Shown: positions 1 through 64,000 of the stretch, in pieces | How positions within the stretch are numbered: position 1 is the first letter of the stretch | How the letters are laid out: every line of letters starts with the position of its first letter | Origin: Streptomyces sp. ICC1 | GTDB taxonomy: Bacteria; Actinomycetota; Actinomycetes; Streptomycetales; Streptomycetaceae | NCBI RefSeq assembly: GCF_003287935.1 | Contig: NZ_CP030287.1 | Location: forward strand, 2,756,267 to 2,820,266 | Direction: 5' to 3' | Length of the DNA: 64,000 nt | Notes under the pieces: generated by a model | What the model was told of the DNA's origin: nothing | Seen by the model: only the letters and a program-made list of their open reading frames with translations | Databases searched by the model: none | Position numbers and translations under genes: made by a program

Positions 1-530
1 AAGGTGTCGGCGGCGCGGACGGCCCGTTCCTGGTCGGGGGTGAGCGCGCCCCCGCGCCGCACGACACCGGCTCCTTCGGCGGCGAGCCGGACAGGCTGCC
101 GCTTCTGGAGGTACTTGGGGCAGTTGGCGAAGACCTGCTCGGCCGCCACCGCGAACCCGCCCCGGGCCGACGCCACGGTTCCGTTGAGGCGCATCCGGCG
201 CCGGGTGCGCGGATCGAGGGAGATGGTTCCGATCCGGGTGCCCTCGGTGGCCAGCGCCTCGGCGAGCGGATCCCCCTCGGGCACCCCGCCGGCGACCTCG
301 ATCCGGTCCGGCCCGGTGGCCCGTACGAAACCGGGGGCGCCGGTCGGCATCGAGGCCCACAGCCGGCCGCCCGCGTCGGCGGCGCCGACGACCAGGTGCG
401 GCTGCTGCTCCAGGAAGGCCGCGGCCACGTCCTTGATGTACGGGGTGACCGAGCGGCCCACGTGGACGGCGTGCTCGCGGACGCCGACCCGGTCCTGCAC
501 GGCCAGCGAACCCCAGTGGTACCCGGACAT
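1..530 (-). CDS. Pyridoxamine 5'-phosphate oxidase-like flavoprotein (3' end cut by window edge)
   Basis: The first 176 codons are visible, reading leftward from ATG 530 with no stop before the window edge. The protein looks like the actinobacterial 'pyridoxamine 5'-phosphate oxidase family' (split-barrel flavin binding); the segment NCPKYLQKR at residues 136-144 is typical of that group. Such proteins bind FMN or a related cofactor; the substrate here is unknown. Its ATG overlaps the TAA of the upstream VOC gene by one base (TAATG), so the two are probably one translationally coupled operon controlled from the palindrome at 1013-1044. Function beyond flavin binding is inference. Confidence 0.75.
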   Translation of the reverse strand, partial: MSGYHWGSLAVQDRVGVREHAVHVGRSVTPYIKDVAAAFLEQQPHLVVGAADAGGRLWASMPTGAPGFVRATGPDRIEVAGGVPEGDPLAEALATEGTRIGTISLDPRTRRRMRLNGTVASARGGFAVAAEQVFANCPKYLQKRQPVRLAAEGAGVVRRGGALTPDQERAVRAADT

Positions 531-988
531 TAGAAGAACCCGCAGGTCGGGGCCCCTGTGGTGGGGGCGTCGGAGCCTTCGGCGCCGACCGGCGCGGAGA
601 TCTCCAGGCGGGTTCCGTCCGGGTCGTGGAAGAAGATCCCGCCCGAGGCCGCGCCCTCCCCGTGGGGGACGACCCCGTCGTACTTGAAGTCGACGCCCGA
701 GCTCCGCAGCCGCTCCTCGTACGCCCGGACCTCCTCGATGCCGTCGACGGAGAGCGCGAGGTGGTGCAGTCCGGCCGCGGCGGGCGCGTACCGGCCCTCC
801 GCCTGCTGCCACAGCGTGAGGACCAGCTCGCCGTCCTGGCCGAGGAAGGCGTACCGCCGCTCCTCCTCCTTGCCCTCGCCGAGCAGCTCGAAGCCCAGGG
901 AGCCCTGGTAGAAGGCAAGCGAGCGGGCGAGGTCGGTGACGTTCAGCCCCACGTGGCCGGTGCGCAGCTTGCTGGTGACGGCTGTCAT
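530..988 (-). CDS. VOC family (glyoxalase/bleomycin-resistance fold) protein
   Basis: A 152-residue protein with the two beta-alpha-beta-beta-beta modules of the vicinal-oxygen-chelate superfamily. It opens with GHVGLNVTDLARSLAFYQ and carries the C-terminal FHDPDGTRLEI motif that holds the metal-ligand Glu; GLHHLALSV in the middle holds a ligand His. These enzymes act on small electrophiles, dioxygenase substrates or antibiotics; the substrate cannot be told here. It is transcribed away from the CGNR regulator gene across a 115-bp gap with a perfect inverted repeat, and is followed without a gap by a flavoprotein gene. A regulator-controlled detoxification pair is the likely role. Confidence 0.85.
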   Translation of the reverse strand: MTAVTSKLRTGHVGLNVTDLARSLAFYQGSLGFELLGEGKEEERRYAFLGQDGELVLTLWQQAEGRYAPAAAGLHHLALSVDGIEEVRAYEERLRSSGVDFKYDGVVPHGEGAASGGIFFHDPDGTRLEISAPVGAEGSDAPTTGAPTCGFF

Positions 989-1012
989 GTCGGGTTCCTT
1001 CCCTCGGAAACA

Positions 1013-1044
1013 TCTAACCTTCTACTGAGAGATTAAAGGTTAGA
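1013..1044. promoter_or_regulatory. Candidate operator of the CGNR regulator (9-bp inverted repeat)
   Basis: TCTAACCTT (1013-1021) is repeated as its exact reverse complement AAGGTTAGA (1036-1044) with a 14-bp spacer. It lies in the divergent gap between the VOC gene (start 988) and the CGNR gene (start 1103), where a repressor could control both directions. The 9 of 9 match in an A+T-richer island makes chance unlikely. Assignment to the CGNR protein is by position only. Confidence 0.65.
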
Positions 1045-1102
1045 CATGGGCCCGTCAACCGCTCACGTACCCTTGAGGGGTTAGCGGCGCGAGGAGGCGT
1101 AC

Positions 1103-1663
1103 ATGACGACGGCGGACCCACGACCCCTGACCGGCGAACCGGTGGCCCTGGACCTGCTGAACACGCGCTGGATGGCGGAGGGCGAACCCGTCGACCTCTT
1201 CGCCGGGGCCTTCGGACTCACCCGCGTCGAGGGGCTCGCGGTCTGGCTGGAGAGCACCGGACTGGCCGGCCGCTTCCGCGCGGACGCCGCGACCCTGGTC
1301 CACCTGCTCACCGCCCGGGAGTCCCTGGCCCGCGCCGTCGCCGATCCGGCCGACGGGAGCGCCCGCGCCCTGGTCGACGCCGTCCTGGACCACGGGCGGA
1401 TCCGCGCCACCCTGACCGCCGAAGGCCCCGGCGAGCGGGCCGAGTTCGACGACCCCTCCTGGGGGCCGGCCTGGACGGCCGCCCGCGACTACCTGGAGCT
1501 ACTGGGATCCGATCCCGGCCGGATCCGCAAGTGCGCCTCCGAGACGTGCGTCCTGCACTTCCACGACGTCTCGCGCAACGGCACCCGGCGCTGGTGCTCG
1601 ATGTCGGCCTGCGGAAACCGGGCGAAAGCCTCTCGCCATTACGCGCGCACGCGCGAGCGCTGA
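1103..1663 (+). CDS. CGNR zinc-finger (ABATE domain) transcriptional regulator
   Basis: A 186-residue protein. The N-terminal part fits the ABATE domain (putative stress-induced regulator, ligand-sensing). The C-terminus has the CGNR zinc finger: Cys pair in CASETC, then CSMSACGNRAKASRHYARTR, with the CGNR tetrad itself visible. The family is thought to bind DNA through this finger. A strong ribosome binding site GAGGAGG precedes ATG 1103. It is divergent from the VOC/flavoprotein pair and a perfect 9-bp inverted repeat lies between, so autoregulation and control of the pair are likely (inference). Confidence 0.88.
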   Translation: MTTADPRPLTGEPVALDLLNTRWMAEGEPVDLFAGAFGLTRVEGLAVWLESTGLAGRFRADAATLVHLLTARESLARAVADPADGSARALVDAVLDHGRIRATLTAEGPGERAEFDDPSWGPAWTAARDYLELLGSDPGRIRKCASETCVLHFHDVSRNGTRRWCSMSACGNRAKASRHYARTRER

Positions 1664-1754
1664 ACGCCCCGAAGTTGTCACACCCGATCTGAGACCGGCG
1701 CACACCCCGGCGGCGCCGACCGGTCAGGAAGTCTACAAATAGATCTTTGACCCC

Positions 1755-1790
1755 GAAGGTTCGTACCGGAACACCCCGGTACGGACCTTC
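1755..1790. terminator. Strong hairpin downstream of the CGNR gene
   Basis: Arms 1755-1769 and 1776-1790 pair over 15 bp (one G-U) around a 6-base loop; the tips read GAAGGT and ACCTTC. There is no long U-tract, as is common for Streptomyces terminators. It sits about 90 bp after the CGNR stop and 145 bp before the subtilase gene, so it probably ends the CGNR transcript. Confidence 0.5.
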
Positions 1791-1838
1791 TGGCGTATCC
1801 GGCACCCTGGCGGGAGTCCGCCACCTCAGGTCTCGGTC

Positions 1839-1868
1839 AGTGACAACTCTCCCCAAAGAGCTGTCACT
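1839..1868. promoter_or_regulatory. Inverted repeat upstream of the subtilase gene
   Basis: AGTGACAACTCT (1839-1850) pairs with AGAGCTGTCACT (1857-1868) over 12 bp with one G-U pair and the loop CCCCAA. The AGTGACA/TGTCACT ends are a perfect 7-bp palindrome. It lies 70-100 bp before the subtilase start, ahead of a -10-like TATCTT, so it could be an operator or a leader hairpin. No binding protein can be named. Confidence 0.4.
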
Positions 1869-1936
1869 TGCGCGAGGCTGACCGGTCATCCGGCACCGAA
1901 ATCCGGACCGTATCTTTCACTTAGCCAGGGATGCTG

Positions 1937-4900
1937 ATGACCCTCGACTCCCCCGCTCGTTCCCCGCAAAGCGGCATACCCGCGACCCGGCGCGCCGTGC
2001 GCGTCGCGGCCGCGGCCGGCCTGGTGGCCGCCCTCGTGGCCACCGGCGCCATGCCCGTCTTCGCGGCGACCGGCACCGACACCCCCACGGCCAACCCCGC
2101 GGTCAAATCGGCTGACCAGAAGCTCGGTTCGGCCGACGTCGAGCTGCTGCAGGAAGCCAAGTCCAAGGGCGAGAAGACCGTCACCGTCATGGTGGCGACC
2201 GCCCCCGGCGAGACGCAGCAGGTGGCCAAGCAGCTCGACGCCGTCCAGGGCGCCTCGGTGGGCCAGACGTACGACAAGCTCGGCTACGTCCGCGCCACCC
2301 TGCCGACCGACCAGGCCGAGGGCGCGCTGAAGGCGGCCGCCAAGCTGTCCTCCGTGCACGGCATCGACCTGCGCCACGAGATCCAGCTGCCGGACCCCCG
2401 TCCGGACGCGGACCGCGAGACCGGCACGGCCAAGAAGACCGCGGGCGAGACGTACCCGGGGCCGGACAAGAACACCCCGGCGAAGAACCCGTACAACCCG
2501 TCCTTCGAGACCGGTGCGCTGGACTTCCTCAAGAAGAACCCGAAGGCCGACGGCCGCGGCGTGACCATCGGTGTCCTGGACTCGGGCGTCGACCTCGGCC
2601 ACCCCGCGCTCCAGAAGACCACCACCGGCGAGCGCAAGATCGTCGACTGGGTCACCGCGACCGACCCGCTGGCCGACGGCGACGCCACCTGGCGCGCCCA
2701 GATCACCCCGGTCACCGGTGGCACCTTCACCGCGGGCGGCGGCAGCTGGAAGGCTCCGGAGGGCTCGTTCCAGTGGAGCCGCTTCACCGAGTCGATCACC
2801 GCCAACGGTGACATGAAGGGCGACGTCAACCGGGACGGGGACACCACCGACCGGTTCGGCCTGCTCTACGACCCGGTCGCCGGGACCGTCCGCGTCGACA
2901 CCGACCAGGACAACGACTTCACGAACAACGAGCCGATGAAGCCGTACAAGGACGGCTACCAGATCGGCTACTTCGGCACGGACAACCCGGCGACCGAGGT
3001 CGCCGAGCGCATCCCGTTCGTGATCGAGATCCGCAAGGACGTCCCGATGGACCCGCTGGGCGGTGACTGGATCGGCAAGAAGGCCGACTTCGTCAACGTC
3101 GGCATCATCGAGTCCGAGCACGGCACGCACGTCGCGGGCATCACCGCCGCCAACGGCCTGTTCGGCGGCGCGATGAACGGCGAGGCGCCCGGCGCCAAGG
3201 TCGTCTCCTCGCGCGCCTGCTCCTGGTCCGGCGGCTGCACCAACATCGCGCTGACCGAGGGCATGATCGACCTCGTCGTCAACCGCGGCGTGGACATCGT
3301 CAACATGTCGATCGGCGGCCTGCCGGCGCTGAACGACGGCAACAACGCGCGCTCCGAGCTCTACAAGAACCTCATCGACACCTACGGTGTCCAGCTCGTC
3401 ATCTCGGCGGGCAACGAGGGCCCCGGTGTCAACACCATCGGCGACCCCGGTCTCGCGGACAAGGTCATCTCCGTGGGCGCGGCGGTCTCCAAGGAGACCT
3501 GGGCGGCCAACTACGGCTCCGGCGTGGCCAAGAAGTACAACATGTTCCCCTTCTCCTCCCGCGGTCCGCGCGAGGACGGCGGCTTCACGCCGACGATCAC
3601 CGCCCCCGGCGCGTCGATCAACACCATCCAGACCTGGCTGCCCGGTGCACCGGTGAAGGAGGCCGGCTACAACCTGCCGGCCGGTTACGGCATGCTCCAG
3701 GGCACCTCGATGTCCTCGCCGCAGGCGGCGGGCGCCAGCGCCCTGCTGATCTCGGCCGCCAAGCAGCAGAAGATCGCCCTCACCCCGGCGAGCCTGCGCA
3801 TCGCGCTCACCAGCAGCGCGAAGAAGATCGACGACGTCCCGGCACACGCCCAGGGCGCCGGTCTGATCAACATCCCCGGCGCGTGGGAGTCCATCAAGAG
3901 CGGCGCGAAGGCCAACGAGTTCACCGTCTCGGCGCCGGTCGACACCGCGATCGACCAGTTCCTGAAGACCCCGGGCTTCGGCACCGGCGTCTACGACCGT
4001 GAGGGCGGCCTGAAGGTCGGCCAGAAGAAGGTCTACAACGTCGTCGTGACGCGCACCACCGGCGTCAAGTACGGCACCCCGCACAAGCTCAGCTGGCGCA
4101 ACAACGACGGCACGTTCAAGGTCCTCAGCGACTACGACTACGTCACCCTGCCGCTGAACAAGCCGGTCACCATCAAGGTCGAGGCGAAGGCCAAGTCGGC
4201 CGGCGTCCACAGCGGCATCCTGCAGCTCGACGACCCGTTCACCGAGGGCATCGACAAGCAGATCCTCTCCACCGTCGTCGTCTCGACGCCGCTGGCGACG
4301 CCGTCGTTCGCCTACTCGGACACCTCGTCCGTGCAGCGCAACAGCCACAAGTCGTACTTCGTGACCGTCCCGGCGGGCGCCAAGACCCTCGAGGTCGCCC
4401 TCGGCGGTCTGAAGCCGGGCAGCCAGACCCGCTTCATCTCGATCCACCCGTACGGCGTGGGCGTCGAGGACAGCGCGACGACCCAGTGCTACCCGAACTA
4501 CGACAACCCGGCGAACCTGTGCCGCCCCGACCTGCGGTCGTACCCGAACCCGCAGCCGGGCGTCTGGGAGATCGAGGTCGAGTCGCGCCGTACGTCGCCG
4601 CTGCTCGACAACCCGTTCAAGCTGGACGTCTCCGTGCTCGGCGCGGTCTTCGACCCCGCGGTCAAGGTCCTGCCCGAGGTCAAGCAGGGCACCCCGGCCC
4701 CGGTCCAGTGGTCCGTGAAGAACGACGGCGCGGCCATCTCGGGCGGCAAGCTCCAGGGCGGCCCGCTCGGCTCCGCGAAGGTCGCCAAGCCGACCATCGC
4801 CGCCGGTGAGACCCAGACCACCGAGGTCACGATCGGCGAGGGCGTCTCCCGCCTCGACATCGCGATCGGCCACGTCTCCGACGCGGCCGCCGACCTCGAC

Positions 4901-5269
4901 CTGGACATCTACAAGGACGGCGTCAAGGTCGGCACCTCCGCCGACGGCGACTCCGAGGAGGCCGTGAGCCTCATCAACCCGGCCGCGGGCACGTACACCA
5001 TCGAGGTGTTCGGCTACGCGATCCCGTCCGGCTCCACCACCTACGACTACCGCGACGTCTACTACTCGGCCGCCCTGGGCACCGTCCAGGTCGACGAGGC
5101 CGCGAAGGTCAACCTCGCCAACGGCGCCTCGGCGTCCGTCTCCGCGAACGTGCTGGTCAACAGCGCGGCCCCGGAGGGCCGTCAGTTCTTCGGCGAGGTC
5201 AAGCTGCTCAACGCCCGCGGCACCGCCGCCGGCACCGGCAGCGTGCAGATCGAGAAGGTCCTCCCGTAA
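1937..5269 (+). CDS. Secreted S8 family serine peptidase (subtilase), about 1110 aa
   Basis: A large extracellular subtilisin-like protease. The N-terminus has a Tat/Sec-like signal (RR near residue 18, hydrophobic stretch, cleavage near VFAAT). The catalytic triad is complete: Asp215 in GVLDSGVD, His395 in EHGTHVAGI, Ser591 in GTSMSSPQAAG. The 180 residues between Asp and His are an unusually long insertion with Asp-rich, possibly calcium-binding stretches (DVNRDGDTTDR). About 500 residues after the Ser form beta-rich domains typical of big secreted Streptomyces subtilases. I chose ATG 1937 over ATG 1931 because AGGG at 1927-1930 would touch the earlier codon. Role: extracellular protein breakdown; substrate not known. 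Confidence 0.93.
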   Translation: MTLDSPARSPQSGIPATRRAVRVAAAAGLVAALVATGAMPVFAATGTDTPTANPAVKSADQKLGSADVELLQEAKSKGEKTVTVMVATAPGETQQVAKQLDAVQGASVGQTYDKLGYVRATLPTDQAEGALKAAAKLSSVHGIDLRHEIQLPDPRPDADRETGTAKKTAGETYPGPDKNTPAKNPYNPSFETGALDFLKKNPKADGRGVTIGVLDSGVDLGHPALQKTTTGERKIVDWVTATDPLADGDATWRAQITPVTGGTFTAGGGSWKAPEGSFQWSRFTESITANGDMKGDVNRDGDTTDRFGLLYDPVAGTVRVDTDQDNDFTNNEPMKPYKDGYQIGYFGTDNPATEVAERIPFVIEIRKDVPMDPLGGDWIGKKADFVNVGIIESEHGTHVAGITAANGLFGGAMNGEAPGAKVVSSRACSWSGGCTNIALTEGMIDLVVNRGVDIVNMSIGGLPALNDGNNARSELYKNLIDTYGVQLVISAGNEGPGVNTIGDPGLADKVISVGAAVSKETWAANYGSGVAKKYNMFPFSSRGPREDGGFTPTITAPGASINTIQTWLPGAPVKEAGYNLPAGYGMLQGTSMSSPQAAGASALLISAAKQQKIALTPASLRIALTSSAKKIDDVPAHAQGAGLINIPGAWESIKSGAKANEFTVSAPVDTAIDQFLKTPGFGTGVYDREGGLKVGQKKVYNVVVTRTTGVKYGTPHKLSWRNNDGTFKVLSDYDYVTLPLNKPVTIKVEAKAKSAGVHSGILQLDDPFTEGIDKQILSTVVVSTPLATPSFAYSDTSSVQRNSHKSYFVTVPAGAKTLEVALGGLKPGSQTRFISIHPYGVGVEDSATTQCYPNYDNPANLCRPDLRSYPNPQPGVWEIEVESRRTSPLLDNPFKLDVSVLGAVFDPAVKVLPEVKQGTPAPVQWSVKNDGAAISGGKLQGGPLGSAKVAKPTIAAGETQTTEVTIGEGVSRLDIAIGHVSDAAADLDLDIYKDGVKVGTSADGDSEEAVSLINPAAGTYTIEVFGYAIPSGSTTYDYRDVYYSAALGTVQVDEAAKVNLANGASASVSANVLVNSAAPEGRQFFGEVKLLNARGTAAGTGSVQIEKVLP

Positions 5270-5281
5270 CCCGGTAGGACA

Positions 5282-5319
5282 CCGAGGGGGCGGTGCTCGA
5301 CAGAGCACCGCCCCCTCGG
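5282..5319. terminator. Rho-independent terminator after the subtilase gene
   Basis: Arms 5282-5298 and 5303-5319 are perfectly complementary over 17 bp (tips CCGAGGGGG and CCCCCTCGG) with loop GACA, followed by GCTTTTCC. It can serve both the subtilase transcript and the converging M28 pseudogene. Confidence 0.9.
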
Positions 5320-5342
5320 GCTTTTCCCCCTCGGGTACGGGC

Positions 5343-5967
5343 CTACTTGCCCAGCGAGCCCAGGGACTCGGCGTACGGGGCTCCGGCCGTGCCGCCGTAC
5401 CGCTTGGCCTGCTCGGCGGTCTTGATGCCCTCGGCGCCGGTGAAGGTGCCGCCGGCCGGGATGCCGTTCGCGATGAACGGGCCGTAGTCGGAGCGGCCGT
5501 CGAAGTCACTGCCCTCGTGGGGCTTGCCCTTCCGGTCGAGGAGGCCGTTGATCAGCGCCTCGATCTGCGCCGAGCCGGCCGGGCCGGCCCCCTCGCCCGT
5601 CTTGTCGGACAGTTGTGCCACGTAGTGCTCGGAGCTCAGCAGGCCGAGCTCCTCCGCCGACCACCAGGCGAAGCGGACCTTGTTGGCGGGCCCCTTGCCC
5701 TTCTTGTTCGCGCCCTCGTCCGCGAGCTTGAGGGCCACCTCCAGCAGGCCGGCCGAGCCCGAGCCGTTGTCGTTGATGCCCGGGCCCTCGGGGACCGAGT
5801 CCAGGTGGGAGCCGAGGGCCACCACGCGGTCGGCGCGGCCGCCCCCGGCCCTCGCGCGGATGGGCGGACGCCGGCGTGGCGGTGAGCAGGACGGGTGCGG
5901 CGACGGCGGCGGCCGCGAGGGCGGCGAGGGCCGGTATGGACCGGCGGCGGCGGTGGATGGCGCGCAC
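5343..5967 (-). pseudogene. Decayed M28 family zinc peptidase
   Basis: Starting at GTG 5967 (ribosome binding site GGGGAG) one frame encodes a clean signal peptide, MRAIHRRRRSIPALAALAAA and onward to TPASAHP. The peptidase body is in another frame: VVALGSHLDSVPEGPGINDN (zinc-ligand His and Asp), then AWWSAEELGLLSSEHY (catalytic Glu), then SDFDGRSDYGPFIANGIPAG (ligand region). Family members are usually 400-500 aa; here the stretch between signal and HLDS is missing with a frame change, the block after SEHYVAQLSDK that usually holds a NFDM motif is missing, and the C-terminus stops early at 5343. At least two deletions have broken it. Confidence 0.85.
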
Positions 5968-6036
5968 GGTGGTTCTCCCCGAGTTCGATGTGCGGAACGC
6001 ACGTCCGCATTACGGACGCGACAGACCGGACCGTAA

Positions 6037-7248
<1,212 letters not shown>

Positions 7249-7270
7249 TCCCGCGCGCACGCACGACACG

Positions 7271-7301
7271 AAGGGGCGGCGCCGGCACGGCGCCGCCCCT
7301 T
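7271..7301. terminator. Terminator between asd and the DUF1203 gene
   Basis: AAGGGGCGGCGCC (7271-7283) pairs perfectly with 7289-7301 over 13 bp with a 5-base loop. It lies between converging genes and should work in both directions. Confidence 0.85.
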
Positions 7302-7321
7302 CGGCGGTCCGGAAGGGGGCT

Positions 7322-7819
7322 TCAGCCCCGGCGGACCTCGAAGAGGTAGCAGCCGAACTCGGCCGCGCGGACGTGCACGAGAGCGGTCCGCGGGTCCGCG
7401 AAGGCGTCCGCGAGCGCCTGCCCGATCACCGCGTCCGGGTCCTCGCCGAGGGCCAGGACCCGGCCGCCGAGGATGCGGCCCGCCGCGTCGTAGCGGCGGG
7501 CCGTGCGCAGGGCCCCGGGGTGGGCGAAGGGGTGCCCGGCCGCCGCGGCGGGTCCGCCGCAGTCGGCCGCGTGCACGAAGACCGGGCCCTGCTCGTCGTA
7601 GGCGCCGGGGTCGGCGCCCGTCTCCTCGGCCCAGCGGCGCAGCGGGGCGTAGGAGACGAGGGCGATCCGTTCGCCGGGGGCACTGCGGCGCAGGCAGCAG
7701 CGGAGGGGGGCGCCGCCCTCGGTGTCCTCGTACGGCAGACAGGGCCGCCCCGCATCGTCGAGGACGCGCAGGGAGGCGAGGGCGGGCGGGGCGATGGGGA
7801 GCGCGGTGTGAGCGGTCAT
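7322..7819 (-). CDS. DUF1203 domain-containing protein
   Basis: A 165-residue protein of the DUF1203 family, small cytosolic proteins of unknown function. Recognisable stretches are LRVLDDAGRPCLPYEDTEGG, PLRCCLRRSAPGERIALVSY and the C-terminal VHVRAAEFGCYLFEVR. Two neighbouring Cys (about residues 38-39) and one near the end are conserved in relatives as I recall them. I placed the start at ATG 7819 because homologues begin shortly before the LPIAPPAL region; ATG 7870 is possible. Neither has a good ribosome binding site. Single gene, convergent with asd, divergent from pepN. Confidence 0.75.
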   Translation of the reverse strand: MTAHTALPIAPPALASLRVLDDAGRPCLPYEDTEGGAPLRCCLRRSAPGERIALVSYAPLRRWAEETGADPGAYDEQGPVFVHAADCGGPAAAAGHPFAHPGALRTARRYDAAGRILGGRVLALGEDPDAVIGQALADAFADPRTALVHVRAAEFGCYLFEVRRG

Positions 7820-7957
7820 GGAGTCCACGGTGCGCGACCGCACCCGCCGAAGCTGGCGGAAATCGGACATCGCGTTCGCCCGTGGATTACTCCGACGCGG
7901 TGACCCGGCCCGCGTGGAAGGATGGCGGGCACCGTCACCATCGAAGGAGATGAACGC

Positions 7958-10558
7958 GTGCCTGGCACGAATCTGACCCGTGAAGAGGCTCAGCAGCGCG
8001 CAAAGCTGCTCAGTGTCGACTCGTACGAGATCGAGCTCGATCTCAGCGGAGCGCAGGAGGGCGGCACGTACCCCTCCGTGACCACCGTGCGCTTCCAGTC
8101 CGCCGAGGCAGGCGCCGAGACCTTCATCGACCTGGTCGCGCCGGCCGTGCACGAGGTCGTCCTCAACGGCAAGGCCCTGGACGTGGCCGCGGTCTTCCGG
8201 GACTCCCGGATCGCGCTCGCCCACCTCGCCGCCGGGGCCAACGAGCTCCGCGTCGTCGCCGACTGCGCCTACACCAACACCGGTGAGGGCCTGCACCGCT
8301 TCGTCGACCCGGTCGACGAGCAGGCCTACCTGTACACCCAGTTCGAGGTTCCGGACGCGCGGCGGGTCTTCGCCAGCTTCGAGCAGCCCGACCTGAAGGC
8401 CGCGTTCCAGTTCACCGTGACGGCCCCCGCGGGCTGGACGGTCATCTCGAACTCCCCACGCGACATTCCGCAGGGGGCGGCGGCCTCCGCCGACAACGTC
8501 TGGCGCTTCGAGCCCACCCCGCGCATCTCCTCGTACATCACGGCCCTGATCGTCGGCCCGTACCACGCGGTGCACAGCTCCTACGAGGGCAAGGACGGAC
8601 AGTCCGTCCCGCTCGGCATCTACTGCCGGCCCTCGCTCGCCGAGTTCCTCGACGCCGACGCGATCTTCGACGTGACCCGGCAGGGCTTCGACTGGTTCCA
8701 GGAGAAGTTCGCCTACGACTACCCGTTCGCGAAGTACGACCAGCTCTTCGTGCCGGAGTTCAACGCGGGCGCGATGGAGAACGCGGGCGCGGTCACCATC
8801 CGCGACCAGTACGTCTTCCGCTCGAAGGTGACGGACGCGGCGTACGAGGTGCGCGCCGAGACGATCCTGCACGAGCTCGCGCACATGTGGTTCGGCGACC
8901 TGGTCACCATGGAGTGGTGGAACGACCTGTGGCTGAACGAGTCGTTCGCCACGTACACCTCGATCGCCTGCCAGGCCTACGCCGAGGGCTCGAAGTGGCC
9001 GCACGCGTGGACGACCTTCGCCAACTCCATGAAGACCTGGGCGTACCGGCAGGACCAGCTGCCGTCCACGCACCCGATCATGGCCGACATCCGTGACCTG
9101 GACGACGTCCTCGTCAACTTCGACGGCATCACGTACGCCAAGGGCGCCTCGGTGCTCAAGCAGCTCGTCGCCTACGTCGGCATGGACGCCTTCTTCAAGG
9201 GCGTGCAGGCGTACTTCAAGGCGCACGCGTACGGGAACACCCGCCTGTCCGACCTGCTGGGCGCGCTGGAGGAGACCTCCGGCCGCGACCTGACCACCTG
9301 GTCGAAGGCGTGGCTGGAGACGGCCGGCATCAACATCCTGCGCCCGGAGATCGAGACGGACGCGAACGGTGTCATCACCGCCTTCGCCGTCCGCCAGGAG
9401 GCCCCGGCGCTGCCGGCCGGCGCCAAGGGCGAGCCGGTGCTGCGTCCGCACCGCATCGCGGTCGGCCTGTACGACCTGGCCGACGGCAAGCTGGTGCGCA
9501 CCGACCGGATCGAGCTGGACATCGACGGCGGCCTGACGGCCGTACCGGAGCTCGTGGGCCGCACCCGCCCGGCCGTCGTGCTGCTCAACGACGACGATCT
9601 GTCGTACGCCAAGGTCCGCCTGGACGAGGTGTCGCTGGAGAACGTCACCGCGCACCTGGGCGACTTCACCGAGTCGCTGCCGCGCGCGCTGTGCTGGGCC
9701 TCGGCCTGGGACATGACCCGCGACGGCGAGCTGGCCACCCGCGACTACCTCGCCCTCGTCCTGTCGGGCATCGGCAAGGAGTCGGACATCGGCGTCGTCC
9801 AGTCGCTGCACCGCCAGGTGAAGCTGGCGGTCGACCTGTACGCCGACCCGGCGTGGCGGGAGCAGGGGCTGGCCGTCTGGACGGAGGCCACGCTGGAGCA
9901 CCTGCGCGCGGCCGCTCCGGGCAGCGACCACCAGCTGGCCTGGGCCCGCGCCTTCGCGGCGACGGCCCGCACCGAGGAGCAGCTGACCTACCTGTCGGCG
10001 CTGCTGGACGGCTCGGCGGAGGTCAAGGGCCTGGCCGTCGACACCGAGCTGCGGTGGGCGTTCCTCGAGCGCCTGGTCGCCACGGGCACCGCCGACGAGC
10101 CGGCCGTCGCGGCCGAGCTGGAGCGGGACAAGACGGCGGCGGGCGAGCGCCACGCGGCGACCGCCCGGGCGGCGCGTCCGACGGCGGAGGCCAAGGCCGA
10201 GGCGTGGGCCTCGGTCGTCGAGGGCGACTCGCTCCCGAACGCGGTGCAGGAGGCGGTGATCGGCGGCTTCGTCCAGACCGACCAGCGCGAGCTCCTCGCC
10301 CCGTACACGGAGAAGTACTTCTCGGCGGTCAAGGAGGTCTGGGAGACCCGCAGCCACGAGATCGCCCAGCAGATCGCGGTGGGGCTCTACCCGTCCCTCC
10401 AGGTCTCCCCGGAGACCCTCGCGGCGACGGACGCCTGGCTGGCCTCGGCCGAGCCGAACGCGGCCCTGCGCCGCCTGGTCTCGGAGTCCCGCGCGGGCGT
10501 CGAGCGCGCGCTGACCGCCCAGGCGGCCGACGCGGCTGCCGCTGCCGCTCGGGTCTGA
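7958..10558 (+). CDS. pepN: Aminopeptidase N (M1 family zinc metallopeptidase)
   Basis: Removes N-terminal residues from peptides in the cytosol during protein turnover. The 866-aa product has the exopeptidase motif GAMEN (about residue 270, in FNAGAMENAGAVT), the zinc site HELAHMWFGDLVTMEWWNDL (about 304) and the third ligand Glu in WLNESFA (about 327). The long C-terminal helical ERAP1-like domain is complete. GTG 7958 is chosen because GAAGGAGA stands 7 bases upstream; an ATG at 7922 in the same frame has no family similarity after it. Peptides from the nearby secreted protease could be substrates, but this gene is a housekeeping one. Confidence 0.95.
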   Translation: MPGTNLTREEAQQRAKLLSVDSYEIELDLSGAQEGGTYPSVTTVRFQSAEAGAETFIDLVAPAVHEVVLNGKALDVAAVFRDSRIALAHLAAGANELRVVADCAYTNTGEGLHRFVDPVDEQAYLYTQFEVPDARRVFASFEQPDLKAAFQFTVTAPAGWTVISNSPRDIPQGAAASADNVWRFEPTPRISSYITALIVGPYHAVHSSYEGKDGQSVPLGIYCRPSLAEFLDADAIFDVTRQGFDWFQEKFAYDYPFAKYDQLFVPEFNAGAMENAGAVTIRDQYVFRSKVTDAAYEVRAETILHELAHMWFGDLVTMEWWNDLWLNESFATYTSIACQAYAEGSKWPHAWTTFANSMKTWAYRQDQLPSTHPIMADIRDLDDVLVNFDGITYAKGASVLKQLVAYVGMDAFFKGVQAYFKAHAYGNTRLSDLLGALEETSGRDLTTWSKAWLETAGINILRPEIETDANGVITAFAVRQEAPALPAGAKGEPVLRPHRIAVGLYDLADGKLVRTDRIELDIDGGLTAVPELVGRTRPAVVLLNDDDLSYAKVRLDEVSLENVTAHLGDFTESLPRALCWASAWDMTRDGELATRDYLALVLSGIGKESDIGVVQSLHRQVKLAVDLYADPAWREQGLAVWTEATLEHLRAAAPGSDHQLAWARAFAATARTEEQLTYLSALLDGSAEVKGLAVDTELRWAFLERLVATGTADEPAVAAELERDKTAAGERHAATARAARPTAEAKAEAWASVVEGDSLPNAVQEAVIGGFVQTDQRELLAPYTEKYFSAVKEVWETRSHEIAQQIAVGLYPSLQVSPETLAATDAWLASAEPNAALRRLVSESRAGVERALTAQAADAAAAAARV

Positions 10559-10563
10559 GGGCC

Positions 10564-10669
10564 CCCGGGCTCTGCCCGCACCCGTGGGAGCGCGGTCGTC
10601 CCGCGGGTGCGGCGCCGCTGCCGGGAGCCGGCCCCCGGACCCCCGCGCCTCACACGCCGGCGAGGCTGA
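10564..10669. repeat. REP-like intergenic repeat, copy 1
   Basis: Begins CCCGGGCTCTGCCCG and ends CGCGCCTCACACGCCGGCG followed by AGGCTGA. The same two end segments recur at 57677-57746 in the same order. This is the kind of short G+C-rich intergenic repeat that is scattered in Streptomyces genomes near gene 3' ends. Copy 1 carries about 45 extra bases with an internal GCACCCG/CGGGTGC hairpin. Confidence 0.6.
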
Positions 10670-10814
10670 TCGTGCCCCGCGGTGCTGGATTGCCCGGAGG
10701 GCATCTTCAGCCCGTCCGACGTGTGAGGACCGGGTCCGGGCGGGGCCCGGGGAACGGTGGAAGGGCGGGTAGGGGACGGCCCCGCGCAGCGGCCCCGCCG
10801 CCGCCCGCCCCCGC

Positions 10815-10838
10815 GGCTACGGCTACGGCTACGGCTAC
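10815..10838. repeat. Hexanucleotide repeat (GGCTAC)4
   Basis: Four perfect GGCTAC units. Read on the minus strand in the frame of the LysR remnant they spell CCG TAG repeatedly, so the first TAG met is the remnant's stop and further in-frame TAGs follow. Confidence 0.8.
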
Positions 10839-11452
10839 GGCCGGCCGTCGGCGATGGCGCGCAGGGCCGACAGGACGTGGGCCAGTGCCGGGGCGGCTTC
10901 CGAGCCGCTCCGCAGGGCCGCGATGACGTGTCGGGTGGGCCGGTCGCGGGACAGGACGCGGACGGCTACGCCCGAGGCGCGGCTCGCCACCATCCGGGGG
11001 ACCAGGGCCACGCCCATGCCCGCCTCCACCATGGCCAGGATCGCGGTCCACCCGGACGCCGAGTGCGCCTGTTCGGGTACGAACCCGGCCGCCTCGCAGG
11101 CGGTGCGGGTGATCTCCGACCAGGGCCCGGAGCCGCCGTAGATCCACGGGTCTCCCGACAGGTCCACGAGCCGCAGCTCCGCCGCGCCCGCCAGCGGGTG
11201 GTCCGGGGGCAGGGCCACGTCGAGGGGGTCCTCCAGCAGGGTCGTCCGGGTGAAGCGGGCGTCCCGGGCCGTCGGTGCGTGGGCCGCGAGGGACAGCGCC
11301 AGGTCGACGACCCCGGCGGACAGCAGCTCGTAGGACTCGGCCGCCTCGGTCTCCCGTACGCGGACCTCCACCGCGGGGTGCGAGAGCCGCAGGGCGGCCA
11401 CCGCGGGGACCACCAGCACCGGCACGGCGGTGGAGAAGGCCCCGATCCGCAC
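10835..11452 (-). pseudogene. LysR-family regulator lacking its DNA-binding half
   Basis: Only the C-terminal effector-binding domain is left (about 205 aa), starting in the usual linker-to-domain transition GEVRIGAFSTAV and running through HPAVEVRVRETE, LPPDHPLAG and AMVEAGMGVALVP, all characteristic of LysR regulators. The roughly 90-residue winged-helix N-terminus is absent: upstream of 11452 the frame runs into low-complexity Gly/Arg codons with no helix-turn-helix. The nominal start (GTG 11452) is inside the old gene. The junction next to another gene's tail (11470-11770) suggests that one deletion removed the 5' ends of both. A product could not bind DNA as a normal LysR protein does. 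Confidence 0.75.
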
Positions 11453-11469
11453 CTCCCCCCCCTCCCGGC

Positions 11470-11770
11470 CCCCGCCCCCACCCGGCTGGAACCCCAGAGC
11501 CGCGACGTCGCGCCCCGCGCCTTCCCGCCCGTCTCCATCCCCGCGCTCTACCTCGACGACCGTCAGGCCCGCCAGGAACGCGACCGAACGGCCGCCCTCG
11601 ACAGCGCCGACTCGCTGTGGAGCGGCATCCTCGGCGCGCTCCGCGGCTCCGCGGACCCGTCCACGTCGTCCGCCGCCCGCTCCGCCACCCGTACCGCGTC
11701 CTCGCTCATCCCCCGATCATCGCCGACCGGGGGAGGGGGAAGCGCACCCCATTTCCCCGGGACGGCTTAG
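11470..11770 (+). pseudogene. Possible 3' remnant of an unidentified plus-strand gene
   Basis: This frame reads like real protein, with no start codon or ribosome binding site: RAFPPVSIPALYLDDRQARQ, then ERDRTAALDSADSLWSGILG, before turning Ser/Arg-rich. It abuts the headless LysR gene, and both are cut at the same place. I do not recognise the parent family. It may end at TAG 11770 or earlier by frameshift. Alternative: non-coding sequence with chance coding character. Confidence 0.35.
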
Positions 11771-11826
11771 CATGGCGACGTATCGTCCGGTACCCCCCGC
11801 GGACTGGAACGGAAGGCTTTCCCCGC

Positions 11827-12762
11827 GTGAACACATCCCCTCAGGCGGAGCGCCCCGCCAGGCTCGCCGTCGGTGTCGTCGGAGCCGGCCGGGTCGGCCC
11901 CGCGCTGGCCCGCGCCCTCCAGCAGACCGGGCACCGCCCCGTCGCCGTGTCGGGCGTCTCCGACGCCTCGCGCCGCCGCGCCGAGCGGATGCTGCCCGAC
12001 GTGCCGGTCGTGGCGCCCGCGCAGGTCCTCCAGGCCGCCGACCTCGTCCTGCTCACCGTCCCCGACGACGCCCTGCCGACCCTGGTGCAGGGACTCGCCG
12101 AGACCGGCGCGGTCCGCCCCGGCCAGCTCCTCGTGCACACCTCCGGGCGGTACGGGGTCGCCGTGCTGGACCCGGCCCGCCGCGCGGGCGCCCTCCCGCT
12201 GGCCCTGCACCCCGCGATGACCTTCACCGGCACCGAGGTCGACGTCCAGCGCCTCGCCGGCTGCTCCTTCGGGGTGACCGCCCCCGACGAGCTGCGGCTC
12301 GCCGCCGAGGCCCTGGTCATCGAGATGGGCGGGGAGCCCGAGTGGATCGCCGAGGCGAACCGCCCGCTCTACCACGCGGCCCTCGCCCTCGGCGCGAACC
12401 ACCTGGTCACCCTGGTGGCCCAGTCCATGGAGCTGCTGAGCAAGGCCGGCGTCGAGCACCCCGCCCGGATGCTCGGCCCGCTCCTCGGCGCGGCCCTCGA
12501 CAACGCCCTGCGCTCCGGTGACGCCGCCCTGACCGGCCCGGTGGCCCGCGGTGACGCCGGCACCGTGGCCGCGCACGTCTCCGAACTGCGCAAGCACGCC
12601 CCGGGCACCGTCGCCGGCTACCTCGCGATGGCCCGTTCCACCGCCGACCGGGCCCTCGCGCACGGCCTGCTCAAGCCCGAACTCGCCGAGGACCTGCTCG
12701 GCGTGCTCGCCGACGGCGCGGCCGGATTCGACGCCCACGACCCCGAAGGCGGCGACCGGTGA
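11827..12762 (+). CDS. Rossmann-like DUF2520 protein, candidate ketopantoate reductase
   Basis: A 311-aa protein with an N-terminal NADP-binding motif [20 protein letters not shown] and a C-terminal helical DUF2520 domain ([20 protein letters not shown] is the clear signature). The fold resembles ketopantoate reductases and F420-dependent NADP reductases. Its stop overlaps the start of panC by four bases (GTGA), and it heads the pantothenate/NAD operon. Members of this family have been proposed as alternative ketopantoate reductases (PanG type). That reaction, making D-pantoate for PanC, is the obvious inferred role, but the sequence does not prove it. The GTG start lies 13-16 bases after GGAAGG. 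Confidence 0.8.
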
Positions 12763-13781
12763 TCCTCCTCGACACCGCCGAGCAGCTCCACCGGCTCCCC
12801 CGGGACGGCACGACCTCGGCCCCGGGCGCCGACAGCGGCCGCCGCGCCGTCGTCATGACCATGGGCGCCCTCCACGACGGCCACGCCACCCTGGTCCGCA
12901 CCGCCCGCGCGCAGGTCGGCCCCGCCGGCCAGGTCGTGGTCACGGTCTTCGTCAACCCCCTCCAGTTCGGGGCCAACGAGGACCTCGACCGCTACCCCCG
13001 CACCCTCGACGCAGACCTGGCCCTCGCCGAAGCGGCCGGCGCCGACGCCGTCTTCGCCCCCGCCGTCGACGAGGTGTACCCCGGCGGCGACCCCCAGGTC
13101 CGGATCAGCGCCGGACCGATGGGCGGCCGCCTCGAAGGCGCCACCCGCCCGGGCCACTTCGACGGCATGCTGACCGTCGTCGCCAAGCTGCTCCACCTCA
13201 CCCGCCCCGACCTGGCCTTCTTCGGCCAGAAGGACGCGCAGCAACTGGCTCTGATCCGGCGGATGGTGACCGACCTCAACTTCCCCGTGGAGGTGTGGGG
13301 CGTACCGACCGTCCGCGAGGAGGACGGGCTCGCGCTGTCCTCCCGCAACCGCTACCTCTCCGCCAAGGAGCGCGGCACCGCCCTCGCCCTGTCCCGCGCC
13401 CTGTTCGCCGGCCGCGACCGGCTCGCCGCCCAGGCCGCGCTGCGCGACCGCGCCGAGGCCCAGTCGCCCCCCGCCGGCGACGAGCGGGCCACCGGCCTGG
13501 CCCGGCTCGGCGAGATCCGCGCCTCCGCCGACGCCCACGCCGTCGCGGCGGCGGGCGCCGGCCTGCCGGAGGCCGTACGGGCCGCCGCCCGGCACGTCCT
13601 CCACGAGGCGGGCCGGCACGACCCGCCCCTCGTACTGGACTACCTGGCGCTGGTCGACCCCCAGGACTTCACCGAGGCCGGCCCCGGCTTCACCGGTCAG
13701 GCCGTGCTGGCCGTCGCCGCGAAGGTGGGCGCGACCCGGCTGATCGACAACATCCCATTGGAGTTCGGAGCACACGCGTGA
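12759..13781 (+). CDS. panC: Pantoate--beta-alanine ligase (pantothenate synthetase)
   Basis: Joins D-pantoate and beta-alanine with ATP to make pantothenate, the coenzyme A precursor. The 340-aa protein has the nucleotidyltransferase motif [10 protein letters not shown] (about residue 29), VFVNPLQFG, and [20 protein letters not shown] with the KMSKS-like region SSRNRYLS. It is about 55 residues longer than usual; the extra part lies near residues 225-270 (Ala/Arg/Asp-rich) before the conserved DYLALVDP. The start overlaps the DUF2520 stop and the end overlaps the nadB start, both GTGA, so translation is coupled. Confidence 0.95.
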
Positions 13782-15526
13782 GTACCCCAGGCAGAGGCCC
13801 CGCGACAGCGGGCACCAGCACCGGCATACGGCTGCACGCCCCGGCCCCCGGCTGGTCCGTCGACGCCGACGTCGTGGTCGTCGGGTCCGGAGTCGCGGGC
13901 CTGACCGCCGCGCTGCGCTGCGCCGCCGCGGGCCGCCGCACCGTCGTGGTCACCAAGGCCCGGCTCGACGACGGCTCCACCCGCTGGGCCCAGGGCGGCA
14001 TCGCCGCCGCCCTCGGCGACGGGGACACCCCCGAGCAGCACCTCGAAGACACCCTCGTCGCCGGCGCCGGCCTGTGCGACGAGGCCGCCGTCCGGCTCCT
14101 GGTCACCGAGGGCCCGGACGCCGTGCGCCGGCTCATCGCCGAGGGCGCCGTCTTCGACACCTCCGCCGAGACCGGCGAGATCGAGCTGACCCGCGAGGGC
14201 GGCCACCACCGCCGCCGCATCGCGCACGCCGGCGGCGACGCCACCGGCGCCGAGATCTCCCGGGCACTCGTCGAAGCCGTCCAGGCGGCCGGCATCGAGA
14301 CCGTCGAGAACGCCCTGGTCCTGGACCTCCTCCTGGACGCGCGGGGGCGCACCGCGGGCGTCACGCTGCACGTCATGGGCGAGGGCCAGCACGACGGGGT
14401 CGGCGCCGTCCACGCGCCCGCCGTGATCCTGGCGACCGGCGGCATGGGCCAGGTCTTCTCCGCGACCACCAACCCGTCCGTCTCCACGGGCGACGGCGTG
14501 GCCCTCGCACTGCGCGCCGGCGCCGAGGTGTCCGACCTCGAATTCGTCCAGTTCCACCCCACCGTGCTCTTCCTCGGCGCCGACGCCGAGGGCCAGCAGC
14601 CCCTGGTGTCGGAGGCCGTCCGCGGCGAGGGCGCGTACCTCGTCGACGCCGACGGAGTCCGCTTCATGACCGGCCAGCACGAGCTCGCCGAGCTCGCGCC
14701 CCGCGACATCGTCGCCAAGGGCATCATGCGCCGCATGCAGGAGCAGGGCACCGAGCACATGTACCTGGACGCCCGGCACTTCGGCGCCCGGATGTGGGAG
14801 CAGCGCTTCCCGACCATCCTCGCCGCCTGTCGCTCCCACGGCATCGACCCGGTCACCGAGCCCATCCCCGTGGCCCCGGCCGCGCACTACGCCTCCGGCG
14901 GCGTACGCACCGACCTGCACGGCCGCACCACCGTCCCCGGCCTGTACGCGTGCGGCGAGGTCGCCTGCACCGGCGTGCACGGCGCGAACCGGCTGGCCTC
15001 CAACTCCCTGCTGGAGGGCCTGGTCTTCGCCGAGCGGATCGCCGACGAGATCATCGGGAACCCGCCCGCCGGCAACGGCCCCGGCATCCCCGTCCCGGCC
15101 ACCGGCCCCCTCCAGCCCGCCGAGGCGCGGTACGAGATCCAGCGCATCATGACCGACGGCGCGGGCGTGCTCCGCTCCGCCGCATCGCTGGCGACGGCCG
15201 CCGCCGCGCTCGAAGCGCTGTACGCGACGGCCCTGACCGAGCTGGAGACCCGGGGCAAGACGGCCGTCCCCGGCACCGAGACCTGGGAGGCCACCAACCT
15301 GCTGTGCGTGGCCCGGGTCCTGGTCGCCGCCGCCCAGCGGCGCGCGGAGACCCGCGGCTGCCACTGGCGCGAGGACCACCCCGACCGGGACGACGCCGCA
15401 TGGCGCCGCCACCTCGTCGTACGCCTGTCGGCGACCGAGCGGCGGGCCCTGGTCGTCACCTCCACCGACTCGGCGGACTTCCCGCCCGTACAGATCCCCC
15501 TGAGCACCGACAGCCTGGAGCGGTAA
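13778..15526 (+). CDS. nadB: L-aspartate oxidase
   Basis: FAD enzyme that oxidises L-aspartate to iminoaspartate, the first step of quinolinate and NAD synthesis. The 582-aa product has the FAD motif [20 protein letters not shown], the succinate dehydrogenase-like signature [25 protein letters not shown], and [20 protein letters not shown] with the active-site Arg region. GTG 13778 overlaps the panC stop. Quinolinate synthase NadA is not in this operon, as is usual in Streptomyces. Confidence 0.95.
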
Positions 15527-15528
15527 CC

Positions 15529-16551
15529 GTGAGCACGCACGAGCAGGAAACCCCCCACGAGCACGACCACACCCACGAGCACGAGGAGCTCCCCCTCCTC
15601 GGCCGGCCCGCCGGCGGCGACGGCGGCTGCGGCGACGACTGCGCCTGCGGCGAGGGCGAGGAGACCGGCCTCGACCCGGCACTGGCCCAACTGCTCGCCG
15701 ACGCGGGCCTGGACCCGGTCGAGGTCGAGGACATCGCGCACATGGCGATCTCCGAGGACCTCGACGGCGGGGTCGACGTGACCACCGTCGCCACCGTCCC
15801 CGAGGAAGCCGTCGCGACGGCCGACTTCACCGCGCGCGAGGCGGGCACGGTCGCCGGCCTGCGCGTCGCCGAGGCCGTCCTGTCCGTCGTGTGCACCGAG
15901 ACGTTCGAGGTGGAGCGGCACGTCGAGGACGGCGAGCGCGTCGAGCCCGGCCAGGTGCTGCTGTCGGTCCGGGCCCGCACCCGCGACCTGCTCACCGGCG
16001 AACGCAGCGCGCTCAACCTGCTCTGCCTGATGTCGGGCATCGCCACCGCGACCCGCGCGTGGGCCGACGAGCTGGAGGGCACCAAGGCCAAGGTCCGCGA
16101 CACCCGCAAGACCACCCCCGGCCTGCGCTGCCTGGAGAAGTACGCGGTCCGCTGCGGCGGCGGCGTCAACCACCGGATGTCCCTCTCGGACGCGGCGCTG
16201 GTCAAGGACAACCACGTGATCGCGGCGGGCGGGGTCCGCGAGGCCTTCAAGGCCGTGCGCGAGCAGTTCCCCGACCTGCCCGTCGAGGTCGAGGTGGACA
16301 CCCTCCAGCAGGTCCGCGAGGCCCTGGAGGCGGGCGCCGACCTGATCCTGCTCGACAACTTCACCCCGATCGAGACCGCGGAGGCGGTGGCGCTCGTGCA
16401 CGGCCGCGCGGTGCTGGAGTCCTCGGGCCGCCTCACCATGCACAACGCCCGCGCCTACGCCGAGACCGGCGTCGACTACCTCGCGGTCGGCGGCCTCACC
16501 CACTCCTCCCCGATCCTGGACATCGGCCTCGATCTGCGCGAGGCGGTGTAA
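15529..16551 (+). CDS. nadC: Nicotinate-nucleotide diphosphorylase (carboxylating) with His/Cys-rich N-terminus
   Basis: Converts quinolinate and PRPP to nicotinate mononucleotide. The core begins near residue 45 (DPALAQLLADAGLDPVEVED) and contains RDTRKTTPGLRCLEKYAVRC, GGGVNHRMSLSDAALVKDNH and DLILLDNFTP, all standard for the family. In front is an unusual 45-residue extension: a run of His-Glu-His-Asp residues (residues 3-20) and then CGDDCACGEGEE. That could bind zinc, nickel or other metals; it is not part of the catalytic fold. GTG 15529 follows the nadB stop by two bases. Confidence 0.95.
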   Translation: MSTHEQETPHEHDHTHEHEELPLLGRPAGGDGGCGDDCACGEGEETGLDPALAQLLADAGLDPVEVEDIAHMAISEDLDGGVDVTTVATVPEEAVATADFTAREAGTVAGLRVAEAVLSVVCTETFEVERHVEDGERVEPGQVLLSVRARTRDLLTGERSALNLLCLMSGIATATRAWADELEGTKAKVRDTRKTTPGLRCLEKYAVRCGGGVNHRMSLSDAALVKDNHVIAAGGVREAFKAVREQFPDLPVEVEVDTLQQVREALEAGADLILLDNFTPIETAEAVALVHGRAVLESSGRLTMHNARAYAETGVDYLAVGGLTHSSPILDIGLDLREAV

Positions 16552-16554
16552 CCG

Positions 16555-17364
16555 GTGCTCCTCACCATCGACGTGGGCAACACCCATACGGTCTTCGGCC
16601 TGTTCGACGGTGACGAGATCGTCGAGCACTGGCGCATCTCGACCGACCCGCGCCGCACGGCCGACGAGATGGCCGTGCTCATGCAGGGCCTGATGGGCAT
16701 GCACCCGATGCTCGGCAACGAGCTGGGAGACGGCATCCACGGCATCGCGATCTGCTCGACGGTGCCGGCGGTCCTGCACGAGCTGCGCGAGGTGACCCGC
16801 CGCTACTACGGCGACGTTCCGGCGGTGATCGTGGAGCCCGGGACCAAGACGGGCGTCCCGATCCTCATGGACAACCCGAAGGAGGTCGGCGCGGACCGCA
16901 TCGTCAACGCGGTCGCGGTGGTCGAGCTCTACGGCGGTCCGGCGATCGTCGTCGACCTCGGTACGGCCACCACCTTCGACGCCGTGTCCGCGAAGGGCGA
17001 GTACGTCGGCGGGGTGATCTCCCCGGGCATCGAGATCTCGATGGAGGCCCTCGGCGTACGGGGCGCCCAGCTCCGCAAGATCGAGCTGGCCCGCCCGCGC
17101 AACGTCATCGGCAAGTCCACCGTCGAGGCGATGCAGTCGGGCGTGGTCTACGGGTTCGCCGGCCAGGTCGACGGGATCGTGACCCGGATGGCCAAGGAGC
17201 TGGCCGGCCCGAACGGCGCCCCGGACGAGGTCCGCGTCATCGCCACGGGCGGCCTGGCCCCGATCGTCCTCGGCGAGGCCTCGGTGATCGACGACCACGA
17301 GCCCTGGCTCACCCTGGTCGGCCTGCGCCTGGTCTACGAGCGCAACGCCCCGACCTTCGACTGA
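16555..17364 (+). CDS. coaX: Type III pantothenate kinase
   Basis: Phosphorylates pantothenate, the first step of coenzyme A synthesis, and so uses the product of panC three genes upstream. The 269-aa protein has the ASKHA-fold signatures of CoaX: MLLTIDVGNTHTVFGLF at the start, VGADRIVNAVA (about residue 105), and VVDLGTATTFDAVS with the key Asp. It follows the nadC stop by three bases, making the operon DUF2520-panC-nadB-nadC-coaX a joint CoA/NAD unit. A short G+C hairpin (GCCCCC/GGGGGC, about 17378-17393) follows. Confidence 0.95.
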   Translation: MLLTIDVGNTHTVFGLFDGDEIVEHWRISTDPRRTADEMAVLMQGLMGMHPMLGNELGDGIHGIAICSTVPAVLHELREVTRRYYGDVPAVIVEPGTKTGVPILMDNPKEVGADRIVNAVAVVELYGGPAIVVDLGTATTFDAVSAKGEYVGGVISPGIEISMEALGVRGAQLRKIELARPRNVIGKSTVEAMQSGVVYGFAGQVDGIVTRMAKELAGPNGAPDEVRVIATGGLAPIVLGEASVIDDHEPWLTLVGLRLVYERNAPTFD

Positions 17365-17476
17365 CGCGCCGGCCCCCGCCCCCGGGTGGGGGCCCGGGCC
17401 CGTGCCCGTGCGCCCGCGGCCGGGGTTGACCGGGCCGGCCGGGCGGCGGGTCCACGACGAGCACAGGACGGCCGAA

Positions 17477-18226
17477 ATGCCCCGCGACACCGCGTACGTG
17501 AAGGTGGCCGACGCGCTCCGGACCCGGATCCGGGCCGCGGAATGGCCCGTCGGGTCGAGGCTCCCCTCGCGGGCCCGGCTCGCCGCCGAGTACCGCGTGG
17601 GGCAGTCCGTCACCCAGCGGGCGATGGAACTCCTGGTCATCGAGGGCCTCCTCGAAGGCCGGCCCGGCGCCGGCACCTACGTCCGCGTCCCGCGGCAGCG
17701 CCCGCGCGTCCTGCGCTCCGGCCCCGCCGATCCTGTAGGGCCCGCCGGGCCCGACGGCTCCGGCCGCGTGCGCCGGGAGTCCCACACCAAGGCCCGCGTC
17801 GCCGCCACCGAGGCCATCGCCGAGCGCCTCGCCATCGCCCCCGGCGACCCGTGCGTGCTCACCACGTACGCGCTCTTCGACGGGGAGCTCCCCTTCGAGG
17901 TCTGCGAGTCCTGGGAGCCGATGGCGCTCACCGGCGGAACCCCGGTCGTCCTGCCCGAGCTGGGCCCCCACAAGGGCGCCGGCGTCGTGGCGCGGATGCG
18001 CGCGATCGGCATCGCGGTCACCTCGGCGGTGGAGGTCCCGCGCCCGGCCCGCGCGGACCGCCGCCAGGCCGGGCTGCTCGCCATCGGCGTCGGCGACCTG
18101 ATCACCCGGATCGAGCGCACGCACTACGCGGCGGACGGCCGCGCGGTGGAGACCGCCGACATCGCGGTCGCCGACCGGCACGCGGAGATCGCCTACGAGA
18201 TCCCCGTACCTCTTAGCGCCTCCTGA
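17477..18226 (+). CDS. GntR family regulator, HutC subfamily (UTRA effector domain)
   Basis: A 249-aa repressor-type protein. Residues 1-75 are the GntR winged helix (YVKVADALRTRIRAAEWPVG, then RLPSRARLAAEYRVGQSVTQ and GLLEGRPGAGTYV). The remainder is a UTRA domain (RVAATEAIAERLAI, CVLTTYALFDGELPFE, and late AVETADIAVADRHAEIAYEI). ATG 17477 is preferred over an upstream in-frame GTG because the HTH begins immediately and GGACGG precedes it. The ligand and targets are unknown; no sugar or amine genes lie next to it. Confidence 0.9.
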   Translation: MPRDTAYVKVADALRTRIRAAEWPVGSRLPSRARLAAEYRVGQSVTQRAMELLVIEGLLEGRPGAGTYVRVPRQRPRVLRSGPADPVGPAGPDGSGRVRRESHTKARVAATEAIAERLAIAPGDPCVLTTYALFDGELPFEVCESWEPMALTGGTPVVLPELGPHKGAGVVARMRAIGIAVTSAVEVPRPARADRRQAGLLAIGVGDLITRIERTHYAADGRAVETADIAVADRHAEIAYEIPVPLSAS

Positions 18227-18351
18227 CGCCCGGCGCAGCGAATTCCCCGGAAATGGCCGGAGTGCGGCCGCCATGGGGTTACGGTCCCCCCACGAGAAAT
18301 ACCGGGAGCTCGTCCACGGCGCCGCACGCGCCTGTGAGCTGAGGAGACACC

Positions 18352-18537
18352 ATGACCACTCGGACCGCCTGGCAGAAGTCCTCGTTCTGCGGCGAGGGGG
18401 ACAACTGCGTGTACGTCAGCGCGGCCCCCGGCACCCTGGTCCGCGTGGCGGACCGCGCCGATCCGGCCCACCTCGTCCTCGCCACCACCCAGGCCGCCTG
18501 GGCCGATTTCCTCCGCGTGGTCAAGGAGTCCGGCTGA
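18352..18537 (+). CDS. DUF397 domain-containing small protein
   Basis: 61 residues matching the DUF397 family (WQKSSFCGEGDNCVYVS, then VRVADRADPAHLVL and WADFLRVVKESG). In Streptomyces these acidic proteins are usually paired with an XRE-type helix-turn-helix partner and affect development or antibiotic regulation. Here there is no XRE gene next to it; the upstream neighbour is a GntR regulator. A good ribosome binding site, GAGGAG, lies before the ATG. Confidence 0.88.
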   Translation: MTTRTAWQKSSFCGEGDNCVYVSAAPGTLVRVADRADPAHLVLATTQAAWADFLRVVKESG

Positions 18538-18603
18538 AGGTCCGGCGCGCCGGGCGCGGGTTCCCTGAGGGGATTTTGTCCGATTAGCGCGTATCTTCGG
18601 CCC

Positions 18604-19266
18604 ATGCCCACGCCCTACGGATCCCGCGGCGGCATGGCGTTCAGCGCTGATGAGCTTCACGTGCTCAGGCGTTCGCTCGCTCACGCCCTCCAGTCCTCCA
18701 CGGCCCCTCTGACGGCCGCCGAGGTCCAGGACTGCCTGCGCCTCGCGCAGTCGGTGGACGAAGCGGTCCAGGAGGCGGGGCGGCTCAGAGCGTTCCTCCT
18801 CGCCGACCTGGCCCGGTACAGAGCCGCGCTGCCGGGGAGCCTCACGGGCTACCTGGAGCTGCTCCAGGACGCCCTGGCCGCCGGTTACGAGCCCGTGCCC
18901 GACGACCTCGCCGCCCTGCGGGCCCTGCGCGCCAACCCGGTCGCGGCCGCCCTGCTGGAGCGGTCGCAGGTGATCGCGGAGCGCTCCGTACGCCGCAGGC
19001 TCTCCACCGCGCCCGCGCCGCGGACCCGGCTGCTGGCCATCGCCGGCGGCGCCGGGACGGCCAGCGGCCCCGCCGGCTCCGGCTCGGCCCAAGGCGCGGT
19101 GTCCGGATCAGGGTCCGGCTCCGGCTCCGGCAAGGAGAAGGAGCCGCGCCCGCGGGAGCCCGAGCCCGACGACCGGCCCGCGCACCCGATCCCGACCCCG
19201 GGCGAGGTCTTCCCGCCGCGCCGCAAGCCCGCGCCGCCCCCGGCGGCGGGCCGCGCGGCCGGCTAG
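18604..19266 (+). CDS. Conserved actinobacterial hypothetical protein with disordered Pro/Gly/Ser tail
   Basis: 220 residues. The first 135 are helical and well ordered (FSADELHVLRRSLAHALQSS, AAEVQDCLRLAQSVDEAVQE, LTGYLELLQDALAAGYEPVP); the rest is Gly-Ser repeats and a Pro/Arg-rich tail. I do not recognise a function. It is probably leaderless: -10-like TATCTT (18592-18597) ends six bases before the ATG and there is no ribosome binding site. The TAG stop at 19264-19266 is supplied by the first bases of a short mobile element, so the natural C-terminus may have been changed by that insertion. Confidence 0.8.
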   Translation: MPTPYGSRGGMAFSADELHVLRRSLAHALQSSTAPLTAAEVQDCLRLAQSVDEAVQEAGRLRAFLLADLARYRAALPGSLTGYLELLQDALAAGYEPVPDDLAALRALRANPVAAALLERSQVIAERSVRRRLSTAPAPRTRLLAIAGGAGTASGPAGSGSAQGAVSGSGSGSGSGKEKEPRPREPEPDDRPAHPIPTPGEVFPPRRKPAPPPAAGRAAG

Positions 19267-19329
19267 TGCTGTGGCCGGGAAGGTTTGCCGGGCGCCGCGA
19301 CCCGGTGAACCTTTCCGGTCACAGCACTA
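19264..19329. mobile_element. Short MITE-like element, copy 1 (66 bp)
   Basis: The ends are inverted repeats: left TAGTGCTGTGGCCGGGAAGG, right (reverse complement) TAGTGCTGTGACCGGAAAGG, matching at 18 of 20 positions and continuing imperfectly for about 8 more. TA dinucleotides flank both sides, as for a TA target duplication. No coding capacity. The same ends occur at 50855-51043 around a longer interior, so this is an internally shortened copy. As RNA it forms a long hairpin and may act as a terminator between two plus-strand genes. Confidence 0.75.
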
Positions 19330-19343
19330 GCTAGGCTGGGGGC

Positions 19344-19517
19344 ATGGACTACGTTTCCGCGCTCGTGCCCCCCTTCGTGATGGCCGTGTTCTTCATCGCG
19401 CTCGTCGTGACGATCGTGAAGAGCCAGGGCGGTGCCAACAAGGGCAAGGAGGACGCGGCGGTGGACGCCGTGCTCGCCCGCGCCGAGGCCGCCCGGCAGT
19501 CCAAGCCCCAGAACTAG
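19344..19517 (+). CDS. Small single-span membrane protein (57 aa)
   Basis: Reads MDYVSALVPPFVMAVFFIAL, then VVTIVKSQ, followed by a charged tail rich in Lys/Ala/Glu and ending SKPQN. One transmembrane helix (residues 6-26) and a short cytosolic tail. Such proteins are conserved beside lsr2/clpC in Streptomyces as I recall; the function is unknown. The -10-like TAGGCT (19332-19337) is six bases before the ATG, suggesting a leaderless message, although the intervening GGGGG could also act as a weak ribosome binding site. A strong terminator follows. Confidence 0.75.
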   Translation: MDYVSALVPPFVMAVFFIALVVTIVKSQGGANKGKEDAAVDAVLARAEAARQSKPQN

Positions 19518-19536
19518 TACCCCCCCGAGGGGGACG

Positions 19537-19563
19537 GGCGTACGGCTCCTCGAGCCGTACGCC
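19537..19563. terminator. Terminator after the small membrane protein gene
   Basis: GGCGTACGGCT (19537-19547) pairs perfectly with AGCCGTACGCC (19553-19563), loop CCTCG, followed by TTCTGC. Confidence 0.85.
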
Positions 19564-19648
19564 TTCTGCGTATGCCCTCCCACATTTCGCCGCGCGTTGC
19601 CGTCCGAATAGCCGGGCAATTCGCCGCATCCCGCACTATCGTGCTGCT

Positions 19649-20122
19649 GTGCCTCGCCCCTTGGGAGAACTCGAAGACTCAGTCATGACGCGGGTGTGGC
19701 AGTGGAACCGCCCGGTCACCGTTCGCGAAGTCCTGGAAGACCTGCAGCAGGAACGGTCCATCGCGTACACCACGGTCATGACCGTTATGGACAATCTCCA
19801 CCAGAAGGGCTGGGTCCGCCGGGAAGCGGAAGGCCGCGCCTATCGATATACGGCGGTCTCCACCCGCGCCGCCTACTCGGCCGCGCTGATGAACGAGGCC
19901 TGGTCGACGAGCGACAACCCCGCGGCCGCCCTCGTGGCCTTCTTCGGCATGATGTCCGCCGAGCAGCGCGAGGCGCTGCGGGACGCCGTGCGGATCGTGC
20001 AGCCCGCCGAGGAGCCGGCGGAACCGGCGGGCCCCCCGCCGGCGGCCGCCGCCCCGCCGTCGGCCGATGCCGCCGACGCCGAAGCGGACTCCGGCGGGCG
20101 GCAGGGCGAGCCGGGGCGATAA
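19649..20122 (+). CDS. BlaI/MecI/CopY family transcriptional repressor
   Basis: 157 aa. Residues 1-75 are the winged helix of the BlaI family (LGELEDSVMTRVWQWNRPVT, VREVLEDLQQERSIAYTTVM, DNLHQKGWVRREAEGRAYRY); a helical dimerisation part follows, then a disordered Ala/Pro/Glu tail. Usually these repressors are released by a membrane protease (BlaR1/MecR1) or a metal; no such partner gene is adjacent. TATCGT (19637-19642) lies six bases before GTG 19649 and there is no ribosome binding site, so the message is probably leaderless. Confidence 0.88.
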   Translation: MPRPLGELEDSVMTRVWQWNRPVTVREVLEDLQQERSIAYTTVMTVMDNLHQKGWVRREAEGRAYRYTAVSTRAAYSAALMNEAWSTSDNPAAALVAFFGMMSAEQREALRDAVRIVQPAEEPAEPAGPPPAAAAPPSADAADAEADSGGRQGEPGR

Positions 20123-20131
20123 CGTCCGGGC

Positions 20132-20662
20132 ATGGGTGAGTTTTCCGCTGCAGATGCAAAAACAGTGACGATCCGCCGAGCGCGCACCGGTGATGTTCCC
20201 GCGCTGCGCCGCCTGCTCGACCAGTACGTGCAGCAGCGCATCCTGCTCGACAAAGCGCCGGTCGTCCTTTACGAGGACATCCAGGAGTTCTGGGTCGCCG
20301 AACGCGACACCGACGGCCAGGTGGTCGGCTGCGGGGCGCTCCACGTGATGTGGGAAGACCTGGCCGAAGTCCGCACTCTCGCCGTCGACCGAGAGTTGAA
20401 GGGCGCCGGAGTCGGCCATCTCGTGCTCGACCAGTTGTTGCGGACGGCCCGCCTGGTCGGGGTGAGCCGGGTTTTCTGCCTGACCTTCGAAGTGGACTTC
20501 TTCGCGAAGCACGGCTTCGTCGAGATCGGCGAGACCCCGGTCGAGACCGATGTGTACATGGAGCTGCTGCGTTCCTATGACGAGGGTGTCGCCGAGTTCC
20601 TCGGTCTCGAACGAGTGAAGCCGAACACCTTGGGCAACAGCCGGATGCTTCTGCACCTCTGA
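20132..20662 (+). CDS. Amino-acid N-acetyltransferase (short ArgA/NAGS type)
   Basis: A 176-aa GNAT-fold acetyltransferase close to the short actinobacterial N-acetylglutamate synthases that start arginine synthesis. Visible are TIRRARTGDVPALRRLLDQY, YEDIQEFWVAERDTDGQVVG, and the acetyl-CoA binding stretch VDRELKGAGVGHLVLDQLL (motif A) followed by CLTFEVDFFAKHGFVEIGE. It uses acetyl-CoA and L-glutamate if the family assignment holds. A TAACGT box (20120-20125) overlaps the TAA stop of the BlaI gene and sits six bases before the ATG, which suggests a separate leaderless promoter. Confidence 0.85.
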   Translation: MGEFSAADAKTVTIRRARTGDVPALRRLLDQYVQQRILLDKAPVVLYEDIQEFWVAERDTDGQVVGCGALHVMWEDLAEVRTLAVDRELKGAGVGHLVLDQLLRTARLVGVSRVFCLTFEVDFFAKHGFVEIGETPVETDVYMELLRSYDEGVAEFLGLERVKPNTLGNSRMLLHL

Positions 20663-20784
20663 TCGATCACAGCGGGATTTCCCGGGACCACGGTGCGTGT
20701 GGCCTATGTCCGAATCGCGCACGTTTCCCTACCCGTTGCGGACCCGAACCTCTCACCGGGGGTTTGTGTTTTCCAGGCAAAAGC

Positions 20785-20824
20785 GGTTTCCTTTCCGCGT
20801 ACTGCTTTTCGATGAAAGGAAATC
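20785..20824 (+). promoter_or_regulatory. Leader hairpin that would cover the lsr2 ribosome binding site
   Basis: GGTTTCCTTTC (20785-20795) can pair with GAAAGGAAATC (20814-20824) over 11 bp including one G-U. The right arm contains the AAGGAA ribosome binding site of lsr2 (GTG at 20828). A further nested AAAAGC/GCTTTT pairing (around 20780 and 20804) competes with or extends the structure. Translational control of lsr2 is the inference. Confidence 0.55.
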
Positions 20825-20827
20825 CCG

Positions 20828-21172
20828 GTGGCACAGAAGGTTCAGGTCCTTCTTGTCGACGACCTCGACGGCGGCGAGGCGGACGAGACGGTGACGTTCG
20901 CTCTGGATGGCAAGACCTACGAGATCGACCTCACCACCGCCAACGCTGAAAAGCTCCGCGGTCTGCTCGACCCGTACACCAAGGGCGGGCGCCGCACCGG
21001 TGGCCGCGGCGCCGCGACCGGCCGTACCAAGGGGCGCGCTGTCGCCGCTTCGGCCGGAAACCCGGACACCGCCGTCATTCGCGCGTGGGCCAAGGAAAAC
21101 GGCTACAGCGTGAATGACCGCGGCCGCGTTCCCGCGGAAATCCGTCAGGCGTTCGAGGACCGCAAGGTCTGA
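20828..21172 (+). CDS. lsr2: Lsr2 family nucleoid-associated protein
   Basis: The xenogeneic silencer of actinobacteria; bridges A+T-rich DNA and silences acquired genes. The 114-aa protein has the N-terminal dimer domain (KVQVLLVDDLDGGEADETVT, FALDGKTYEIDLTTANAEKL), a basic Gly/Arg linker, and the C-terminal DNA-binding domain with the AT-hook-like RGR in VNDRGRVPAEIRQAFEDRKV. GTG start with AAGGAAA upstream, inside a possible hairpin. Its last bases overlap the converging SCO3374-family gene by 28 bp. Confidence 0.97.
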   Translation: MAQKVQVLLVDDLDGGEADETVTFALDGKTYEIDLTTANAEKLRGLLDPYTKGGRRTGGRGAATGRTKGRAVAASAGNPDTAVIRAWAKENGYSVNDRGRVPAEIRQAFEDRKV

Positions 21173-21780
21173 CCCCGGCGCAGGCGGGCCCGGTGGCATT
21201 CCGTCGCCGCCGCCGCGACCAGGCGTACGAGATCGGGTCCGCGCGCGGACCCGGACGGGCCCTGTCCGGGAGCGGGCAGGGCGGGAAGCAGTGCCTCACA
21301 CCCCTGCCCGGGGGGCCGCAGCCACACGGCGGTTCCCCGGGGGCTCCTCTGTGGATCCGCCTCGCCGCCCGTACCCCCGGCGGGGGGTCCCGGGGGGACC
21401 GGTGCCGTGATCCGGCCACCCGTACCCAGGGCGGCGAGATCCAGGGCGACCCCGCCCCATTCCAGCCAGGCGAGCAGTCCTTCCAGCTCGTCGGCGCTCC
21501 CCGGGGCCACCAGGAACCGCATCCTGCGGCCCATGACGGCGACAGGACCCGTGGCGACGCGTCCGCGCAGCACCGCGGTCCCGGCGTCGGCCGGCAGTTC
21601 CAGCACGTCGAACCGCAGGCCGGTCTCCAACTGGACGGGCGGTCCGCCGACGACGGTCCAGCCGAGCTCGCGCTCGTACCAGGAGGCGGTCGGGGAGACC
21701 GGATCGCCTTCCGATCCGCACCCCCCGATCGGGGCGCGGGGGAGCGGGACGACGGCGGCGGGCGGCGCGGTGAGAGCCAT
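21145..21780 (-). CDS. SCO3374-family hypothetical protein
   Basis: 211 aa, matching the Streptomyces family named after SCO3374, always found between lsr2 and clpC. Recognisable stretches: SPTASWYERELGWTVVGGPP, LETGLRFDVLELPADAG and RMRFLVAPGSADELEGLLAW. The fold resembles the bifunctional primase/polymerase-associated N-terminal region seen in actinomycete proteins, but that is only an impression. No catalytic motif is evident. It converges on lsr2 with overlapping 3' ends, and is divergent from clpC across a 475-bp regulatory gap. Confidence 0.8.
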   Translation of the reverse strand: MALTAPPAAVVPLPRAPIGGCGSEGDPVSPTASWYERELGWTVVGGPPVQLETGLRFDVLELPADAGTAVLRGRVATGPVAVMGRRMRFLVAPGSADELEGLLAWLEWGGVALDLAALGTGGRITAPVPPGPPAGGTGGEADPQRSPRGTAVWLRPPGQGCEALLPALPAPGQGPSGSARGPDLVRLVAAAATECHRARLRRGQTLRSSNA

Positions 21781-21824
21781 GACCGGAGCAACTCCCCAAT
21801 CGCTGCGGGGTTACGCGCGATGTG

Positions 21825-21854
21825 ACGTTCCGCACGCGGGTCAATGCGGAACGT
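21825..21854. promoter_or_regulatory. Perfect 10-bp inverted repeat
   Basis: ACGTTCCGCA (21825-21834) and TGCGGAACGT (21845-21854) are exact reverse complements with a 10-bp spacer. It lies about 45 bp upstream of the SCO3374-family start, so it is placed to be an operator for that gene; a role for clpC is also possible. Confidence 0.5.
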
Positions 21855-22015
21855 AAACGTCCGTGGCGGCCGAGTCCCACATTCGGGACGGAGGCGTGTT
21901 CGCCCGTAGCGGAGGGATCGGGCGTCACTGACGTGAACTGTCCGCGCTTAGGGGGTAAGACATTCCTAGTGGATCGGGGCGACACGCTGATTTGCACGGT
22001 CCGGGACCGGCTTCC

Positions 22016-22029
22016 GTTCGCCATCGGCG
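22016..22029 (+). promoter_or_regulatory. ClgR box upstream of clpC
   Basis: GTTCGCCATCGGCG matches the ClgR consensus GTTCGC-N5-GCG reported for clp and lon promoters of Streptomyces lividans. It is 226 bp before the clpC start codon. Expected effect: activation of clpC by ClgR when Clp proteolysis is needed. The match is exact; binding is inferred. Confidence 0.65.
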
Positions 22030-22255
22030 TACACCTGTGACGGGTATCTGCCTGGCCTGCGGGAACATCGTCTCGCACCATCGGGTTGGAGCAGTTGTCG
22101 GCACTTGCAGCCGGGTTTTCCCACGGACGTGAGGGTGAGCCGCGGACGGATGTCGGCAGTTGGAATGAGCTGTCCCGCCCCGCGGGACTAGCATGCGGAA
22201 GGACAGGGCGGGGACCGACCCCGAACTGCCCGACCGCTCTGAGGAGCGATAAACG

Positions 22256-24781
<2,526 letters not shown>

Positions 24782-24795
24782 CGCGAAGCGGTACG

Positions 24796-24837
24796 AAGGG
24801 GCGGCCCCGGGACCGAAAGGTTCCGGGGCCGCCCCTT
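24796..24837. terminator. Terminator between clpC and the NACHT gene
   Basis: A 19-bp stem (24796-24814 with 24819-24837, one G-U) with a GAAA tetraloop and a following TT run. Tips AAGGGGCGG and CCGCCCCTT. Works for both converging genes. Confidence 0.95.
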
Positions 24838-24859
24838 TTCGCGTGGCGCGCGGGCGCCG

Positions 24860-27826
24860 TCAGATGTCGTACATCTGCGGCACGCTCTCCAGCCGCGCCT
24901 GCGGGAAGCGGCGCAGCACCCGCTCCTCCAGGCCCGCGTCCCACTCCTTGTCGTCGTCGTAGACCATGACGCTCCTGAGCGAGGGCAGGTCCGCGTACGC
25001 GGCGAGGCCGTCCAGCGTCTCGGCGTGCACGGCGATCTCCAGCAGGTCGCCCAGCGCCGAGACCTGGGCCCAGGCGGCCTTTCCGCCGGGGCGCCAGGGG
25101 TGGCCGAGCCACAGCCGCCGCAGGCTCGTGAGCCGCCCCAGGCCGGCCAGGTCCGGATCCGCGTCGTCCACCTCGAGCACCTCGGGGCGGGCTTCGGGGG
25201 AGAAGTCCTCGAAGGACCACGGACCGTGCCCCGCGTGCAGCTGGAAGGCGCGCAGCCGGGGCCAGGCCGCGAGGGCCGGGCCGAGGGGGACGGTGCTGTC
25301 CACGTAGAGCGACACGTCCTCCAGGGGCAGTCCGTGCAGCGGGGCCAGGTCCCGCAGTCCGGACCAGGCGTTGATGTTGAGCCGTCGCAGCGAGGTGTGG
25401 CCGCGCAGGAACTCCGCGTCGCTCCCGCCCTGGAAGCTCCACAGGGTCAGGCCCGACACCGGCTGGCGGGCCAGGAAGCGGGCCAGGGCGCCGCGGGTCA
25501 CCTCGTGGCGGATGAACAGGTCGGGCGGGGCGGTGAAGCCGCGCAGCGCGTCGAGCCCGTCGTCGGAGCCGATGACGAGGTCGCGGGGCGGCGGGTCCAT
25601 GCGCGCGAGCACCTCGGCCGCGTAGTGGGGGGTGCCGAACCGCTGCCACCCGCGGGTCAGCGTCTCGCGGACCCGCTCGTCGGGGTCGCGGCAGTAGCCG
25701 GCGAGGAAGCCGACGGCCGTCTCGGACCCCGTCTCCATGGCCGCGATCACCGACAGGTGGGCCTCGCTGCGCCGGGCCTCCTCACCGCGGGGCAGCAGGT
25801 CAAGGACCAGCGGCCCGATCCGGCCCAGGGCCCGCGCCGCGTCCTCGTCCTTCGGGGGGACGAGCCGGCGGGCGGCCGCCCGGACGCGGTCGCGCAGCTC
25901 CGGCTCCAGCTCGGCGGCGTACTCCACGGCCGCGAAGGCCAGCAGCACGGCCCGGTCGGAGCCCCGTACGAGCAGGTCGCCGATGATGGCCGCGCGCTCC
26001 AGCGGGCGGCCCTGGGCGACCGCCATGCGGATGACGTCCTCCCACTGGTCGTCCTCCGCGTGCCGGGTGATGACGCCGAGACTGCCCTCGTCCAGGGCCG
26101 CCCGCGCCCCCAGGTAGTCCTGGAAGGTGCGGTGGACGAACTCGACGGTGTCTTCCGTAGCGGCCCGCAGCAGGCCGGTGCGCTCCACGAAGCGCCGCAG
26201 GACCGCCGGGGCGTCGCCCAGGGCCTGCGCGGCCGGTACGGCGGGCAGCGCGTCGGCGATCAGGGCCGTGGCCCGGTCCCGGCTCATCTCGGTGCGGCCG
26301 TTGCGGATGAGCCAGTACGCGAGCCGCTGCAGGAGCTGGAGCTGGGGCTCCTCCGCCAGCCGGGGCAGGCGCAGCTCCCGCTCCACGTCGCGGTCGTGCA
26401 GCAGCATCGACAGGGCGGCCGTGTACAGCTCCCTGCGGCCCGCCGGCAGGAAGCCCCGGCGCTCGCGGTGCAGGGCGCAGATCAGCCCGCACAGCAGCGG
26501 GCTGGTGGCGAGCCGGGCCAGTTCCGGCTTGGTGCGCAGGGAGTCCAGCAGCTGTTCGCGCAGGTCCCCGCCGGCCTCGGCGGCATCGTGCCAGCGGGTG
26601 ACGAAGGCGGCCACGTCGGCCCGGTTCATGGGGGCGAGGGTCAGCTCGGTGAACTGCTCGTCGGCGAGCCAGTCCTGCCGGACGGCCGAGGGGCGGGAGG
26701 TCACCACCCACCGGTTGCCGGGGTAGGCGGTGAGCAGGTCGCAGAGCCAGTCGCGGGCGCGGGCCCGCTCGGCCTCCGGGATCTCGTCGATGCCGTCCAC
26801 CAGGATCAGGCCGCGTCCCGCGCTCAGGACCCGGCTCTCCCACCCCTCGGGGGCCTGTCCCTTGAGGGCGGTGGCGACCAGGAAGTCCTCGGGGGCGGGC
26901 AGCCGCTCCCCGTAGCGGGTCAGGCTGCGCAGGGGCAGGACGTACGGGACGGGGCCGCCCTCGGCCGCCTCCCGGGCGGTGGAGACGGTCAGCCGCTGGA
27001 TCAGCGTGGTCTTGCCGGAGCCGGCCTCGCCGCGCAGGAGCACGCGGGGCTCGCGGGCCAGCGCCTCTTCGGCGGTGCCGGGGGTGCGGGCCCTGGGGGC
27101 GCCGGCGTCAGGGCCCTCGGCGCCGCCGCGCTGCCGGGGCAGGGAGGCCACCTCCAGGCTCACGTACGCCGTGTCCAGCGGCCAGCGCGCCGAGCCCGGG
27201 GGCAGCTCGATGCCGAAGATCGTCAGGCTGCTGTGCCGTTGGGCGAGGTACGCCAGGTACCTGGTCTCGAACCCCGGGTCCCTGGCGTCCTCGCGGGTGG
27301 TCCGGGACAGCAGCTCGTCCATCTTGGCGATCAGCTCGGCCTGGCGGCGGGCCTGCTCGACCAGCGCGCGCGGGATGTAGGTGGAGCGGGTGGTGAAGAA
27401 GTGCAGGACGTGCAGGCAGGTGAGCTCGAGCAGCCGGTCGTGGAAGAGCTCGGCGTCCCGCCCCAGGCCGGTCGCGGGCGCGGCCCGGCGCAGTGCGGCG
27501 GCGAAGGCGGCCGGGCCCATCTCGACCGCCTGGACGTCCTCCATGGCGAGGTCCCCGAGCGCGTGGAGGGTGGCGGCCAGCGCGGCCGCGACGCCCGCCT
27601 CCTCGCCCGGCGGCAGCGGCCGCTCGCCGGGGGCCCGCAGGGCGCGGTCGACCAGCTTGTCGGCGAGCGCGCGCAGGTCGTCGCGGGACAGGGTGCGATG
27701 CTCGCGCAGGGAGACGTAGGAGGAGATCCGCACGGGCCGGTCCACGAGGTCGGCGCCGGCACCCTCCCCGCGCAGGAGCTTCTTCACGAGGGGGGTCACG
27801 ACCCCCGAGGCCAGCCGGATCCCCAT
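24860..27826 (-). CDS. NACHT-domain NTPase with N-terminal helical domain and C-terminal LRR-like repeats
   Basis: 988 aa. N-terminal 230 residues are all-helical (opens MGIRLASGVVTPLVKKLLRG, a pattern I associate with NACHT N-terminal helical domains of Streptomyces). The NACHT NTPase follows: Walker A LLRGEAGSGKTTLIQRL (about 262), Walker B GLILVDGIDEIPEAER (about 340), then VVTSRPSA and the winged-helix region LLCGLICALHRERRGFLPAG. The end is HEAT-like helices and then about 200 residues of degenerate leucine-rich repeats (LRRLNINAWSGLRDLAPLHG, LPLEDVSLYVD). Bacterial NACHT proteins of this architecture act in anti-phage defence, sensing an infection product and killing or arresting the cell; that role is inferred. 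Start chosen at ATG 27826; GTG 27829 or 27841 are possible. Confidence 0.88.
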   Translation of the reverse strand: MGIRLASGVVTPLVKKLLRGEGAGADLVDRPVRISSYVSLREHRTLSRDDLRALADKLVDRALRAPGERPLPPGEEAGVAAALAATLHALGDLAMEDVQAVEMGPAAFAAALRRAAPATGLGRDAELFHDRLLELTCLHVLHFFTTRSTYIPRALVEQARRQAELIAKMDELLSRTTREDARDPGFETRYLAYLAQRHSSLTIFGIELPPGSARWPLDTAYVSLEVASLPRQRGGAEGPDAGAPRARTPGTAEEALAREPRVLLRGEAGSGKTTLIQRLTVSTAREAAEGGPVPYVLPLRSLTRYGERLPAPEDFLVATALKGQAPEGWESRVLSAGRGLILVDGIDEIPEAERARARDWLCDLLTAYPGNRWVVTSRPSAVRQDWLADEQFTELTLAPMNRADVAAFVTRWHDAAEAGGDLREQLLDSLRTKPELARLATSPLLCGLICALHRERRGFLPAGRRELYTAALSMLLHDRDVERELRLPRLAEEPQLQLLQRLAYWLIRNGRTEMSRDRATALIADALPAVPAAQALGDAPAVLRRFVERTGLLRAATEDTVEFVHRTFQDYLGARAALDEGSLGVITRHAEDDQWEDVIRMAVAQGRPLERAAIIGDLLVRGSDRAVLLAFAAVEYAAELEPELRDRVRAAARRLVPPKDEDAARALGRIGPLVLDLLPRGEEARRSEAHLSVIAAMETGSETAVGFLAGYCRDPDERVRETLTRGWQRFGTPHYAAEVLARMDPPPRDLVIGSDDGLDALRGFTAPPDLFIRHEVTRGALARFLARQPVSGLTLWSFQGGSDAEFLRGHTSLRRLNINAWSGLRDLAPLHGLPLEDVSLYVDSTVPLGPALAAWPRLRAFQLHAGHGPWSFEDFSPEARPEVLEVDDADPDLAGLGRLTSLRRLWLGHPWRPGGKAAWAQVSALGDLLEIAVHAETLDGLAAYADLPSLRSVMVYDDDKEWDAGLEERVLRRFPQARLESVPQMYDI

Positions 27827-28211
27827 CACGGATGCGTCCACGAGGCGTGAGCGTAGCTCCAGCCGGAACGGGGCGCAGGGCTTTGGCCCCGGCCGGGGGC
27901 CGCAGAGGTCCGGCGCCGGTGACAAGCCGCACAGGGCAAATCGGACCTACTAGGAACATTCGTAGAGTTGGGCGTCCGATTTGCCCCACCCCGAACCCAG
28001 TGCGGGGGCGGTCAACAGGCCGGACAGCCTTCCCCGCTCCTACGAGCCCCGTTAGTAAGCGGGGGGTTTGGGGAAGCGCGGGGGCGCGGGTTACCAAGGA
28101 TGTCGAGCAAGCCCGGCGCCCCCCTCGGAGTGCCGGGCGGCTTCTTGCCCGAAGTGCCGGAGCACCGGTACCGAAGCACCGTCCTTGTCCCCGGCCCCGG
28201 AGGTCTCCTTC
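27827..28211. other. Intergenic region between the divergent NACHT and M23 genes
   Basis: About 385 bp. It holds a perfect 13-bp inverted repeat (27934-27986), and in the presumed leader of the M23 gene a 7-bp hairpin GCCCGGC/GCCGGGC (28111-28138). The piece around 28020-28060 carries CCCGC and GCGGG arms enclosing the A+T-richer GTTAGTAAG. I compared it mentally with the c-di-AMP riboswitch found before cell-wall hydrolase genes in Streptomyces and did not find the conserved core. No small gene seen. Confidence 0.55.
27934..27986. promoter_or_regulatory. 13-bp perfect inverted repeat upstream of the M23 gene
   Basis: GGGCAAATCGGAC (27934-27946) and GTCCGATTTGCCC (27974-27986) are exact reverse complements separated by 27 bp that include TACTAGGAACATTCG, the most A+T-rich part of the gap. 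The geometry suits a dimeric regulator bound on either side of a promoter, or a large hairpin. It could act on either divergent gene. Confidence 0.55.
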
Positions 28212-28832
28212 ATGTCCGCGAAGCGCGTCACCACCCGTCGTACCCGTATCGCCGTCGGCGCCACCGCTCTCGGTGCGGCCCTGGCTCTCGGGGCCGGGAC
28301 GACCGCCGCCTTCGCCGACGAGGCCCAGACCGCCCTGAGCGGCACCGCCCAGCTGGTGGCCGCCCAGGCCGGCGCGCAGGCCGCGGCCGCGGCCGCCGCC
28401 GCGAAGCCGGCCGGCCTGTGGGACAAGCCGCTGTCGAAGTACACGCTCTCGGCGACCTTCGGCAAGGGCGGCACCATGTGGTCGCACAAGCACTCCGGCC
28501 AGGACTTCGCCGTCCCGGTCGGCACCCCGGTCGACGCCGTCTCGGCGGGCACCGTGGTCAAGGCCGGCCCGAACGGCGGCGGCGACGGCCCGGCGTACGG
28601 CAACGCCATCGTGATCAAGCACGCGAACAACACGTACTCGCAGTACGCGCACCTCTCGAAGATCAAGGTCAAGATCGGCCAGAAGGTCTCCAAGGACACG
28701 CAGATCGCCCTGTCCGGCAACACCGGCAATTCGAGCGGCCCGCACCTGCACTTCGAGATCCGCACCACCCCGAACTACGGCTCGGCCGTGAACCCGGTCA
28801 GCTTCCTGCGCGCGGTCGGCGTCACTGTCTGA
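28212..28832 (+). CDS. Secreted M23 family metallopeptidase (LytM-type peptidoglycan hydrolase)
   Basis: 206 aa. A signal peptide (MSAKRVTTRRTRIAVGATAL to about residue 37, cut after TTAAFADE) and an Ala-rich spacer are followed by the LytM fold: first zinc ligands in WSHKHSGQDFAVPVGTPVDA, then GNAIVIKHANNTYSQYAHLS, and the HxH motif in SGPHLHFEIRTT. All zinc ligands are present, so it should be an active endopeptidase that cuts peptidoglycan cross-links, in growth or sporulation. Single gene with a long leader; ends before a shared palindromic terminator. Confidence 0.92.
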   Translation: MSAKRVTTRRTRIAVGATALGAALALGAGTTAAFADEAQTALSGTAQLVAAQAGAQAAAAAAAAKPAGLWDKPLSKYTLSATFGKGGTMWSHKHSGQDFAVPVGTPVDAVSAGTVVKAGPNGGGDGPAYGNAIVIKHANNTYSQYAHLSKIKVKIGQKVSKDTQIALSGNTGNSSGPHLHFEIRTTPNYGSAVNPVSFLRAVGVTV

Positions 28833-28858
28833 TCCCCTGCCGCACCCTCCGGGTGCCT

Positions 28859-28888
28859 CTGATCGCGCCCGGGCCCGGGCGCGATCAG
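28859..28888. terminator. Perfect 30-bp palindrome between convergent genes
   Basis: CTGATCGCGCCCGGG (28859-28873) is followed with no spacer by its exact reverse complement (28874-28888). It overlaps the stop codon of the LamG gene on the other strand. As RNA it makes a stem of up to about 13 bp with a minimal loop; likely a two-way terminator. Confidence 0.75.
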
Positions 28889-30183
28889 AACAGCATCCAG
28901 GAGCCGACCGGCCTGATCGAGGCGTCGATCTTGCCGGGCTTCTGGTCGTTGACCTGCTCCGGCGACAGCGCGATCCGGTAGACCCGCACGCTGTCCATGG
29001 CACCGCTCCAGGCCCCGGCCCAGTTGTCCTGCGCGCGGGTCCGGCCCAGTTCCAGCGGCCCGGGGGCCTTGTAGACGCCGGGGACCTTGGTCTCGTTGAT
29101 CTGCTTGCCGTCGACGAACAGCGTGATCATCTTCGTCGAGTCGTTGTAGGTGCCGGTCAGCTCCGTCATGGTGTTGTCCATCTTGCGGCCCTCGGCCACG
29201 ACGGTCTTGGTGGTGGCGTCCGCCCCCTCCTTGTCCGTCTGGATCCGGAAGATCCACGCCGGCTTGCCGTTCACCTCGTCCGAGCCCAGCTCGAACGAGA
29301 ACGTCTTCTCGTTGCCCTGGCTGACGGCGATCTGCCGCCCCTTGGGGGCGCTGTTCGAGACGCGGGCCGTGACGGTGAAGCTCTTGGACACGTCGAGCAG
29401 GGCCTTCTCGGACTCGGCGTACGAGTTCGCGGTGCCCGTCGTGCGGAACTCGAACCGCTTGTCCACCGGGACGGTCGAGGCCTCCGCGCCCATCTTCAGG
29501 TGCGCCTTGGCGGTGCGGTCGCGCAGCTTCGTCGGGTCGTCCGCCAGGGTCGGGCCGTTGTCCACCGGCGGCTTGGACCCGCTCGCCGAGGGCGAGGCGG
29601 AGGGCGAGGCGGAGGCGTCGGCCTTCGCGTCGTCGGGGGCGCCGCCGTCGTCGCCCAGCAGCAGGAAGGCGCCGCCGCCGGCCAGCAGGGCCAGTACGGT
29701 CACGCCACCGCCGATCGCCCACAGCCGCTTCTTGCGCCGCTCCCGGTCGGCCCCGTCCGCCAGCGCACCCCAGTCGGGCGCGTCGGACTGCGGCTGGAAC
29801 CCGCCCTGGAAGCCGTCCTGGCCTCGGAAGCCGTCCTGGCCTTGGAACCCGTCCTGGGGCTGGAAGCCGTCCTGGCCCTGGAACCCGTCCTGGCCCTGGA
29901 AGGCGTCGGGCACCGGGGCGCCCGGACCCTGCTGGTACGGGCCCGCCTGCGGGTAGCCGTAGCCGGCGGGCACCTGCGCGGGGCCGCCGGGCGGCGGGCC
30001 GAAGGCGCCGGGCTCGGCCGCAGCGGGCGTGGCGGGCGGGTACCCGTAGCCTCCGGGCTGCCCGGCCTGCGGATAGCCGTACCCGGCGGCGGGTATCTGC
30101 CCCTGGGGGTGGCCGTCGCCTCCGGGGTGGTGGGCGTCGGGCTCGGGCTGGGGGCTGTGCGGGCGATCCGTACCGTCAGTCAT
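28885..30183 (-). CDS. Membrane-anchored LamG/concanavalin-like protein with repeat-rich cytosolic N-terminus
   Basis: 432 aa. Residues 1-150 are Pro/Gly/Gln/Tyr-rich with GYGYPQ motifs and five GQDGFQ-like repeats; a single transmembrane helix follows (LWAIGGGVTVLALLAGGGAF, about 160-180); then a Ser/Pro linker and an extracellular LamG-like beta-sandwich (FEFRTTGTANSYAESEKALL, ITLFVDGKQINETKVPGVY, WSGAMDSVRVYRIALSPEQV). Such domains bind carbohydrates or proteins at the cell surface. No enzyme motif. A TAGCAT box (30191-30196) stands seven bases before the ATG without a ribosome binding site, suggesting a leaderless message. It lies just downstream of the cse envelope-stress operon, in the same direction. 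Confidence 0.82.
   Translation of the reverse strand: MTDGTDRPHSPQPEPDAHHPGGDGHPQGQIPAAGYGYPQAGQPGGYGYPPATPAAAEPGAFGPPPGGPAQVPAGYGYPQAGPYQQGPGAPVPDAFQGQDGFQGQDGFQPQDGFQGQDGFRGQDGFQGGFQPQSDAPDWGALADGADRERRKKRLWAIGGGVTVLALLAGGGAFLLLGDDGGAPDDAKADASASPSASPSASGSKPPVDNGPTLADDPTKLRDRTAKAHLKMGAEASTVPVDKRFEFRTTGTANSYAESEKALLDVSKSFTVTARVSNSAPKGRQIAVSQGNEKTFSFELGSDEVNGKPAWIFRIQTDKEGADATTKTVVAEGRKMDNTMTELTGTYNDSTKMITLFVDGKQINETKVPGVYKAPGPLELGRTRAQDNWAGAWSGAMDSVRVYRIALSPEQVNDQKPGKIDASIRPVGSWMLF
29812..29901. repeat. Five 18-bp tandem repeats within the LamG-protein gene
   Basis: Units of the form (G/C)CCGTCCTGGCC(T/C)TGGAA in tandem, coding on the minus strand for FQGQDG-type hexapeptides. Unit starts: 29812, 29830, 29848, 29866, 29884; partial units flank. 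Length differences between strains would be expected. Confidence 0.9.
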
Positions 30184-30246
30184 GGATCGGATGCTAAAAC
30201 ATCGGCGTCCGCAATCGAACAGCCGATGGTCGCGATAAGGAACCGA

Positions 30247-31575
30247 TCAGCCCGCCGGGGGCACGACCGGGAAGCTCCCCGTCGCCGTCGGAGCGTGCTC
30301 CGGCAGCCACAGCACCGCCACCGCGCCCGCCGCCTCGCCCGCCGCCTCGGCCGAGCGGGAGCGGCCGCCCGGCGCCGCCACGTTGCGGAAGGTCAGCCGG
30401 GCGCCCAGCACCCGCGCCTGCCCCTCCGCGATGGTCAGCCCCAGCCCGTGCCCCACCCCGGCCCGGTCCGTGGACCCGGTGCGGAAGCGGCTCGGCCCCT
30501 CGCGCAGCAGCGCCTCCGGGAAGCCCGGCCCGTGGTCCCGGACCCGCACCACCCGGCCCTCGACATCGACCTGGACCGGCGCCCGCCCGTACCGCGCGGC
30601 GTTGGCGAGGAGATTGCCGAGGATCCGCTCCAGGCGGCGCGGATCGGTGCTGACGATCTCGTCCGCGACGATCCGTACGCTCGCCTCCGGCATCAGCGAG
30701 GTGACCCGGCGGCTCACGAACTCGCCCAGCGCCACCTCCTGGAGCTCCGCCCGCTCGGACGCGCTGTCCAGCCGGGCCACCTCCAGCACGTCCTCGACCA
30801 GCGCCCGAAGCGCCTGGGCGCGGTCCCGGACGAGCTCGGTCGGCCGGCCCGGAGGCAGCAGTTCCGCCGCCGTGAGCAGGCCCGTCACCGGGGTGCGCAG
30901 CTCGTGCGCGATGTCGGCGGTCACCCGCCGCTCGGCCTCCAGCCGCTGCTGGAGCGCGTCCGCCATCGCGTCGACGGCCCGCGCGAGGTCGTCGGTCTCA
31001 TCGCGTACGACGCCCCCGACCGCGTCCCGCACCCGTACCTCGGGATCCCCGTGCGCCACCCGCTGCGCGGCGGCCGCGGCCTTGCGCAGCCGGCGCGAGA
31101 TCTGCCCGCCGATGAGCACGCCGAGCGCGGAACCGCCGATCACCACGGCGAGGGAGCCGACGACCAGCGCCCGGTCCAGGTCGCGCACCATGTTGGCGCT
31201 CTCCCGGAAGGGATGGTGCAGGGAGAGCACCTGGCTGTTGCCGAGCGGCACGGCGGCCCACACCTCCGGCGCCTTGTGCGGACGCTCCTGCACGTACGTG
31301 CCGCGCCGCCCCGAGCGGGCCTTCTCCCGCAGCTGCGGGGGCAGTTCCGGGTCGTTGAGCTTGGCGCCCCAGATCGGCTTGCGGCCCATGTCGGTGTTGC
31401 GCGTGGCGATGTACTGCACGCGCTCCAGCTCCGCGTCGCGGGCGCTCTCCAGCATCGAGACGCGGGCAGCACTGTGCACGACCAGGCTCAGCGCGACCGC
31501 GGTGAGGGCGCCCACGGCGGCGATGGCGAGTGTGATCTTCCAGCGGATCCCCGTACGGAGGGTGAAGCGCCTCAT
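30247..31575 (-). CDS. cseC: Sensor histidine kinase of the cell-envelope stress system
   Basis: 442 aa. Two transmembrane helices (about 14-35 and 137-160) bracket an extracellular sensor loop; then HAMP, the H-box VTADIAHELRTPVTGLL with phospho-acceptor His224, the N-box NLLANAARYG, and G-boxes RVRDHGPGFP and GHGLGLTIAEG. It senses envelope damage (for example by glycopeptides or lysozyme in S. coelicolor) and phosphorylates CseB. ATG overlaps the cseB stop by four bases (ATGA). Operon order sigE-cseA-cseB-cseC identifies it. Confidence 0.95.
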   Translation of the reverse strand: MRRFTLRTGIRWKITLAIAAVGALTAVALSLVVHSAARVSMLESARDAELERVQYIATRNTDMGRKPIWGAKLNDPELPPQLREKARSGRRGTYVQERPHKAPEVWAAVPLGNSQVLSLHHPFRESANMVRDLDRALVVGSLAVVIGGSALGVLIGGQISRRLRKAAAAAQRVAHGDPEVRVRDAVGGVVRDETDDLARAVDAMADALQQRLEAERRVTADIAHELRTPVTGLLTAAELLPPGRPTELVRDRAQALRALVEDVLEVARLDSASERAELQEVALGEFVSRRVTSLMPEASVRIVADEIVSTDPRRLERILGNLLANAARYGRAPVQVDVEGRVVRVRDHGPGFPEALLREGPSRFRTGSTDRAGVGHGLGLTIAEGQARVLGARLTFRNVAAPGGRSRSAEAAGEAAGAVAVLWLPEHAPTATGSFPVVPPAG

Positions 31576-32282
31576 GCCTTCAGCTTGTATCCGAAGCCCC
31601 GGACCGTCTCGATCCGGTCCTGACCGATCTTGGTGCGCAGCCGCTGGACGTGGACGTCCACGACACGGGTGTCGCCGCCCCAGTCGTAGTCCCAGACCCG
31701 CTCCAGCAGCCGGTCGCGCGAGAGCACCGTGCCGGGGGAGGTGGAGAACTCCAGCAGCAGCCGCATCTCGGTGGGCGTCAGCGCCACCGAGACGCCCGCC
31801 TTGCGCACCTCCATGCCCTCCGTGTCGACCTCGAGGTCGCCGAAGACCAGCACCCCGCGCTCGTCGGAAGCGTCGCCGTCGCCCCCGGCGCCGCCGTTGC
31901 GCGGGCCGCCGGCGTGGCCGAAGCGGCGGAGCACGGCGCGGATCCGGGCGACGAGGACGGAGCCGTCGAAGGGCTTGGTGACGTAGTCGTCGGCGCCCGC
32001 CTCCAGGCCCAGGACCACGTCGATGGAGTCGGCGCGCGCCGAGAGCATGATGACGGGGACGGTGGACTCGTCGCGGATGCGGCGGCACAGGCTCACGCCG
32101 TCCATGCCGGGCACCATCACGTCGAGCAGCGCGATGTCGGGCCGGTTCGCCCGGAAGGACTCCAGCCCGGACAGCCCGTCGGGCATGGCGGTGACCACGA
32201 ACCCGTCGCGTTCCAGCGCCAGGGTCGTGGCCTCACGGATGACGTCGTCGTCCTCGACGAACAGGACATGGGTATCGGCCAT
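31572..32282 (-). CDS. cseB: Response regulator of the cell-envelope stress system
   Basis: 236 aa OmpR/PhoB-type regulator: receiver domain with the acidic pair in VLFVEDDDV, phospho-acceptor Asp54 in ALLDVMVPGMDG, Lys in VTKPFDGS; then a winged helix ending TRVVDVHVQRLRTKIG and TVRGFGYKLKA. When phosphorylated by CseC it activates the sigE promoter. An Asp-rich linker insertion (GGAGGDGDASDE) separates the domains. Confidence 0.96.
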   Translation of the reverse strand: MADTHVLFVEDDDVIREATTLALERDGFVVTAMPDGLSGLESFRANRPDIALLDVMVPGMDGVSLCRRIRDESTVPVIMLSARADSIDVVLGLEAGADDYVTKPFDGSVLVARIRAVLRRFGHAGGPRNGGAGGDGDASDERGVLVFGDLEVDTEGMEVRKAGVSVALTPTEMRLLLEFSTSPGTVLSRDRLLERVWDYDWGGDTRVVDVHVQRLRTKIGQDRIETVRGFGYKLKA

Positions 32283-32308
32283 GGGGGAGCTTCGCCTCGC
32301 CTCGGTAC

Positions 32309-33016
32309 TCAGTTCTTCTGGCTGACGGCCGGGGCGGGAACCGCTCCGCCGTCCACCACGTTGCTGTAGTCGGTGTGCACCCGGTCCTGCTCGGTGAACC
32401 TCTCCCCGTCCCAGCGGTACGTGATCAGGTCCTCGCCCGAAGGATAGGAGAGCGCGTCGCTCTTCCCGTAGACCTGCCTCGTGACGACCAGGTCGCCCCG
32501 GTCGATCTCGGCGTAGACGGGCTGCTGCTCGTCCGAGAAGACATTCTCGTACTTCCCGTGGTCCGCCCGGTACACGTACGAGCCGCGGCCCAGGGCGTCG
32601 GCGCAGGACAGGACGTTGACGACGATGTCGACCGCCGGACCGCCGGTGACCTTCCCGTAGCTCACGTCCACCGGGTACTCCTTGCCGGAGCACGGTTTCA
32701 GGTCCCGTTTGACGGCGGCGCTGACCTTCGGGTCCGCCTTGAGCAGCACGATCGGGTCGATCTTCTCGCCCGGCTTGCCGGACGCACGGGGAGCCGGGGC
32801 GGAGGCGGTGCCCCCGTCGGCCTCGGAGGGCGCGGACGACGGCGGGGAGGTCTTGGCCACCGACTCGGTGCGGGCCGGCCCGCCGTCACGCAGCCCCGTA
32901 CCCCCGGTGGTGCAGCCGGCCGCGAACAGCACGGTGCCGGCGAGGACGACCGTCCCCGCCGACATCAGTACCACTGAGCTCTTGCCGCTCAGACATGGGC
33001 CGTTCAGGCCGCGCAC
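32309..33016 (-). CDS. cseA: Lipoprotein that dampens the sigE stress response
   Basis: 235 aa. Signal peptide with lipobox LFAAGC (Cys about residue 35), then a Ser/Ala/Pro linker and a folded extracytoplasmic domain (KVTGGPAVDIVVNVLSCADA, YRADHGKYENVFSDEQQPVY). In S. coelicolor loss of CseA raises sigE expression, so it is thought to restrain CseC. It overlaps the sigE 3' end by 13 bp and precedes cseB, the canonical order. Confidence 0.93.
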   Translation of the reverse strand: MRGLNGPCLSGKSSVVLMSAGTVVLAGTVLFAAGCTTGGTGLRDGGPARTESVAKTSPPSSAPSEADGGTASAPAPRASGKPGEKIDPIVLLKADPKVSAAVKRDLKPCSGKEYPVDVSYGKVTGGPAVDIVVNVLSCADALGRGSYVYRADHGKYENVFSDEQQPVYAEIDRGDLVVTRQVYGKSDALSYPSGEDLITYRWDGERFTEQDRVHTDYSNVVDGGAVPAPAVSQKN

Positions 33017-33564
33017 CGCTCACGCCCCTCGTACCGGATGGTGTGGTCACCGCGTTCCAGCGCGCGCATGTCCAGGTCCCTGCTCTCCAGTTCCTGCCGG
33101 AGGCGGGCCAGTGCGCGGTGCAGGGTGCTCTTCACGGTTCCCGCCGACATGCCGAGCGCCGCGGCCGTCTCCTCGGTGCTCATCTGCTCCCAGTGTCGCA
33201 GCACGACCACGCTGCGCTGCTTGGGCGCGAGCACCTTGAGGATGTCCATCAGCAGGGCGCGGTCGGCGCGCTGGTCGGAGCCGTCCCCGACGGAGGCGTC
33301 GGGGAGCTGCTCGGTGGGGACCTCTTCGAGCTTGCGGGCACGCCACCACTCGGTACGGGTGTTGATCATGACGCGGCGCAGGTAGGCGTCGGCGAGGGAC
33401 TTGTCGGCGATGCCGTCCCAGCGGCCGTAGGTGCGGACGAGGGCGGTCTGCAGGAGGTCCTGGGCGTCGGTCGGGTCCGGCACCAGGCGGCGGGCGCTGC
33501 GCAGCAGCGCGTCCTGCCGGGTGCGTACGTACTCTTCGAATTCGAGTACCTCGCCGTGCGCCAT
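33004..33564 (-). CDS. sigE: ECF sigma factor SigE (cell-envelope stress)
   Basis: 186 aa ECF sigma factor of the SigE/SigL type. Region 2: VRTRQDALLRSARRLVPDPT, DAQDLLQTALVRTYGRWDGI; region 4: VLAPKQRSVVVLRHWEQMST, then EETAAALGMSAGTVKSTLHR. It drives cell-wall and envelope repair genes and is itself under CseB, not an anti-sigma factor. First gene of the four-gene operon; the ribosome binding site is GGAG just before the ATG. Confidence 0.96.
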   Translation of the reverse strand: MAHGEVLEFEEYVRTRQDALLRSARRLVPDPTDAQDLLQTALVRTYGRWDGIADKSLADAYLRRVMINTRTEWWRARKLEEVPTEQLPDASVGDGSDQRADRALLMDILKVLAPKQRSVVVLRHWEQMSTEETAAALGMSAGTVKSTLHRALARLRQELESRDLDMRALERGDHTIRYEGRERCAA

Positions 33565-33739
33565 CTCCGACCGCCTCCGCTGACGTTCAACCGCTGATCC
33601 GCTGCCTTACGAGTTCGAAGGTACGGAGGCGTTGTCACGGGCCTGTGCGGGTGAGCCTTCGGTGGGCGCACGGACACCCATAGGTTGTGTAACAGCGGTC
33701 GTGAGCTGCGGTTTCTCCGATCCAAGCGGAATCTGCGAG

Positions 33740-34714
33740 TCAGCTTGAGGGGGCCGGTACGGGCACTGCGGCGGGGTCCGCGGAGGCGCCGGCGGCGGGG
33801 CTCGCGGACGCACCGGCGGCGGGGCCCGCGGGCAGCCGGTACATCTGCCCGGCCAGCGGCTCCACCAGTCCGTCCGAGACCAGCCCGTCCAGGGCGCGGG
33901 CCCGCTGCACGGGCTCGTCCCAGACGGTGTCGAGGACGGACTGCGGCACCGCGCCGACCGCCTCCCGGAGCACCGCGAGGAGCTTGCCGCGCACCTGCCG
34001 GTCCGTCCCGGCGTACGTCTGCCCGCGCCGGGGCGGCCCCTCGTGCGCGGGCTTGCCGGCGAGCCGCCAGGCGCAGAGCCCGGCCACCGGGCAGCGGCCG
34101 CACTCCGGGCTCTTGGCGGTGCACACCAGCGCCCCGAGCTCCATGGAGGCCGCCGCCCAGCGGGCCGCGGTGTCCTCGTCCTCGGGCAGCAGGGCGCGCG
34201 CCAGGCGCCGTTCGGCGGCGGTCGTGGCGTTCGGCGGGTACTCGACCCCGGTCGAGGTGCGCGCGAAGACCCGGCGCACGTTCGTGTCGAGGACCGCGTG
34301 CCGCTGCCCGTACGCGAAGGAGGCCACGGCGGCCGCCGTGTACTCGCCGATCCCGGGCAGGGCCAGCAGCTGCGCGTGCTCGCGCGGTACGTCGCCCCCG
34401 TGCCGTTCCGTTATGGCGGCGGCCGCGCCGTGCAGGCGCAGGGCCCGGCGCGGGTAGCCGAGCCGTCCCCAGGCCCGTACGGCCTCGCCGGGGGCCTCGG
34501 CGGCCAGGTCGGCGGGGCGGGGCCAGCGGGCGAGCCAGTGCTCGTAGACCGGAAGGACCCGGTTGACGGGGGTCTGCTGGAGCATGAACTCGCTGACCAT
34601 CACCCCCCAGGGCCCGGCCTCGGGACGGCGCCAGGGCAGATCGCGGGCATGCGCGTCGAACCACGCGATGACGGGGGCGTGCAGCGCGGCGGGGGGTGTG
34701 GTGGATGCAGTCAT
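33740..34714 (-). CDS. mutY: A/G-specific adenine DNA glycosylase
   Basis: Removes adenine paired with 8-oxoguanine. 324 aa. MSEFMLQQTPVNRVLPVYEH holds the catalytic Glu; the helix-hairpin-helix LLALPGIGEYTAAAVASFAY is followed by the catalytic Asp in HAVLDTNVRRVFAR; the iron-sulfur loop CTAKSPECGRCPVAGLC gives C-x6-C-x2-C-x5-C. The C-terminal MutT-like oxoG recognition domain is short, as in other actinobacteria, and the tail is a repetitive Ala/Pro/Ser stretch. Start at ATG 34714; ATG 34726 is an alternative. It follows the PAP2 gene by 29 bp. Confidence 0.94.
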   Translation of the reverse strand: MTASTTPPAALHAPVIAWFDAHARDLPWRRPEAGPWGVMVSEFMLQQTPVNRVLPVYEHWLARWPRPADLAAEAPGEAVRAWGRLGYPRRALRLHGAAAAITERHGGDVPREHAQLLALPGIGEYTAAAVASFAYGQRHAVLDTNVRRVFARTSTGVEYPPNATTAAERRLARALLPEDEDTAARWAAASMELGALVCTAKSPECGRCPVAGLCAWRLAGKPAHEGPPRRGQTYAGTDRQVRGKLLAVLREAVGAVPQSVLDTVWDEPVQRARALDGLVSDGLVEPLAGQMYRLPAGPAAGASASPAAGASADPAAVPVPAPSS

Positions 34715-34743
34715 GGCAGACGGCATCCTGGCACGTTTCGTGC

Positions 34744-35352
34744 CTACCGCGTGGGGCCCGGGCCGGTGATCAGGACAGCGGAGCGGACACCGCTCGCCCG
34801 TACGGCCGCGACGACCCCGGCCGTGGGACCGGTGAGCGCGAGGACGGCGAGCGCGGCCAGGCTCGCGCCCAGCACCAGGCCCAGCGCCACGTCGTGCGGG
34901 TAGTGCACCCCGACGAAGACCCGGGAGAAGGCCATGAGCAGGGCCAGGGGCACGGTCAGCAGTGCGAGCCGGGGCAGGGCCATGGCCAGGGCGACGGCGG
35001 CGGCGCCCGCTATGACGGAATGGTTGCTGGGGAACGACCAGTCGCCGGTGGCCGGGCACGGGATCAGCGAGGCCGCCGCCCCGGCCACGGCCCGGCAGGG
35101 GCGCTCCTCGTCGACGGCCGACTTCACCAGCTCGGAGGCGACGTAGGCCAGCGCGGTGACGAGCGGCGCGAGGACGGCCAGGGCGACGGCGCGGGAGTCG
35201 CCCTGCCCGCGCGAGCGCCACCACACGGCCACGAAGAGGGCGCCGAAGGCGAACAGCCCGTACTCCGTCCAGAGCTCGAAGGCCGACTGCACCCAGGCGG
35301 GGGTCGAGTGGGCGAAATCGGTGACGTCGAGGTAGAGGCCGGAGCTGTCCAT
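34744..35352 (-). CDS. PAP2 family membrane phosphatase
   Basis: 202 aa integral membrane protein with about five helices and the three acid-phosphatase motifs: KSAVDEERPCR (C1, altered from the usual KxxxxxxRP but with Lys and Arg present), PSNHS (C2) and SRVFVGVHYPHDVALG (C3, catalytic His). Such enzymes act on lipid phosphates, for example phosphatidate or undecaprenyl pyrophosphate recycling, at the membrane's outer face. It is upstream of and close to mutY, probably co-transcribed. Confidence 0.9.
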   Translation of the reverse strand: MDSSGLYLDVTDFAHSTPAWVQSAFELWTEYGLFAFGALFVAVWWRSRGQGDSRAVALAVLAPLVTALAYVASELVKSAVDEERPCRAVAGAAASLIPCPATGDWSFPSNHSVIAGAAAVALAMALPRLALLTVPLALLMAFSRVFVGVHYPHDVALGLVLGASLAALAVLALTGPTAGVVAAVRASGVRSAVLITGPGPTR

Positions 35353-35511
35353 GGTGACCGACGGTACTCAAAGCGGAATAACGTCATCGTCAGCCTCCTG
35401 GCTGATTCCGGGCGCCAGGACTCCCCCCGCAGGATGATCATCGGCAAAACAAGCCGAGTGCGCGGCATGTGGGGCACGGATCGCGCCGCGAACTCTCGTA
35501 AAGTTCCGTCC

Positions 35512-36306
35512 GTGGGATCTCTGCGCAATCCGGTCGGGCCGCTCCCCTCCTCCATCTACTGGCGACGGAGGGCCGTGCTGGCGTCCGTTGCCGCGCTCCT
35601 CGCGCTCCTCGCCGTGTGGACCATCAGCTCCGGCGGGGGGAAGCCGGGTGCGAACGGCAAGGGCCAAGGCCCCGATCCCGTCACCCAGATCACCCCCGGG
35701 CCGTCCGGCTCGGGTCCGGCGATCAGTCAGGCCCCGGGCGGGCGCGGCGAGTCGGGCTCGGGCGGCGCCGGTACGGGTACCGGCTCCGACGCCGGCGCGA
35801 GCCCCGGCACGGGCAAGAACGGTGAGCCGGGCGGCGGGCCGGGCTCCACCGACGCGGGCGGCTCCGGCGCGGGCCAGGCCGTCCCCGCGGACTCGCCGGT
35901 GCCCACGTGCGCGCCGGGCGCGCTGCAGTGGGAGGTCAAGAGCCTGAAGAACGAGTACGAGGCGAGCGAGAAGCCCCGCCTCGAACTCATCGCGCGCAAC
36001 GTCTCGGGCACCACGTGCAAGGTCGATCTCGGCCCGAAGCAGGCGGTGCTGACCATCACTCAGGCGAGCAATGCCAAGCCGGTCTGGTCCTCGGCCGACT
36101 GCCCGGCGGGCGCGGGCAACGCGTTCTTCCGCGTGCCCTCGCAGGGCGAGACCAGGCAGTCCCTCGAATGGGACCGGCACTTCAGCGCGGCCGCCCAGTG
36201 CCAGTCGCCTCCGGCGGGGGCAGCCGCGCCGGACACGTACGTGGTCGAGGTCAAGTCCCCGGGCATGCCGGTGGCGCGCACGTCCTTCGTCCTGAAGCAG
36301 GACTGA
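35512..36306 (+). CDS. Conserved Streptomyces membrane-anchored protein with Gly/Ser linker
   Basis: 264 aa: a short cytosolic N-terminus (VGSLRNPVGPLPSSIYWRRR), one transmembrane helix (AVLASVAALLALLAVW), a 100-residue Gly/Ser/Pro/Thr linker, then an extracellular Cys-containing domain (CAPGALQWEVKSLKNEYEAS, LELIARNVSGTTCKVDLGPK, PVWSSADCPAG). The four Cys could make two disulfides. Function unknown; I recall close relatives next to disA in Streptomyces. TAAAGT (35499-35504) stands seven bases before GTG 35512 with no ribosome binding site, so the gene is probably leaderless. Confidence 0.82.
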   Translation: MGSLRNPVGPLPSSIYWRRRAVLASVAALLALLAVWTISSGGGKPGANGKGQGPDPVTQITPGPSGSGPAISQAPGGRGESGSGGAGTGTGSDAGASPGTGKNGEPGGGPGSTDAGGSGAGQAVPADSPVPTCAPGALQWEVKSLKNEYEASEKPRLELIARNVSGTTCKVDLGPKQAVLTITQASNAKPVWSSADCPAGAGNAFFRVPSQGETRQSLEWDRHFSAAAQCQSPPAGAAAPDTYVVEVKSPGMPVARTSFVLKQD

Positions 36307-36311
36307 GCCCC

Positions 36312-36341
36312 GGCCGGCCCGGGACGCTCCCCGGGCCGGCC
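36312..36341. terminator. Bidirectional terminator between the membrane-protein gene and disA
   Basis: GGCCGGCCCGGG (36312-36323) pairs perfectly with CCCGGGCCGGCC (36330-36341), 6-base loop. Between converging genes. Confidence 0.8.
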
Positions 36342-36352
36342 CTCAACTCCGC

Positions 36353-37477
36353 CTAGACGTAGCGCTCCAGGATCGAGGACTCCGCCAGGCGGGACAGGCC
36401 CTCGCGCACGCTCCGCGCCCGCGCCTCGCCCACGCCGTCCACCGTCTGCAGGTCGTCCACACTGGCGGCCAGCAGCTTCTGCAGCCCGCCGAAGTGCTCC
36501 ACCAGCCGCTCCATGATCGCCCCGGGCAGCCGGGGAATCTTCGCGAGCAGCCGGTACCCGCGCGGGGACACCGCCGAGTCCAGCGTCTCCGGCGACCCCG
36601 TGTACCCCAGGGCCTTCGCCACGATCGCCAGCTCCAGCAGCTCCGGGTGCGTCAGCGCGTCCAGCGCCGGCAGCGCCTCGTCCACCGTGCGGGAACGCTT
36701 CGCCGTCGGCTCCGGGACGTAGTCGCGGATCACCAGCTCCCGCTCCTGCTCGATGCCGACCGTCAGCTCGTCCAGTTGGAGCGACAGCAGTCGGCCGTCG
36801 GTGCCCAGCTCGATCACGTACTCCGCGATCTCCGTCGCGATGCGCCGCACCATTTCCAGCCGCTGCGCCACCGCCGTGACATCGCGGACCGTCACCAGGT
36901 CCTCGATCTCCAGCGCCGACAGCGTCCCCGCCACCTCGTCCAGGCGGAGCTTGTACCGCTCCAGCGTGGCCAGCGCCTGGTTCGCCCGCGACAGGATCGC
37001 CCCGGACTCCTCCAGCACGCGCCGCTCGCCGTCCACGTACAGCGCGATCAGCCGCATCGACTGCGACACCGACACCACCGGGAATCCGCACTGCTTCGAG
37101 ACGCGGTCCGCGGTCCGGTGCCGGGTGCCCGTCTCCTCCGTGTGGATGGACGCGTCCGGCACCAGCTGGACGCCCGCCCGCAGGATCTTGGTGATGTCCT
37201 TGTCCAGGATCAGCGCGCCGTCGAGCTTGCACAGCTCGCGCAGCCGGGTCGCGGTGAACTCCACGTCCAGGACGAAGCCGCCCGTGCACATCGCCTCGAC
37301 GGACTTGTCCATGCCGAGGACGATGAGGCCTCCGGTATTGCCGCGGACGATCCGTTCGAGCCCGTCACGCAGGGGCTGACCAGGTGCGACCGCGCTCAGC
37401 GAGGCACGCATCATGGCCTCCTGCTTGGAGCTCGCGCCCGACTTCCCGGATGCTGCTGCCCCGTCCTTGGCTGCCAC
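36353..37477 (-). CDS. disA: DNA integrity scanning diadenylate cyclase (c-di-AMP synthase)
   Basis: Makes c-di-AMP from two ATP and scans DNA for branched structures. 374 aa. The DAC domain shows MDKSVEAMCTGGFVLDVEFT, the catalytic DGALILD and RHR motif GTRHRTADR; a long helical spine follows; the C-terminal helix-hairpin-helix (LLAASVDDLQTVDGVGEARA) binds DNA. GTG 37477 is chosen because GGAGGAG stands five bases upstream; the frame is open further up but non-conserved. It lies downstream of radA, as in many Gram-positives; RadA inhibits DisA in Bacillus. c-di-AMP controls ion balance and development in Streptomyces. Confidence 0.96.
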   Translation of the reverse strand: MAAKDGAAASGKSGASSKQEAMMRASLSAVAPGQPLRDGLERIVRGNTGGLIVLGMDKSVEAMCTGGFVLDVEFTATRLRELCKLDGALILDKDITKILRAGVQLVPDASIHTEETGTRHRTADRVSKQCGFPVVSVSQSMRLIALYVDGERRVLEESGAILSRANQALATLERYKLRLDEVAGTLSALEIEDLVTVRDVTAVAQRLEMVRRIATEIAEYVIELGTDGRLLSLQLDELTVGIEQERELVIRDYVPEPTAKRSRTVDEALPALDALTHPELLELAIVAKALGYTGSPETLDSAVSPRGYRLLAKIPRLPGAIMERLVEHFGGLQKLLAASVDDLQTVDGVGEARARSVREGLSRLAESSILERYV

Positions 37478-37633
37478 TGCACTCCTCCGGTCGCGGGTTT
37501 GTACCGCCTGCGTACGGCCGGGCGGACCAGGCCAAAGTCTACCGGCGCGGCCCGCGCCCCCGCCGTGCCTTGGCCCGGCCGGGCCGAAGGGCACCCCGTC
37601 CGGGCCCCCTGACCTGCGAAGGGGAGCCGTTTG

Positions 37634-39049
37634 CTAACCGGCGTCGGCGTCCTTCGCCGGCGTACGCGACCGCCCGCGCGGCAGGACCCGCAGCGCGTCG
37701 CCCATGTCGGCGACCTCCGTCACCTTCATCCCGGCCGGCACCTTCCCCGGATCCGACGGCACCAGCGCGTGCGTGAAGCCCAGCCGGTACGCCTCCGCGA
37801 GCCGCCGCTGCACGCCCGTCACCCGGCGCACCTCGCCCGCGAGGCCGACCTCGCCGATCGCGACCAGGTTCTTCGGGAGCGGTACGTCGCTGGCGGCCGA
37901 GGCCAGCGCCAGCGCGACGGCCAGGTCGGCGGCCGGCTCGGTCAGCTTCACCCCGCCCACGGTCGCGGTGTAGATGTCCCGCTTGCCGAGCGCCGTGATC
38001 CGGCCGCGCTGCTCCAGGACGGCCAGCATCATCGAGACGCGCGAGGTCTCCAGTCCGGAGGTGGTCCGGCGCGGCGAGGGGATCTGCGAGTCCACCGTCA
38101 GCGCCTGCACCTCGGCGACCAGCGGGCGCTTGCCCTCCAGCGTCACCGTCAGACAGGTGCCGGGGACCGCCTCGGCGCGGCGGGTCAGGAACAGCCCGCT
38201 CGGATCGGCGAGGCCGTTGATCCCCTCGTCGGTCAGCTCGAAGCAGCCGACCTCGTCCGTGGTCCCGTACCGGTTCTTCACACCGCGGACCAGCCGCAGG
38301 CGCGCGTGCCGGTCGCCCTCGAAGCTCAGGACCACATCGACGAGGTGCTCCAGCAGCCGCGGACCGGCGATCGCCCCGTCCTTGGTGACGTGGCCGACGA
38401 GCAGGGTGGACATCCCGCGCTCCTTGGAGGCCCGGATCAGCGCGCCGGCCACCTCCCGGACCTGCGCCATGCCGCCGGGCGCGCCGTCGATCTCGGGCGA
38501 GGCCACGGTCTGTACGGAGTCCATGATCAGCAGCGAGGGCTTCACCGCGTCGAGGTGCCCGAGTACGGCGGAGAGGTCGGTCTCGGCGGCGAGGTAGAGG
38601 TGGTCGCTGAGCGCGTTGATCCGGTCGGCCCGCAGCCGCACCTGGCTCGCCGACTCCTCGCCCGTGACGTACAGCGTGCGGTGCTCGTCGCTGGCCGCCT
38701 TCGCCGCGACGTCGAGCAGCAGCGTGGACTTGCCGACGCCCGGCTCGCCCGCGAGCAGCACGACCGCGCCGGGTACGAGGCCGCCGCCCAGCACCCGGTC
38801 CAGCTCGCTCACGCCGGTGCTGCGCGCGGTCGCCGTCCGGACGTCGACCTGCCCGATCGGCACGGCGGCCGTGGTGACCCGGCCGGCCGCGGTGGTCCGC
38901 ACGGCGGGCGCGCCGCCGAGCTCCTCGACGGTGCCCCAGGCCTGGCACTCGGGGCACCGGCCGAGCCACTTGGCGGTGGAGTACCCGCACTCGGTACAAC
39001 GGTAGGACGGCCGGTCCTTGGCGGATGAACGAGATGTACGGGCAGCCAT
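37634..39049 (-). CDS. radA: DNA repair protein RadA (Sms)
   Basis: Branch-migration ATPase in homologous recombination. 471 aa: C4 zinc finger CTECGYSTAKWLGRCPEC (about 18-35), Walker A GEPGVGKSTLLLD (about 105), the RadA-specific KNRYGTTDE motif (about 255), and a C-terminal Lon-protease-like domain (DLAVALALASAASDVPLPKN, lacking proteolytic residues). Upstream of disA in the same direction with a 156-bp gap. Confidence 0.96.
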   Translation of the reverse strand: MAARTSRSSAKDRPSYRCTECGYSTAKWLGRCPECQAWGTVEELGGAPAVRTTAAGRVTTAAVPIGQVDVRTATARSTGVSELDRVLGGGLVPGAVVLLAGEPGVGKSTLLLDVAAKAASDEHRTLYVTGEESASQVRLRADRINALSDHLYLAAETDLSAVLGHLDAVKPSLLIMDSVQTVASPEIDGAPGGMAQVREVAGALIRASKERGMSTLLVGHVTKDGAIAGPRLLEHLVDVVLSFEGDRHARLRLVRGVKNRYGTTDEVGCFELTDEGINGLADPSGLFLTRRAEAVPGTCLTVTLEGKRPLVAEVQALTVDSQIPSPRRTTSGLETSRVSMMLAVLEQRGRITALGKRDIYTATVGGVKLTEPAADLAVALALASAASDVPLPKNLVAIGEVGLAGEVRRVTGVQRRLAEAYRLGFTHALVPSDPGKVPAGMKVTEVADMGDALRVLPRGRSRTPAKDADAG

Positions 39050-39277
39050 GCGGCCCACCGTAGCCGCCCCCACCGACAGCCCCGCCGGCCGCGGCCGCCG
39101 ACCGCCGAGGGCCACCGCTGCCGGCCGCCACCGGCCCCGGTCGGCGGCCCCGCCACCGGCCGCCGTGGCGTGCACCGTCAGGGCGGCTGTCAGCGCGGAG
39201 CCGATCTGTTCACCCGTAAGGGCTAAAAGTGGTGAAGGCTTCCGGAGCGCCACCGGCGCGCCGCCTACGGTCGCCGA

Positions 39278-41011
39278 GTGACGAGCAGCAACCAGGGACA
39301 CCCCGCACCGCGCACCGGCGCACACCGGGCGCACGGGCGCACGCCCCCCGAGGGGACCAGGGTGGAGCAGCCGCCACCGTTCCGGCACGAGCCCTACCTG
39401 GACGGCCTGTTCACGTACTGCCTCTCGGTCCTGTGCGACCACGACACCGCCACCGACGTGCTCGGAGATGTCCTCGCCGTCGCCGAACGCCATCCGGGCC
39501 GCTGCCCCGACGAGGGGGACCGGCGCGCGTGGCTCTACGCCCTCGCCCGCTGGGCCTGCCTGCGGCGGCTGGCCGAGCGACGGCGCACGCGTCACGGGTA
39601 CGGCGGAGCGCACTCCGCCCGGCGTACACCGGAGCACACCGGTCCGGGCCGTGCGCCGGACCCGGTGGCCGCCGATGTGAACGCCGCCGCGAACGCCGCG
39701 AACGCCGGCGCGCCCACCGCCGCGAACGCCGCCGTGCCCGCCCGCACGGGCACCCTCGACGTATCCGCCTACCGCCGCACCGAGCTCGCCCGCCTCGCCT
39801 GGCCGGAGGCCGCCGGCACCACCCCCGAGCAGCGCGAGGCCCTCGAACTCGCCGTCCGCCACCGCCTCGGCGTCCCCGAACTCGCCGCCGTCCTCGGCAC
39901 GCCCCCGGCCGCCGCCCGCGAGCTGCTCTCCGGCGCCGCCTGCGAGGTCGAGCGCACCCGCGCCGCCCTCGCCGTCGTGGAGACCGGCAACTGCCCGACC
40001 GTGTCCCGGCTCACCGGCGACGACGGCGAAGGCGGCGGGGACGGCCGGGACTTCAACGTCCTGCTGTCCTCGTCCCTGCGCGCCGAACTGGTCCGGCACG
40101 TCGACGACTGCCCGCGCTGCCGCCGCGTCGCCGAACGCGTCGGCGCCGGCGGGCCCTGGCCCGGCTCGGGCGGCATCGACACCGCCGCCCTCCCGCTGGT
40201 CCCGGCCCCGCGCACCGCCGTCCGCGCCGCGATGGTCCGCTCCGGCAGCCGCCGGGGCGGCGGACCCGGCCCGCGCTTCGACCGCACCGGCTTCCCGATG
40301 GACCCCAAGGACCGCGCGGCCCGCCGCGACCGGCTGCGCGCCCGCGCCGTGACCACCACCGTGGTCGCCACCGTCGTCGCGGCCCCGGTGCTGGCCCTGT
40401 GGGCGGCCTACCGGGGAGCCCCGAGCACCGGGGAGTCCGTCGGCACCGGCTCCACCCGCATCTCGGCGAGCGATGCGCAGCTCCCGCCGCGCACCGACGG
40501 CCGCCCGCTGACGGCGTACGAGAACGCGGGCAACGCGGCCGCCGTCACCGACGGCCCCGGCTTCGCCCCGCCCTCCGCCGGCCCCGACGTCTCCGTCGAG
40601 GTCATCAGCAGCGGCGCGCCCTCCGCCACGCCCAGCGGGCCCGGGGCCCCGGGCCGGCTGACCGCGACCGCCGCCTCGCGCGGCTCGACCACCCTGCTGA
40701 CCCTCACCGCGTCGGGCGGCGCACCGGTCGACTGGCGGCTGTGGTCCGACGCCCCGTGGCTGCGCGCGAGCCTCACCTCGGGCCGGCTGTCACCTGGAGA
40801 ATCGGTCACCCTGCGGATCGCCGTGGACTCCGAAGCCCAGCCCGTGGGGGCCTGGAGCGCCCGGGTCGGCGTGGACCCGGCCGGCGCGGTGATCTCGATC
40901 CGGGGCCGGGGCCGCCCGGCGCCGACCCCGACGCCCACCCCGACGGGGGAGACCGGCGGGACCGGAACGTCCACGGGCACGACGACGGGAACGACGGGCG
41001 GCACGCCGTGA
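39278..41011 (+). CDS. Sigma-factor-like protein fused to zinc-type motif, transmembrane helix and BACON domain
   Basis: 577 aa. Residues about 35-105 resemble ECF sigma region 2 (YLDGLFTYCLSVLCDHDTAT, RAWLYALARWACLRRLAERR); about 185-245 resemble region 4 (EQREALELAVRHRLGVPELA, then AVLGTPPAAARELLSGAACE). Next comes an anti-sigma-like H-x3-C-x2-C in LVRHVDDCPRCRRVAERVG (about 272), a transmembrane helix (VVATVVAAPVLALWAAY, about 365), a Ser/Pro linker and an extracellular BACON-type beta domain (TLLTLTASGGAPVDWRLWSD to ISIRGRGRP). The product may be a membrane-tethered, self-restrained sigma factor or a sigma-derived signalling protein. TACGGT (39266-39271) six bases before GTG suggests leaderless expression. 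Confidence 0.78.
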   Translation: MTSSNQGHPAPRTGAHRAHGRTPPEGTRVEQPPPFRHEPYLDGLFTYCLSVLCDHDTATDVLGDVLAVAERHPGRCPDEGDRRAWLYALARWACLRRLAERRRTRHGYGGAHSARRTPEHTGPGRAPDPVAADVNAAANAANAGAPTAANAAVPARTGTLDVSAYRRTELARLAWPEAAGTTPEQREALELAVRHRLGVPELAAVLGTPPAAARELLSGAACEVERTRAALAVVETGNCPTVSRLTGDDGEGGGDGRDFNVLLSSSLRAELVRHVDDCPRCRRVAERVGAGGPWPGSGGIDTAALPLVPAPRTAVRAAMVRSGSRRGGGPGPRFDRTGFPMDPKDRAARRDRLRARAVTTTVVATVVAAPVLALWAAYRGAPSTGESVGTGSTRISASDAQLPPRTDGRPLTAYENAGNAAAVTDGPGFAPPSAGPDVSVEVISSGAPSATPSGPGAPGRLTATAASRGSTTLLTLTASGGAPVDWRLWSDAPWLRASLTSGRLSPGESVTLRIAVDSEAQPVGAWSARVGVDPAGAVISIRGRGRPAPTPTPTPTGETGGTGTSTGTTTGTTGGTP

Positions 41012-41039
41012 CCGGCCCGGACGGGACGACCGACGGCGC

Positions 41040-41711
41040 CTAGAACAGGCGGAGCTTGTCGTCCTCGATGCCGCGCATGGCGTTGTAGTCGAGGACGACG
41101 CAGTCCATGCCGCGGTCGTTCGCCAGGACGCGGGCCTGGGGCTTGATCTCCTGGGCCGCGAACACGCCCTTGACGGGCGCCAGGTGCGGGTCTCGGTTCA
41201 GGAGCTCCAGGTAGCGCGTGAGCTGCTCCACGCCGTCGATCTCACCGCGCCGCTTGATCTCCACCGCGACCGTCGCGCCCGAACCGTCCCGGCACAGGAT
41301 GTCCACCGGGCCGATCGCGGTCATGTACTCGCGGCGGATCAGCGTGTAGCCCTCGCCGAGGGTGTCGATCCGGTCGGCCAGGAGCTCCTGCAGGTGGGCC
41401 TCGACGCCGTCCTTGATCAGGCCCGGGTCGATGCCCAGCTCGTGCGAGGAGTCGTGGAGGACTTCCTCCATGGTGATGATGAGCTTCTCGCCCGCCTTGT
41501 TGATGACGGTCCAGACGCCGGCTTCGTCACCGGTCCCCTCCTTGAGGGTGCACGGCGGCGACATCCAGTTGAGCGGTTTGTACGCCCGGTCGTCCGCGTG
41601 GATCGAGACACTGCCGTCGGCCTTCACGAGGATCAGACGGGGTGCCGAGGGCAGATGGGCGGTGAGCCGGCCCGCGTAATCGACGGAGCAGCGGGCAATG
41701 ACGAGACGCAT
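41040..41711 (-). CDS. nucS: Endonuclease NucS (EndoMS), non-canonical mismatch repair
   Basis: 223 aa. Cuts both strands at mismatches and replaces MutS/MutL in actinobacteria. N-terminal beta domain ([39 protein letters not shown]) and C-terminal nuclease domain with the PD-(D/E)xK residues in [20 protein letters not shown] followed by [19 protein letters not shown]. The extreme C-terminus ([10 protein letters not shown]) resembles a beta-clamp binding tail. Divergent from an SCO5389-family gene, as in S. coelicolor (SCO5388/5389). Confidence 0.95.
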
Positions 41712-41931
41712 GGTCGGCAACGCTACTCGACCGATGGGCCTGCACGCGATTCGCCCCCGAAAGCCCCGTTCGCGGATGGCGCGTTGTATGCGCATTCTCC
41801 TGGTGCGGTCCCCACCGGGCGCCTACCGTGGTGAGCGGGAGGTTGCGACGCGTGCACACTGCGTCGCGATCTCCGTCCCTGCCCGTAAGACTCCGGTCAC
41901 CCAATCGGCCGGGGTCGCGAGAGGAGAACCC

Positions 41932-42324
41932 ATGTCGCTCGACGTCTCACCGGCCCTACTCGAACAGGCCGAGCGAGGCGAGGTCGACGAAGCCGCTTTC
42001 GTCGACTGCGTCCGGACCTCCCTGCCCTACGCATGGGAGATGATCAGCTCGTTGGTGGCCCAGCTGAAGGTCGACGGCGGACAGTTCGCCGACAACCAGA
42101 CGCCGCCGCCCGACGAGCAGGCGCGTGGCCAACTGCTGCGCGCTCTCGCGAGCGACGCGATACGGGGTGCGCTGCAGCGCCACTTCGGAGTGCGCCTGGC
42201 ATTCCAGAACTGTCACCGGCTGGCGGTCTTCCCGCTGGATTCCTCGGTGGACGACCGGCTGGCCAAGTTCACTTCGATCCGCGGTCAGCTGCTCAACCAG
42301 TCGCCGGAGCTGCGCGACTGTTAG
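41932..42324 (+). CDS. SCO5389-family conserved hypothetical protein
   Basis: 130 aa, strongly conserved in Streptomyces as neighbour of nucS. Helical, acidic N-terminus (SLDVSPALLEQAERGEVDEA, FVDCVRTSLPYAWEMISSLV) and a C-terminal part LAVFPLDSSVDDRLAKFTSI. No catalytic motif. The ribosome binding site GAGAGGAG precedes the ATG. Function unknown. Confidence 0.88.
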   Translation: MSLDVSPALLEQAERGEVDEAAFVDCVRTSLPYAWEMISSLVAQLKVDGGQFADNQTPPPDEQARGQLLRALASDAIRGALQRHFGVRLAFQNCHRLAVFPLDSSVDDRLAKFTSIRGQLLNQSPELRDC

Positions 42325-42397
42325 CACGGCCCCGTAGGCGCACGCCCCGTTCGTCAGCGCACGATCCGCACATGTGACCGTGTACGACCGGTATCCC

Positions 42398-42428
42398 GCT
42401 GCCGCTCCGGTGCCAACGGAGCGGCAGC
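42398..42428. terminator. Bidirectional terminator
   Basis: GCTGCCGCTCCG (42398-42409) pairs perfectly with CGGAGCGGCAGC (42417-42428), loop of 7. Between converging SCO5389-family and LLM genes. Confidence 0.9.
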
Positions 42429-42435
42429 CCTGGTC

Positions 42436-43515
42436 TCAGCCGAGCCGGGGCACGACTTCGGTGCCGAGCCTGCGGAGGTTCTCCTCCGTCGCGGCGAGGT
42501 CCCCCGAGCCTTCCGTCAGCAGGGCGAACCGCGTGATGCCCGTACGTTCCGAGGTGGCCGCCAGCCGGTCCGCCGCCAGCTCCGGGGTGCCCACGGGGTG
42601 CAGGTCGCACAACAGCTCGGTGTACGCGACCGGGTCGCGCATCGCGCGCCGGCGGCCGTCCACCGTCACGTGCGCGTCCAGCCCCTGCTTGAGCCAGCCC
42701 GGCATCGACTTCATCAGCGTTTCCCGGGCGTCCGCCGTCCGGTCCGCCAGCTGGCACACCCCGGCCGACACGTGGTCCGCCTCGGGCGAGCGGCCCGCGG
42801 CCCGCGCCGTGCGCCGCCACAGGTCGACCATCGCGGCCTTGTCCTCGTCACCGCAGTGCATGCCGAGCAGCATGGGCAGACCGCGCTCCGCGGCCAGCCG
42901 GACCGATGCGGGGGAGGTGCAGGCGACGATCACTTCCGGCCCCTTCCCGTCCCCGTCCAGAGCCTCCGACGGGCGCGGTACGACGGCCACCTCGCGGAAG
43001 CCGTACCGCCCGCCGGGGCCCCGCAGATCCGGCTGCACAGCCGCCTGCGCGGCCGCCGGGGACCCCGCTCCCGACCCCGCCCCCACCCGAGGCTCGGCCA
43101 GCCAGCGGCGCAGCAGGTCCAGGTCCTCCTGGAAGCGGTTCTCGTACGCGTCGAGGCCGCCCCCGAAGACCTCCAGGTCCACCCAGGGGCCGCCCCGGCC
43201 GACGCCGAGGGAGAACCGTCCCTCCGAGGTCAGGTGCAGCAGGGCCGCCTGCTCGCCCAGGGCCACCGGGTGCGTGTTCGGCAGCACGCTGACCGCCGTG
43301 CCCACGCGCAGCCGGCGGGTGCGGCCCAGCATCAGGGCCGCCAGGGTCACCGCCGAGGGGCAGACCCCGTACGGGACGAAGTGGTGCTCGGCGAGCCAGA
43401 CCGAGTCGAGCCCGGTCTCCTCGGCCACCTCGGCGGTCCGCACCGCCCGGTGCAGTGCCTCTCCCTGACCCTGGCCAGGGAACTGGGCTGCCAGTACAAA
43501 CGCTCCTACACGCAT
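42436..43515 (-). CDS. LLM-class (luciferase-like) flavin-dependent oxidoreductase
   Basis: 359 aa TIM-barrel flavoprotein. Signature stretches: AVRTAEVAEETGLDSVWLAE followed by HHF, the NTHPVALGEQAALLHLTSEG region, and RFSLGVGRGGPWVDLEVFG. These enzymes use FMNH2 or F420H2 to oxidise or reduce small molecules; no substrate can be named. The ribosome binding site GAGGAGG lies nine bases before ATG 43515. Single gene. Confidence 0.88.
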   Translation of the reverse strand: MRVGAFVLAAQFPGQGQGEALHRAVRTAEVAEETGLDSVWLAEHHFVPYGVCPSAVTLAALMLGRTRRLRVGTAVSVLPNTHPVALGEQAALLHLTSEGRFSLGVGRGGPWVDLEVFGGGLDAYENRFQEDLDLLRRWLAEPRVGAGSGAGSPAAAQAAVQPDLRGPGGRYGFREVAVVPRPSEALDGDGKGPEVIVACTSPASVRLAAERGLPMLLGMHCGDEDKAAMVDLWRRTARAAGRSPEADHVSAGVCQLADRTADARETLMKSMPGWLKQGLDAHVTVDGRRRAMRDPVAYTELLCDLHPVGTPELAADRLAATSERTGITRFALLTEGSGDLAATEENLRRLGTEVVPRLG

Positions 43516-43745
43516 CGCCTTTAGCCTCCTCGCGGCTGACGCGGCCTCCCCCAGGCGGACCGGTTTTCTTACCGGCAACAACGTCTGACACGTGCCAAAG
43601 GCACGGCCTGACAGGAAAGTTATTGGGATTGTCGGGCCAGTCACGTATTGCGGATGGTCGTCCTTCGGCCACCCTGCGGGTACCCCGGCTCGCTGCGCGT
43701 AGTCTGGGAGAAAGTCACTGCCGTCCGCCCATCCGTGAGGTATAC

Positions 43746-44087
43746 GTGTCACCGCGCCACAACCGCCCCAGGGGCGGCGAGAATCCAGCCGATCGTTCGG
43801 ACCAGGCCTCGGGCCCGGGCAGTCTGGACCGGTACGGGCTGGAGCGCATGGAGGAGTACCAGGGCGAGGACTGGAAGGTCCGGCACGTCGCGGGCGCGAG
43901 CGCGGCGGGCAAGCGGTACCGCTGCCCCGGATGCGACCAGGAGATCCCCTCCGGCACCCCGCACCTGGTGGCCTGGCCGGAGTACGGCGGCGTCGACGAC
44001 CGCAGGCACTGGCACAAGGCCTGCTGGAACGCGAAGGACCGCCGCACCTCCAAGGTGCAGCGGTCCCGCAACGCTCCCAAGCACTGA
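43746..44087 (+). CDS. Small Cys/His (putative zinc-binding) conserved protein
   Basis: 113 aa. A basic, disordered N-terminus, then LDRYGLERMEEYQGEDWKVR and a Cys/His-rich module: CPGCDQEIPSGTPHLVAW, then RRHWHKACWNAK. The C-x2-C and H-x3-C spacing suggests a small zinc fold. Relatives in Streptomyces carry the label ATP/GTP-binding protein, but no P-loop is visible here. Function unknown. Confidence 0.78.
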   Translation: MSPRHNRPRGGENPADRSDQASGPGSLDRYGLERMEEYQGEDWKVRHVAGASAAGKRYRCPGCDQEIPSGTPHLVAWPEYGGVDDRRHWHKACWNAKDRRTSKVQRSRNAPKH

Positions 44088-44158
44088 GCCGGCCCCGGAC
44101 GTCCCGGTCAGGTCGGGTCCGGTCGGGGCCCGTCGGGTCCCGTCCCGTCAGGTCCGTC

Positions 44159-45112
44159 CTAGACGTCCCGGCGGCCGGTCACCACGTACGAGGCGGCGAC
44201 CGCCGCGCCCGTCACCAGCAGGATCAGCACCAGGTGGCTCAGGCTGCCCGGGGCCGTGATGCCGTCCGCGACCACGGCGCCGTCCGCGGCCGGCTCGCTG
44301 CCGCCGGCGGGCAGCCCGAACAGCTGCATCAGCGCCATGGGCGCGTTGTACTGGATCATGGCCCGGCCGACCGGGGCGAGGGCCTCCCAGATGCTGAACA
44401 CGGCCCCTATGACCGGCGGCAGGGTGACGATGCCCAGCATCAGGGCGATCGCGCCCGCGGAATGCCGCACCAGCGCCCCGATAGCCAGGGACAGCACGCC
44501 GAGCAGGGTGACGTAGAAGCTGCCCAGGAGCCCGGAGACCCACTCGGAGCCGGAGTGCGTCCCCGAGGCCGAGCCGCCGTGCAGGATCGAGGCGGTCAGC
44601 CCGACCAGGGCGACCGACCCGGCGGTGGTGAGGAAGGCCGCGGTGCCGAAGACGAGGTACTTCGCGGTCAGCACCCGGTACCGGTCGGGGGCCGCCGTGA
44701 AGGTGGTGCGGACCAGGCCGGTGCCGTATTCGGAGGTCACGGTCAGCACCCCGAGCACCATCACCGACAGCTGCCCGACGAGCAGGCCGAAGAGGGAGGG
44801 GGCGATGAACGGCATCTGCTCGTAGTCCAGGTCCCGGGTCTGCAGGATCACCGCGCCGCCGATGCCGACGACGAGCAGCACCAGCGAGCCGAGCGTCCAC
44901 ATCGTGGAGCGGACCGAGATCAGCTTCGTCCACTCCGAGGCCACCGCGTGCCCCAGGTGCGGCCGCGTGGCCGGCAGCGGGGAGCTGTAGCCCTGCGGGG
45001 CCGGCTCCCCGGCGGTCGCGGTGGTGGGGGCGGCGGTTGGACTGGCACCGGTGGCGGAGGCGGCCGGCCGCGCGCGGTCCGGCGAGTGCCCCTGAGTGTT
45101 CGCAGATCTCAC
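44159..45112 (-). CDS. ABC-2 type transporter permease, without its ATPase
   Basis: 317 aa: disordered N-terminus of about 50 residues, then HAVASEWTKLISVRSTMWTL, the usual opening of ABC-2 permeases, and six hydrophobic segments. Such permeases export antibiotics, lipids or peptides and need a separate ATP-binding protein, normally encoded immediately upstream. Here the upstream gene (58 bp away) is instead the last gene of a peptide-import operon. The ATPase is either lost or elsewhere. GTG start without a clear ribosome binding site. Confidence 0.85.
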   Translation of the reverse strand: MRSANTQGHSPDRARPAASATGASPTAAPTTATAGEPAPQGYSSPLPATRPHLGHAVASEWTKLISVRSTMWTLGSLVLLVVGIGGAVILQTRDLDYEQMPFIAPSLFGLLVGQLSVMVLGVLTVTSEYGTGLVRTTFTAAPDRYRVLTAKYLVFGTAAFLTTAGSVALVGLTASILHGGSASGTHSGSEWVSGLLGSFYVTLLGVLSLAIGALVRHSAGAIALMLGIVTLPPVIGAVFSIWEALAPVGRAMIQYNAPMALMQLFGLPAGGSEPAADGAVVADGITAPGSLSHLVLILLVTGAAVAASYVVTGRRDV

Positions 45113-45170
45113 TGCTGCCGAGGGTGGCTAGGTGAACCTGCCCCGGGGGGCGGCTGGGGAACGGGGGTCA

Positions 45171-46157
45171 TCAGTACCTCACCCTCGGGTCGATGACGGC
45201 GTACAGGAGGTCGACGGCGAGGTTCGCGACGACGATGAAGAAGGCGGCCAGCAGGGTGACCCCGAGGACCACGGGCTGGTCCGAGCTGACCAGGGCCCCG
45301 TAGAACAGCCGCCCGATGCCCGGGAGTCCGAAGATGGACTCGGTGATGACGGCTCCGGCGAGCAGGCTGCCGAGGTCCATGCCGAAGATGGTGAGGATCG
45401 GGGTCATCCCGGAGCGCAGTCCGTGCTTGACGACGACGGTGCGCTCGGGCATCCCCTTGGCGCGGGCGGTGCGGATGTACGGCTCGGCCATCGCCTCGAT
45501 CATCGAACCGCGGCTCTGCCGGGCGTACATGGCGGCGTAGAGCAGGGCCAGCGCCGTCCACGGGAGCAACAGGTTGCTCGCCCAGCCGAGCGGGTTGTCG
45601 GTGAAGGCCTGGTAGGTGGGGTAGGGCAGGATCCCGGCGACGCGGATGACCCCGTAGATGAGCATCACGGAGGTGAAGTAGACGGGCAGGGAGGCGGCGG
45701 CGACCGCGCCGACCATCAGCACCTTGTCGGTGGCGGTGTCCTTGCGCAGGGCGGCGGTGACGCCCGCGCCGAGGCCGAGGACCAGCCAGAGGGCGGCGGC
45801 GCCGACGGCGAGGGAGGCGGAGACCGGGAGGCGGTCCATCAGGAGGTCCCACACGGGCAGGGAGTTCTCGTACGAGTAGCCCAAGCACGGGAAGTCGCAC
45901 TGGACGGCGTACTGGCCGGTGCCCAGGGTGCGCCCGGTGAAGATGCCGGTGAGGAAGTCGAGGAACTGGCGCCACACGGGCTGGTCGAGGCCGAGGTACG
46001 CGCGCACGTCGGCCAGTCGCTCCGCGCTGCAGGTCTTTCCGCAGGCGGAGGCGGCCGGGTCGGAGGGGAGCACGTAGAAGATGAGGAAGGTGACGGCGGC
46101 GATGGCGAGCAGGACGCCCGCGAGGGCGAGCAGCCGGCGTGCGAGGTAGAGGATCAC
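45171..46157 (-). CDS. Peptide ABC transporter permease, DppB/OppB type
   Basis: 328 aa with six transmembrane helices; starts MILYLARRLLALAGVLLAIA and has the EAA loop near EPYIRTARAKGMPERTVVVK. A two-Cys extracellular loop (ASACGKTCSAERLADVR) follows helix 1. It forms the membrane channel with the next permease. ATG overlaps the DppC-type stop by four bases. Third gene of the operon that begins at 48852 and carries a regulon promoter. Confidence 0.92.
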   Translation of the reverse strand: MILYLARRLLALAGVLLAIAAVTFLIFYVLPSDPAASACGKTCSAERLADVRAYLGLDQPVWRQFLDFLTGIFTGRTLGTGQYAVQCDFPCLGYSYENSLPVWDLLMDRLPVSASLAVGAAALWLVLGLGAGVTAALRKDTATDKVLMVGAVAAASLPVYFTSVMLIYGVIRVAGILPYPTYQAFTDNPLGWASNLLLPWTALALLYAAMYARQSRGSMIEAMAEPYIRTARAKGMPERTVVVKHGLRSGMTPILTIFGMDLGSLLAGAVITESIFGLPGIGRLFYGALVSSDQPVVLGVTLLAAFFIVVANLAVDLLYAVIDPRVRY

Positions 46158-47101
46158 GTCCGCCCGCCCCTCGGGTCGAGGATGTCGCGCAGGGCGTCGC
46201 CGAGCAGGGTGAAGGCGAGCACCGCGAGGAAGAGGAAGAGGCTCGGGATGACGAAGTACATGGGGTCGGTCTCGTAGAAGGCCACGGACTCGGCGATCAT
46301 CTGGCCCCAGGAGGGGGTGGGCGGGCGCACGCCGACGCCGAGGTAGCTGAGGGCGGCCTCGGTGCTGATCATCCCGGGGATGAGCAGGGTGGTGTAGGCG
46401 ATGACGGGGCCCGAGACGCCCGGGAGGATCTCGCGGGTCAGGATCCGCCAGGCGCTCGCCCCGCCGACGCGGGCGGCGTCCACGTACTCGCGGTGTTTGA
46501 GGGAGAAGGTCTGGCCGCGCACGACGCGGGCGACGCCGGGCCAGCCGAAGACGCCGATGACGGCGGTCATGAGGACGATGCGGTTGACGTCCTTGGCCAC
46601 GGACAGCATCGCGATCATGAAGATGAGGCTGGGGAAGGACATGGTGAGGTCCATCAGGCGGGACAGGACGGCGTCGGTGCGGCCGCCGAAGTAGCCGGCG
46701 GCGATCCCGGCCGCGGTGCCGGCCACCACGACGATGGCGGTGGCGGCGAAGGCGATGAGGAGCGAGACCTGGGCGCCGTGGACGACGCGGGCGAACAGAT
46801 CGCGGCCGGTGACGGGTTCGACGCCGAGCCAGTGCTCGGGGCTGATCCCGCCGAAGGAGCCCAGGGGCTGGCCCCCGAGGTAGGGGTCGATGGCGGACTT
46901 GTCGAACTCGTCCGGGGACCAGCCGCCGAGTGCGCCCAGCCAGGGGGCGGTGGCGGCCATCAGGACGAAGAGCAGGACGACGCAGAGGCTGATGCGGACG
47001 GCGGGGCGGCGGCGGAGTTCCCGCCGGGCGAGCTGCCAGGGGCTGCTGCCCGGGGGGACCGGGGCGGCCGCCGCCGCGTCCGTGGACGTGGCGGCGGTCA
47101 T
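46154..47101 (-). CDS. Peptide ABC transporter permease, DppC/OppC type
   Basis: 315 aa with six helices. The N-terminal domain before helix 2 contains the OppC-type segment EHWLGVEPVTGRDLFARVVH, and the EAA loop is REYVDAARVGGASAWRILTR. C-terminal RDILDPRGGRT is typical. Sits two bases after the binding-protein gene and overlaps the next permease. Confidence 0.93.
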   Translation of the reverse strand: MTAATSTDAAAAAPVPPGSSPWQLARRELRRRPAVRISLCVVLLFVLMAATAPWLGALGGWSPDEFDKSAIDPYLGGQPLGSFGGISPEHWLGVEPVTGRDLFARVVHGAQVSLLIAFAATAIVVVAGTAAGIAAGYFGGRTDAVLSRLMDLTMSFPSLIFMIAMLSVAKDVNRIVLMTAVIGVFGWPGVARVVRGQTFSLKHREYVDAARVGGASAWRILTREILPGVSGPVIAYTTLLIPGMISTEAALSYLGVGVRPPTPSWGQMIAESVAFYETDPMYFVIPSLFLFLAVLAFTLLGDALRDILDPRGGRT

Positions 47102-47103
47102 GG

Positions 47104-48852
47104 TCAGCCCTGGCTCTGGCTCTTGGCGGGGTCCTTGAGGCCGATGGTGGCGTAGTCGAGCTGGCCGACCCAGACGGGGTGGCCGTAGGCCCCGGCGATG
47201 TTGGTGCCGACGAGCAGCGGCTTGCGCTCCAGCAGGACGGGGACGGCCGGGGACTTCTTCATGATCTCGGCGTCGAGGTCGATCCAGGCCTGGTTGGCCT
47301 GCTTGGCGTCGGCCATGGCGTTGATCTCGTCGATCCGCTTGATCGTCGCGTCGTCCTTGAACTGCGAGTAGTTGCCCGAGTTGCCCTTGACCTTGATGGT
47401 GCGGCCGTCGAAGACGAAGGGCAGGAAGGTGGACCCGGAGGGGTAGTCGGGGCACCAGCCGCTGAGCACGAGGTCGGGCGCGGTGGTGGTGTCGCCGATG
47501 ACGTCGTAGTACGCGCCCGGGTCGACGGTGTCGATGACGATCTCGACGCCCGCGCGGGCCAGGCCCTGCTGGACGGCCTCCGCCTTGCCCTTGTCGCCGG
47601 TGGAGACGGCGAGGGAGACCTTCAGGGTCTCCTTGCCGGCGGCCTTCAGGAGCTCCTTGGCCTTGGCCGGGTCGCCGGCCGGGGGAACCTTGAGGGTGTC
47701 GGCCTGCTTGCCGCCGGAGAGGGCCGGGGGCAAGTAGGCGGTGGCGATCTCGTTGAGGGCCGGGCCGCCGCCGGCGGTGACCACGGCCTCCTTGTCGAGG
47801 GCGTACTGCATGGCCTCGCGGACCTTGGGGTCGTCGAAGGGGGCGCGGGAGTTGTTCATCTGGAGCATCTCGGTACAGCCCTGCGACTCGGCCAGCAGCC
47901 GGGACTTGACCTCCGGCTTGGGCAGCACCTTGGGGGCGCTCTCGGGCCGCATGTCGGACCACTGGACGGCGGAGGCGTCGGCGCCCTCGCCGGCGATGAT
48001 CCGGTCGTCGATCTGGCCGCCCTTGAGGCCCATCACGACGACGAACTTGTCCGGGTAGGCCTTGCGGACGGTGTCGGTCTTGGCGTCCCAGTGCTCGTTG
48101 CGGACCAGGACGAGCTTCTTGTCGCGGTCGTACGACTCGATCTTGTACGGGCCGGAGGAGAACGGGCGGGCGTCGTACTGCGTGCCCTTCTCCTGGGCCT
48201 CGGGGACCGGAGCGAAGGTCGGCAGGGTCGCGGTCGCGGAGAACTCGGCGACGGGCCGCTTCAGTTCGAAGACGATCGTGCGGTCGTCGGGGGTCTTGAC
48301 GGAGTCGAGGTGCTTGCCCTGGAGCGGGCCCTTGTAGCCCTCGGTGCCGGCCAGGTACTGGGCCGCGTAGTCGGGGCCGCCGGTGAGGTCGGGGGCGAAG
48401 GAGCGCTCGACGTTGTACTTGATGTCCTGCGCCTTGATGGGCGATCCGTCCTCGTACTTCACGCCCTCCTTCAGGGTGAAGGTCCAGGTGCGGCCGCCGT
48501 TGGAGGAGGTGCCGAGGTCGGTGGCGAGGTCGGGGACGAGCTCGCTGCCGCCCTTGCCGGGCTCGGCCTTGAAGGTGACGAGGGTGCGGTAGAGGAGGCG
48601 GGTGCCGAAGTCCATCGTCGGCATGACCCAGTTGCGGGCGGGGTCGAGGTGGGCGAAGTCCTGGTTGGACAGGACGGTGAGAGTGCCGCCCTTCACGGGG
48701 GTCCCGCCGAGGATCTTCCCGTCGTTGGCGGAGGCGGGGTTGGAGGCACCCGCCCCGGCGGAGCCCTTCTTGGGGTCGGAGCAGCCGGAGGCACCGAGTG
48801 CGAGTGCGGCCACCAGAGTGGTGGCGAGGGCGAGTTGGGTGCGCTTGGTCAT
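47104..48852 (-). CDS. Peptide-binding lipoprotein of an ABC transporter (DppA/OppA, SBP family 5)
   Basis: 582 aa. Lipoprotein signal with the lipobox ALGASGC, then the family-5 binding fold: GGTLTVLSNQDFAHLDPARN, KYEDGSPIKAQDIKYNVERS, FAPDLTGGPDY, and a C-terminal GWCPDYPSGSTFLPFVFDG. It should capture oligopeptides outside the membrane; in this context proline/hydroxyproline-rich peptides from collagen are the suggested cargo. ATG 48852 is preferred over GTG 48858 because GGAG lies five bases before it. Transcribed from a promoter carrying paired regulon operators at 48885-48922. Confidence 0.92.
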   Translation of the reverse strand: MTKRTQLALATTLVAALALGASGCSDPKKGSAGAGASNPASANDGKILGGTPVKGGTLTVLSNQDFAHLDPARNWVMPTMDFGTRLLYRTLVTFKAEPGKGGSELVPDLATDLGTSSNGGRTWTFTLKEGVKYEDGSPIKAQDIKYNVERSFAPDLTGGPDYAAQYLAGTEGYKGPLQGKHLDSVKTPDDRTIVFELKRPVAEFSATATLPTFAPVPEAQEKGTQYDARPFSSGPYKIESYDRDKKLVLVRNEHWDAKTDTVRKAYPDKFVVVMGLKGGQIDDRIIAGEGADASAVQWSDMRPESAPKVLPKPEVKSRLLAESQGCTEMLQMNNSRAPFDDPKVREAMQYALDKEAVVTAGGGPALNEIATAYLPPALSGGKQADTLKVPPAGDPAKAKELLKAAGKETLKVSLAVSTGDKGKAEAVQQGLARAGVEIVIDTVDPGAYYDVIGDTTTAPDLVLSGWCPDYPSGSTFLPFVFDGRTIKVKGNSGNYSQFKDDATIKRIDEINAMADAKQANQAWIDLDAEIMKKSPAVPVLLERKPLLVGTNIAGAYGHPVWVGQLDYATIGLKDPAKSQSQG

Positions 48853-48884
48853 GGTCACTCCAGTGAAGGGCCGCGCTCTATGAT

Positions 48885-48922
48885 GTGACCGGTAACATAG
48901 TAATGTGAAATTGTACTGACAA
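48885..48922 (-). promoter_or_regulatory. dpp promoter with two operator-like sites
   Basis: On the minus strand TTGTCA (48922-48917) and TATGTT (48899-48894) are spaced by exactly 17 bp, a good sigma-70-type promoter for the binding-protein gene. Two 12-bp motifs sit on it: GTGAAATTGTAC (48905-48916, plus strand) inside the spacer and GTGACCGGTAAC (48885-48896) over the -10. They are 8 bp apart. The whole block recurs almost unchanged at 61476-61513. Confidence 0.75.
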
Positions 48923-48984
48923 GGGGTTGGAGCCGCCGTTATCCAGCCGTGTCCAAATCCGGCCGGGCGGTTGGCTGTTGGACC

Positions 48985-49020
48985 GCCCTCCTACACGCCC
49001 TCCTATGCGCCCTCCTATGC
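48985..49020 (+). repeat. Three 12-bp tandem repeats before the HEAT-repeat gene
   Basis: GCCCTCCTACAC followed by two identical GCCCTCCTATGC units. The last unit plus the next T gives TATGCT (49016-49021), a -10-like box six bases before ATG 49028. The repeat thus duplicates potential -10 boxes. Confidence 0.7.
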
Positions 49021-49027
49021 TGCCGCC

Positions 49028-50809
49028 ATGGATCCGATACGGCTGACCGGGCTCGGCCACCTCCCGGCGGTACTGCAAGGACTCGCACGGAACACCGCGC
49101 TGCCCGGGGAACTGGCGGCGCGGATGCTGCCCTACGGCATGGCACCGCTCCGGCTGGCGCTCCGCAAGGGGTTCGCTCCCGGCCCCGAGCTGTGCGAGGC
49201 GTTCCTTGCCTGCGGCGCGGCCGAGGCGCTCGCGCACGCCGAGGTGCTGCCGCCGGAGTTCGCCGCGCGGCTGGCGGCAGATCCGGACCCGGAGGTGCGG
49301 GCGGTGCGTGCGGGCCAGGAGCACGTTTCCGCCGGGCGGCAGGCCGTGTTCGCCGCCGACTCCGACGCGGCGGTACGGGCCGCCCTCGCGAAGCACCCGG
49401 ACCTCCCGGCAGGGCTCCTCGCCGTGCTGGCCGCCGACGGGGACCCCGGGGTACGAACGGCGGTCGCCTCGCGCGGGGCTGAGCTGCCGGACGGGCTCCT
49501 GCGGGGGCTGCTGACGGACACCGACCCGAAGGTGCGGGCGGCCGCGTGCAAGCACCGGCCGCCCCGCGATCTGCACGCGGCGCTGCTGGCCGACCCGGTC
49601 ACGCGCAGGGCCGTCGTACGCTTCCTCGACCTGGACGCGGACACGGCGGCCGCCCTGGCCGCCGACCCCGACGAGGACGTGCGCGCGGAGCTGGCCGTCC
49701 ACCCGGCACTGCCGTCACGGGTACGGAACGCTCTGGCCCGGGACGTGAGCCCCCACGTGCGGGGAAGGGTCTTCGTCCGCGCGGACACCCCGGCGGAGCT
49801 CCGGGACGAGATCCACGCCTGGCTGACCGCCGGAGCCGGGCGGGCGGAGGACTGGGCGAACGCGGAGGAGGACGACGTCTTCTGCGAGATCGCCCTCGTC
49901 TTCCTGGAGGCGGACTCCTACCCCTGGATCGAGGCCGACCCCGTCCCGTACGCCGCCTCCCCCCACCCCGGGCTGCGGCGCGCGGCGGCCCGCAGCGAGT
50001 TGCTGCCGGCCGGGCTGGTGCGCGGGATGCTCGGCGACGAGGATCCTGCGATCCGCACGATCGCCCTGGAGCGGACGCCCGGCGTCGATCTCGCCACCGC
50101 CGAGGACCTCGAACGGCGCCACGTCCCGTCGAAGTTCCGGTGCCGGCCCGCGGACTACTTCCCGTTCCCGCCCGAGGCGCTCCGCCGGTTCGCCTCCGAC
50201 CCCGACGCCCGCATGCGCGTACTCGCGCTGCGTGACCCCGACTTGCCCGCCGCGCTGCTGGAGCGGCTGGCGGCGGACGAGGACGACACCGTCCGGCGGG
50301 CCGTCGCCGAGGATTCCCGGACGGCGCCGGGCACGCTGCTGCGCCTGCTCGGCGACGACTCGGAGTCCGTCGCCGTGTCCGCCGCCACCTCTCCCGACCT
50401 GCCGGTGGAGGCCATGCGCGCGGTGCTCGACCTGGTCGCCCGTGACGACGCCGCCGAGCGCGGGAGCGCCGTTCTGCTGTGCGGGCCGTCCGCGTCGGGC
50501 CGGGACGCCCGCGCGCGGGATCTCGCGGGCCGCGGCTACTTCCGGTTGTCCCTGGACGAGGACGTCCGAGACCGGCTGGCGGGCGAGCCGGTCGCGGAGG
50601 GCACGGACGAGCACGACCGGCTGCGGGCGGACGTGCAGCGGGAGTTGTGGTGCGAGCTGGAGCAGCTCCTGGAGGACCGGGAACCGGTCGTGGTCGACCA
50701 CGGTGTCCTGAGCGGGACCACCGGGGAGCGCTACCGGGCCCTGTTCGAGAGCCACGGTTACCGCTGCGAGGTCGTCCACATCGAGGCGGACGCGACCCCG
50801 CAGGGGTGA
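49028..50809 (+). CDS. HEAT/leucine-rich-variant repeat protein with C-terminal kinase-like P-loop domain
   Basis: 593 aa. Residues 1-470 are about a dozen short helical repeats of the type LAADPDPEVRAVRA, LAKHPDLPAGLLAVLAADGD and LAADEDDTVRRAVAEDSRTA, i.e. an LRV/HEAT solenoid. From about 480 an AAA/zeta-toxin-like kinase domain follows (AVLLCGPSASGRDARARDLA, then YFRLSLDEDV and late EPVVVDHGVLSGTTGERYRA). The P-loop is degenerate: GPSASGRD in place of GxxxxGK(S/T). It may no longer hydrolyse ATP. No ribosome binding site; TATGCT six bases upstream suggests a leaderless start. Divergent from the dpp operon. Function unknown. Confidence 0.78.
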   Translation: MDPIRLTGLGHLPAVLQGLARNTALPGELAARMLPYGMAPLRLALRKGFAPGPELCEAFLACGAAEALAHAEVLPPEFAARLAADPDPEVRAVRAGQEHVSAGRQAVFAADSDAAVRAALAKHPDLPAGLLAVLAADGDPGVRTAVASRGAELPDGLLRGLLTDTDPKVRAAACKHRPPRDLHAALLADPVTRRAVVRFLDLDADTAAALAADPDEDVRAELAVHPALPSRVRNALARDVSPHVRGRVFVRADTPAELRDEIHAWLTAGAGRAEDWANAEEDDVFCEIALVFLEADSYPWIEADPVPYAASPHPGLRRAAARSELLPAGLVRGMLGDEDPAIRTIALERTPGVDLATAEDLERRHVPSKFRCRPADYFPFPPEALRRFASDPDARMRVLALRDPDLPAALLERLAADEDDTVRRAVAEDSRTAPGTLLRLLGDDSESVAVSAATSPDLPVEAMRAVLDLVARDDAAERGSAVLLCGPSASGRDARARDLAGRGYFRLSLDEDVRDRLAGEPVAEGTDEHDRLRADVQRELWCELEQLLEDREPVVVDHGVLSGTTGERYRALFESHGYRCEVVHIEADATPQG

Positions 50810-50854
50810 CCCGGGCCGGCCGGTGGCCGGGGCCGGGGCTACCCGGGCCGTTCC

Positions 50855-51043
50855 TAGTGCTGTGGCCGGGAAGGTTTGCCGGGTCGCGGTGTCCGGTGCG
50901 GTGCATCTCCCCCAGCTACCGCCGGGAGGGGCCCCCGGGCGGAGGACCACGCCTCGTACTGGACGTACCGGTGTGGTCCGACAACGCGGCGAGGTGCCGT
51001 GCCGGGCGCCGGGCCCCGGTGAACCCTTCCGGTCACAGCACTA
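50855..51043. mobile_element. MITE-like element, copy 2 (189 bp)
   Basis: Left end TAGTGCTGTGGCCGGGAAGG; right end, reverse complemented, TAGTGCTGTGACCGGAAGGG. TA flanks both sides. The interior (about 140 bp) is non-coding and has a short hairpin around CCCCCAGCTACCGCCGGGAGG-like bases near 50912-50935. The right end supplies the TAG stop of the GntR regulator gene. I recall sequences of this type as common intergenic repeats in Streptomyces; copy 1 at 19264-19329 is a shortened relative. Confidence 0.75.
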
Positions 51044-51751
51044 GAGGCCCGAGCCCAGGCCGCCCGGGATGCGGCCCACCGGTTCGTCGCGGCCCTGGGC
51101 CCACAGCGAGCGGACGTGGCCGAGGTGGCGGGTCATGCAGGCTTCGGCCGCCTCCGCGTCGCCGGTGAGCATCAGGTCGAGGAGCTCGATGTGCTCCTCG
51201 GCCGAGGAGACCAGCTTCCCGGCCTCGTCCAGGCCCGTCAGGCCGTACAGCCGGGAGCGCTTGCGCAGGTCGCCGACCGTTTCGACCAGGCGGTCGTTGC
51301 CCGAGAGGGCCAGCAGGCTCAGATGGAAGCGGCGGTCGGCCTCCAGGTACCCGATGAGGTTGTGCTCGCGGGCGCTGGTGACGATCTCCTCGGCGACGGG
51401 GCGCAGCGCCTCCAGCTGCTCCGGCGTCGCGATCTTGGTGATCCGGCCGATGGTCGGGACCTCGATCATCGTGCGCAGTTCGGTGTACTGGTCCAGATCG
51501 CGCTCGCTGACCTCCGTGATCCGGAAGCCCTTGTTGCGGACGGGCTCGACCAGGCCTTCACGGGCCAGGTCGAGCATGGCCTCGCGCACCGGGGTGGCCG
51601 AGACGCCGAGTTCGGCCGCGAGGCCGGGGGCGGAGTAGACGCTCCCCGGGCGCAGCTCACCCGCTATCAGGGCTGCCCGGAGCGCATGGCCGACCTGGTC
51701 GCGGAGCCGTTCCTGAGCCTTGATGAGGCTGTGCTGCTTCAGGTCACCCAT
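51041..51751 (-). CDS. GntR family regulator, FadR/FCD subfamily; proposed repressor of the collagen/hydroxyproline regulon
   Basis: 236 aa. Winged helix at residues 10-75 (LRDQVGHALRAALIAGELRP, YSAPGLAAELGVSATPVREA, GLVEPVRNKGFRITEVSERD); the FCD ligand domain follows with metal/ligand residues in YLEADRRFHLSLLALSGNDR and EEHIELLDLM...TRHLGHV (His ligands). Such regulators respond to small acids. Ribosome binding site GGAGGA. Its own promoter carries GTGACATTGTAC (51800-51811, minus strand), and the same motif stands before four neighbouring operons, so it is the natural candidate repressor; inducer perhaps hydroxyproline or pyrroline-4-hydroxy-2-carboxylate (inference). TAG stop comes from the MITE end. 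Confidence 0.88.
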   Translation of the reverse strand: MGDLKQHSLIKAQERLRDQVGHALRAALIAGELRPGSVYSAPGLAAELGVSATPVREAMLDLAREGLVEPVRNKGFRITEVSERDLDQYTELRTMIEVPTIGRITKIATPEQLEALRPVAEEIVTSAREHNLIGYLEADRRFHLSLLALSGNDRLVETVGDLRKRSRLYGLTGLDEAGKLVSSAEEHIELLDLMLTGDAEAAEACMTRHLGHVRSLWAQGRDEPVGRIPGGLGSGL

Positions 51752-51799
51752 TGCATTTCCTCCGAGACCGCTCACACCACTGGCGTGCGGAGGAACAGC

Positions 51800-51811
51800 G
51801 TACAATGTCAC
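51800..51811 (-). promoter_or_regulatory. Operator-like site upstream of the GntR gene
   Basis: GTGACATTGTAC on the minus strand, 49 bp before the GntR start, in the short gap after the imino acid reductase gene. Matches the motif GTGACATNNTAC seen at 55789 and 58913. Autoregulation inferred. Confidence 0.65.
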
Positions 51812-51825
51812 GTTGCGCTTGCTCC

Positions 51826-52770
51826 TCAGTGGACACCGCTCCCGGCGGCCTCGAACAGTGCGACCGCCACAGCGAGATCTTCCCAGGCCATGCCCACACT
51901 CTTGAAGAGCTGGGGACAACTTGCCGTCCCCGCCCCCGGCATCCGGCCGGCCACCAGATCCGCCAGGGTGCCGCTGATGTGGCCGGCGCCGATAGCCCCT
52001 TCCGCCTCCGGCACCAGCAGGTCGCCCGCCTCGCGCAGCGCCGCCGCACGCGACTCCACGTACACGGCCGCCCGCCGCACCAGCGCCGTGTCGACCTCGC
52101 GGGCGTCCGGCTCGTGCGAGCCGACCGCGACCACGGTGGCGCCCGGCGCGATCAGCCGCCCGTCGAAGAGCGGTTCGCGGGAGGTGGTGCAGCAGACCAC
52201 CAGGTCGGCGTCCGCGACTTCGGCCGCCACGCCCGGCCGGGCCGGGACCCCCAGACCCCGCGCGTGCTCCGCCAGCTTCCGCGCGCCCGCCGGGTCCCGG
52301 GCCACGACCACCACCTCCGCCAACTGCCGCAGCGCCAGCACCGCTTCGAGGTGACCGTACGCCTGCGGCCCCGACCCGAAGAGCAGCATCCGCAGCGGCC
52401 GCCCGGCCGGGAGCAGGTGGCGCAGCGCCAGCGCCGAGACCGCCGGGGTGCGCAGGGTGGTCAGCGCCGCCCCGTCGAGCAGGGCGAGGGGGCGCAGCGT
52501 GGGCCCGTCCAGGAGGAGGTAGGACCCGGTGATCCTGGGCAGGCCGAGCCCTGGGTTCCCCGGTGCCACTCCGGCGATCTTCACGCCCGCGTAGGCACCG
52601 GTGGCGGCCGGCATCAGCAGCAGCTCCCCGCCGCCCGGCACGGGCAGGGCGCTGCGCGGCGGGCAGGTCTCCGGGTCCAGCCCGGCCAGCAGGACGCCGG
52701 CCAGCGCGTCGGCGGCGGCGGCCGGGGTGAGCAGGCCGGCCGTCTCGGCGGCCGACAGCTGGGGGATCAC
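51826..52770 (-). CDS. Ornithine cyclodeaminase/mu-crystallin family protein, probable pyrroline-2-carboxylate reductase
   Basis: 314 aa NAD(P)-dependent enzyme. Visible: SALPVPGGGELLLMPAAT, YAGVKIAGVAPGNPGLGLPR, TAAVSALA-like TPAVSALALRHLLPAGR and Rossmann segment MLLFGSGPQAYGHLEAVLAL. In hydroxyproline gene clusters this family reduces 1-pyrroline-2-carboxylate to proline (trans-3-hydroxyproline or D-proline branch). GTG overlaps the stop of the proline-racemase-family gene upstream (GTGA), so they are co-translated. True ornithine cyclodeaminase activity is less likely in this setting. Confidence 0.85.
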   Translation of the reverse strand: MIPQLSAAETAGLLTPAAAADALAGVLLAGLDPETCPPRSALPVPGGGELLLMPAATGAYAGVKIAGVAPGNPGLGLPRITGSYLLLDGPTLRPLALLDGAALTTLRTPAVSALALRHLLPAGRPLRMLLFGSGPQAYGHLEAVLALRQLAEVVVVARDPAGARKLAEHARGLGVPARPGVAAEVADADLVVCCTTSREPLFDGRLIAPGATVVAVGSHEPDAREVDTALVRRAAVYVESRAAALREAGDLLVPEAEGAIGAGHISGTLADLVAGRMPGAGTASCPQLFKSVGMAWEDLAVAVALFEAAGSGVH

Positions 52771-53801
52771 AGGAGGAAGCCGGTGCCGAGCGCGTCGCGC
52801 GGGTCGACGGTGAAGAAGTGCTCGCCCGTGCGGTACGCCGTGCCGGTGACCTCCGTGACCAGGCCGTCCGCCGTGCGCGCGGCGGCGCGGCCGGTGAACA
52901 CCGTGCCCACGACCGACTCGTGGAGCAGGTCCTCGCCCTCCCCCAGCCGCCCGTCCTCGGCCAGCAGGGCGAGCCGCGCCGAGGTGCCGGAGCCGCAGGG
53001 CGAGCGGTCGACCTGCCCGTCGGCGAAGACGGTGACGTTGCGCTGGTGCGGCCCGAAGGGGGTGTCGGGCAGCTCCTCGTACAGGATCACCCCGTAGACC
53101 CCGGAGAGCAGCGGCCCGCCCGGGTGCCAGGTCCCGGGGTGGGTGGCCAGGGCCGCCCGGATCTCCTGCCCGGCCCGCACGAGCGAGGGCAGCGCGGCCG
53201 GGCTCACCTCCAGGCCGAGGTCCCGCGCGGCGACGGAGGCGTAACAGGCCCCGGCGTGCGCGATGTCGGCCTCGGCCATGCCCAGGGTGGTGGCGACGGG
53301 CACCTTGCGGGCGCTGGTGCGCGCCGCGACGTTGCGGAAGGTGACCCCGGTGGTGCGGCCGGCCGCGCGGTGCACGGTCGCGCAGACCCGCCCCGAGGGC
53401 ACGTCGATCCGTACCTGGACGTCCCCGTCGTCGGGGGCGGCGACCCGGCCGGTGTCCACGGCCCAGGCGCCGAGCGCCATGGTGCCGTGGCCGCAGGCGG
53501 TGGAGTAGCCGTCCTTGTGCCAGAACAGCACCCCGAAGTGGGCCCCGTCGTCATCGGGCGGCACCACGAAGCCCCCGTACATCCCCGCGTGCCCGCGCGG
53601 CTCCTGCACCAGGAGCCGGCGTACGTCGTCCAGGGCGCTCCGGCGCGGCGCCGTGCCGGATCCGCCCGGTCCGATGGCGGTGGCGCACCGCTCGGCGACC
53701 GTGTCCCCGGGCACGGGCGGCAGGCCGGCCGCGCGGGTGTCGACGATGCGGAAGGGCTCCCCGGCGGCGTGGTAGTCCTCGGTCCGAACGGTGGTGGTCA
53801 C
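52767..53801 (-). CDS. Proline racemase family protein (paralogue of the adjacent 4-hydroxyproline epimerase)
   Basis: 344 aa. Both catalytic cysteines are present: Cys103 in STACGHGTMALG and Cys269 in DRSPCGSGTSARLA, so it should racemise or epimerise and is not the Thr-type 3-hydroxyproline dehydratase. The N-terminus is longer and more diverged than in the neighbouring epimerase. Possible substrates: proline, cis- or trans-hydroxyproline stereoisomers. GTG 53801 overlaps the upstream epimerase stop. Confidence 0.85.
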   Translation of the reverse strand: MTTTVRTEDYHAAGEPFRIVDTRAAGLPPVPGDTVAERCATAIGPGGSGTAPRRSALDDVRRLLVQEPRGHAGMYGGFVVPPDDDGAHFGVLFWHKDGYSTACGHGTMALGAWAVDTGRVAAPDDGDVQVRIDVPSGRVCATVHRAAGRTTGVTFRNVAARTSARKVPVATTLGMAEADIAHAGACYASVAARDLGLEVSPAALPSLVRAGQEIRAALATHPGTWHPGGPLLSGVYGVILYEELPDTPFGPHQRNVTVFADGQVDRSPCGSGTSARLALLAEDGRLGEGEDLLHESVVGTVFTGRAAARTADGLVTEVTGTAYRTGEHFFTVDPRDALGTGFLL

Positions 53802-54802
53802 AACAGGAACCCTCCCGGGAAGGGGTCGGACGGGTCGAGGAAGTACTGGGCGGTGCCGGTGATCCAGGCCCGCCCGGTGACGGTCGGCACGACGGCCGGC
53901 AGTCCGCCCACCGTGGTCTCGCCGACCAGCCGGCCGGTGAACTCGGTGCCGATGAAGGACTCGTTGGCGAAGTCCGTGTCCAGCGCGAGCTGGCCCCGGG
54001 CGTGCAGCTGCGCCATGCGCGCGCTGGTCCCCGTACCGCAGGGCGAGCGGTCGAACCAGCCGGGATGGATGGCCATCGCGTGCCGGGAGCGGCGGGCGTC
54101 GGAGCCGGGGGCCGCGAGGTAGACGTGCTTGACCCCGGCGATGGAGGGGTTCTCGGGGTGGACGGGCCGGTCGGCGGAGGCGTTGACCGCCTCCATGACG
54201 GCCAGTCCGGCGGCGAGCAGCTCGTCCCCGCGCTCCCGGTCGAAGGGCAGGCCCAGGGCGTCGAGTTCGACGAAGGCGTAGAAGTTCCCGCCGTAGGCGA
54301 GGTCGTAGGTGACCGTGCCGTAGCCGGGGACGTCGGCCTTGAGGTCGAGCCCGACGCTGAAGGACGGGACGTTGGTGAGGGTGACGGCGGTGGCCGCCCC
54401 GTCCTCGACGCGGACGTCCACGCTCACCAGGCCCGCCGGGGTGTCGAGCCGGACGGTGGTGACCGGCTCGACGACGGGCACCATGCCGGTCTCGACCAGG
54501 ACGGTGGCGACGCCGATGGTGCCGTGCCCGCACATCGGGAGCAGGCCCGACACCTCGATGTAGAGGACCCCGAAGTCGGCGTCGGGGCGGGTCGGGGGCT
54601 GCAGGATGGCGCCGCTCATGGCGGAGTGGCCGCGCGGCTCGTACATGAGCAGGGTCCGGATGTGGTCCAGGTGCTCGATGAAGTGGAGCCGTTTGGCGGC
54701 CATGGTGGCGCCGGGGATCACCCCGACCCCTCCGGTGATCACCCGGGTGGGCATGCCCTCGGTGTGCGAGTCCACCGCGTGGTAGATGTGGCGTGTGCGC
54801 AT
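53798..54802 (-). CDS. 4-hydroxyproline 2-epimerase
   Basis: 334 aa member of the proline racemase family. Cys91 in LLPMCGHGTIG and Cys255 in DRSPCGTGTSARMA form the acid/base pair; DSHTEGMPTRVITGG at the N-terminus and YEPRGHSAMSGAIL are typical of hydroxyproline epimerases. It turns trans-4-hydroxy-L-proline (abundant only in collagen) into cis-4-hydroxy-D-proline, the substrate of the D-hydroxyproline dehydrogenase encoded upstream. It starts 31 bp after the DapA-like gene, in the operon controlled from 55789. Confidence 0.9.
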   Translation of the reverse strand: MRTRHIYHAVDSHTEGMPTRVITGGVGVIPGATMAAKRLHFIEHLDHIRTLLMYEPRGHSAMSGAILQPPTRPDADFGVLYIEVSGLLPMCGHGTIGVATVLVETGMVPVVEPVTTVRLDTPAGLVSVDVRVEDGAATAVTLTNVPSFSVGLDLKADVPGYGTVTYDLAYGGNFYAFVELDALGLPFDRERGDELLAAGLAVMEAVNASADRPVHPENPSIAGVKHVYLAAPGSDARRSRHAMAIHPGWFDRSPCGTGTSARMAQLHARGQLALDTDFANESFIGTEFTGRLVGETTVGGLPAVVPTVTGRAWITGTAQYFLDPSDPFPGGFLL

Positions 54803-54833
54803 GGGGTCCCCCCTGGCTGGCGGTTCGGCGTGG

Positions 54834-55763
54834 TCAGTTGAGGCCCTCGGCGAGGGCCTTCTCGGTGGCGGCGCGGACGGCGGCCTCGATCTCGCCGGTC
54901 AGCGGGAAGCGGGGCGGGCGGGTGGCGCCGCCGGGGCGGCCGGCCAGGTCCATGGAGAGCTTGATGGCCTGCACGAACTCGGTCTTGGAGTCCCAGCGCA
55001 GCAGCGAGTGGAGGGACTTGTAGAGCGGCAGGGCCGTGGTGAGGTCTCCGGCGACGGCGGCCCGGTAGAGGGTGGCGCAGGACTGCGGGAGGGCGTTGGG
55101 GTAGCCGGCGATCCAGCCGACGGCGCCGGCCAGGGCGAGTTCGAGCAGGACGTCGTCGGCGCCGATGAGCAGGTCCAGGCCCGGGGCGAGTTCGGCGATC
55201 TCGTAGGCGCGCCGCACGTCGCCGCTGAACTCCTTGACGGCGACGACGGAGCCGTCGGCGTGGAGCCGGGCGAGCAGGGACGGGACGAGGTCCACCTTGG
55301 TGTCTATGGGGTTGTTGTACGCGACGACGGGCAGCCCGGCGCGGGCGACCTCGGCGTAGTGGGCGCGCACGGTGTCCTCGTTGGCCCGGAAGGCGTTGGG
55401 GGGCAGCAGCAGGACGGATCCGGCGCCGGCCTCGGCGGCCTGGTCGGCCCAGCGGCGGGATTCGGCGCTGCCGTAGGCGGCGACGCCGGGCATGACGCGG
55501 GCGCCGTCGCCGGCGGCCTCGACGGCGGTGCGCACGACGCGGGCGCGCTCCTCGTCGGTCAGGGTCTGGTACTCGCCGAGGGAGCCGTTGGGGACGACGC
55601 CGTCGCAGCCGTTCGCGATCAGCCAGGCCACGTGCTCGGCGTACGCGTCGTAGTCGACGCTCAGGTCTTCCCGCAGGGGTAGCGCGGTGGCGACCATGAT
55701 GCCGTGCCAGGGGCGGGTACGGGTGTCGGTACCGGCGGGCGCGGGGGTGTGCGCGTGGTTCAT
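54834..55763 (-). CDS. DapA-family enzyme, probable 1-pyrroline-4-hydroxy-2-carboxylate deaminase
   Basis: 309 aa TIM barrel of the dihydrodipicolinate synthase/N-acetylneuraminate lyase family. Schiff-base Lys177 in VVAVKEFSGD, Tyr in VVAYNNPIDTKVD, and GSLGEYQTLTDEERARVV (the phosphate/carboxylate loop). In hydroxyproline catabolism this family deaminates 1-pyrroline-4-hydroxy-2-carboxylate to 2-oxoglutarate semialdehyde. First gene of the dapA-epimerase-racemase-reductase operon; promoter with TAAAAT overlapping an operator-like site at 55789-55800. Confidence 0.88.
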   Translation of the reverse strand: MNHAHTPAPAGTDTRTRPWHGIMVATALPLREDLSVDYDAYAEHVAWLIANGCDGVVPNGSLGEYQTLTDEERARVVRTAVEAAGDGARVMPGVAAYGSAESRRWADQAAEAGAGSVLLLPPNAFRANEDTVRAHYAEVARAGLPVVAYNNPIDTKVDLVPSLLARLHADGSVVAVKEFSGDVRRAYEIAELAPGLDLLIGADDVLLELALAGAVGWIAGYPNALPQSCATLYRAAVAGDLTTALPLYKSLHSLLRWDSKTEFVQAIKLSMDLAGRPGGATRPPRFPLTGEIEAAVRAATEKALAEGLN

Positions 55764-55788
55764 GAGTGAGCTCTCCCTAGAGTGGTGT

Positions 55789-55800
55789 GTGACATTTTAC
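55789..55800 (+). promoter_or_regulatory. Operator-like site over the promoter of the DapA-like operon
   Basis: GTGACATTTTAC on the plus strand; on the minus strand it contains TAAAAT, which with TTGTGG 18 bp upstream makes a plausible promoter for the operon starting at 55763. A repressor here would cover the -10 box. Confidence 0.7.
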
Positions 55801-55842
55801 TAGTGGGTACAAGGTGGCCACAAGACTCGCGGCACACCCGAA

Positions 55843-57324
55843 TCAGTGGTCCGCGGGAGGAAGTTCCGCGAGGTGGCCCAGCGGGACCGGGCAGGACAGC
55901 GGTCTGCGGTCGGGCGCGGGGTCGTGTCCGGCCAGGGCCGCGACGGCCGGACCGCACATCCGGCCCTGGCACCAGCCCATCCCGGCCCGGGTGAGCAGTT
56001 TGACCGTACGAGCGTCCCGCGCCCCCAGGTCCCGCACGGCCTCCCGGATCCGGCCGGCCGGGACCTCCTCGCAGCGGCACACGTCGGTGTCCTCGCGCAG
56101 CCAGCCGGTCCAGCCGGGCCCCGGGCGGTGGGCGGCGGCCATCGCGGCGGCGAAGGCGCGCAGCCTCGTACGGGTCCGGGCGAGCCGGGCCGGGACGGGT
56201 CGGCCGGCGAGGGCGTGGGCGGCGATCTCCCCTTCGGCCAGGGCCAGTTGGGCGCCGCCGACGCCGCCGGTCTCCCCGGCGGACCAGATCCCGGGGACGG
56301 AGGTGCGGCCGTCGGGGTCGAGCTCCAGGGCGACGGCCCCGTCGGGGCCGGTGGCCGTGGCGCAGCCCAGTCCGGTCGCCAGTTCCAGCTGGGGCACGAG
56401 CCCGTGGCCCACCGCGAGGGCGTCGCACGGGATGCGGCGGCCCGTGCCGGGCACCGGGCGCCAGTCGCGGTCGAGGCGGGCCACGGTGACGGCCTCGACG
56501 CGGCCGGTGCCGTGGGCCTCGGTGACGGCGTGCCGGGTCAGGAAGCGGATGCCGTGGCGGAGCAGGGCGCTGCCGTACGTGGCCGCCTCGGCGAGCTTGG
56601 CGGGGTTGCGCAGCAGGACCGGGGTGTGGGCGGCGTAGCCGGTGTAGGCGGCGGCTTCGACCACGGCGGGCACGCGGGCCCCGGCGGCGCCGAGCGAGCC
56701 GGCCACGGCGAGCAGCAGGGGCCCGCTCCCGGCGACGACGACGCGCTTGCCCGGGAGCACGAGCCCGCTCTTGAGCATGGCCTGGGCCCCGCCGGCTCCG
56801 ACGACCCCGGGGAGGGTCCAGCCGGGGAAGGGCAGTTGGCGCTCGTACGCGCCGGTGGCGAGCAGGACGGCGCGGGCCCGCACCCGCGCGGGGCCCTCCT
56901 CCGGTCCGGCGACGGCGTGCAGGATCCACCCGGGGGCCGCCGCCCCGTCGGGGACGACGGTCCAGACGTGGTGGAAGGGGAGGTGGGTGATCCGCCCGGC
57001 CGCCTCGTGGGCGCGCAGGGCGGCTTCGCGCGGGGCGAAGGCGCTCCAGCCGTGGTGCAGGGCTTCGGGGCGGGCCGCGCCGAGGGCGGGCGCCGGGTGG
57101 CGGTAGTACTGCCCGCCGGGGCGTTCCCCCGCGTCCAGGAGGGTGACGCGCAGCCCGAGTCCGGCGGCCGTGACGGCGGCGGCGAGGCCGGCGGGGCCGG
57201 CGCCGACGACGGCGAGGTCGCACGGCCCGCCGTCCGCCCCGGCGGGGGCGGTGCCGGTGCCGGGTCCGGAGTCGGGTCCGGTGTCGGCGCGGCGCGCGTC
57301 GCGGTCAGACGGCGAGGTCGCCAT
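55843..57324 (-). CDS. FAD/NAD(P)-binding oxidoreductase subunit with BFD-like [2Fe-2S] domain (D-hydroxyproline dehydrogenase, HcnB-like)
   Basis: 493 aa. FAD motif LAVVGAGPAGLAAAVTAAGL, second dinucleotide motif KRVVVAGSGPLLLAVAGSLG, and a C-terminal BFD-type cluster region DVCRCEEVPAGRIREAV followed by GMGWCQGRMCGP (four Cys). This is the alpha-type subunit of HcnABC-like dehydrogenases, here with the [2Fe-2S] protein and an FAD oxidase-type subunit. Together they should oxidise cis-4-hydroxy-D-proline to the pyrroline and pass electrons to the respiratory chain. N-terminal 30 residues are disordered. It overlaps the preceding [2Fe-2S] gene by 20 bp. Confidence 0.87.
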   Translation of the reverse strand: MATSPSDRDARRADTGPDSGPGTGTAPAGADGGPCDLAVVGAGPAGLAAAVTAAGLGLRVTLLDAGERPGGQYYRHPAPALGAARPEALHHGWSAFAPREAALRAHEAAGRITHLPFHHVWTVVPDGAAAPGWILHAVAGPEEGPARVRARAVLLATGAYERQLPFPGWTLPGVVGAGGAQAMLKSGLVLPGKRVVVAGSGPLLLAVAGSLGAAGARVPAVVEAAAYTGYAAHTPVLLRNPAKLAEAATYGSALLRHGIRFLTRHAVTEAHGTGRVEAVTVARLDRDWRPVPGTGRRIPCDALAVGHGLVPQLELATGLGCATATGPDGAVALELDPDGRTSVPGIWSAGETGGVGGAQLALAEGEIAAHALAGRPVPARLARTRTRLRAFAAAMAAAHRPGPGWTGWLREDTDVCRCEEVPAGRIREAVRDLGARDARTVKLLTRAGMGWCQGRMCGPAVAALAGHDPAPDRRPLSCPVPLGHLAELPPADH

Positions 57325-57640
57325 GGCCCGTTCCTTCCTGAGTGGTGACGCGGTCCCCGGGCCGGGCGGGCACCAGGCACGCCCGCTGGTTCGGGCGGCC
57401 GTTGACGGTGACGAGGCAGTCGTAGCAGCTCCCGATCCCGCAGAACGCTCCGCGCGGGGCGCCGGTCTCCCGGGTGGTCCGCCAGGCGAGGATGCCGGCG
57501 GACCAGAGGACGGCGGCGATGCTCTGACCGGCCTGCGCGGACAGCTCGCGGCCGTCGAAGCGGAGGCTCCACGTTGCCGTGGGGGTGCCGCCGACCAGGT
57601 CGCGGGGCGACCTTCGCCGGCCCCTCGTCGCTTCGCTCAT
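57305..57640 (-). CDS. (2Fe-2S)-binding subunit (HcnA-like) of the D-hydroxyproline dehydrogenase
   Basis: 111 aa ferredoxin-like protein with the cluster motif FCGIGSCYDCLVTVNG and a later Cys in RACLVPARPGD, giving C-x4-C-x2-C...C. The fold begins SLRFDGRELSAQAGQSIAAV. It ferries electrons between the two flavin subunits. Ribosome binding site GAGGAG; the 3' end overlaps the next subunit's start. Confidence 0.88.
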   Translation of the reverse strand: MSEATRGRRRSPRDLVGGTPTATWSLRFDGRELSAQAGQSIAAVLWSAGILAWRTTRETGAPRGAFCGIGSCYDCLVTVNGRPNQRACLVPARPGDRVTTQEGTGHGDLAV

Positions 57641-57676
57641 CGCTTCCGTTCTCCTCGGTGCTCGGTTGCTCGGTTC

Positions 57677-57746
57677 CCCGGGCTCTGCCCGGACCCGTCC
57701 TGAGGCTCCGCCCCGGACCCCGCGCCTCAAACGCCGGCGGGGCTGA
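57677..57746. repeat. REP-like intergenic repeat, copy 2
   Basis: Starts CCCGGGCTCTGCCCGGACCC and ends CGCGCCTCAAACGCCGGCG followed by GGGCTGA, as copy 1 at 10564-10669. It covers the last seven codons and stop of the FAD-oxidoreductase gene (KLSPAGV), so the repeat has become the gene's 3' end. Confidence 0.65.
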
Positions 57747-58908
57747 GTTTGCCCGGCCCGGAATCGCCCGGGTCGAAGCGGGACGGGGCGAAGGGGGTCG
57801 GGTCCAGCGGCGGGGCCGTGGCCGTCAGGGCCGCCGTGATCAGGGAGCCCGTGGCCGGGGCCAGGCCGATGCCCGCCCCCTCGTGGCCGCACGCGTGCAG
57901 CAGCCCCGGCACCCGGGGGTCCTGGCCGATCGCCGGGAGGTGGTCCGGCAGGTACGGGCGGAAGCCGTGGTAGGTGCGGAGCACCTTGACGGACGACAGC
58001 ACCGGGAACAGCGCCGCCGCCTGCGCCGCGAGCCGCCGCAGCGCTTCCGTCGACAGCGAGCGGTCGAAGCCGACCCGCTCGCGCGTCGCCCCGATCAGCA
58101 CCGGGCCCGCCGGGGTGCCTTCGACGACCGCCGATGACTGCAGCGCCGCCGATCCGCTCGCCACGTCCGCGATGTAGTCCGCCGCGTAGACCTTGTGCCG
58201 CACCACCCTCGGCAGCGGCTCCGTGACCAGGACGAACCCCCGGCGCGGCAGCACCGGCAGCGAGGCTCCCGCCAGGGCGGCCACCGCGCCGCCCCAGGTC
58301 CCGGCGGCGTTGACCACCGCCGGGGCCAAGAGGTCCCGGCGGGCCGTGCGGACGCCCCGGACCGATCCCGAGGGGTCGAGCAGCAGGTCCGTCACCTCCT
58401 CGCCGAGGTACGTCCGCGCCCCCGAGGCCGCCAGCAGCCGGGCCGCCGCCTGGGCCGGCTGGACCTGCGCGTCCTGCGGGTAGTGGAAGCCGCCCGCCAG
58501 GCCCGGGGCCAGGTGGGGTTCCAGCTCGCGCAGTTCCTCCGGCCCGACCTCCACCGCGTCGACCCCGGCGGCGCGCTGGCCTTGCGCGAAGCCCCGCAGC
58601 CCCTTCACCGTGTCCCCGTCGGCCGCGACGACCAGACCGCCCTTGGCCTCGTACTCGATCTCCTCGGGGAGCTCGGGCGCCAGTTCGCGCCACAGGCGTG
58701 CCGACAGCAGGGCGAGGTCCAGCTCCGGGCCCGCCTCCTTGTCGGAGACGAGCAGGTTGCCCTCGCCGGCGCCGGTCGTACCGCCCGCGACCGGGCCGCG
58801 GTCGACGACGGCCACGTGCAGTCCGGCGCGCGCCGCGTAGTACGCGCACGCGGCGCCGACGACGCCCGCGCCGATGATCACGACGTCCGGGGAGGTTCTC
58901 TTGGGCAC
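57727..58908 (-). CDS. FAD-dependent D-amino-acid oxidase-type subunit (HcnC-like) of the D-hydroxyproline dehydrogenase
   Basis: 393 aa DAO-family flavoprotein: VVIIGAGVVGAACAYYAARA at the N-terminus, GGTTGAGEGNLLVSDKEAGP (FAD/substrate region), and C-terminal LLHACGHEGAGIGLAPATGS. It should carry the active site that oxidises cis-4-hydroxy-D-proline. First gene of a three-gene operon with the [2Fe-2S] and BFD subunits (86-bp gap, then overlap). GTG 58908 begins four bases after the operator-like site at 58913-58924, so transcription may start at or near the start codon. The last residues come from a REP-like repeat. Confidence 0.88.
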   Translation of the reverse strand: MPKRTSPDVVIIGAGVVGAACAYYAARAGLHVAVVDRGPVAGGTTGAGEGNLLVSDKEAGPELDLALLSARLWRELAPELPEEIEYEAKGGLVVAADGDTVKGLRGFAQGQRAAGVDAVEVGPEELRELEPHLAPGLAGGFHYPQDAQVQPAQAAARLLAASGARTYLGEEVTDLLLDPSGSVRGVRTARRDLLAPAVVNAAGTWGGAVAALAGASLPVLPRRGFVLVTEPLPRVVRHKVYAADYIADVASGSAALQSSAVVEGTPAGPVLIGATRERVGFDRSLSTEALRRLAAQAAALFPVLSSVKVLRTYHGFRPYLPDHLPAIGQDPRVPGLLHACGHEGAGIGLAPATGSLITAALTATAPPLDPTPFAPSRFDPGDSGPGKLSPAGV

Positions 58909-58912
58909 GGCA

Positions 58913-58924
58913 GTAATATGTCAC
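58913..58924 (-). promoter_or_regulatory. Operator-like site at the start of the dehydrogenase operon
   Basis: GTGACATATTAC on the minus strand, ending four bases before GTG 58908. The embedded TATTAC could be the -10 of a near-leaderless transcript. Same motif as 51800 and 55789. Confidence 0.65.
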
Positions 58925-58987
58925 ATTCTTTATCGAGGGAACAGGGAGTGGAACGGGCCGGCCCCCGCCGGGACCGGCCCGGACCGG

Positions 58988-61384
58988 TCAGCTGCGCAGC
59001 GGGCCCTCGCAGGAGTAACTCGAGGTGCCCGCGACGTGGTTGGTCCAGATCTCCACGGGCCCGAAGGAGCAGTTCATGTCGGCCAGGTTGTTCGAGGCCG
59101 CGCCCGCCCGGTCGAGGAGGAAGTAGTCGACCGTCTCGGACATGTCCTTGAAGTTCTGGTCGTCGCTGCGCCACTTCGTCAGGTTCGCGGTGATCTTGCC
59201 CGTACAGGTGAACCGGCGCTTGCCGGGGTCGCCGTTCTCCACGCAGTCCGGATTGCTGTACGTGGCCGTCGCGAAGGCCGACTTCACGTCCGCGAGCGCC
59301 GCGTCGCGCAGCAGGCCGTTCGGGGTGAAGGAGGTGTTCGGCACGTACAGCTGGTCCAGCTTGGCGATCTGGGCGTCGAGGAAGCGGTCGTAGTCGCGCT
59401 GGAGGTAGGAGTCCTGGCCCAGCCGGGTGCGCCAGGCGTCGTAGCCCGCCGGGTCGTCTGCGCGCAGGAGGCCGTACATCTCCTTGAGCACCGAGGGGTG
59501 CTCGGTCCACAGGAACTCGAAGAAGGTGCCGGCGTAGTTGTAGAAGCGGAAGCCGTCGCCGTCGTAGGTGGCGTGCAGCAGCTGGTCCACCGTCATGCGC
59601 GGGCCGCCGCCGGCCGTGTCGTTGACGATGCCCCGGACCAGGGACTTCCGCACGGCGATGCCGTTGTCGCGGGTCGCGCCGTCGAAGAACTCGGCGGTGC
59701 CCTCGTCCATGGCGGTCGTGCGGTCGTTCTGGTACCAGGGGCCCTGGCCGAAGGAGCCGGGGACGGCGAAGCGGCCGTTGAGGTAGTGCGTGTACTCGTG
59801 GCGGAAGAGCTCCTCGAGGGTGAGCGAGGAGTCCTGCGGGACGCGGCGCTGGTAGGTGTAGAAGGTGGCGCCGTTCTCGATGTAGATGCCGCCGTTGTTG
59901 GTGCCGTAGCCGGTCAGGACCGGGTGGTAGCCCACGTAGTCGGCGCGCGAGGCGTAGAGCACGATGTTCAGCGTGGCGTTGGCGTCTCCGGCGAGCGGCT
60001 GTTCGGTGCCCAGCACGCGGTGGAACTGCGTCTTGACCTGCTTGCTCGCGTAGTAGAGCTGGTCGACGGTGGCCCGGTCGAGGCCGGTGCGGACCTTGAT
60101 GGCGCCGTTGTCGTACGTGAAGGTGTTCGGGAAGAGCTGCCTCTCGATGTCCTCCTTGCACACCCCGTACGGCTTGCACGCCTGGTAGTAGTTGAGCCAG
60201 GAGACGACCTTCGCCCACTGCTCGCTGCCGTCGCCGAAGGTGGACCTGACCGGGCCCAGCAGCGCGCCGAGGTCGGCGGTGATCGCGTCCCGCAGGCTCG
60301 GGATCTGGCCGAAGCGGCCGTACTCGGCCAGCGCGTCGCGCGCCACCCAGGCGTTGGTGGCGCCCTTGAGGTGGGCGTACGTCGCGAAGTTCTTGAAGAC
60401 GGCGCGGTACGCGGGGTCGCCGGCCGCGGCCGCCCGGAAGGCGGCGTCCTGGTTGTTGACGCCGAGGTAGTTGACGGAGAGGGCGGCGAGCGCCGCGCCC
60501 GCCCAGGCGGTGTCCAGGTGCGTCGCGGGGTGCGACGGGTCCATGGTGGCCAGGACCTTCGTGATCAGGCCGAGCTGGTGCTGGCGCAGGCCGGGGGCGC
60601 TGGCGGCGTACAGGGCCTCGCGCAGGGTGCGGGCGTTGGAGGCGGTGGCGTCGAAGGTGCGGGCGGCGGAGCCGAAGTCGGCGACGGCCCGACGCATCGC
60701 GTCCACGGTCGGGGCGTCGGTGACGTCGATCTCGGTGCGGGAGAAGTCGTGGTAGGCCACCGCGTGCAGGTAGGTGAACATCTCCTCCAGGTGCGAGGAG
60801 TTACGGCCGTCGTGGGCGGCGGCGAGGGTGGATATGCGGCGCGAGACGGCCTGGACGTGGGCGTCGGACATGACGGGGGCCAGGCGCGCGTCCCACGTCC
60901 ATATGAGGCCCGAGAGGCAGCCGCCCGAGCCTGCGGTGACGGCCGGGTCGGCGAGGAAGTCGGCGAACTGCTCGGGAGAGAGGTTCGTGATCCCGTCGAG
61001 GGTGCAGGGGACGCCCGAGGCGAGTCCCTGGGCGGCGGCGGCGAGCTTGCCGCTCTTCGCGGTGCTCGCGGCGGCGGGCTTGGTCACGGGGCCCGGGACC
61101 TGCCCGTCGGTGACGGCCTGGCCGCCGGGGGCCGGAGCGGGGGCCGGGTCCGTCTTCGGCGCGTCGGCGAGGTGGTCGACCTCGTCGAAGGGGTTGGCGC
61201 CCTGGGCTCCCGCGGCGAAGGTGTCGGGCGCGGTGGCGCCCGGGGCCTGCGCCGCGGCGCCCGCGGCCTTCGCGCCGGCGCCGGTCTCGGCGGCCTGGGT
61301 CACGGCCTGGCCGGCGGTGGCGAGGAGGGTGACCGCGACGGCGGCGGAGAGGAGCGACGTACGCACGGCTCTGTGCTGGAACAC
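58988..61384 (-). CDS. Secreted M9 family metallopeptidase (collagenase)
   Basis: 798 aa. Signal peptide (FQHRAVRTSLLSAAVAVTLL to about residue 30), an Ala/Pro/Gly linker, the N-terminal activator-type helical domain (LSPEQFADFLADPAVTAGSG, LEEMFTYLHAVAYHDFSRTE) and the peptidase domain with zinc motif HEYTHYLNGRF (His529, Glu530, His533) followed by DEGTAEFFDGATR with the third ligand Glu. These features define bacterial collagenases, which cut triple-helical collagen or gelatin. No C-terminal collagen-binding repeats; the end resembles a small beta domain with Cys pairs. GTG 61384 has AGGAG upstream. Its promoter (61476-61513) is nearly identical to the dpp promoter. Confidence 0.93.
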   Translation of the reverse strand: MFQHRAVRTSLLSAAVAVTLLATAGQAVTQAAETGAGAKAAGAAAQAPGATAPDTFAAGAQGANPFDEVDHLADAPKTDPAPAPAPGGQAVTDGQVPGPVTKPAAASTAKSGKLAAAAQGLASGVPCTLDGITNLSPEQFADFLADPAVTAGSGGCLSGLIWTWDARLAPVMSDAHVQAVSRRISTLAAAHDGRNSSHLEEMFTYLHAVAYHDFSRTEIDVTDAPTVDAMRRAVADFGSAARTFDATASNARTLREALYAASAPGLRQHQLGLITKVLATMDPSHPATHLDTAWAGAALAALSVNYLGVNNQDAAFRAAAAGDPAYRAVFKNFATYAHLKGATNAWVARDALAEYGRFGQIPSLRDAITADLGALLGPVRSTFGDGSEQWAKVVSWLNYYQACKPYGVCKEDIERQLFPNTFTYDNGAIKVRTGLDRATVDQLYYASKQVKTQFHRVLGTEQPLAGDANATLNIVLYASRADYVGYHPVLTGYGTNNGGIYIENGATFYTYQRRVPQDSSLTLEELFRHEYTHYLNGRFAVPGSFGQGPWYQNDRTTAMDEGTAEFFDGATRDNGIAVRKSLVRGIVNDTAGGGPRMTVDQLLHATYDGDGFRFYNYAGTFFEFLWTEHPSVLKEMYGLLRADDPAGYDAWRTRLGQDSYLQRDYDRFLDAQIAKLDQLYVPNTSFTPNGLLRDAALADVKSAFATATYSNPDCVENGDPGKRRFTCTGKITANLTKWRSDDQNFKDMSETVDYFLLDRAGAASNNLADMNCSFGPVEIWTNHVAGTSSYSCEGPLRS

Positions 61385-61475
61385 CAAGAACTCCTGCTGG
61401 GAGGGGAGGTGGGGGAAGTGGTGCGCGAACTGCCCTGCTTCACGCGGCGTTTGACGGGGATTAACGAACCGCTGT

Positions 61476-61513
61476 GTGACCTGTAACATAGTAATGTGAA
61501 ATTGCACTGACAA
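61476..61513 (-). promoter_or_regulatory. Collagenase promoter with two operator-like sites, shared with pepP-type gene
   Basis: On the minus strand TTGTCA (61513-61508) and TATGTT (61490-61485) are 17 bp apart. GTGAAATTGCAC (61496-61507, plus strand) lies in the spacer and GTGACCTGTAAC (61476-61487) over the -10, 8 bp apart. The block matches 48885-48922 at nearly every position. It lies between the divergent collagenase (start 61384) and Xaa-Pro aminopeptidase (start 61557). Confidence 0.75.
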
Positions 61514-61556
61514 GACCCGTGCGCCCACCAGTTCGCATCTTCTTGAGGGAGCTCCC

Positions 61557-62939
61557 GTGACCGACCCCCACTCCCGCCCCACCACCGGGCTCAACATCGG
61601 CAGCCATGACCTGCCGGTATCACCCGAGTTGTCCCGCTTCATGGCGTCCGACTGGGCCGCCTCGCCCCTCCCGGAGACCGACCGCGTCCCCGCGCACGCG
61701 CTCACCCCGGCCCGCCGCGCCCGCCTCTCGGCCCGCTTCCCCGGCGAGCGCCTGATCGTCCGGGCCGGTGAACTGCGGGCCCGCACCCACGACTGCGACC
61801 ACCGCTTCCGCCCGGACACCGCCTACGCCTGGCTGACCGGGCTCACCGGCGAGGACCAGGTGGGCCACGTCCTGGTCATGGAACCCTCGGGGCCGCACGG
61901 CCACGAGGCCGTCCTGTACCTGCGCCCCCGCTCCTCGCGCGGGGACGGCACCGAGGAGTTCTACCGGGACCGCCGCTACGGGGAGTTCTGGGTCGGCCGG
62001 CGCCCCGACCTCGCGGAGGCCGAGCGGCTCAGCGGCATCCGCTGCGCGCACCTGGACTCGCTCGGCTCCCCGTCGGGGCGCGAGGCCGCCACGGACGCGG
62101 ACCTCGGCGCCGCGCTCTCCGAGCTGCGCCTGGTCAAGGACGCGTGGGAGGTGGGCCAGCTACAGCTGGCCGTCGACCACACCGTCACCGGCTTCGAGGA
62201 CGTCGTACGGGACCTGCCGCGCGCGCTGGCGCACCCGCGCGGGGAGCGGTGGATCGAGGGGGTCTTCAACCGCCGCGCCCGGGCGGAGGGCAACGGCACC
62301 GGCTACGACACGATCGCGGCGTCGGGCGCGCACGCGTGCGTCCTGCACTGGATCCGCAACGACGGGCGGCTGCGCGGCGACGAGCTGCTCCTGCTGGACG
62401 CGGGCGTGGAGACCGACAGCCTCTACACGGCCGACATCACCCGCACCCTCCCGCTGTCGGGGCGGTTCTCACCGGTCCAGCGCCAGGTGTACGAACTGGT
62501 GCTGGCCGCGCAGGACGCGGGCATGGCGGCGCTGCGGCCGGGCGCCAGCTTCCGCGACTTCCACCGGGCCGGGATGCGCGTGATCGCCGAGGGGCTCGCG
62601 GAGTGGGGCGTGCTCAAGCACGCGGAGGGCGACCTGCACCGGCGCTACACCCTGTGCAGCAGCGGGCACATGCTGGGCCTGGACGTGCACGACTGCGCGC
62701 AGGCGCGGGCGGACGCCTACCTGGACGGGATCCTGGAGGAGGGCCAGGTGCTCACGGTGGAGCCGGGACTCTACCTCCAGCCCGACGACGAGACCCTGCC
62801 GCCGGAGCTGCGCGGCATCGGCGTGCGCATCGAGGACGACCTGGTCATCACGGCCGAGGGCGCCCGGCTGATGTCGGGCGCCCTGCCGCGGACGGTGGCG
62901 GGTATCGAGGAGTGGATGGGGAACCTGCTGGAGGGCTGA
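61557..62939 (+). CDS. Aminopeptidase P family (Xaa-Pro aminopeptidase, M24)
   Basis: 460 aa. Removes an N-terminal residue when proline (or hydroxyproline) is second, which other peptidases cannot do. The N-terminal creatinase-like domain is followed by the pita-bread domain with the metal ligands: Asp in LLLLDAGVETDSLYTADITR (two Asp), His in CSSGHMLGLDVHD, Glu in VLTVEPGLY and Glu in GVRIEDDLVI. All five are present. GTG start with GAGGGAG upstream. Divergent from the collagenase across a common operator region; it should finish digestion of imported collagen peptides. Confidence 0.94.
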   Translation: MTDPHSRPTTGLNIGSHDLPVSPELSRFMASDWAASPLPETDRVPAHALTPARRARLSARFPGERLIVRAGELRARTHDCDHRFRPDTAYAWLTGLTGEDQVGHVLVMEPSGPHGHEAVLYLRPRSSRGDGTEEFYRDRRYGEFWVGRRPDLAEAERLSGIRCAHLDSLGSPSGREAATDADLGAALSELRLVKDAWEVGQLQLAVDHTVTGFEDVVRDLPRALAHPRGERWIEGVFNRRARAEGNGTGYDTIAASGAHACVLHWIRNDGRLRGDELLLLDAGVETDSLYTADITRTLPLSGRFSPVQRQVYELVLAAQDAGMAALRPGASFRDFHRAGMRVIAEGLAEWGVLKHAEGDLHRRYTLCSSGHMLGLDVHDCAQARADAYLDGILEEGQVLTVEPGLYLQPDDETLPPELRGIGVRIEDDLVITAEGARLMSGALPRTVAGIEEWMGNLLEG

Positions 62940-62996
62940 GCCTCCGGGTCGGGAACGGGGCGGGCCCCGGCGCGGTTCACGCGACCGGGCCTCGCG

Positions 62997-63413
62997 TCAG
63001 TCGTTCCAGTTGTTCCCGTTGCGACCGCCGTCACGCCAGTTGTTGTCGTTGTTCCAGTTGCCGTTGTCGTGGTTGTTCCAGTTGCCGTTGTCGTGGTTCC
63101 AACTGTCGTTGTCGTTCCAGTTGTCGTGGTTCCGGTTGCCGTTGTCGTGGTTCCAGTTGTTGTTGTCCCAGTTGCTGTTCCAGCTGTCGTGGTTCCAACT
63201 GTCGTTGTCCCAGCACCAGCTGGGGCGGTCGTACCCGCGCGAGGAGTCGCAGCAGTTTCGCCACCAGTCGTCCCCGCGCCAGTCGTTCGAACGCCAGTCG
63301 GAACACCGATATGTCTGCGGAAGACTCGAGGCAAAGGCACTGCTGACGGGCATCAGGCCGAGTGTGATCCCGGCGGCCCCCGCCACGGCTGCCGCAACGA
63401 ACCCACGGCGCAT
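62997..63413 (-). CDS. Secreted Asn/Asp/Trp-rich repetitive protein
   Basis: 138 aa. Signal peptide MRRGFVAAAVAGAAGITLGL ending about PVSSAFA, a short Cys-containing part (YRCSDWRSNDWRGDDWWRNC, then CDSSRGYDRPSWCWD), then about 70 residues of imperfect repeats such as NDSWNHD, NWNNHDNG and NWNNDN, made of Asn, Asp, Trp, His and Gly only. The coding DNA is locally richer in A+T than the genome because of AAC/GAC/TGG codons. Possible metal-binding, adhesive or amyloid-like surface protein; I recognise no family. ATG 63413 fits GGAGG nine bases upstream; ATG 63419 is an alternative. Confidence 0.75.
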   Translation of the reverse strand: MRRGFVAAAVAGAAGITLGLMPVSSAFASSLPQTYRCSDWRSNDWRGDDWWRNCCDSSRGYDRPSWCWDNDSWNHDSWNSNWDNNNWNHDNGNRNHDNWNDNDSWNHDNGNWNNHDNGNWNNDNNWRDGGRNGNNWND

Positions 63414-63523
63414 AGTCATACACCTCCGAGAAGAAGGGTGGATTACTCCGCTTATGAGGCATTTCCACCCTCCACCCTCCCCTGCCCACTGTCAAAGGCA
63501 CCCGTTCCCACCTGCGGAAAGAC

Positions 63524-63922
63524 CTACGGAAGCACCGCCAGCCCGTCCAGCTCGACCAGCGCCTCCTCGTCCCACAGCCGGACCACCCCCACGACCGCCA
63601 TCGCCGGGTACTCGCGCCCGGCCAACCGCCGCCAGATCCGGCCGAGTTCCGGCGCGCGGGCCCGGTAGTCCGCCACGTCCACCGCGTAGACGGTGACCCG
63701 CGCCAGATCGGCCGGCGAGCCGCCCGCCCCCGCCAGTGCCGCCAGCAGGTTCGCCAGCGCCCGCTCGAACTGGGCCGCCAGCGTCTCCCCCACCACCTTC
63801 CCCGCACCGTCGAGCGCCGTCTGCCCCGCCAGGAAGACCAGCCGGCCCCCGCTCGCGACCACTGCGTGCGAGAAGCCCGTGGCCGGGGACAGCTCCTCCG
63901 GGTTGATCCGCTCCAGGCTCAC
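63524..63922 (-). CDS. RidA family protein (reactive enamine/imine deaminase)
   Basis: 132 aa of the YjgF/YER057c/UK114 family; opens LERINPEELSPATGFSHAVV and contains GRLVFLAGQTALDGAGKVVG, LANLLAALAGAGGSPADLAR, VTVYAVDVADYRA and AMAVVGVVRLWDEEALVELD. The usual catalytic Arg (VRLWDEEALVE region; commonly R in 'SRVEV'-like context) is present as Arg in VVRLW, so activity is plausible. These trimeric proteins hydrolyse reactive 2-aminoacrylate-like imines. GTG overlaps the stop of the upstream acyl-CoA dehydrogenase gene. Confidence 0.88.
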   Translation of the reverse strand: MSLERINPEELSPATGFSHAVVASGGRLVFLAGQTALDGAGKVVGETLAAQFERALANLLAALAGAGGSPADLARVTVYAVDVADYRARAPELGRIWRRLAGREYPAMAVVGVVRLWDEEALVELDGLAVLP

Positions 63923-64000
63923 GCTTCCCGCACCTCCCGGTAGAGCTCCTTGGCGATGATCGTGCGCTGCACCTCGCTGGCCCCCTCGTAGATCCGCGGG
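63919..64000 (-). CDS. Acyl-CoA dehydrogenase, C-terminal end only (cut by window edge)
   Basis: The last 26 codons read RIYEGASEVQRTIIAKELYR followed by EVREA and stop TGA (63921-63919). The RIYEG(A/T)SEVQR segment is the FAD/active-site signature at the C-terminus of acyl-CoA dehydrogenases. The gene continues beyond the right edge. Its stop overlaps the RidA start by three bases, so both are in one operon. Confidence 0.85.
   Translation of the reverse strand, partial: PRIYEGASEVQRTIIAKELYREVREA

Follow-up and report, generated by a model that had tools for sequence, protein, structure and literature searches.

A clustered, probably expanded HypR regulon linking collagenase, peptide import and hydroxyproline catabolism genes in Streptomyces sp. 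ICC1

Described systems and gene content of the locus

In Streptomyces coelicolor A3(2), HypR (SCO6294) binds TACAATGTCAC as defined by a DNase I footprint, acts as a repressor of the hydroxyproline operon and of an M9 collagenase, and controls a regulon that is induced by L-hydroxyproline (L-Hyp) and has kgd (SCO5281) among its targets (Kotowska et al. 2019, PMC6608401). Binding in vitro is reported there to be unaffected by L-Hyp or D-Hyp, and promoters on the HypR-bound fragments SCO5911, SCO5315, SCO7176, SCO7177 and SCO7273 lack activity or do not change in the hypR mutant (PMC6608401). L-hydroxyproline catabolism is also controlled by a GntR/FadR-like HypR in Sinorhizobium meliloti and, unlike in the HypR systems, by the AraC-type activator LhpR in Pseudomonas aeruginosa; the available sections of the source describe no collagenase in either regulon (PMC6608401). 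Furthermore, the Colwellia MAG BB5 and its relatives contain a collagen utilization gene cluster of about 21 kb (PMC7883544).

The window analysed here is a stretch of 64,000 nucleotides of the Streptomyces sp. ICC1 contig NZ_CP030287.1, in which the following genes were identified:

45171..46157, - strand: oligopeptide ABC permease, OppB/DppB type (Pfam BPD_transp_1_N + BPD_transp_1)
46154..47101, - strand: oligopeptide ABC permease, OppC/DppC type (BPD_transp_1 + OppC_N)
47104..48852, - strand: peptide-binding lipoprotein, SBP (SBP_bac_5, E 2e-70)
51041..51751, - strand: HypR orthologue (GntR winged helix-turn-helix + FCD)
51826..52770, - strand: OCD/mu-crystallin family (PF02423)
52767..53801, - strand: second proline-racemase-family enzyme (PF05544)
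53798..54802, - strand: 4-hydroxyproline epimerase (PF05544)
54834..55763, - strand: DapA-like gene (DHDPS)
55843..57324, - strand: D-hydroxyproline dehydrogenase, FAD/BFD [2Fe-2S] subunit (Pyr_redox_2 + Fer2_BFD)
57305..57640, - strand: D-hydroxyproline dehydrogenase, small 2Fe-2S subunit (Fer2_4)
57727..58908, - strand: D-hydroxyproline dehydrogenase, DAO subunit (DAO), first gene of the string
58988..61387, - strand: secreted M9 collagenase, divergent class (Peptidase_M9, E 5e-49 + M9_N)
61557..62939, + strand: Xaa-Pro aminopeptidase, M24B (AMP_N + Peptidase_M24)

The Pfam domains agree with the gene identities of the original prediction, whose gene list had overlooked one proline-racemase-family gene (52767-53801).

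In agreement with S. coelicolor, a GntR/FadR-type repressor gene adjoins the hydroxyproline operon, the dehydrogenase subunit, deaminase and epimerase genes follow an identical order, and the operator TACAATGTCAC and an M9 collagenase belong to the regulon. Operators also occupy the same places as in S. coelicolor, ahead of the dehydrogenase-deaminase-epimerase operon (58913-58924) and ahead of the collagenase gene (61476-61514). Contrastingly, the S. coelicolor collagenase is unlinked and carries PKD and PPC domains, and the hypR neighbour SCO6295 encodes an MdlB-type ABC protein, unlike in ICC1. Among the HypR targets tabulated in the part of PMC6608401 consulted, a peptide importer, a Xaa-Pro peptidase, an OCD reductase and a second racemase are all absent. 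The Colwellia cluster shares the M9 collagenase, uptake, aminopeptidase, hydroxyproline epimerase, D-hydroxyproline dehydrogenase, deaminase and OCD-type reductase functions, but belongs to Gammaproteobacteria and has an MFS transporter and a TonB receptor where ICC1 has an Opp-type importer; the regulators named for it are PutR and stringent starvation proteins, and the available text describes neither HypR nor a shared operator (PMC7883544).

The original prediction was aware of no described system in which one operator couples collagenolysis, uptake and hydroxyproline breakdown. For collagenolysis and hydroxyproline breakdown this is wrong: HypR of S. coelicolor couples them through the same operator, as experiments support (PMC6608401), and collagenase, uptake and hydroxyproline genes are already clustered in Colwellia (PMC7883544), which leaves little of the novelty claim. 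What is new is the expanded, clustered form of the HypR regulon. Judged from sequence, it would add the importer, the Xaa-Pro peptidase and another class of collagenase to the HypR target tables seen in PMC6608401.

Operator sites in the window and in the genome

Seven copies of a 12-bp motif had been predicted at five promoters. Each was read at its predicted coordinates, and both double sites turned out to be parts of one 39-bp element with two copies in the window:

48885-48896, GTGACCGGTAAC, and 48905-48916, GTGAAATTGTAC, + strand: importer promoter sites, read in sequence
51800-51811, GTGACATTGTAC, - strand: hypR promoter site, read in sequence
55789-55800, GTGACATTTTAC, + strand: site in the hydroxyproline gene string, read in sequence
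58913-58924, GTGACATATTAC, - strand: hydroxyproline operon site, directly ahead of the start codon
61476-61487, GTGACCTGTAAC, and 61496-61507, GTGAAATTGCAC, + strand: collagenase promoter sites, read in sequence
48885..48923, - strand: importer composite promoter-operator, tandem pair of HypR-type sites at a distance of 20 bp
61476..61514, - strand: collagenase composite promoter-operator, near-identical to 48885-48923, also preceding the divergent Xaa-Pro peptidase gene

All seven positions thus stood, but the 55789 site is internal to the string of hydroxyproline genes and sits just in front of the DapA-like gene. The sequence footprinted by S. coelicolor HypR, TACAATGTCAC, is present exactly on the + strand at 51801-51811 in the hypR promoter. 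A 29-bp core of the composite element, with up to 3 mismatches, occurs in the genome at just the two places listed. In the importer promoter, putative -35 (TTGTCA, 48917-48922) and -10 (TATGTT, 48894-48899) boxes would be separated by a 17-bp spacer containing one HypR-type site.

Exact GTGANATNNTAC was found four times in the window (0.03 expected from shuffled sequence) and seven times in the 9.03 Mb genome (0 for the reversed pattern), where one match is 23S rRNA (locus L007). With two mismatches, the originally predicted pattern yielded 15 matches against 13.6 expected, no excess over chance, and therefore only the tight form of the motif is informative. One mismatch genome-wide gave at least 208 matches and at least 74 for reversed controls. 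Matches to GTGAAATAGTAC recur about six times in each of several genomes; the one at L007 is 23S rRNA, and identical matches in other genomes are assumed to be alike. The remaining exact non-regulon site (L006/L286, 28.8 bits) is without a clear target, and for the sites L284/L285 (22.6 bits) no tie to collagen genes was seen.

The motif contains the core TGTGA, which resembles the half-site of Crp-like proteins, and could accordingly be the site of another, wider regulator instead of marking one hydroxyproline-specific regulon; palindromes such as TGTGAAATATCAC elsewhere in the genome (L277, L280), for which no tie to collagen genes was seen, also fit this explanation. However, a relaxed pattern matched just 18 times (17 places) across the 9.03 Mb, and 7 of these fall at regulon genes; at 26 bits or more, regulon genes account for six of seven genome places, so the motif is not spread evenly through the genome. 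As the same sequence is footprinted by S. coelicolor HypR (PMC6608401) and M9 genes track HypR across genomes (see below), a wider regulator is highly improbable. The ICC1 locus is instead very probably an expanded HypR regulon with GTGACATNNTAC-like operators at five places.

Conservation of the operator across genomes

An operator matrix was trained only on promoters of hypR and of the first dehydrogenase gene and was evaluated, in the same species, on gene families other than those used for training, with a site threshold of at least 11 bits. Identical windows and windows truncated by the locus end were excluded, as were non-M9 matches with less than 40% identity or starting past residue 60 (2Fe-2S subunit exempt). 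HypR regions were taken for 60 of 106 HypR places, some others falling within other regions analysed. Of 91 M9 places above the cut-off, 84 upstream windows were tested; two places without a region (G029:C37, G045:C92), four at contig ends (G047, G049, G113, G115) and one whose match started too far into its query (G005, L251), with no site in its 8 kb, were left out.

Sites precede 83 of the 84 testable M9 genes (35/35 of the divergent class, 5/5 and 43/44); where no divergent regulon neighbour was found, the count is 61/61. Predicted HypR operators are present on collagenases of two classes, at many loci. One M9 gene in a HypR-positive genome of the genus (L150/G023) has no site within 8 kb, and none was found within the 1.5 kb scanned at locus L327. 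The two unlinked collagenases of the ICC1 genome each have an operator, one being GTGAAATTTTAC (28.3 bits) and the other a weak site of 15.1 bits at the collagenase at 7246900, in whose class 37/44 windows reach at least 14 bits. Among importer genes, 24/24 SBP windows contain a site. The composite core (up to 3 mismatches) is found in 22/24 SBP and 32/35 divergent-class M9 windows. In the genus sample, sites precede hypR in 67/73 windows and the hydroxyproline operon in 52/54, both training families of the matrix, the -19 position being identical in 38 of those 52; the DapA-like gene has a site in 35/56. The hypR site is absent at 6/30 loci of relatives, three out-of-family loci included.

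Inner genes rarely matched: 0/24 OppB, 0/24 OppC, 1/50 and 1/52 dehydrogenase subunits, 2/53 epimerase, 0/17 second racemase and 1/19 OCD genes, with about 0.5% of 939 control windows. Column-permuted matrices matched a mean of 0.1-3.1% of windows in seven families. Single permutations reached 63% (M9), 88% (SBP), 60% (Xaa-Pro peptidase, XPP) and 100% (5 similar M9tB) because promoters of relatives resemble each other; stronger controls come from the inner genes and the control windows.

The comparison across genomes strongly supports the proposed common operator where collagenase, importer and hydroxyproline genes are concerned. For the Xaa-Pro peptidase, with sites in 32/37 windows, support is weaker, since 30 of these 32 lie in intergenic regions common to another, divergent regulon gene. 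HypR might control the hydroxyproline genes and collagenases only, the sites at the importer and Xaa-Pro peptidase being a promoter copy or part of a shared divergent region. Consistent with such narrow control, Xaa-Pro peptidase genes lacking a divergent regulon neighbour have a site in only 2/6 cases (L086, L105), and several S. coelicolor promoters bound by HypR show no activity or no change when hypR is mutated (PMC6608401). At the importer, however, the site is kept in all 24 windows, 12 of them without a divergent regulon neighbour found, despite SBP identity down to 65-70% (once 40%) and altered gene order. We therefore consider narrow control unlikely and retain the expanded HypR regulon.

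Within the genus, a collagenase is present in 71/97 HypR-positive and 1/24 HypR-negative genomes (Fisher p 3e-10). The scan outside the genus covered 39 loci, a part of the M9 places found there, and identified upstream sites at 23/23 family and 3/3 out-of-family M9 loci; a HypR relative is encoded in each of the 26 genomes, and five M9-negative genomes were compared. At locus L309 the match above 11 bits is hypR's own site, and the collagenase-proximal site scores 10.9. Downstream controls gave a match of at least 11 bits at 7/39 loci, five of which appear to fall where the hydroxyproline-operon operator would be. It seems somewhat probable that Actinomycetes regulate M9 collagenase as the outermost hydroxyproline-catabolic enzyme, with possession of a collagenase nested in HypR possession and, in one clade, an expansion of the regulon into an almost complete collagen-to-alpha-ketoglutarate-semialdehyde unit that also covers peptide import. 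The single-species observation that HypR represses a collagenase would thereby become a rule testable across the genus and beyond, and a likely peptide importer and peptidase, lacking in the HypR regulon as published in the part consulted, can be named. The second collagenase class may also be of use.

Proposed regulation and predicted enzymes

HypR of ICC1 is a FadR-subfamily GntR regulator with an FCD domain, encoded beside the hydroxyproline operon. Among nine aligned HypR sequences (SCO6294 not included), the recognition helix SATPVREAML is nearly invariant, and the Asp/His residues of the FCD domain, which we take to have a metal role, are kept in 9/9. In ICC1, HypR would bind GTGACATNNTAC-like operators at the five places and act as a repressor, also of the importer and Xaa-Pro peptidase genes. 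On the collagenase and importer promoters, a pair of sites 20 bp apart would place it over the -10 region and the spacer between the -35 and -10 boxes. With no collagen present, HypR would keep every unit low. Basal collagenase could release Pro/Hyp-rich peptides, which the lipoprotein and permeases would take up and the Xaa-Pro peptidase would convert to free amino acids, and hydroxyproline would pass through epimerisation and oxidation to yield alpha-ketoglutarate semialdehyde. A metabolite further down the pathway, the presumed effector, may relieve HypR and thus create positive feedback, so that an insoluble extracellular protein is apparently sensed via an intracellular product of one of its characteristic amino acids. 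The HypR signal and part of the link between binding and regulation are tentative, since in the S. coelicolor work consulted hydroxyproline is without effect on binding in vitro and some bound promoters do not respond to hypR deletion (PMC6608401).

The collagenase contains the zinc site HEYTH and a downstream Glu (DEGTAEF), from which collagenase activity is predicted; its closest solved relatives are clostridial ColT/ColH/ColG, and it shares 24-26% identity with the typical Streptomyces class (tblastn). The proteins encoded at 45171-48852 form a likely importer with peptides as the putative substrate. Its SBP has an LGASGC lipobox (read by eye), and in relatives the OppB/DppB permease gene is preceded by SBP and OppC; no ABC ATPase was found by Pfam among the seven ORFs tested beside it. 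The Xaa-Pro aminopeptidase has no signal peptide by eye and was labelled cytosolic.

The DapA-like gene occupies the same gene-order position as SCO6292. The top NCBIfam model for the OCD-family protein is Delta1-pyrroline-2-carboxylate reductase (218.8 bits, below the cut-off of 322), its likely function. In canonical trans-3-hydroxy-L-proline dehydratases, Thr replaces the second catalytic Cys, as in the aligned chains 6r76 and 7qpo (SPTG). The second racemase-family enzyme retains both catalytic Cys (ACGHG and SPCGSG) and reaches 257 bits against the NCBIfam dehydratase model (cut-off 540); it is therefore a racemase/epimerase rather than a canonical dehydratase, an assignment that the second Cys rules out. 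The enzyme encoded at 53798-54802 has the motifs MCGHG and SPCGTG, and its top NCBIfam model is 4-hydroxyproline epimerase (354.9 bits, slightly under the cut-off of 376).

Gene content of the cluster and its motif copies

The region 44900–64000 was read, and 14 genes were checked against Pfam, ten of those also against NCBIfam. From left to right, the cluster contains:

45171–48852, minus strand: importer permeases OppB and OppC and SBP_bac_5 peptide-binding lipoprotein (SBP), the leftmost three genes (Pfam)
48971–50809, plus strand: open frame for an unrelated HEAT/AAA_33 protein, between importer and hypR
51041–51751, minus strand: GntR/FCD regulator HypR (Pfam)
right of the regulator, minus strand: OCD-family reductase, two proline-racemase-family enzymes, DapA-like deaminase and three dehydrogenase subunits, in that order
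58988–61387, minus strand, right of the dehydrogenase subunits: M9 collagenase (Pfam)
rightmost, plus strand: Xaa-Pro aminopeptidase (Pfam)

The collagenase, whose closest solved structures are clostridial ColT, ColH and ColG, belongs to a divergent class and is 24–26% identical to the typical Streptomyces class (tblastn). No ABC ATPase domain was found in seven ORFs neighbouring the importer operon (lipoprotein and two permeases), which may borrow its ATPase from elsewhere, and the 14 genes include no recognisable alpha-ketoglutarate semialdehyde dehydrogenase. The second racemase-family enzyme (52767–53801) resembles trans-3-hydroxyproline dehydratases but, unlike these, retains both catalytic Cys, and thus may, with the adjacent OCD-family reductase, salvage proline or another hydroxyproline isomer. 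In the HEAT/AAA_33 protein, AAA_33 is a kinase-like C-terminal domain joined to HEAT repeats; of the 60 regions from relatives, only 2 have a tblastn match to it. The open frame 63031–63807 (minus strand) has no Pfam match, and short repeats noted by eye at 63031–63340 would translate on the minus strand into a Trp/Asn-rich stretch.

The original prediction of a collagen-to-hydroxyproline regulon was based on most of these genes and on seven copies of a 12-bp motif at five promoters. Both observations were confirmed: all seven copies lie where described, comprising exact copies of GTGANATNNTAC, a one-change copy at 61496 and the variants GTGACC(G/T)GTAAC. Exact GTGANATNNTAC occurs four times in the window (0.03 expected from shuffles) and seven times in the 9.03 Mb genome, one of these in 23S rRNA, with no occurrence of the backwards-read pattern. 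If two mismatches are allowed, the motif is no commoner than expected by chance.

Predicted operators within and beyond the genus

Among 121 genomes of the genus, 97 encode a HypR relative (E ≤ 1e-60) and 72 an M9 domain, the latter being present in 71 of 97 HypR-positive versus 1 of 24 HypR-negative genomes (p 3e-10 by Fisher's test, the genomes being related). In the sole M9-positive, HypR-negative genome (G005), the 8 kb surrounding the collagenase contain no operator. Regions around HypR and M9 were fetched, genes were mapped by tblastn, and upstream windows (84 of 91 M9 places testable) were scanned with a 16-column matrix trained on hypR and first-dehydrogenase-gene promoters only (cut-off 11 bits). 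Sites of at least 11 bits precede 35/35 divergent-class M9 genes, 5/5 and 43/44 of the typical classes, 24/24 SBP, 32/37 Xaa-Pro peptidase and 35/56 DapA genes, the DapA example in the window (55789–55800) lying inside the hydroxyproline gene string. In contrast, inner-operon genes rarely carry one (OppB 0/24, OppC 0/24, second racemase 0/17, dehydrogenase subunits 1/50 and 1/52, epimerase 2/53, OCD 1/19). Because the genus sequences are related, these counts are not independent, but first and inner genes are compared within the same genomes. About 0.5% of 939 control windows contain such a site.

Where no divergent regulon gene was found within 900 bp, the site was kept for M9 (61/61) and SBP (12/12), but only two of six Xaa-Pro peptidase genes carry one; 30 of the 32 Xaa-Pro peptidase sites fall in an intergenic region shared with another regulon gene. 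Membership of one predicted regulon is thus well supported by genus-wide upstream sites for the collagenase, importer and hydroxyproline genes, and less well supported for the Xaa-Pro peptidase.

Further M9 loci carry sites of at least 11 bits in 23/23 cases from other genera of the family, 3/3 from other families and 12/13 from the same genus (one of the 12 being hypR's own site), with matches in 7/39 downstream controls. The extra-genus sites lie 1.08–1.41 kb upstream of the M9 domain, where the promoter would be expected. HypR was found in 29/30 M9-positive and 0/5 M9-negative genomes tested. Its own operator is present at 24/30 HypR loci of these genomes and absent in the three out-of-family genomes, and autoregulation therefore appears less conserved than the collagenase link.

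Promoter architecture and relation to known systems

Each double site lies within a copy of a single 39-bp element that occurs twice in the window; with up to three mismatches, its 29-bp core matches nowhere else in the genome. The same core (up to three mismatches) occurs in 22/24 SBP and 32/35 divergent-class M9 windows, and in 0/73 hypR and 0/44 typical-class M9 windows. The consensus TTG.CAGT.CAATTTCACATTACTATGTTAC..(G)TCACA is kept in at least 80% of SBP and divergent-class M9 windows, in the same orientation in 24/24 and 35/35, respectively. TTGTCA, 17 bp and TATGTT plausibly constitute a sigma-70-type promoter, with one HypR-type site in the putative spacer and a second across and after the -10, 20 bp apart. 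Upstream of the first dehydrogenase gene, the site points the same way in 52/52 cases and lies 15–37 bp ahead of the projected start in 49/52 (38 at -19); in S. coelicolor, the HypR site adjoins the transcription start of SCO6289 (PMC6608401).

S. coelicolor HypR (SCO6294) binds TACAATGTCAC, as reported from one-hybrid, footprint, EMSA, reporter and deletion experiments, and represses SCO6289–6293, collagenase SCO5912 and SCO5281 (PMC6608401). Window positions 51801–51811 are identical to this target at every letter. The same paper demonstrates transcriptional induction by L-Hyp at the hypR and SCO6289 promoters, and reports that L-Hyp, D-Hyp and proline leave binding in vitro unchanged. Its target tables include neither a peptide importer nor a Xaa-Pro peptidase, both of which are present in the window cluster. 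A collagen-utilization cluster of 21 kb described in Colwellia combines M9 collagenase with uptake, aminopeptidase and hydroxyproline genes (PMC7883544), and thus a physical collagen-to-hydroxyproline cluster is not new as such. The suggestion that no comparable system had been described is largely answered by these 2019 (PMC6608401) and 2021 (PMC7883544) papers. Passages of two later papers that name HypR make no mention of collagen, and titles and abstract openings of the other openly licensed papers listed give no pointer to an extended HypR regulon. As far as this literature shows, the extension to the importer, a second collagenase class and a tandem operator is new, as is the breadth of this extension; the Xaa-Pro peptidase is perhaps part of this extension.

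Unlinked collagenases and other sites of the genome

A relaxed genome search placed 7 of 18 matches at regulon promoters, including those of all three collagenases. Of the two exact GTGANATNNTAC copies outside the window and the 23S rRNA, one at genome position 7242114 (minus strand) is found ~70 bp upstream of the presumed start of the second M9 collagenase, 4.4 Mb from the window cluster. The third starts ~4 kb from the second and has a weaker predicted site (15.1 bits). Among five collagenases of the 7242114 type, four have GTGAAATTTTAC, always in the same orientation; in three of these four it takes the form of an inverted repeat, GTGAAAT-N5-ATGTCAC. Elsewhere in this genome (G000:C1), a strong HypR-type site (28.8 bits) at 8650221 (L006/L286) has no recognised target gene, and the palindrome CATGTGAAATATCACATG, probably recognised by a different regulator, occurs once each at 3012394 (L277) and 6038438 (L280).
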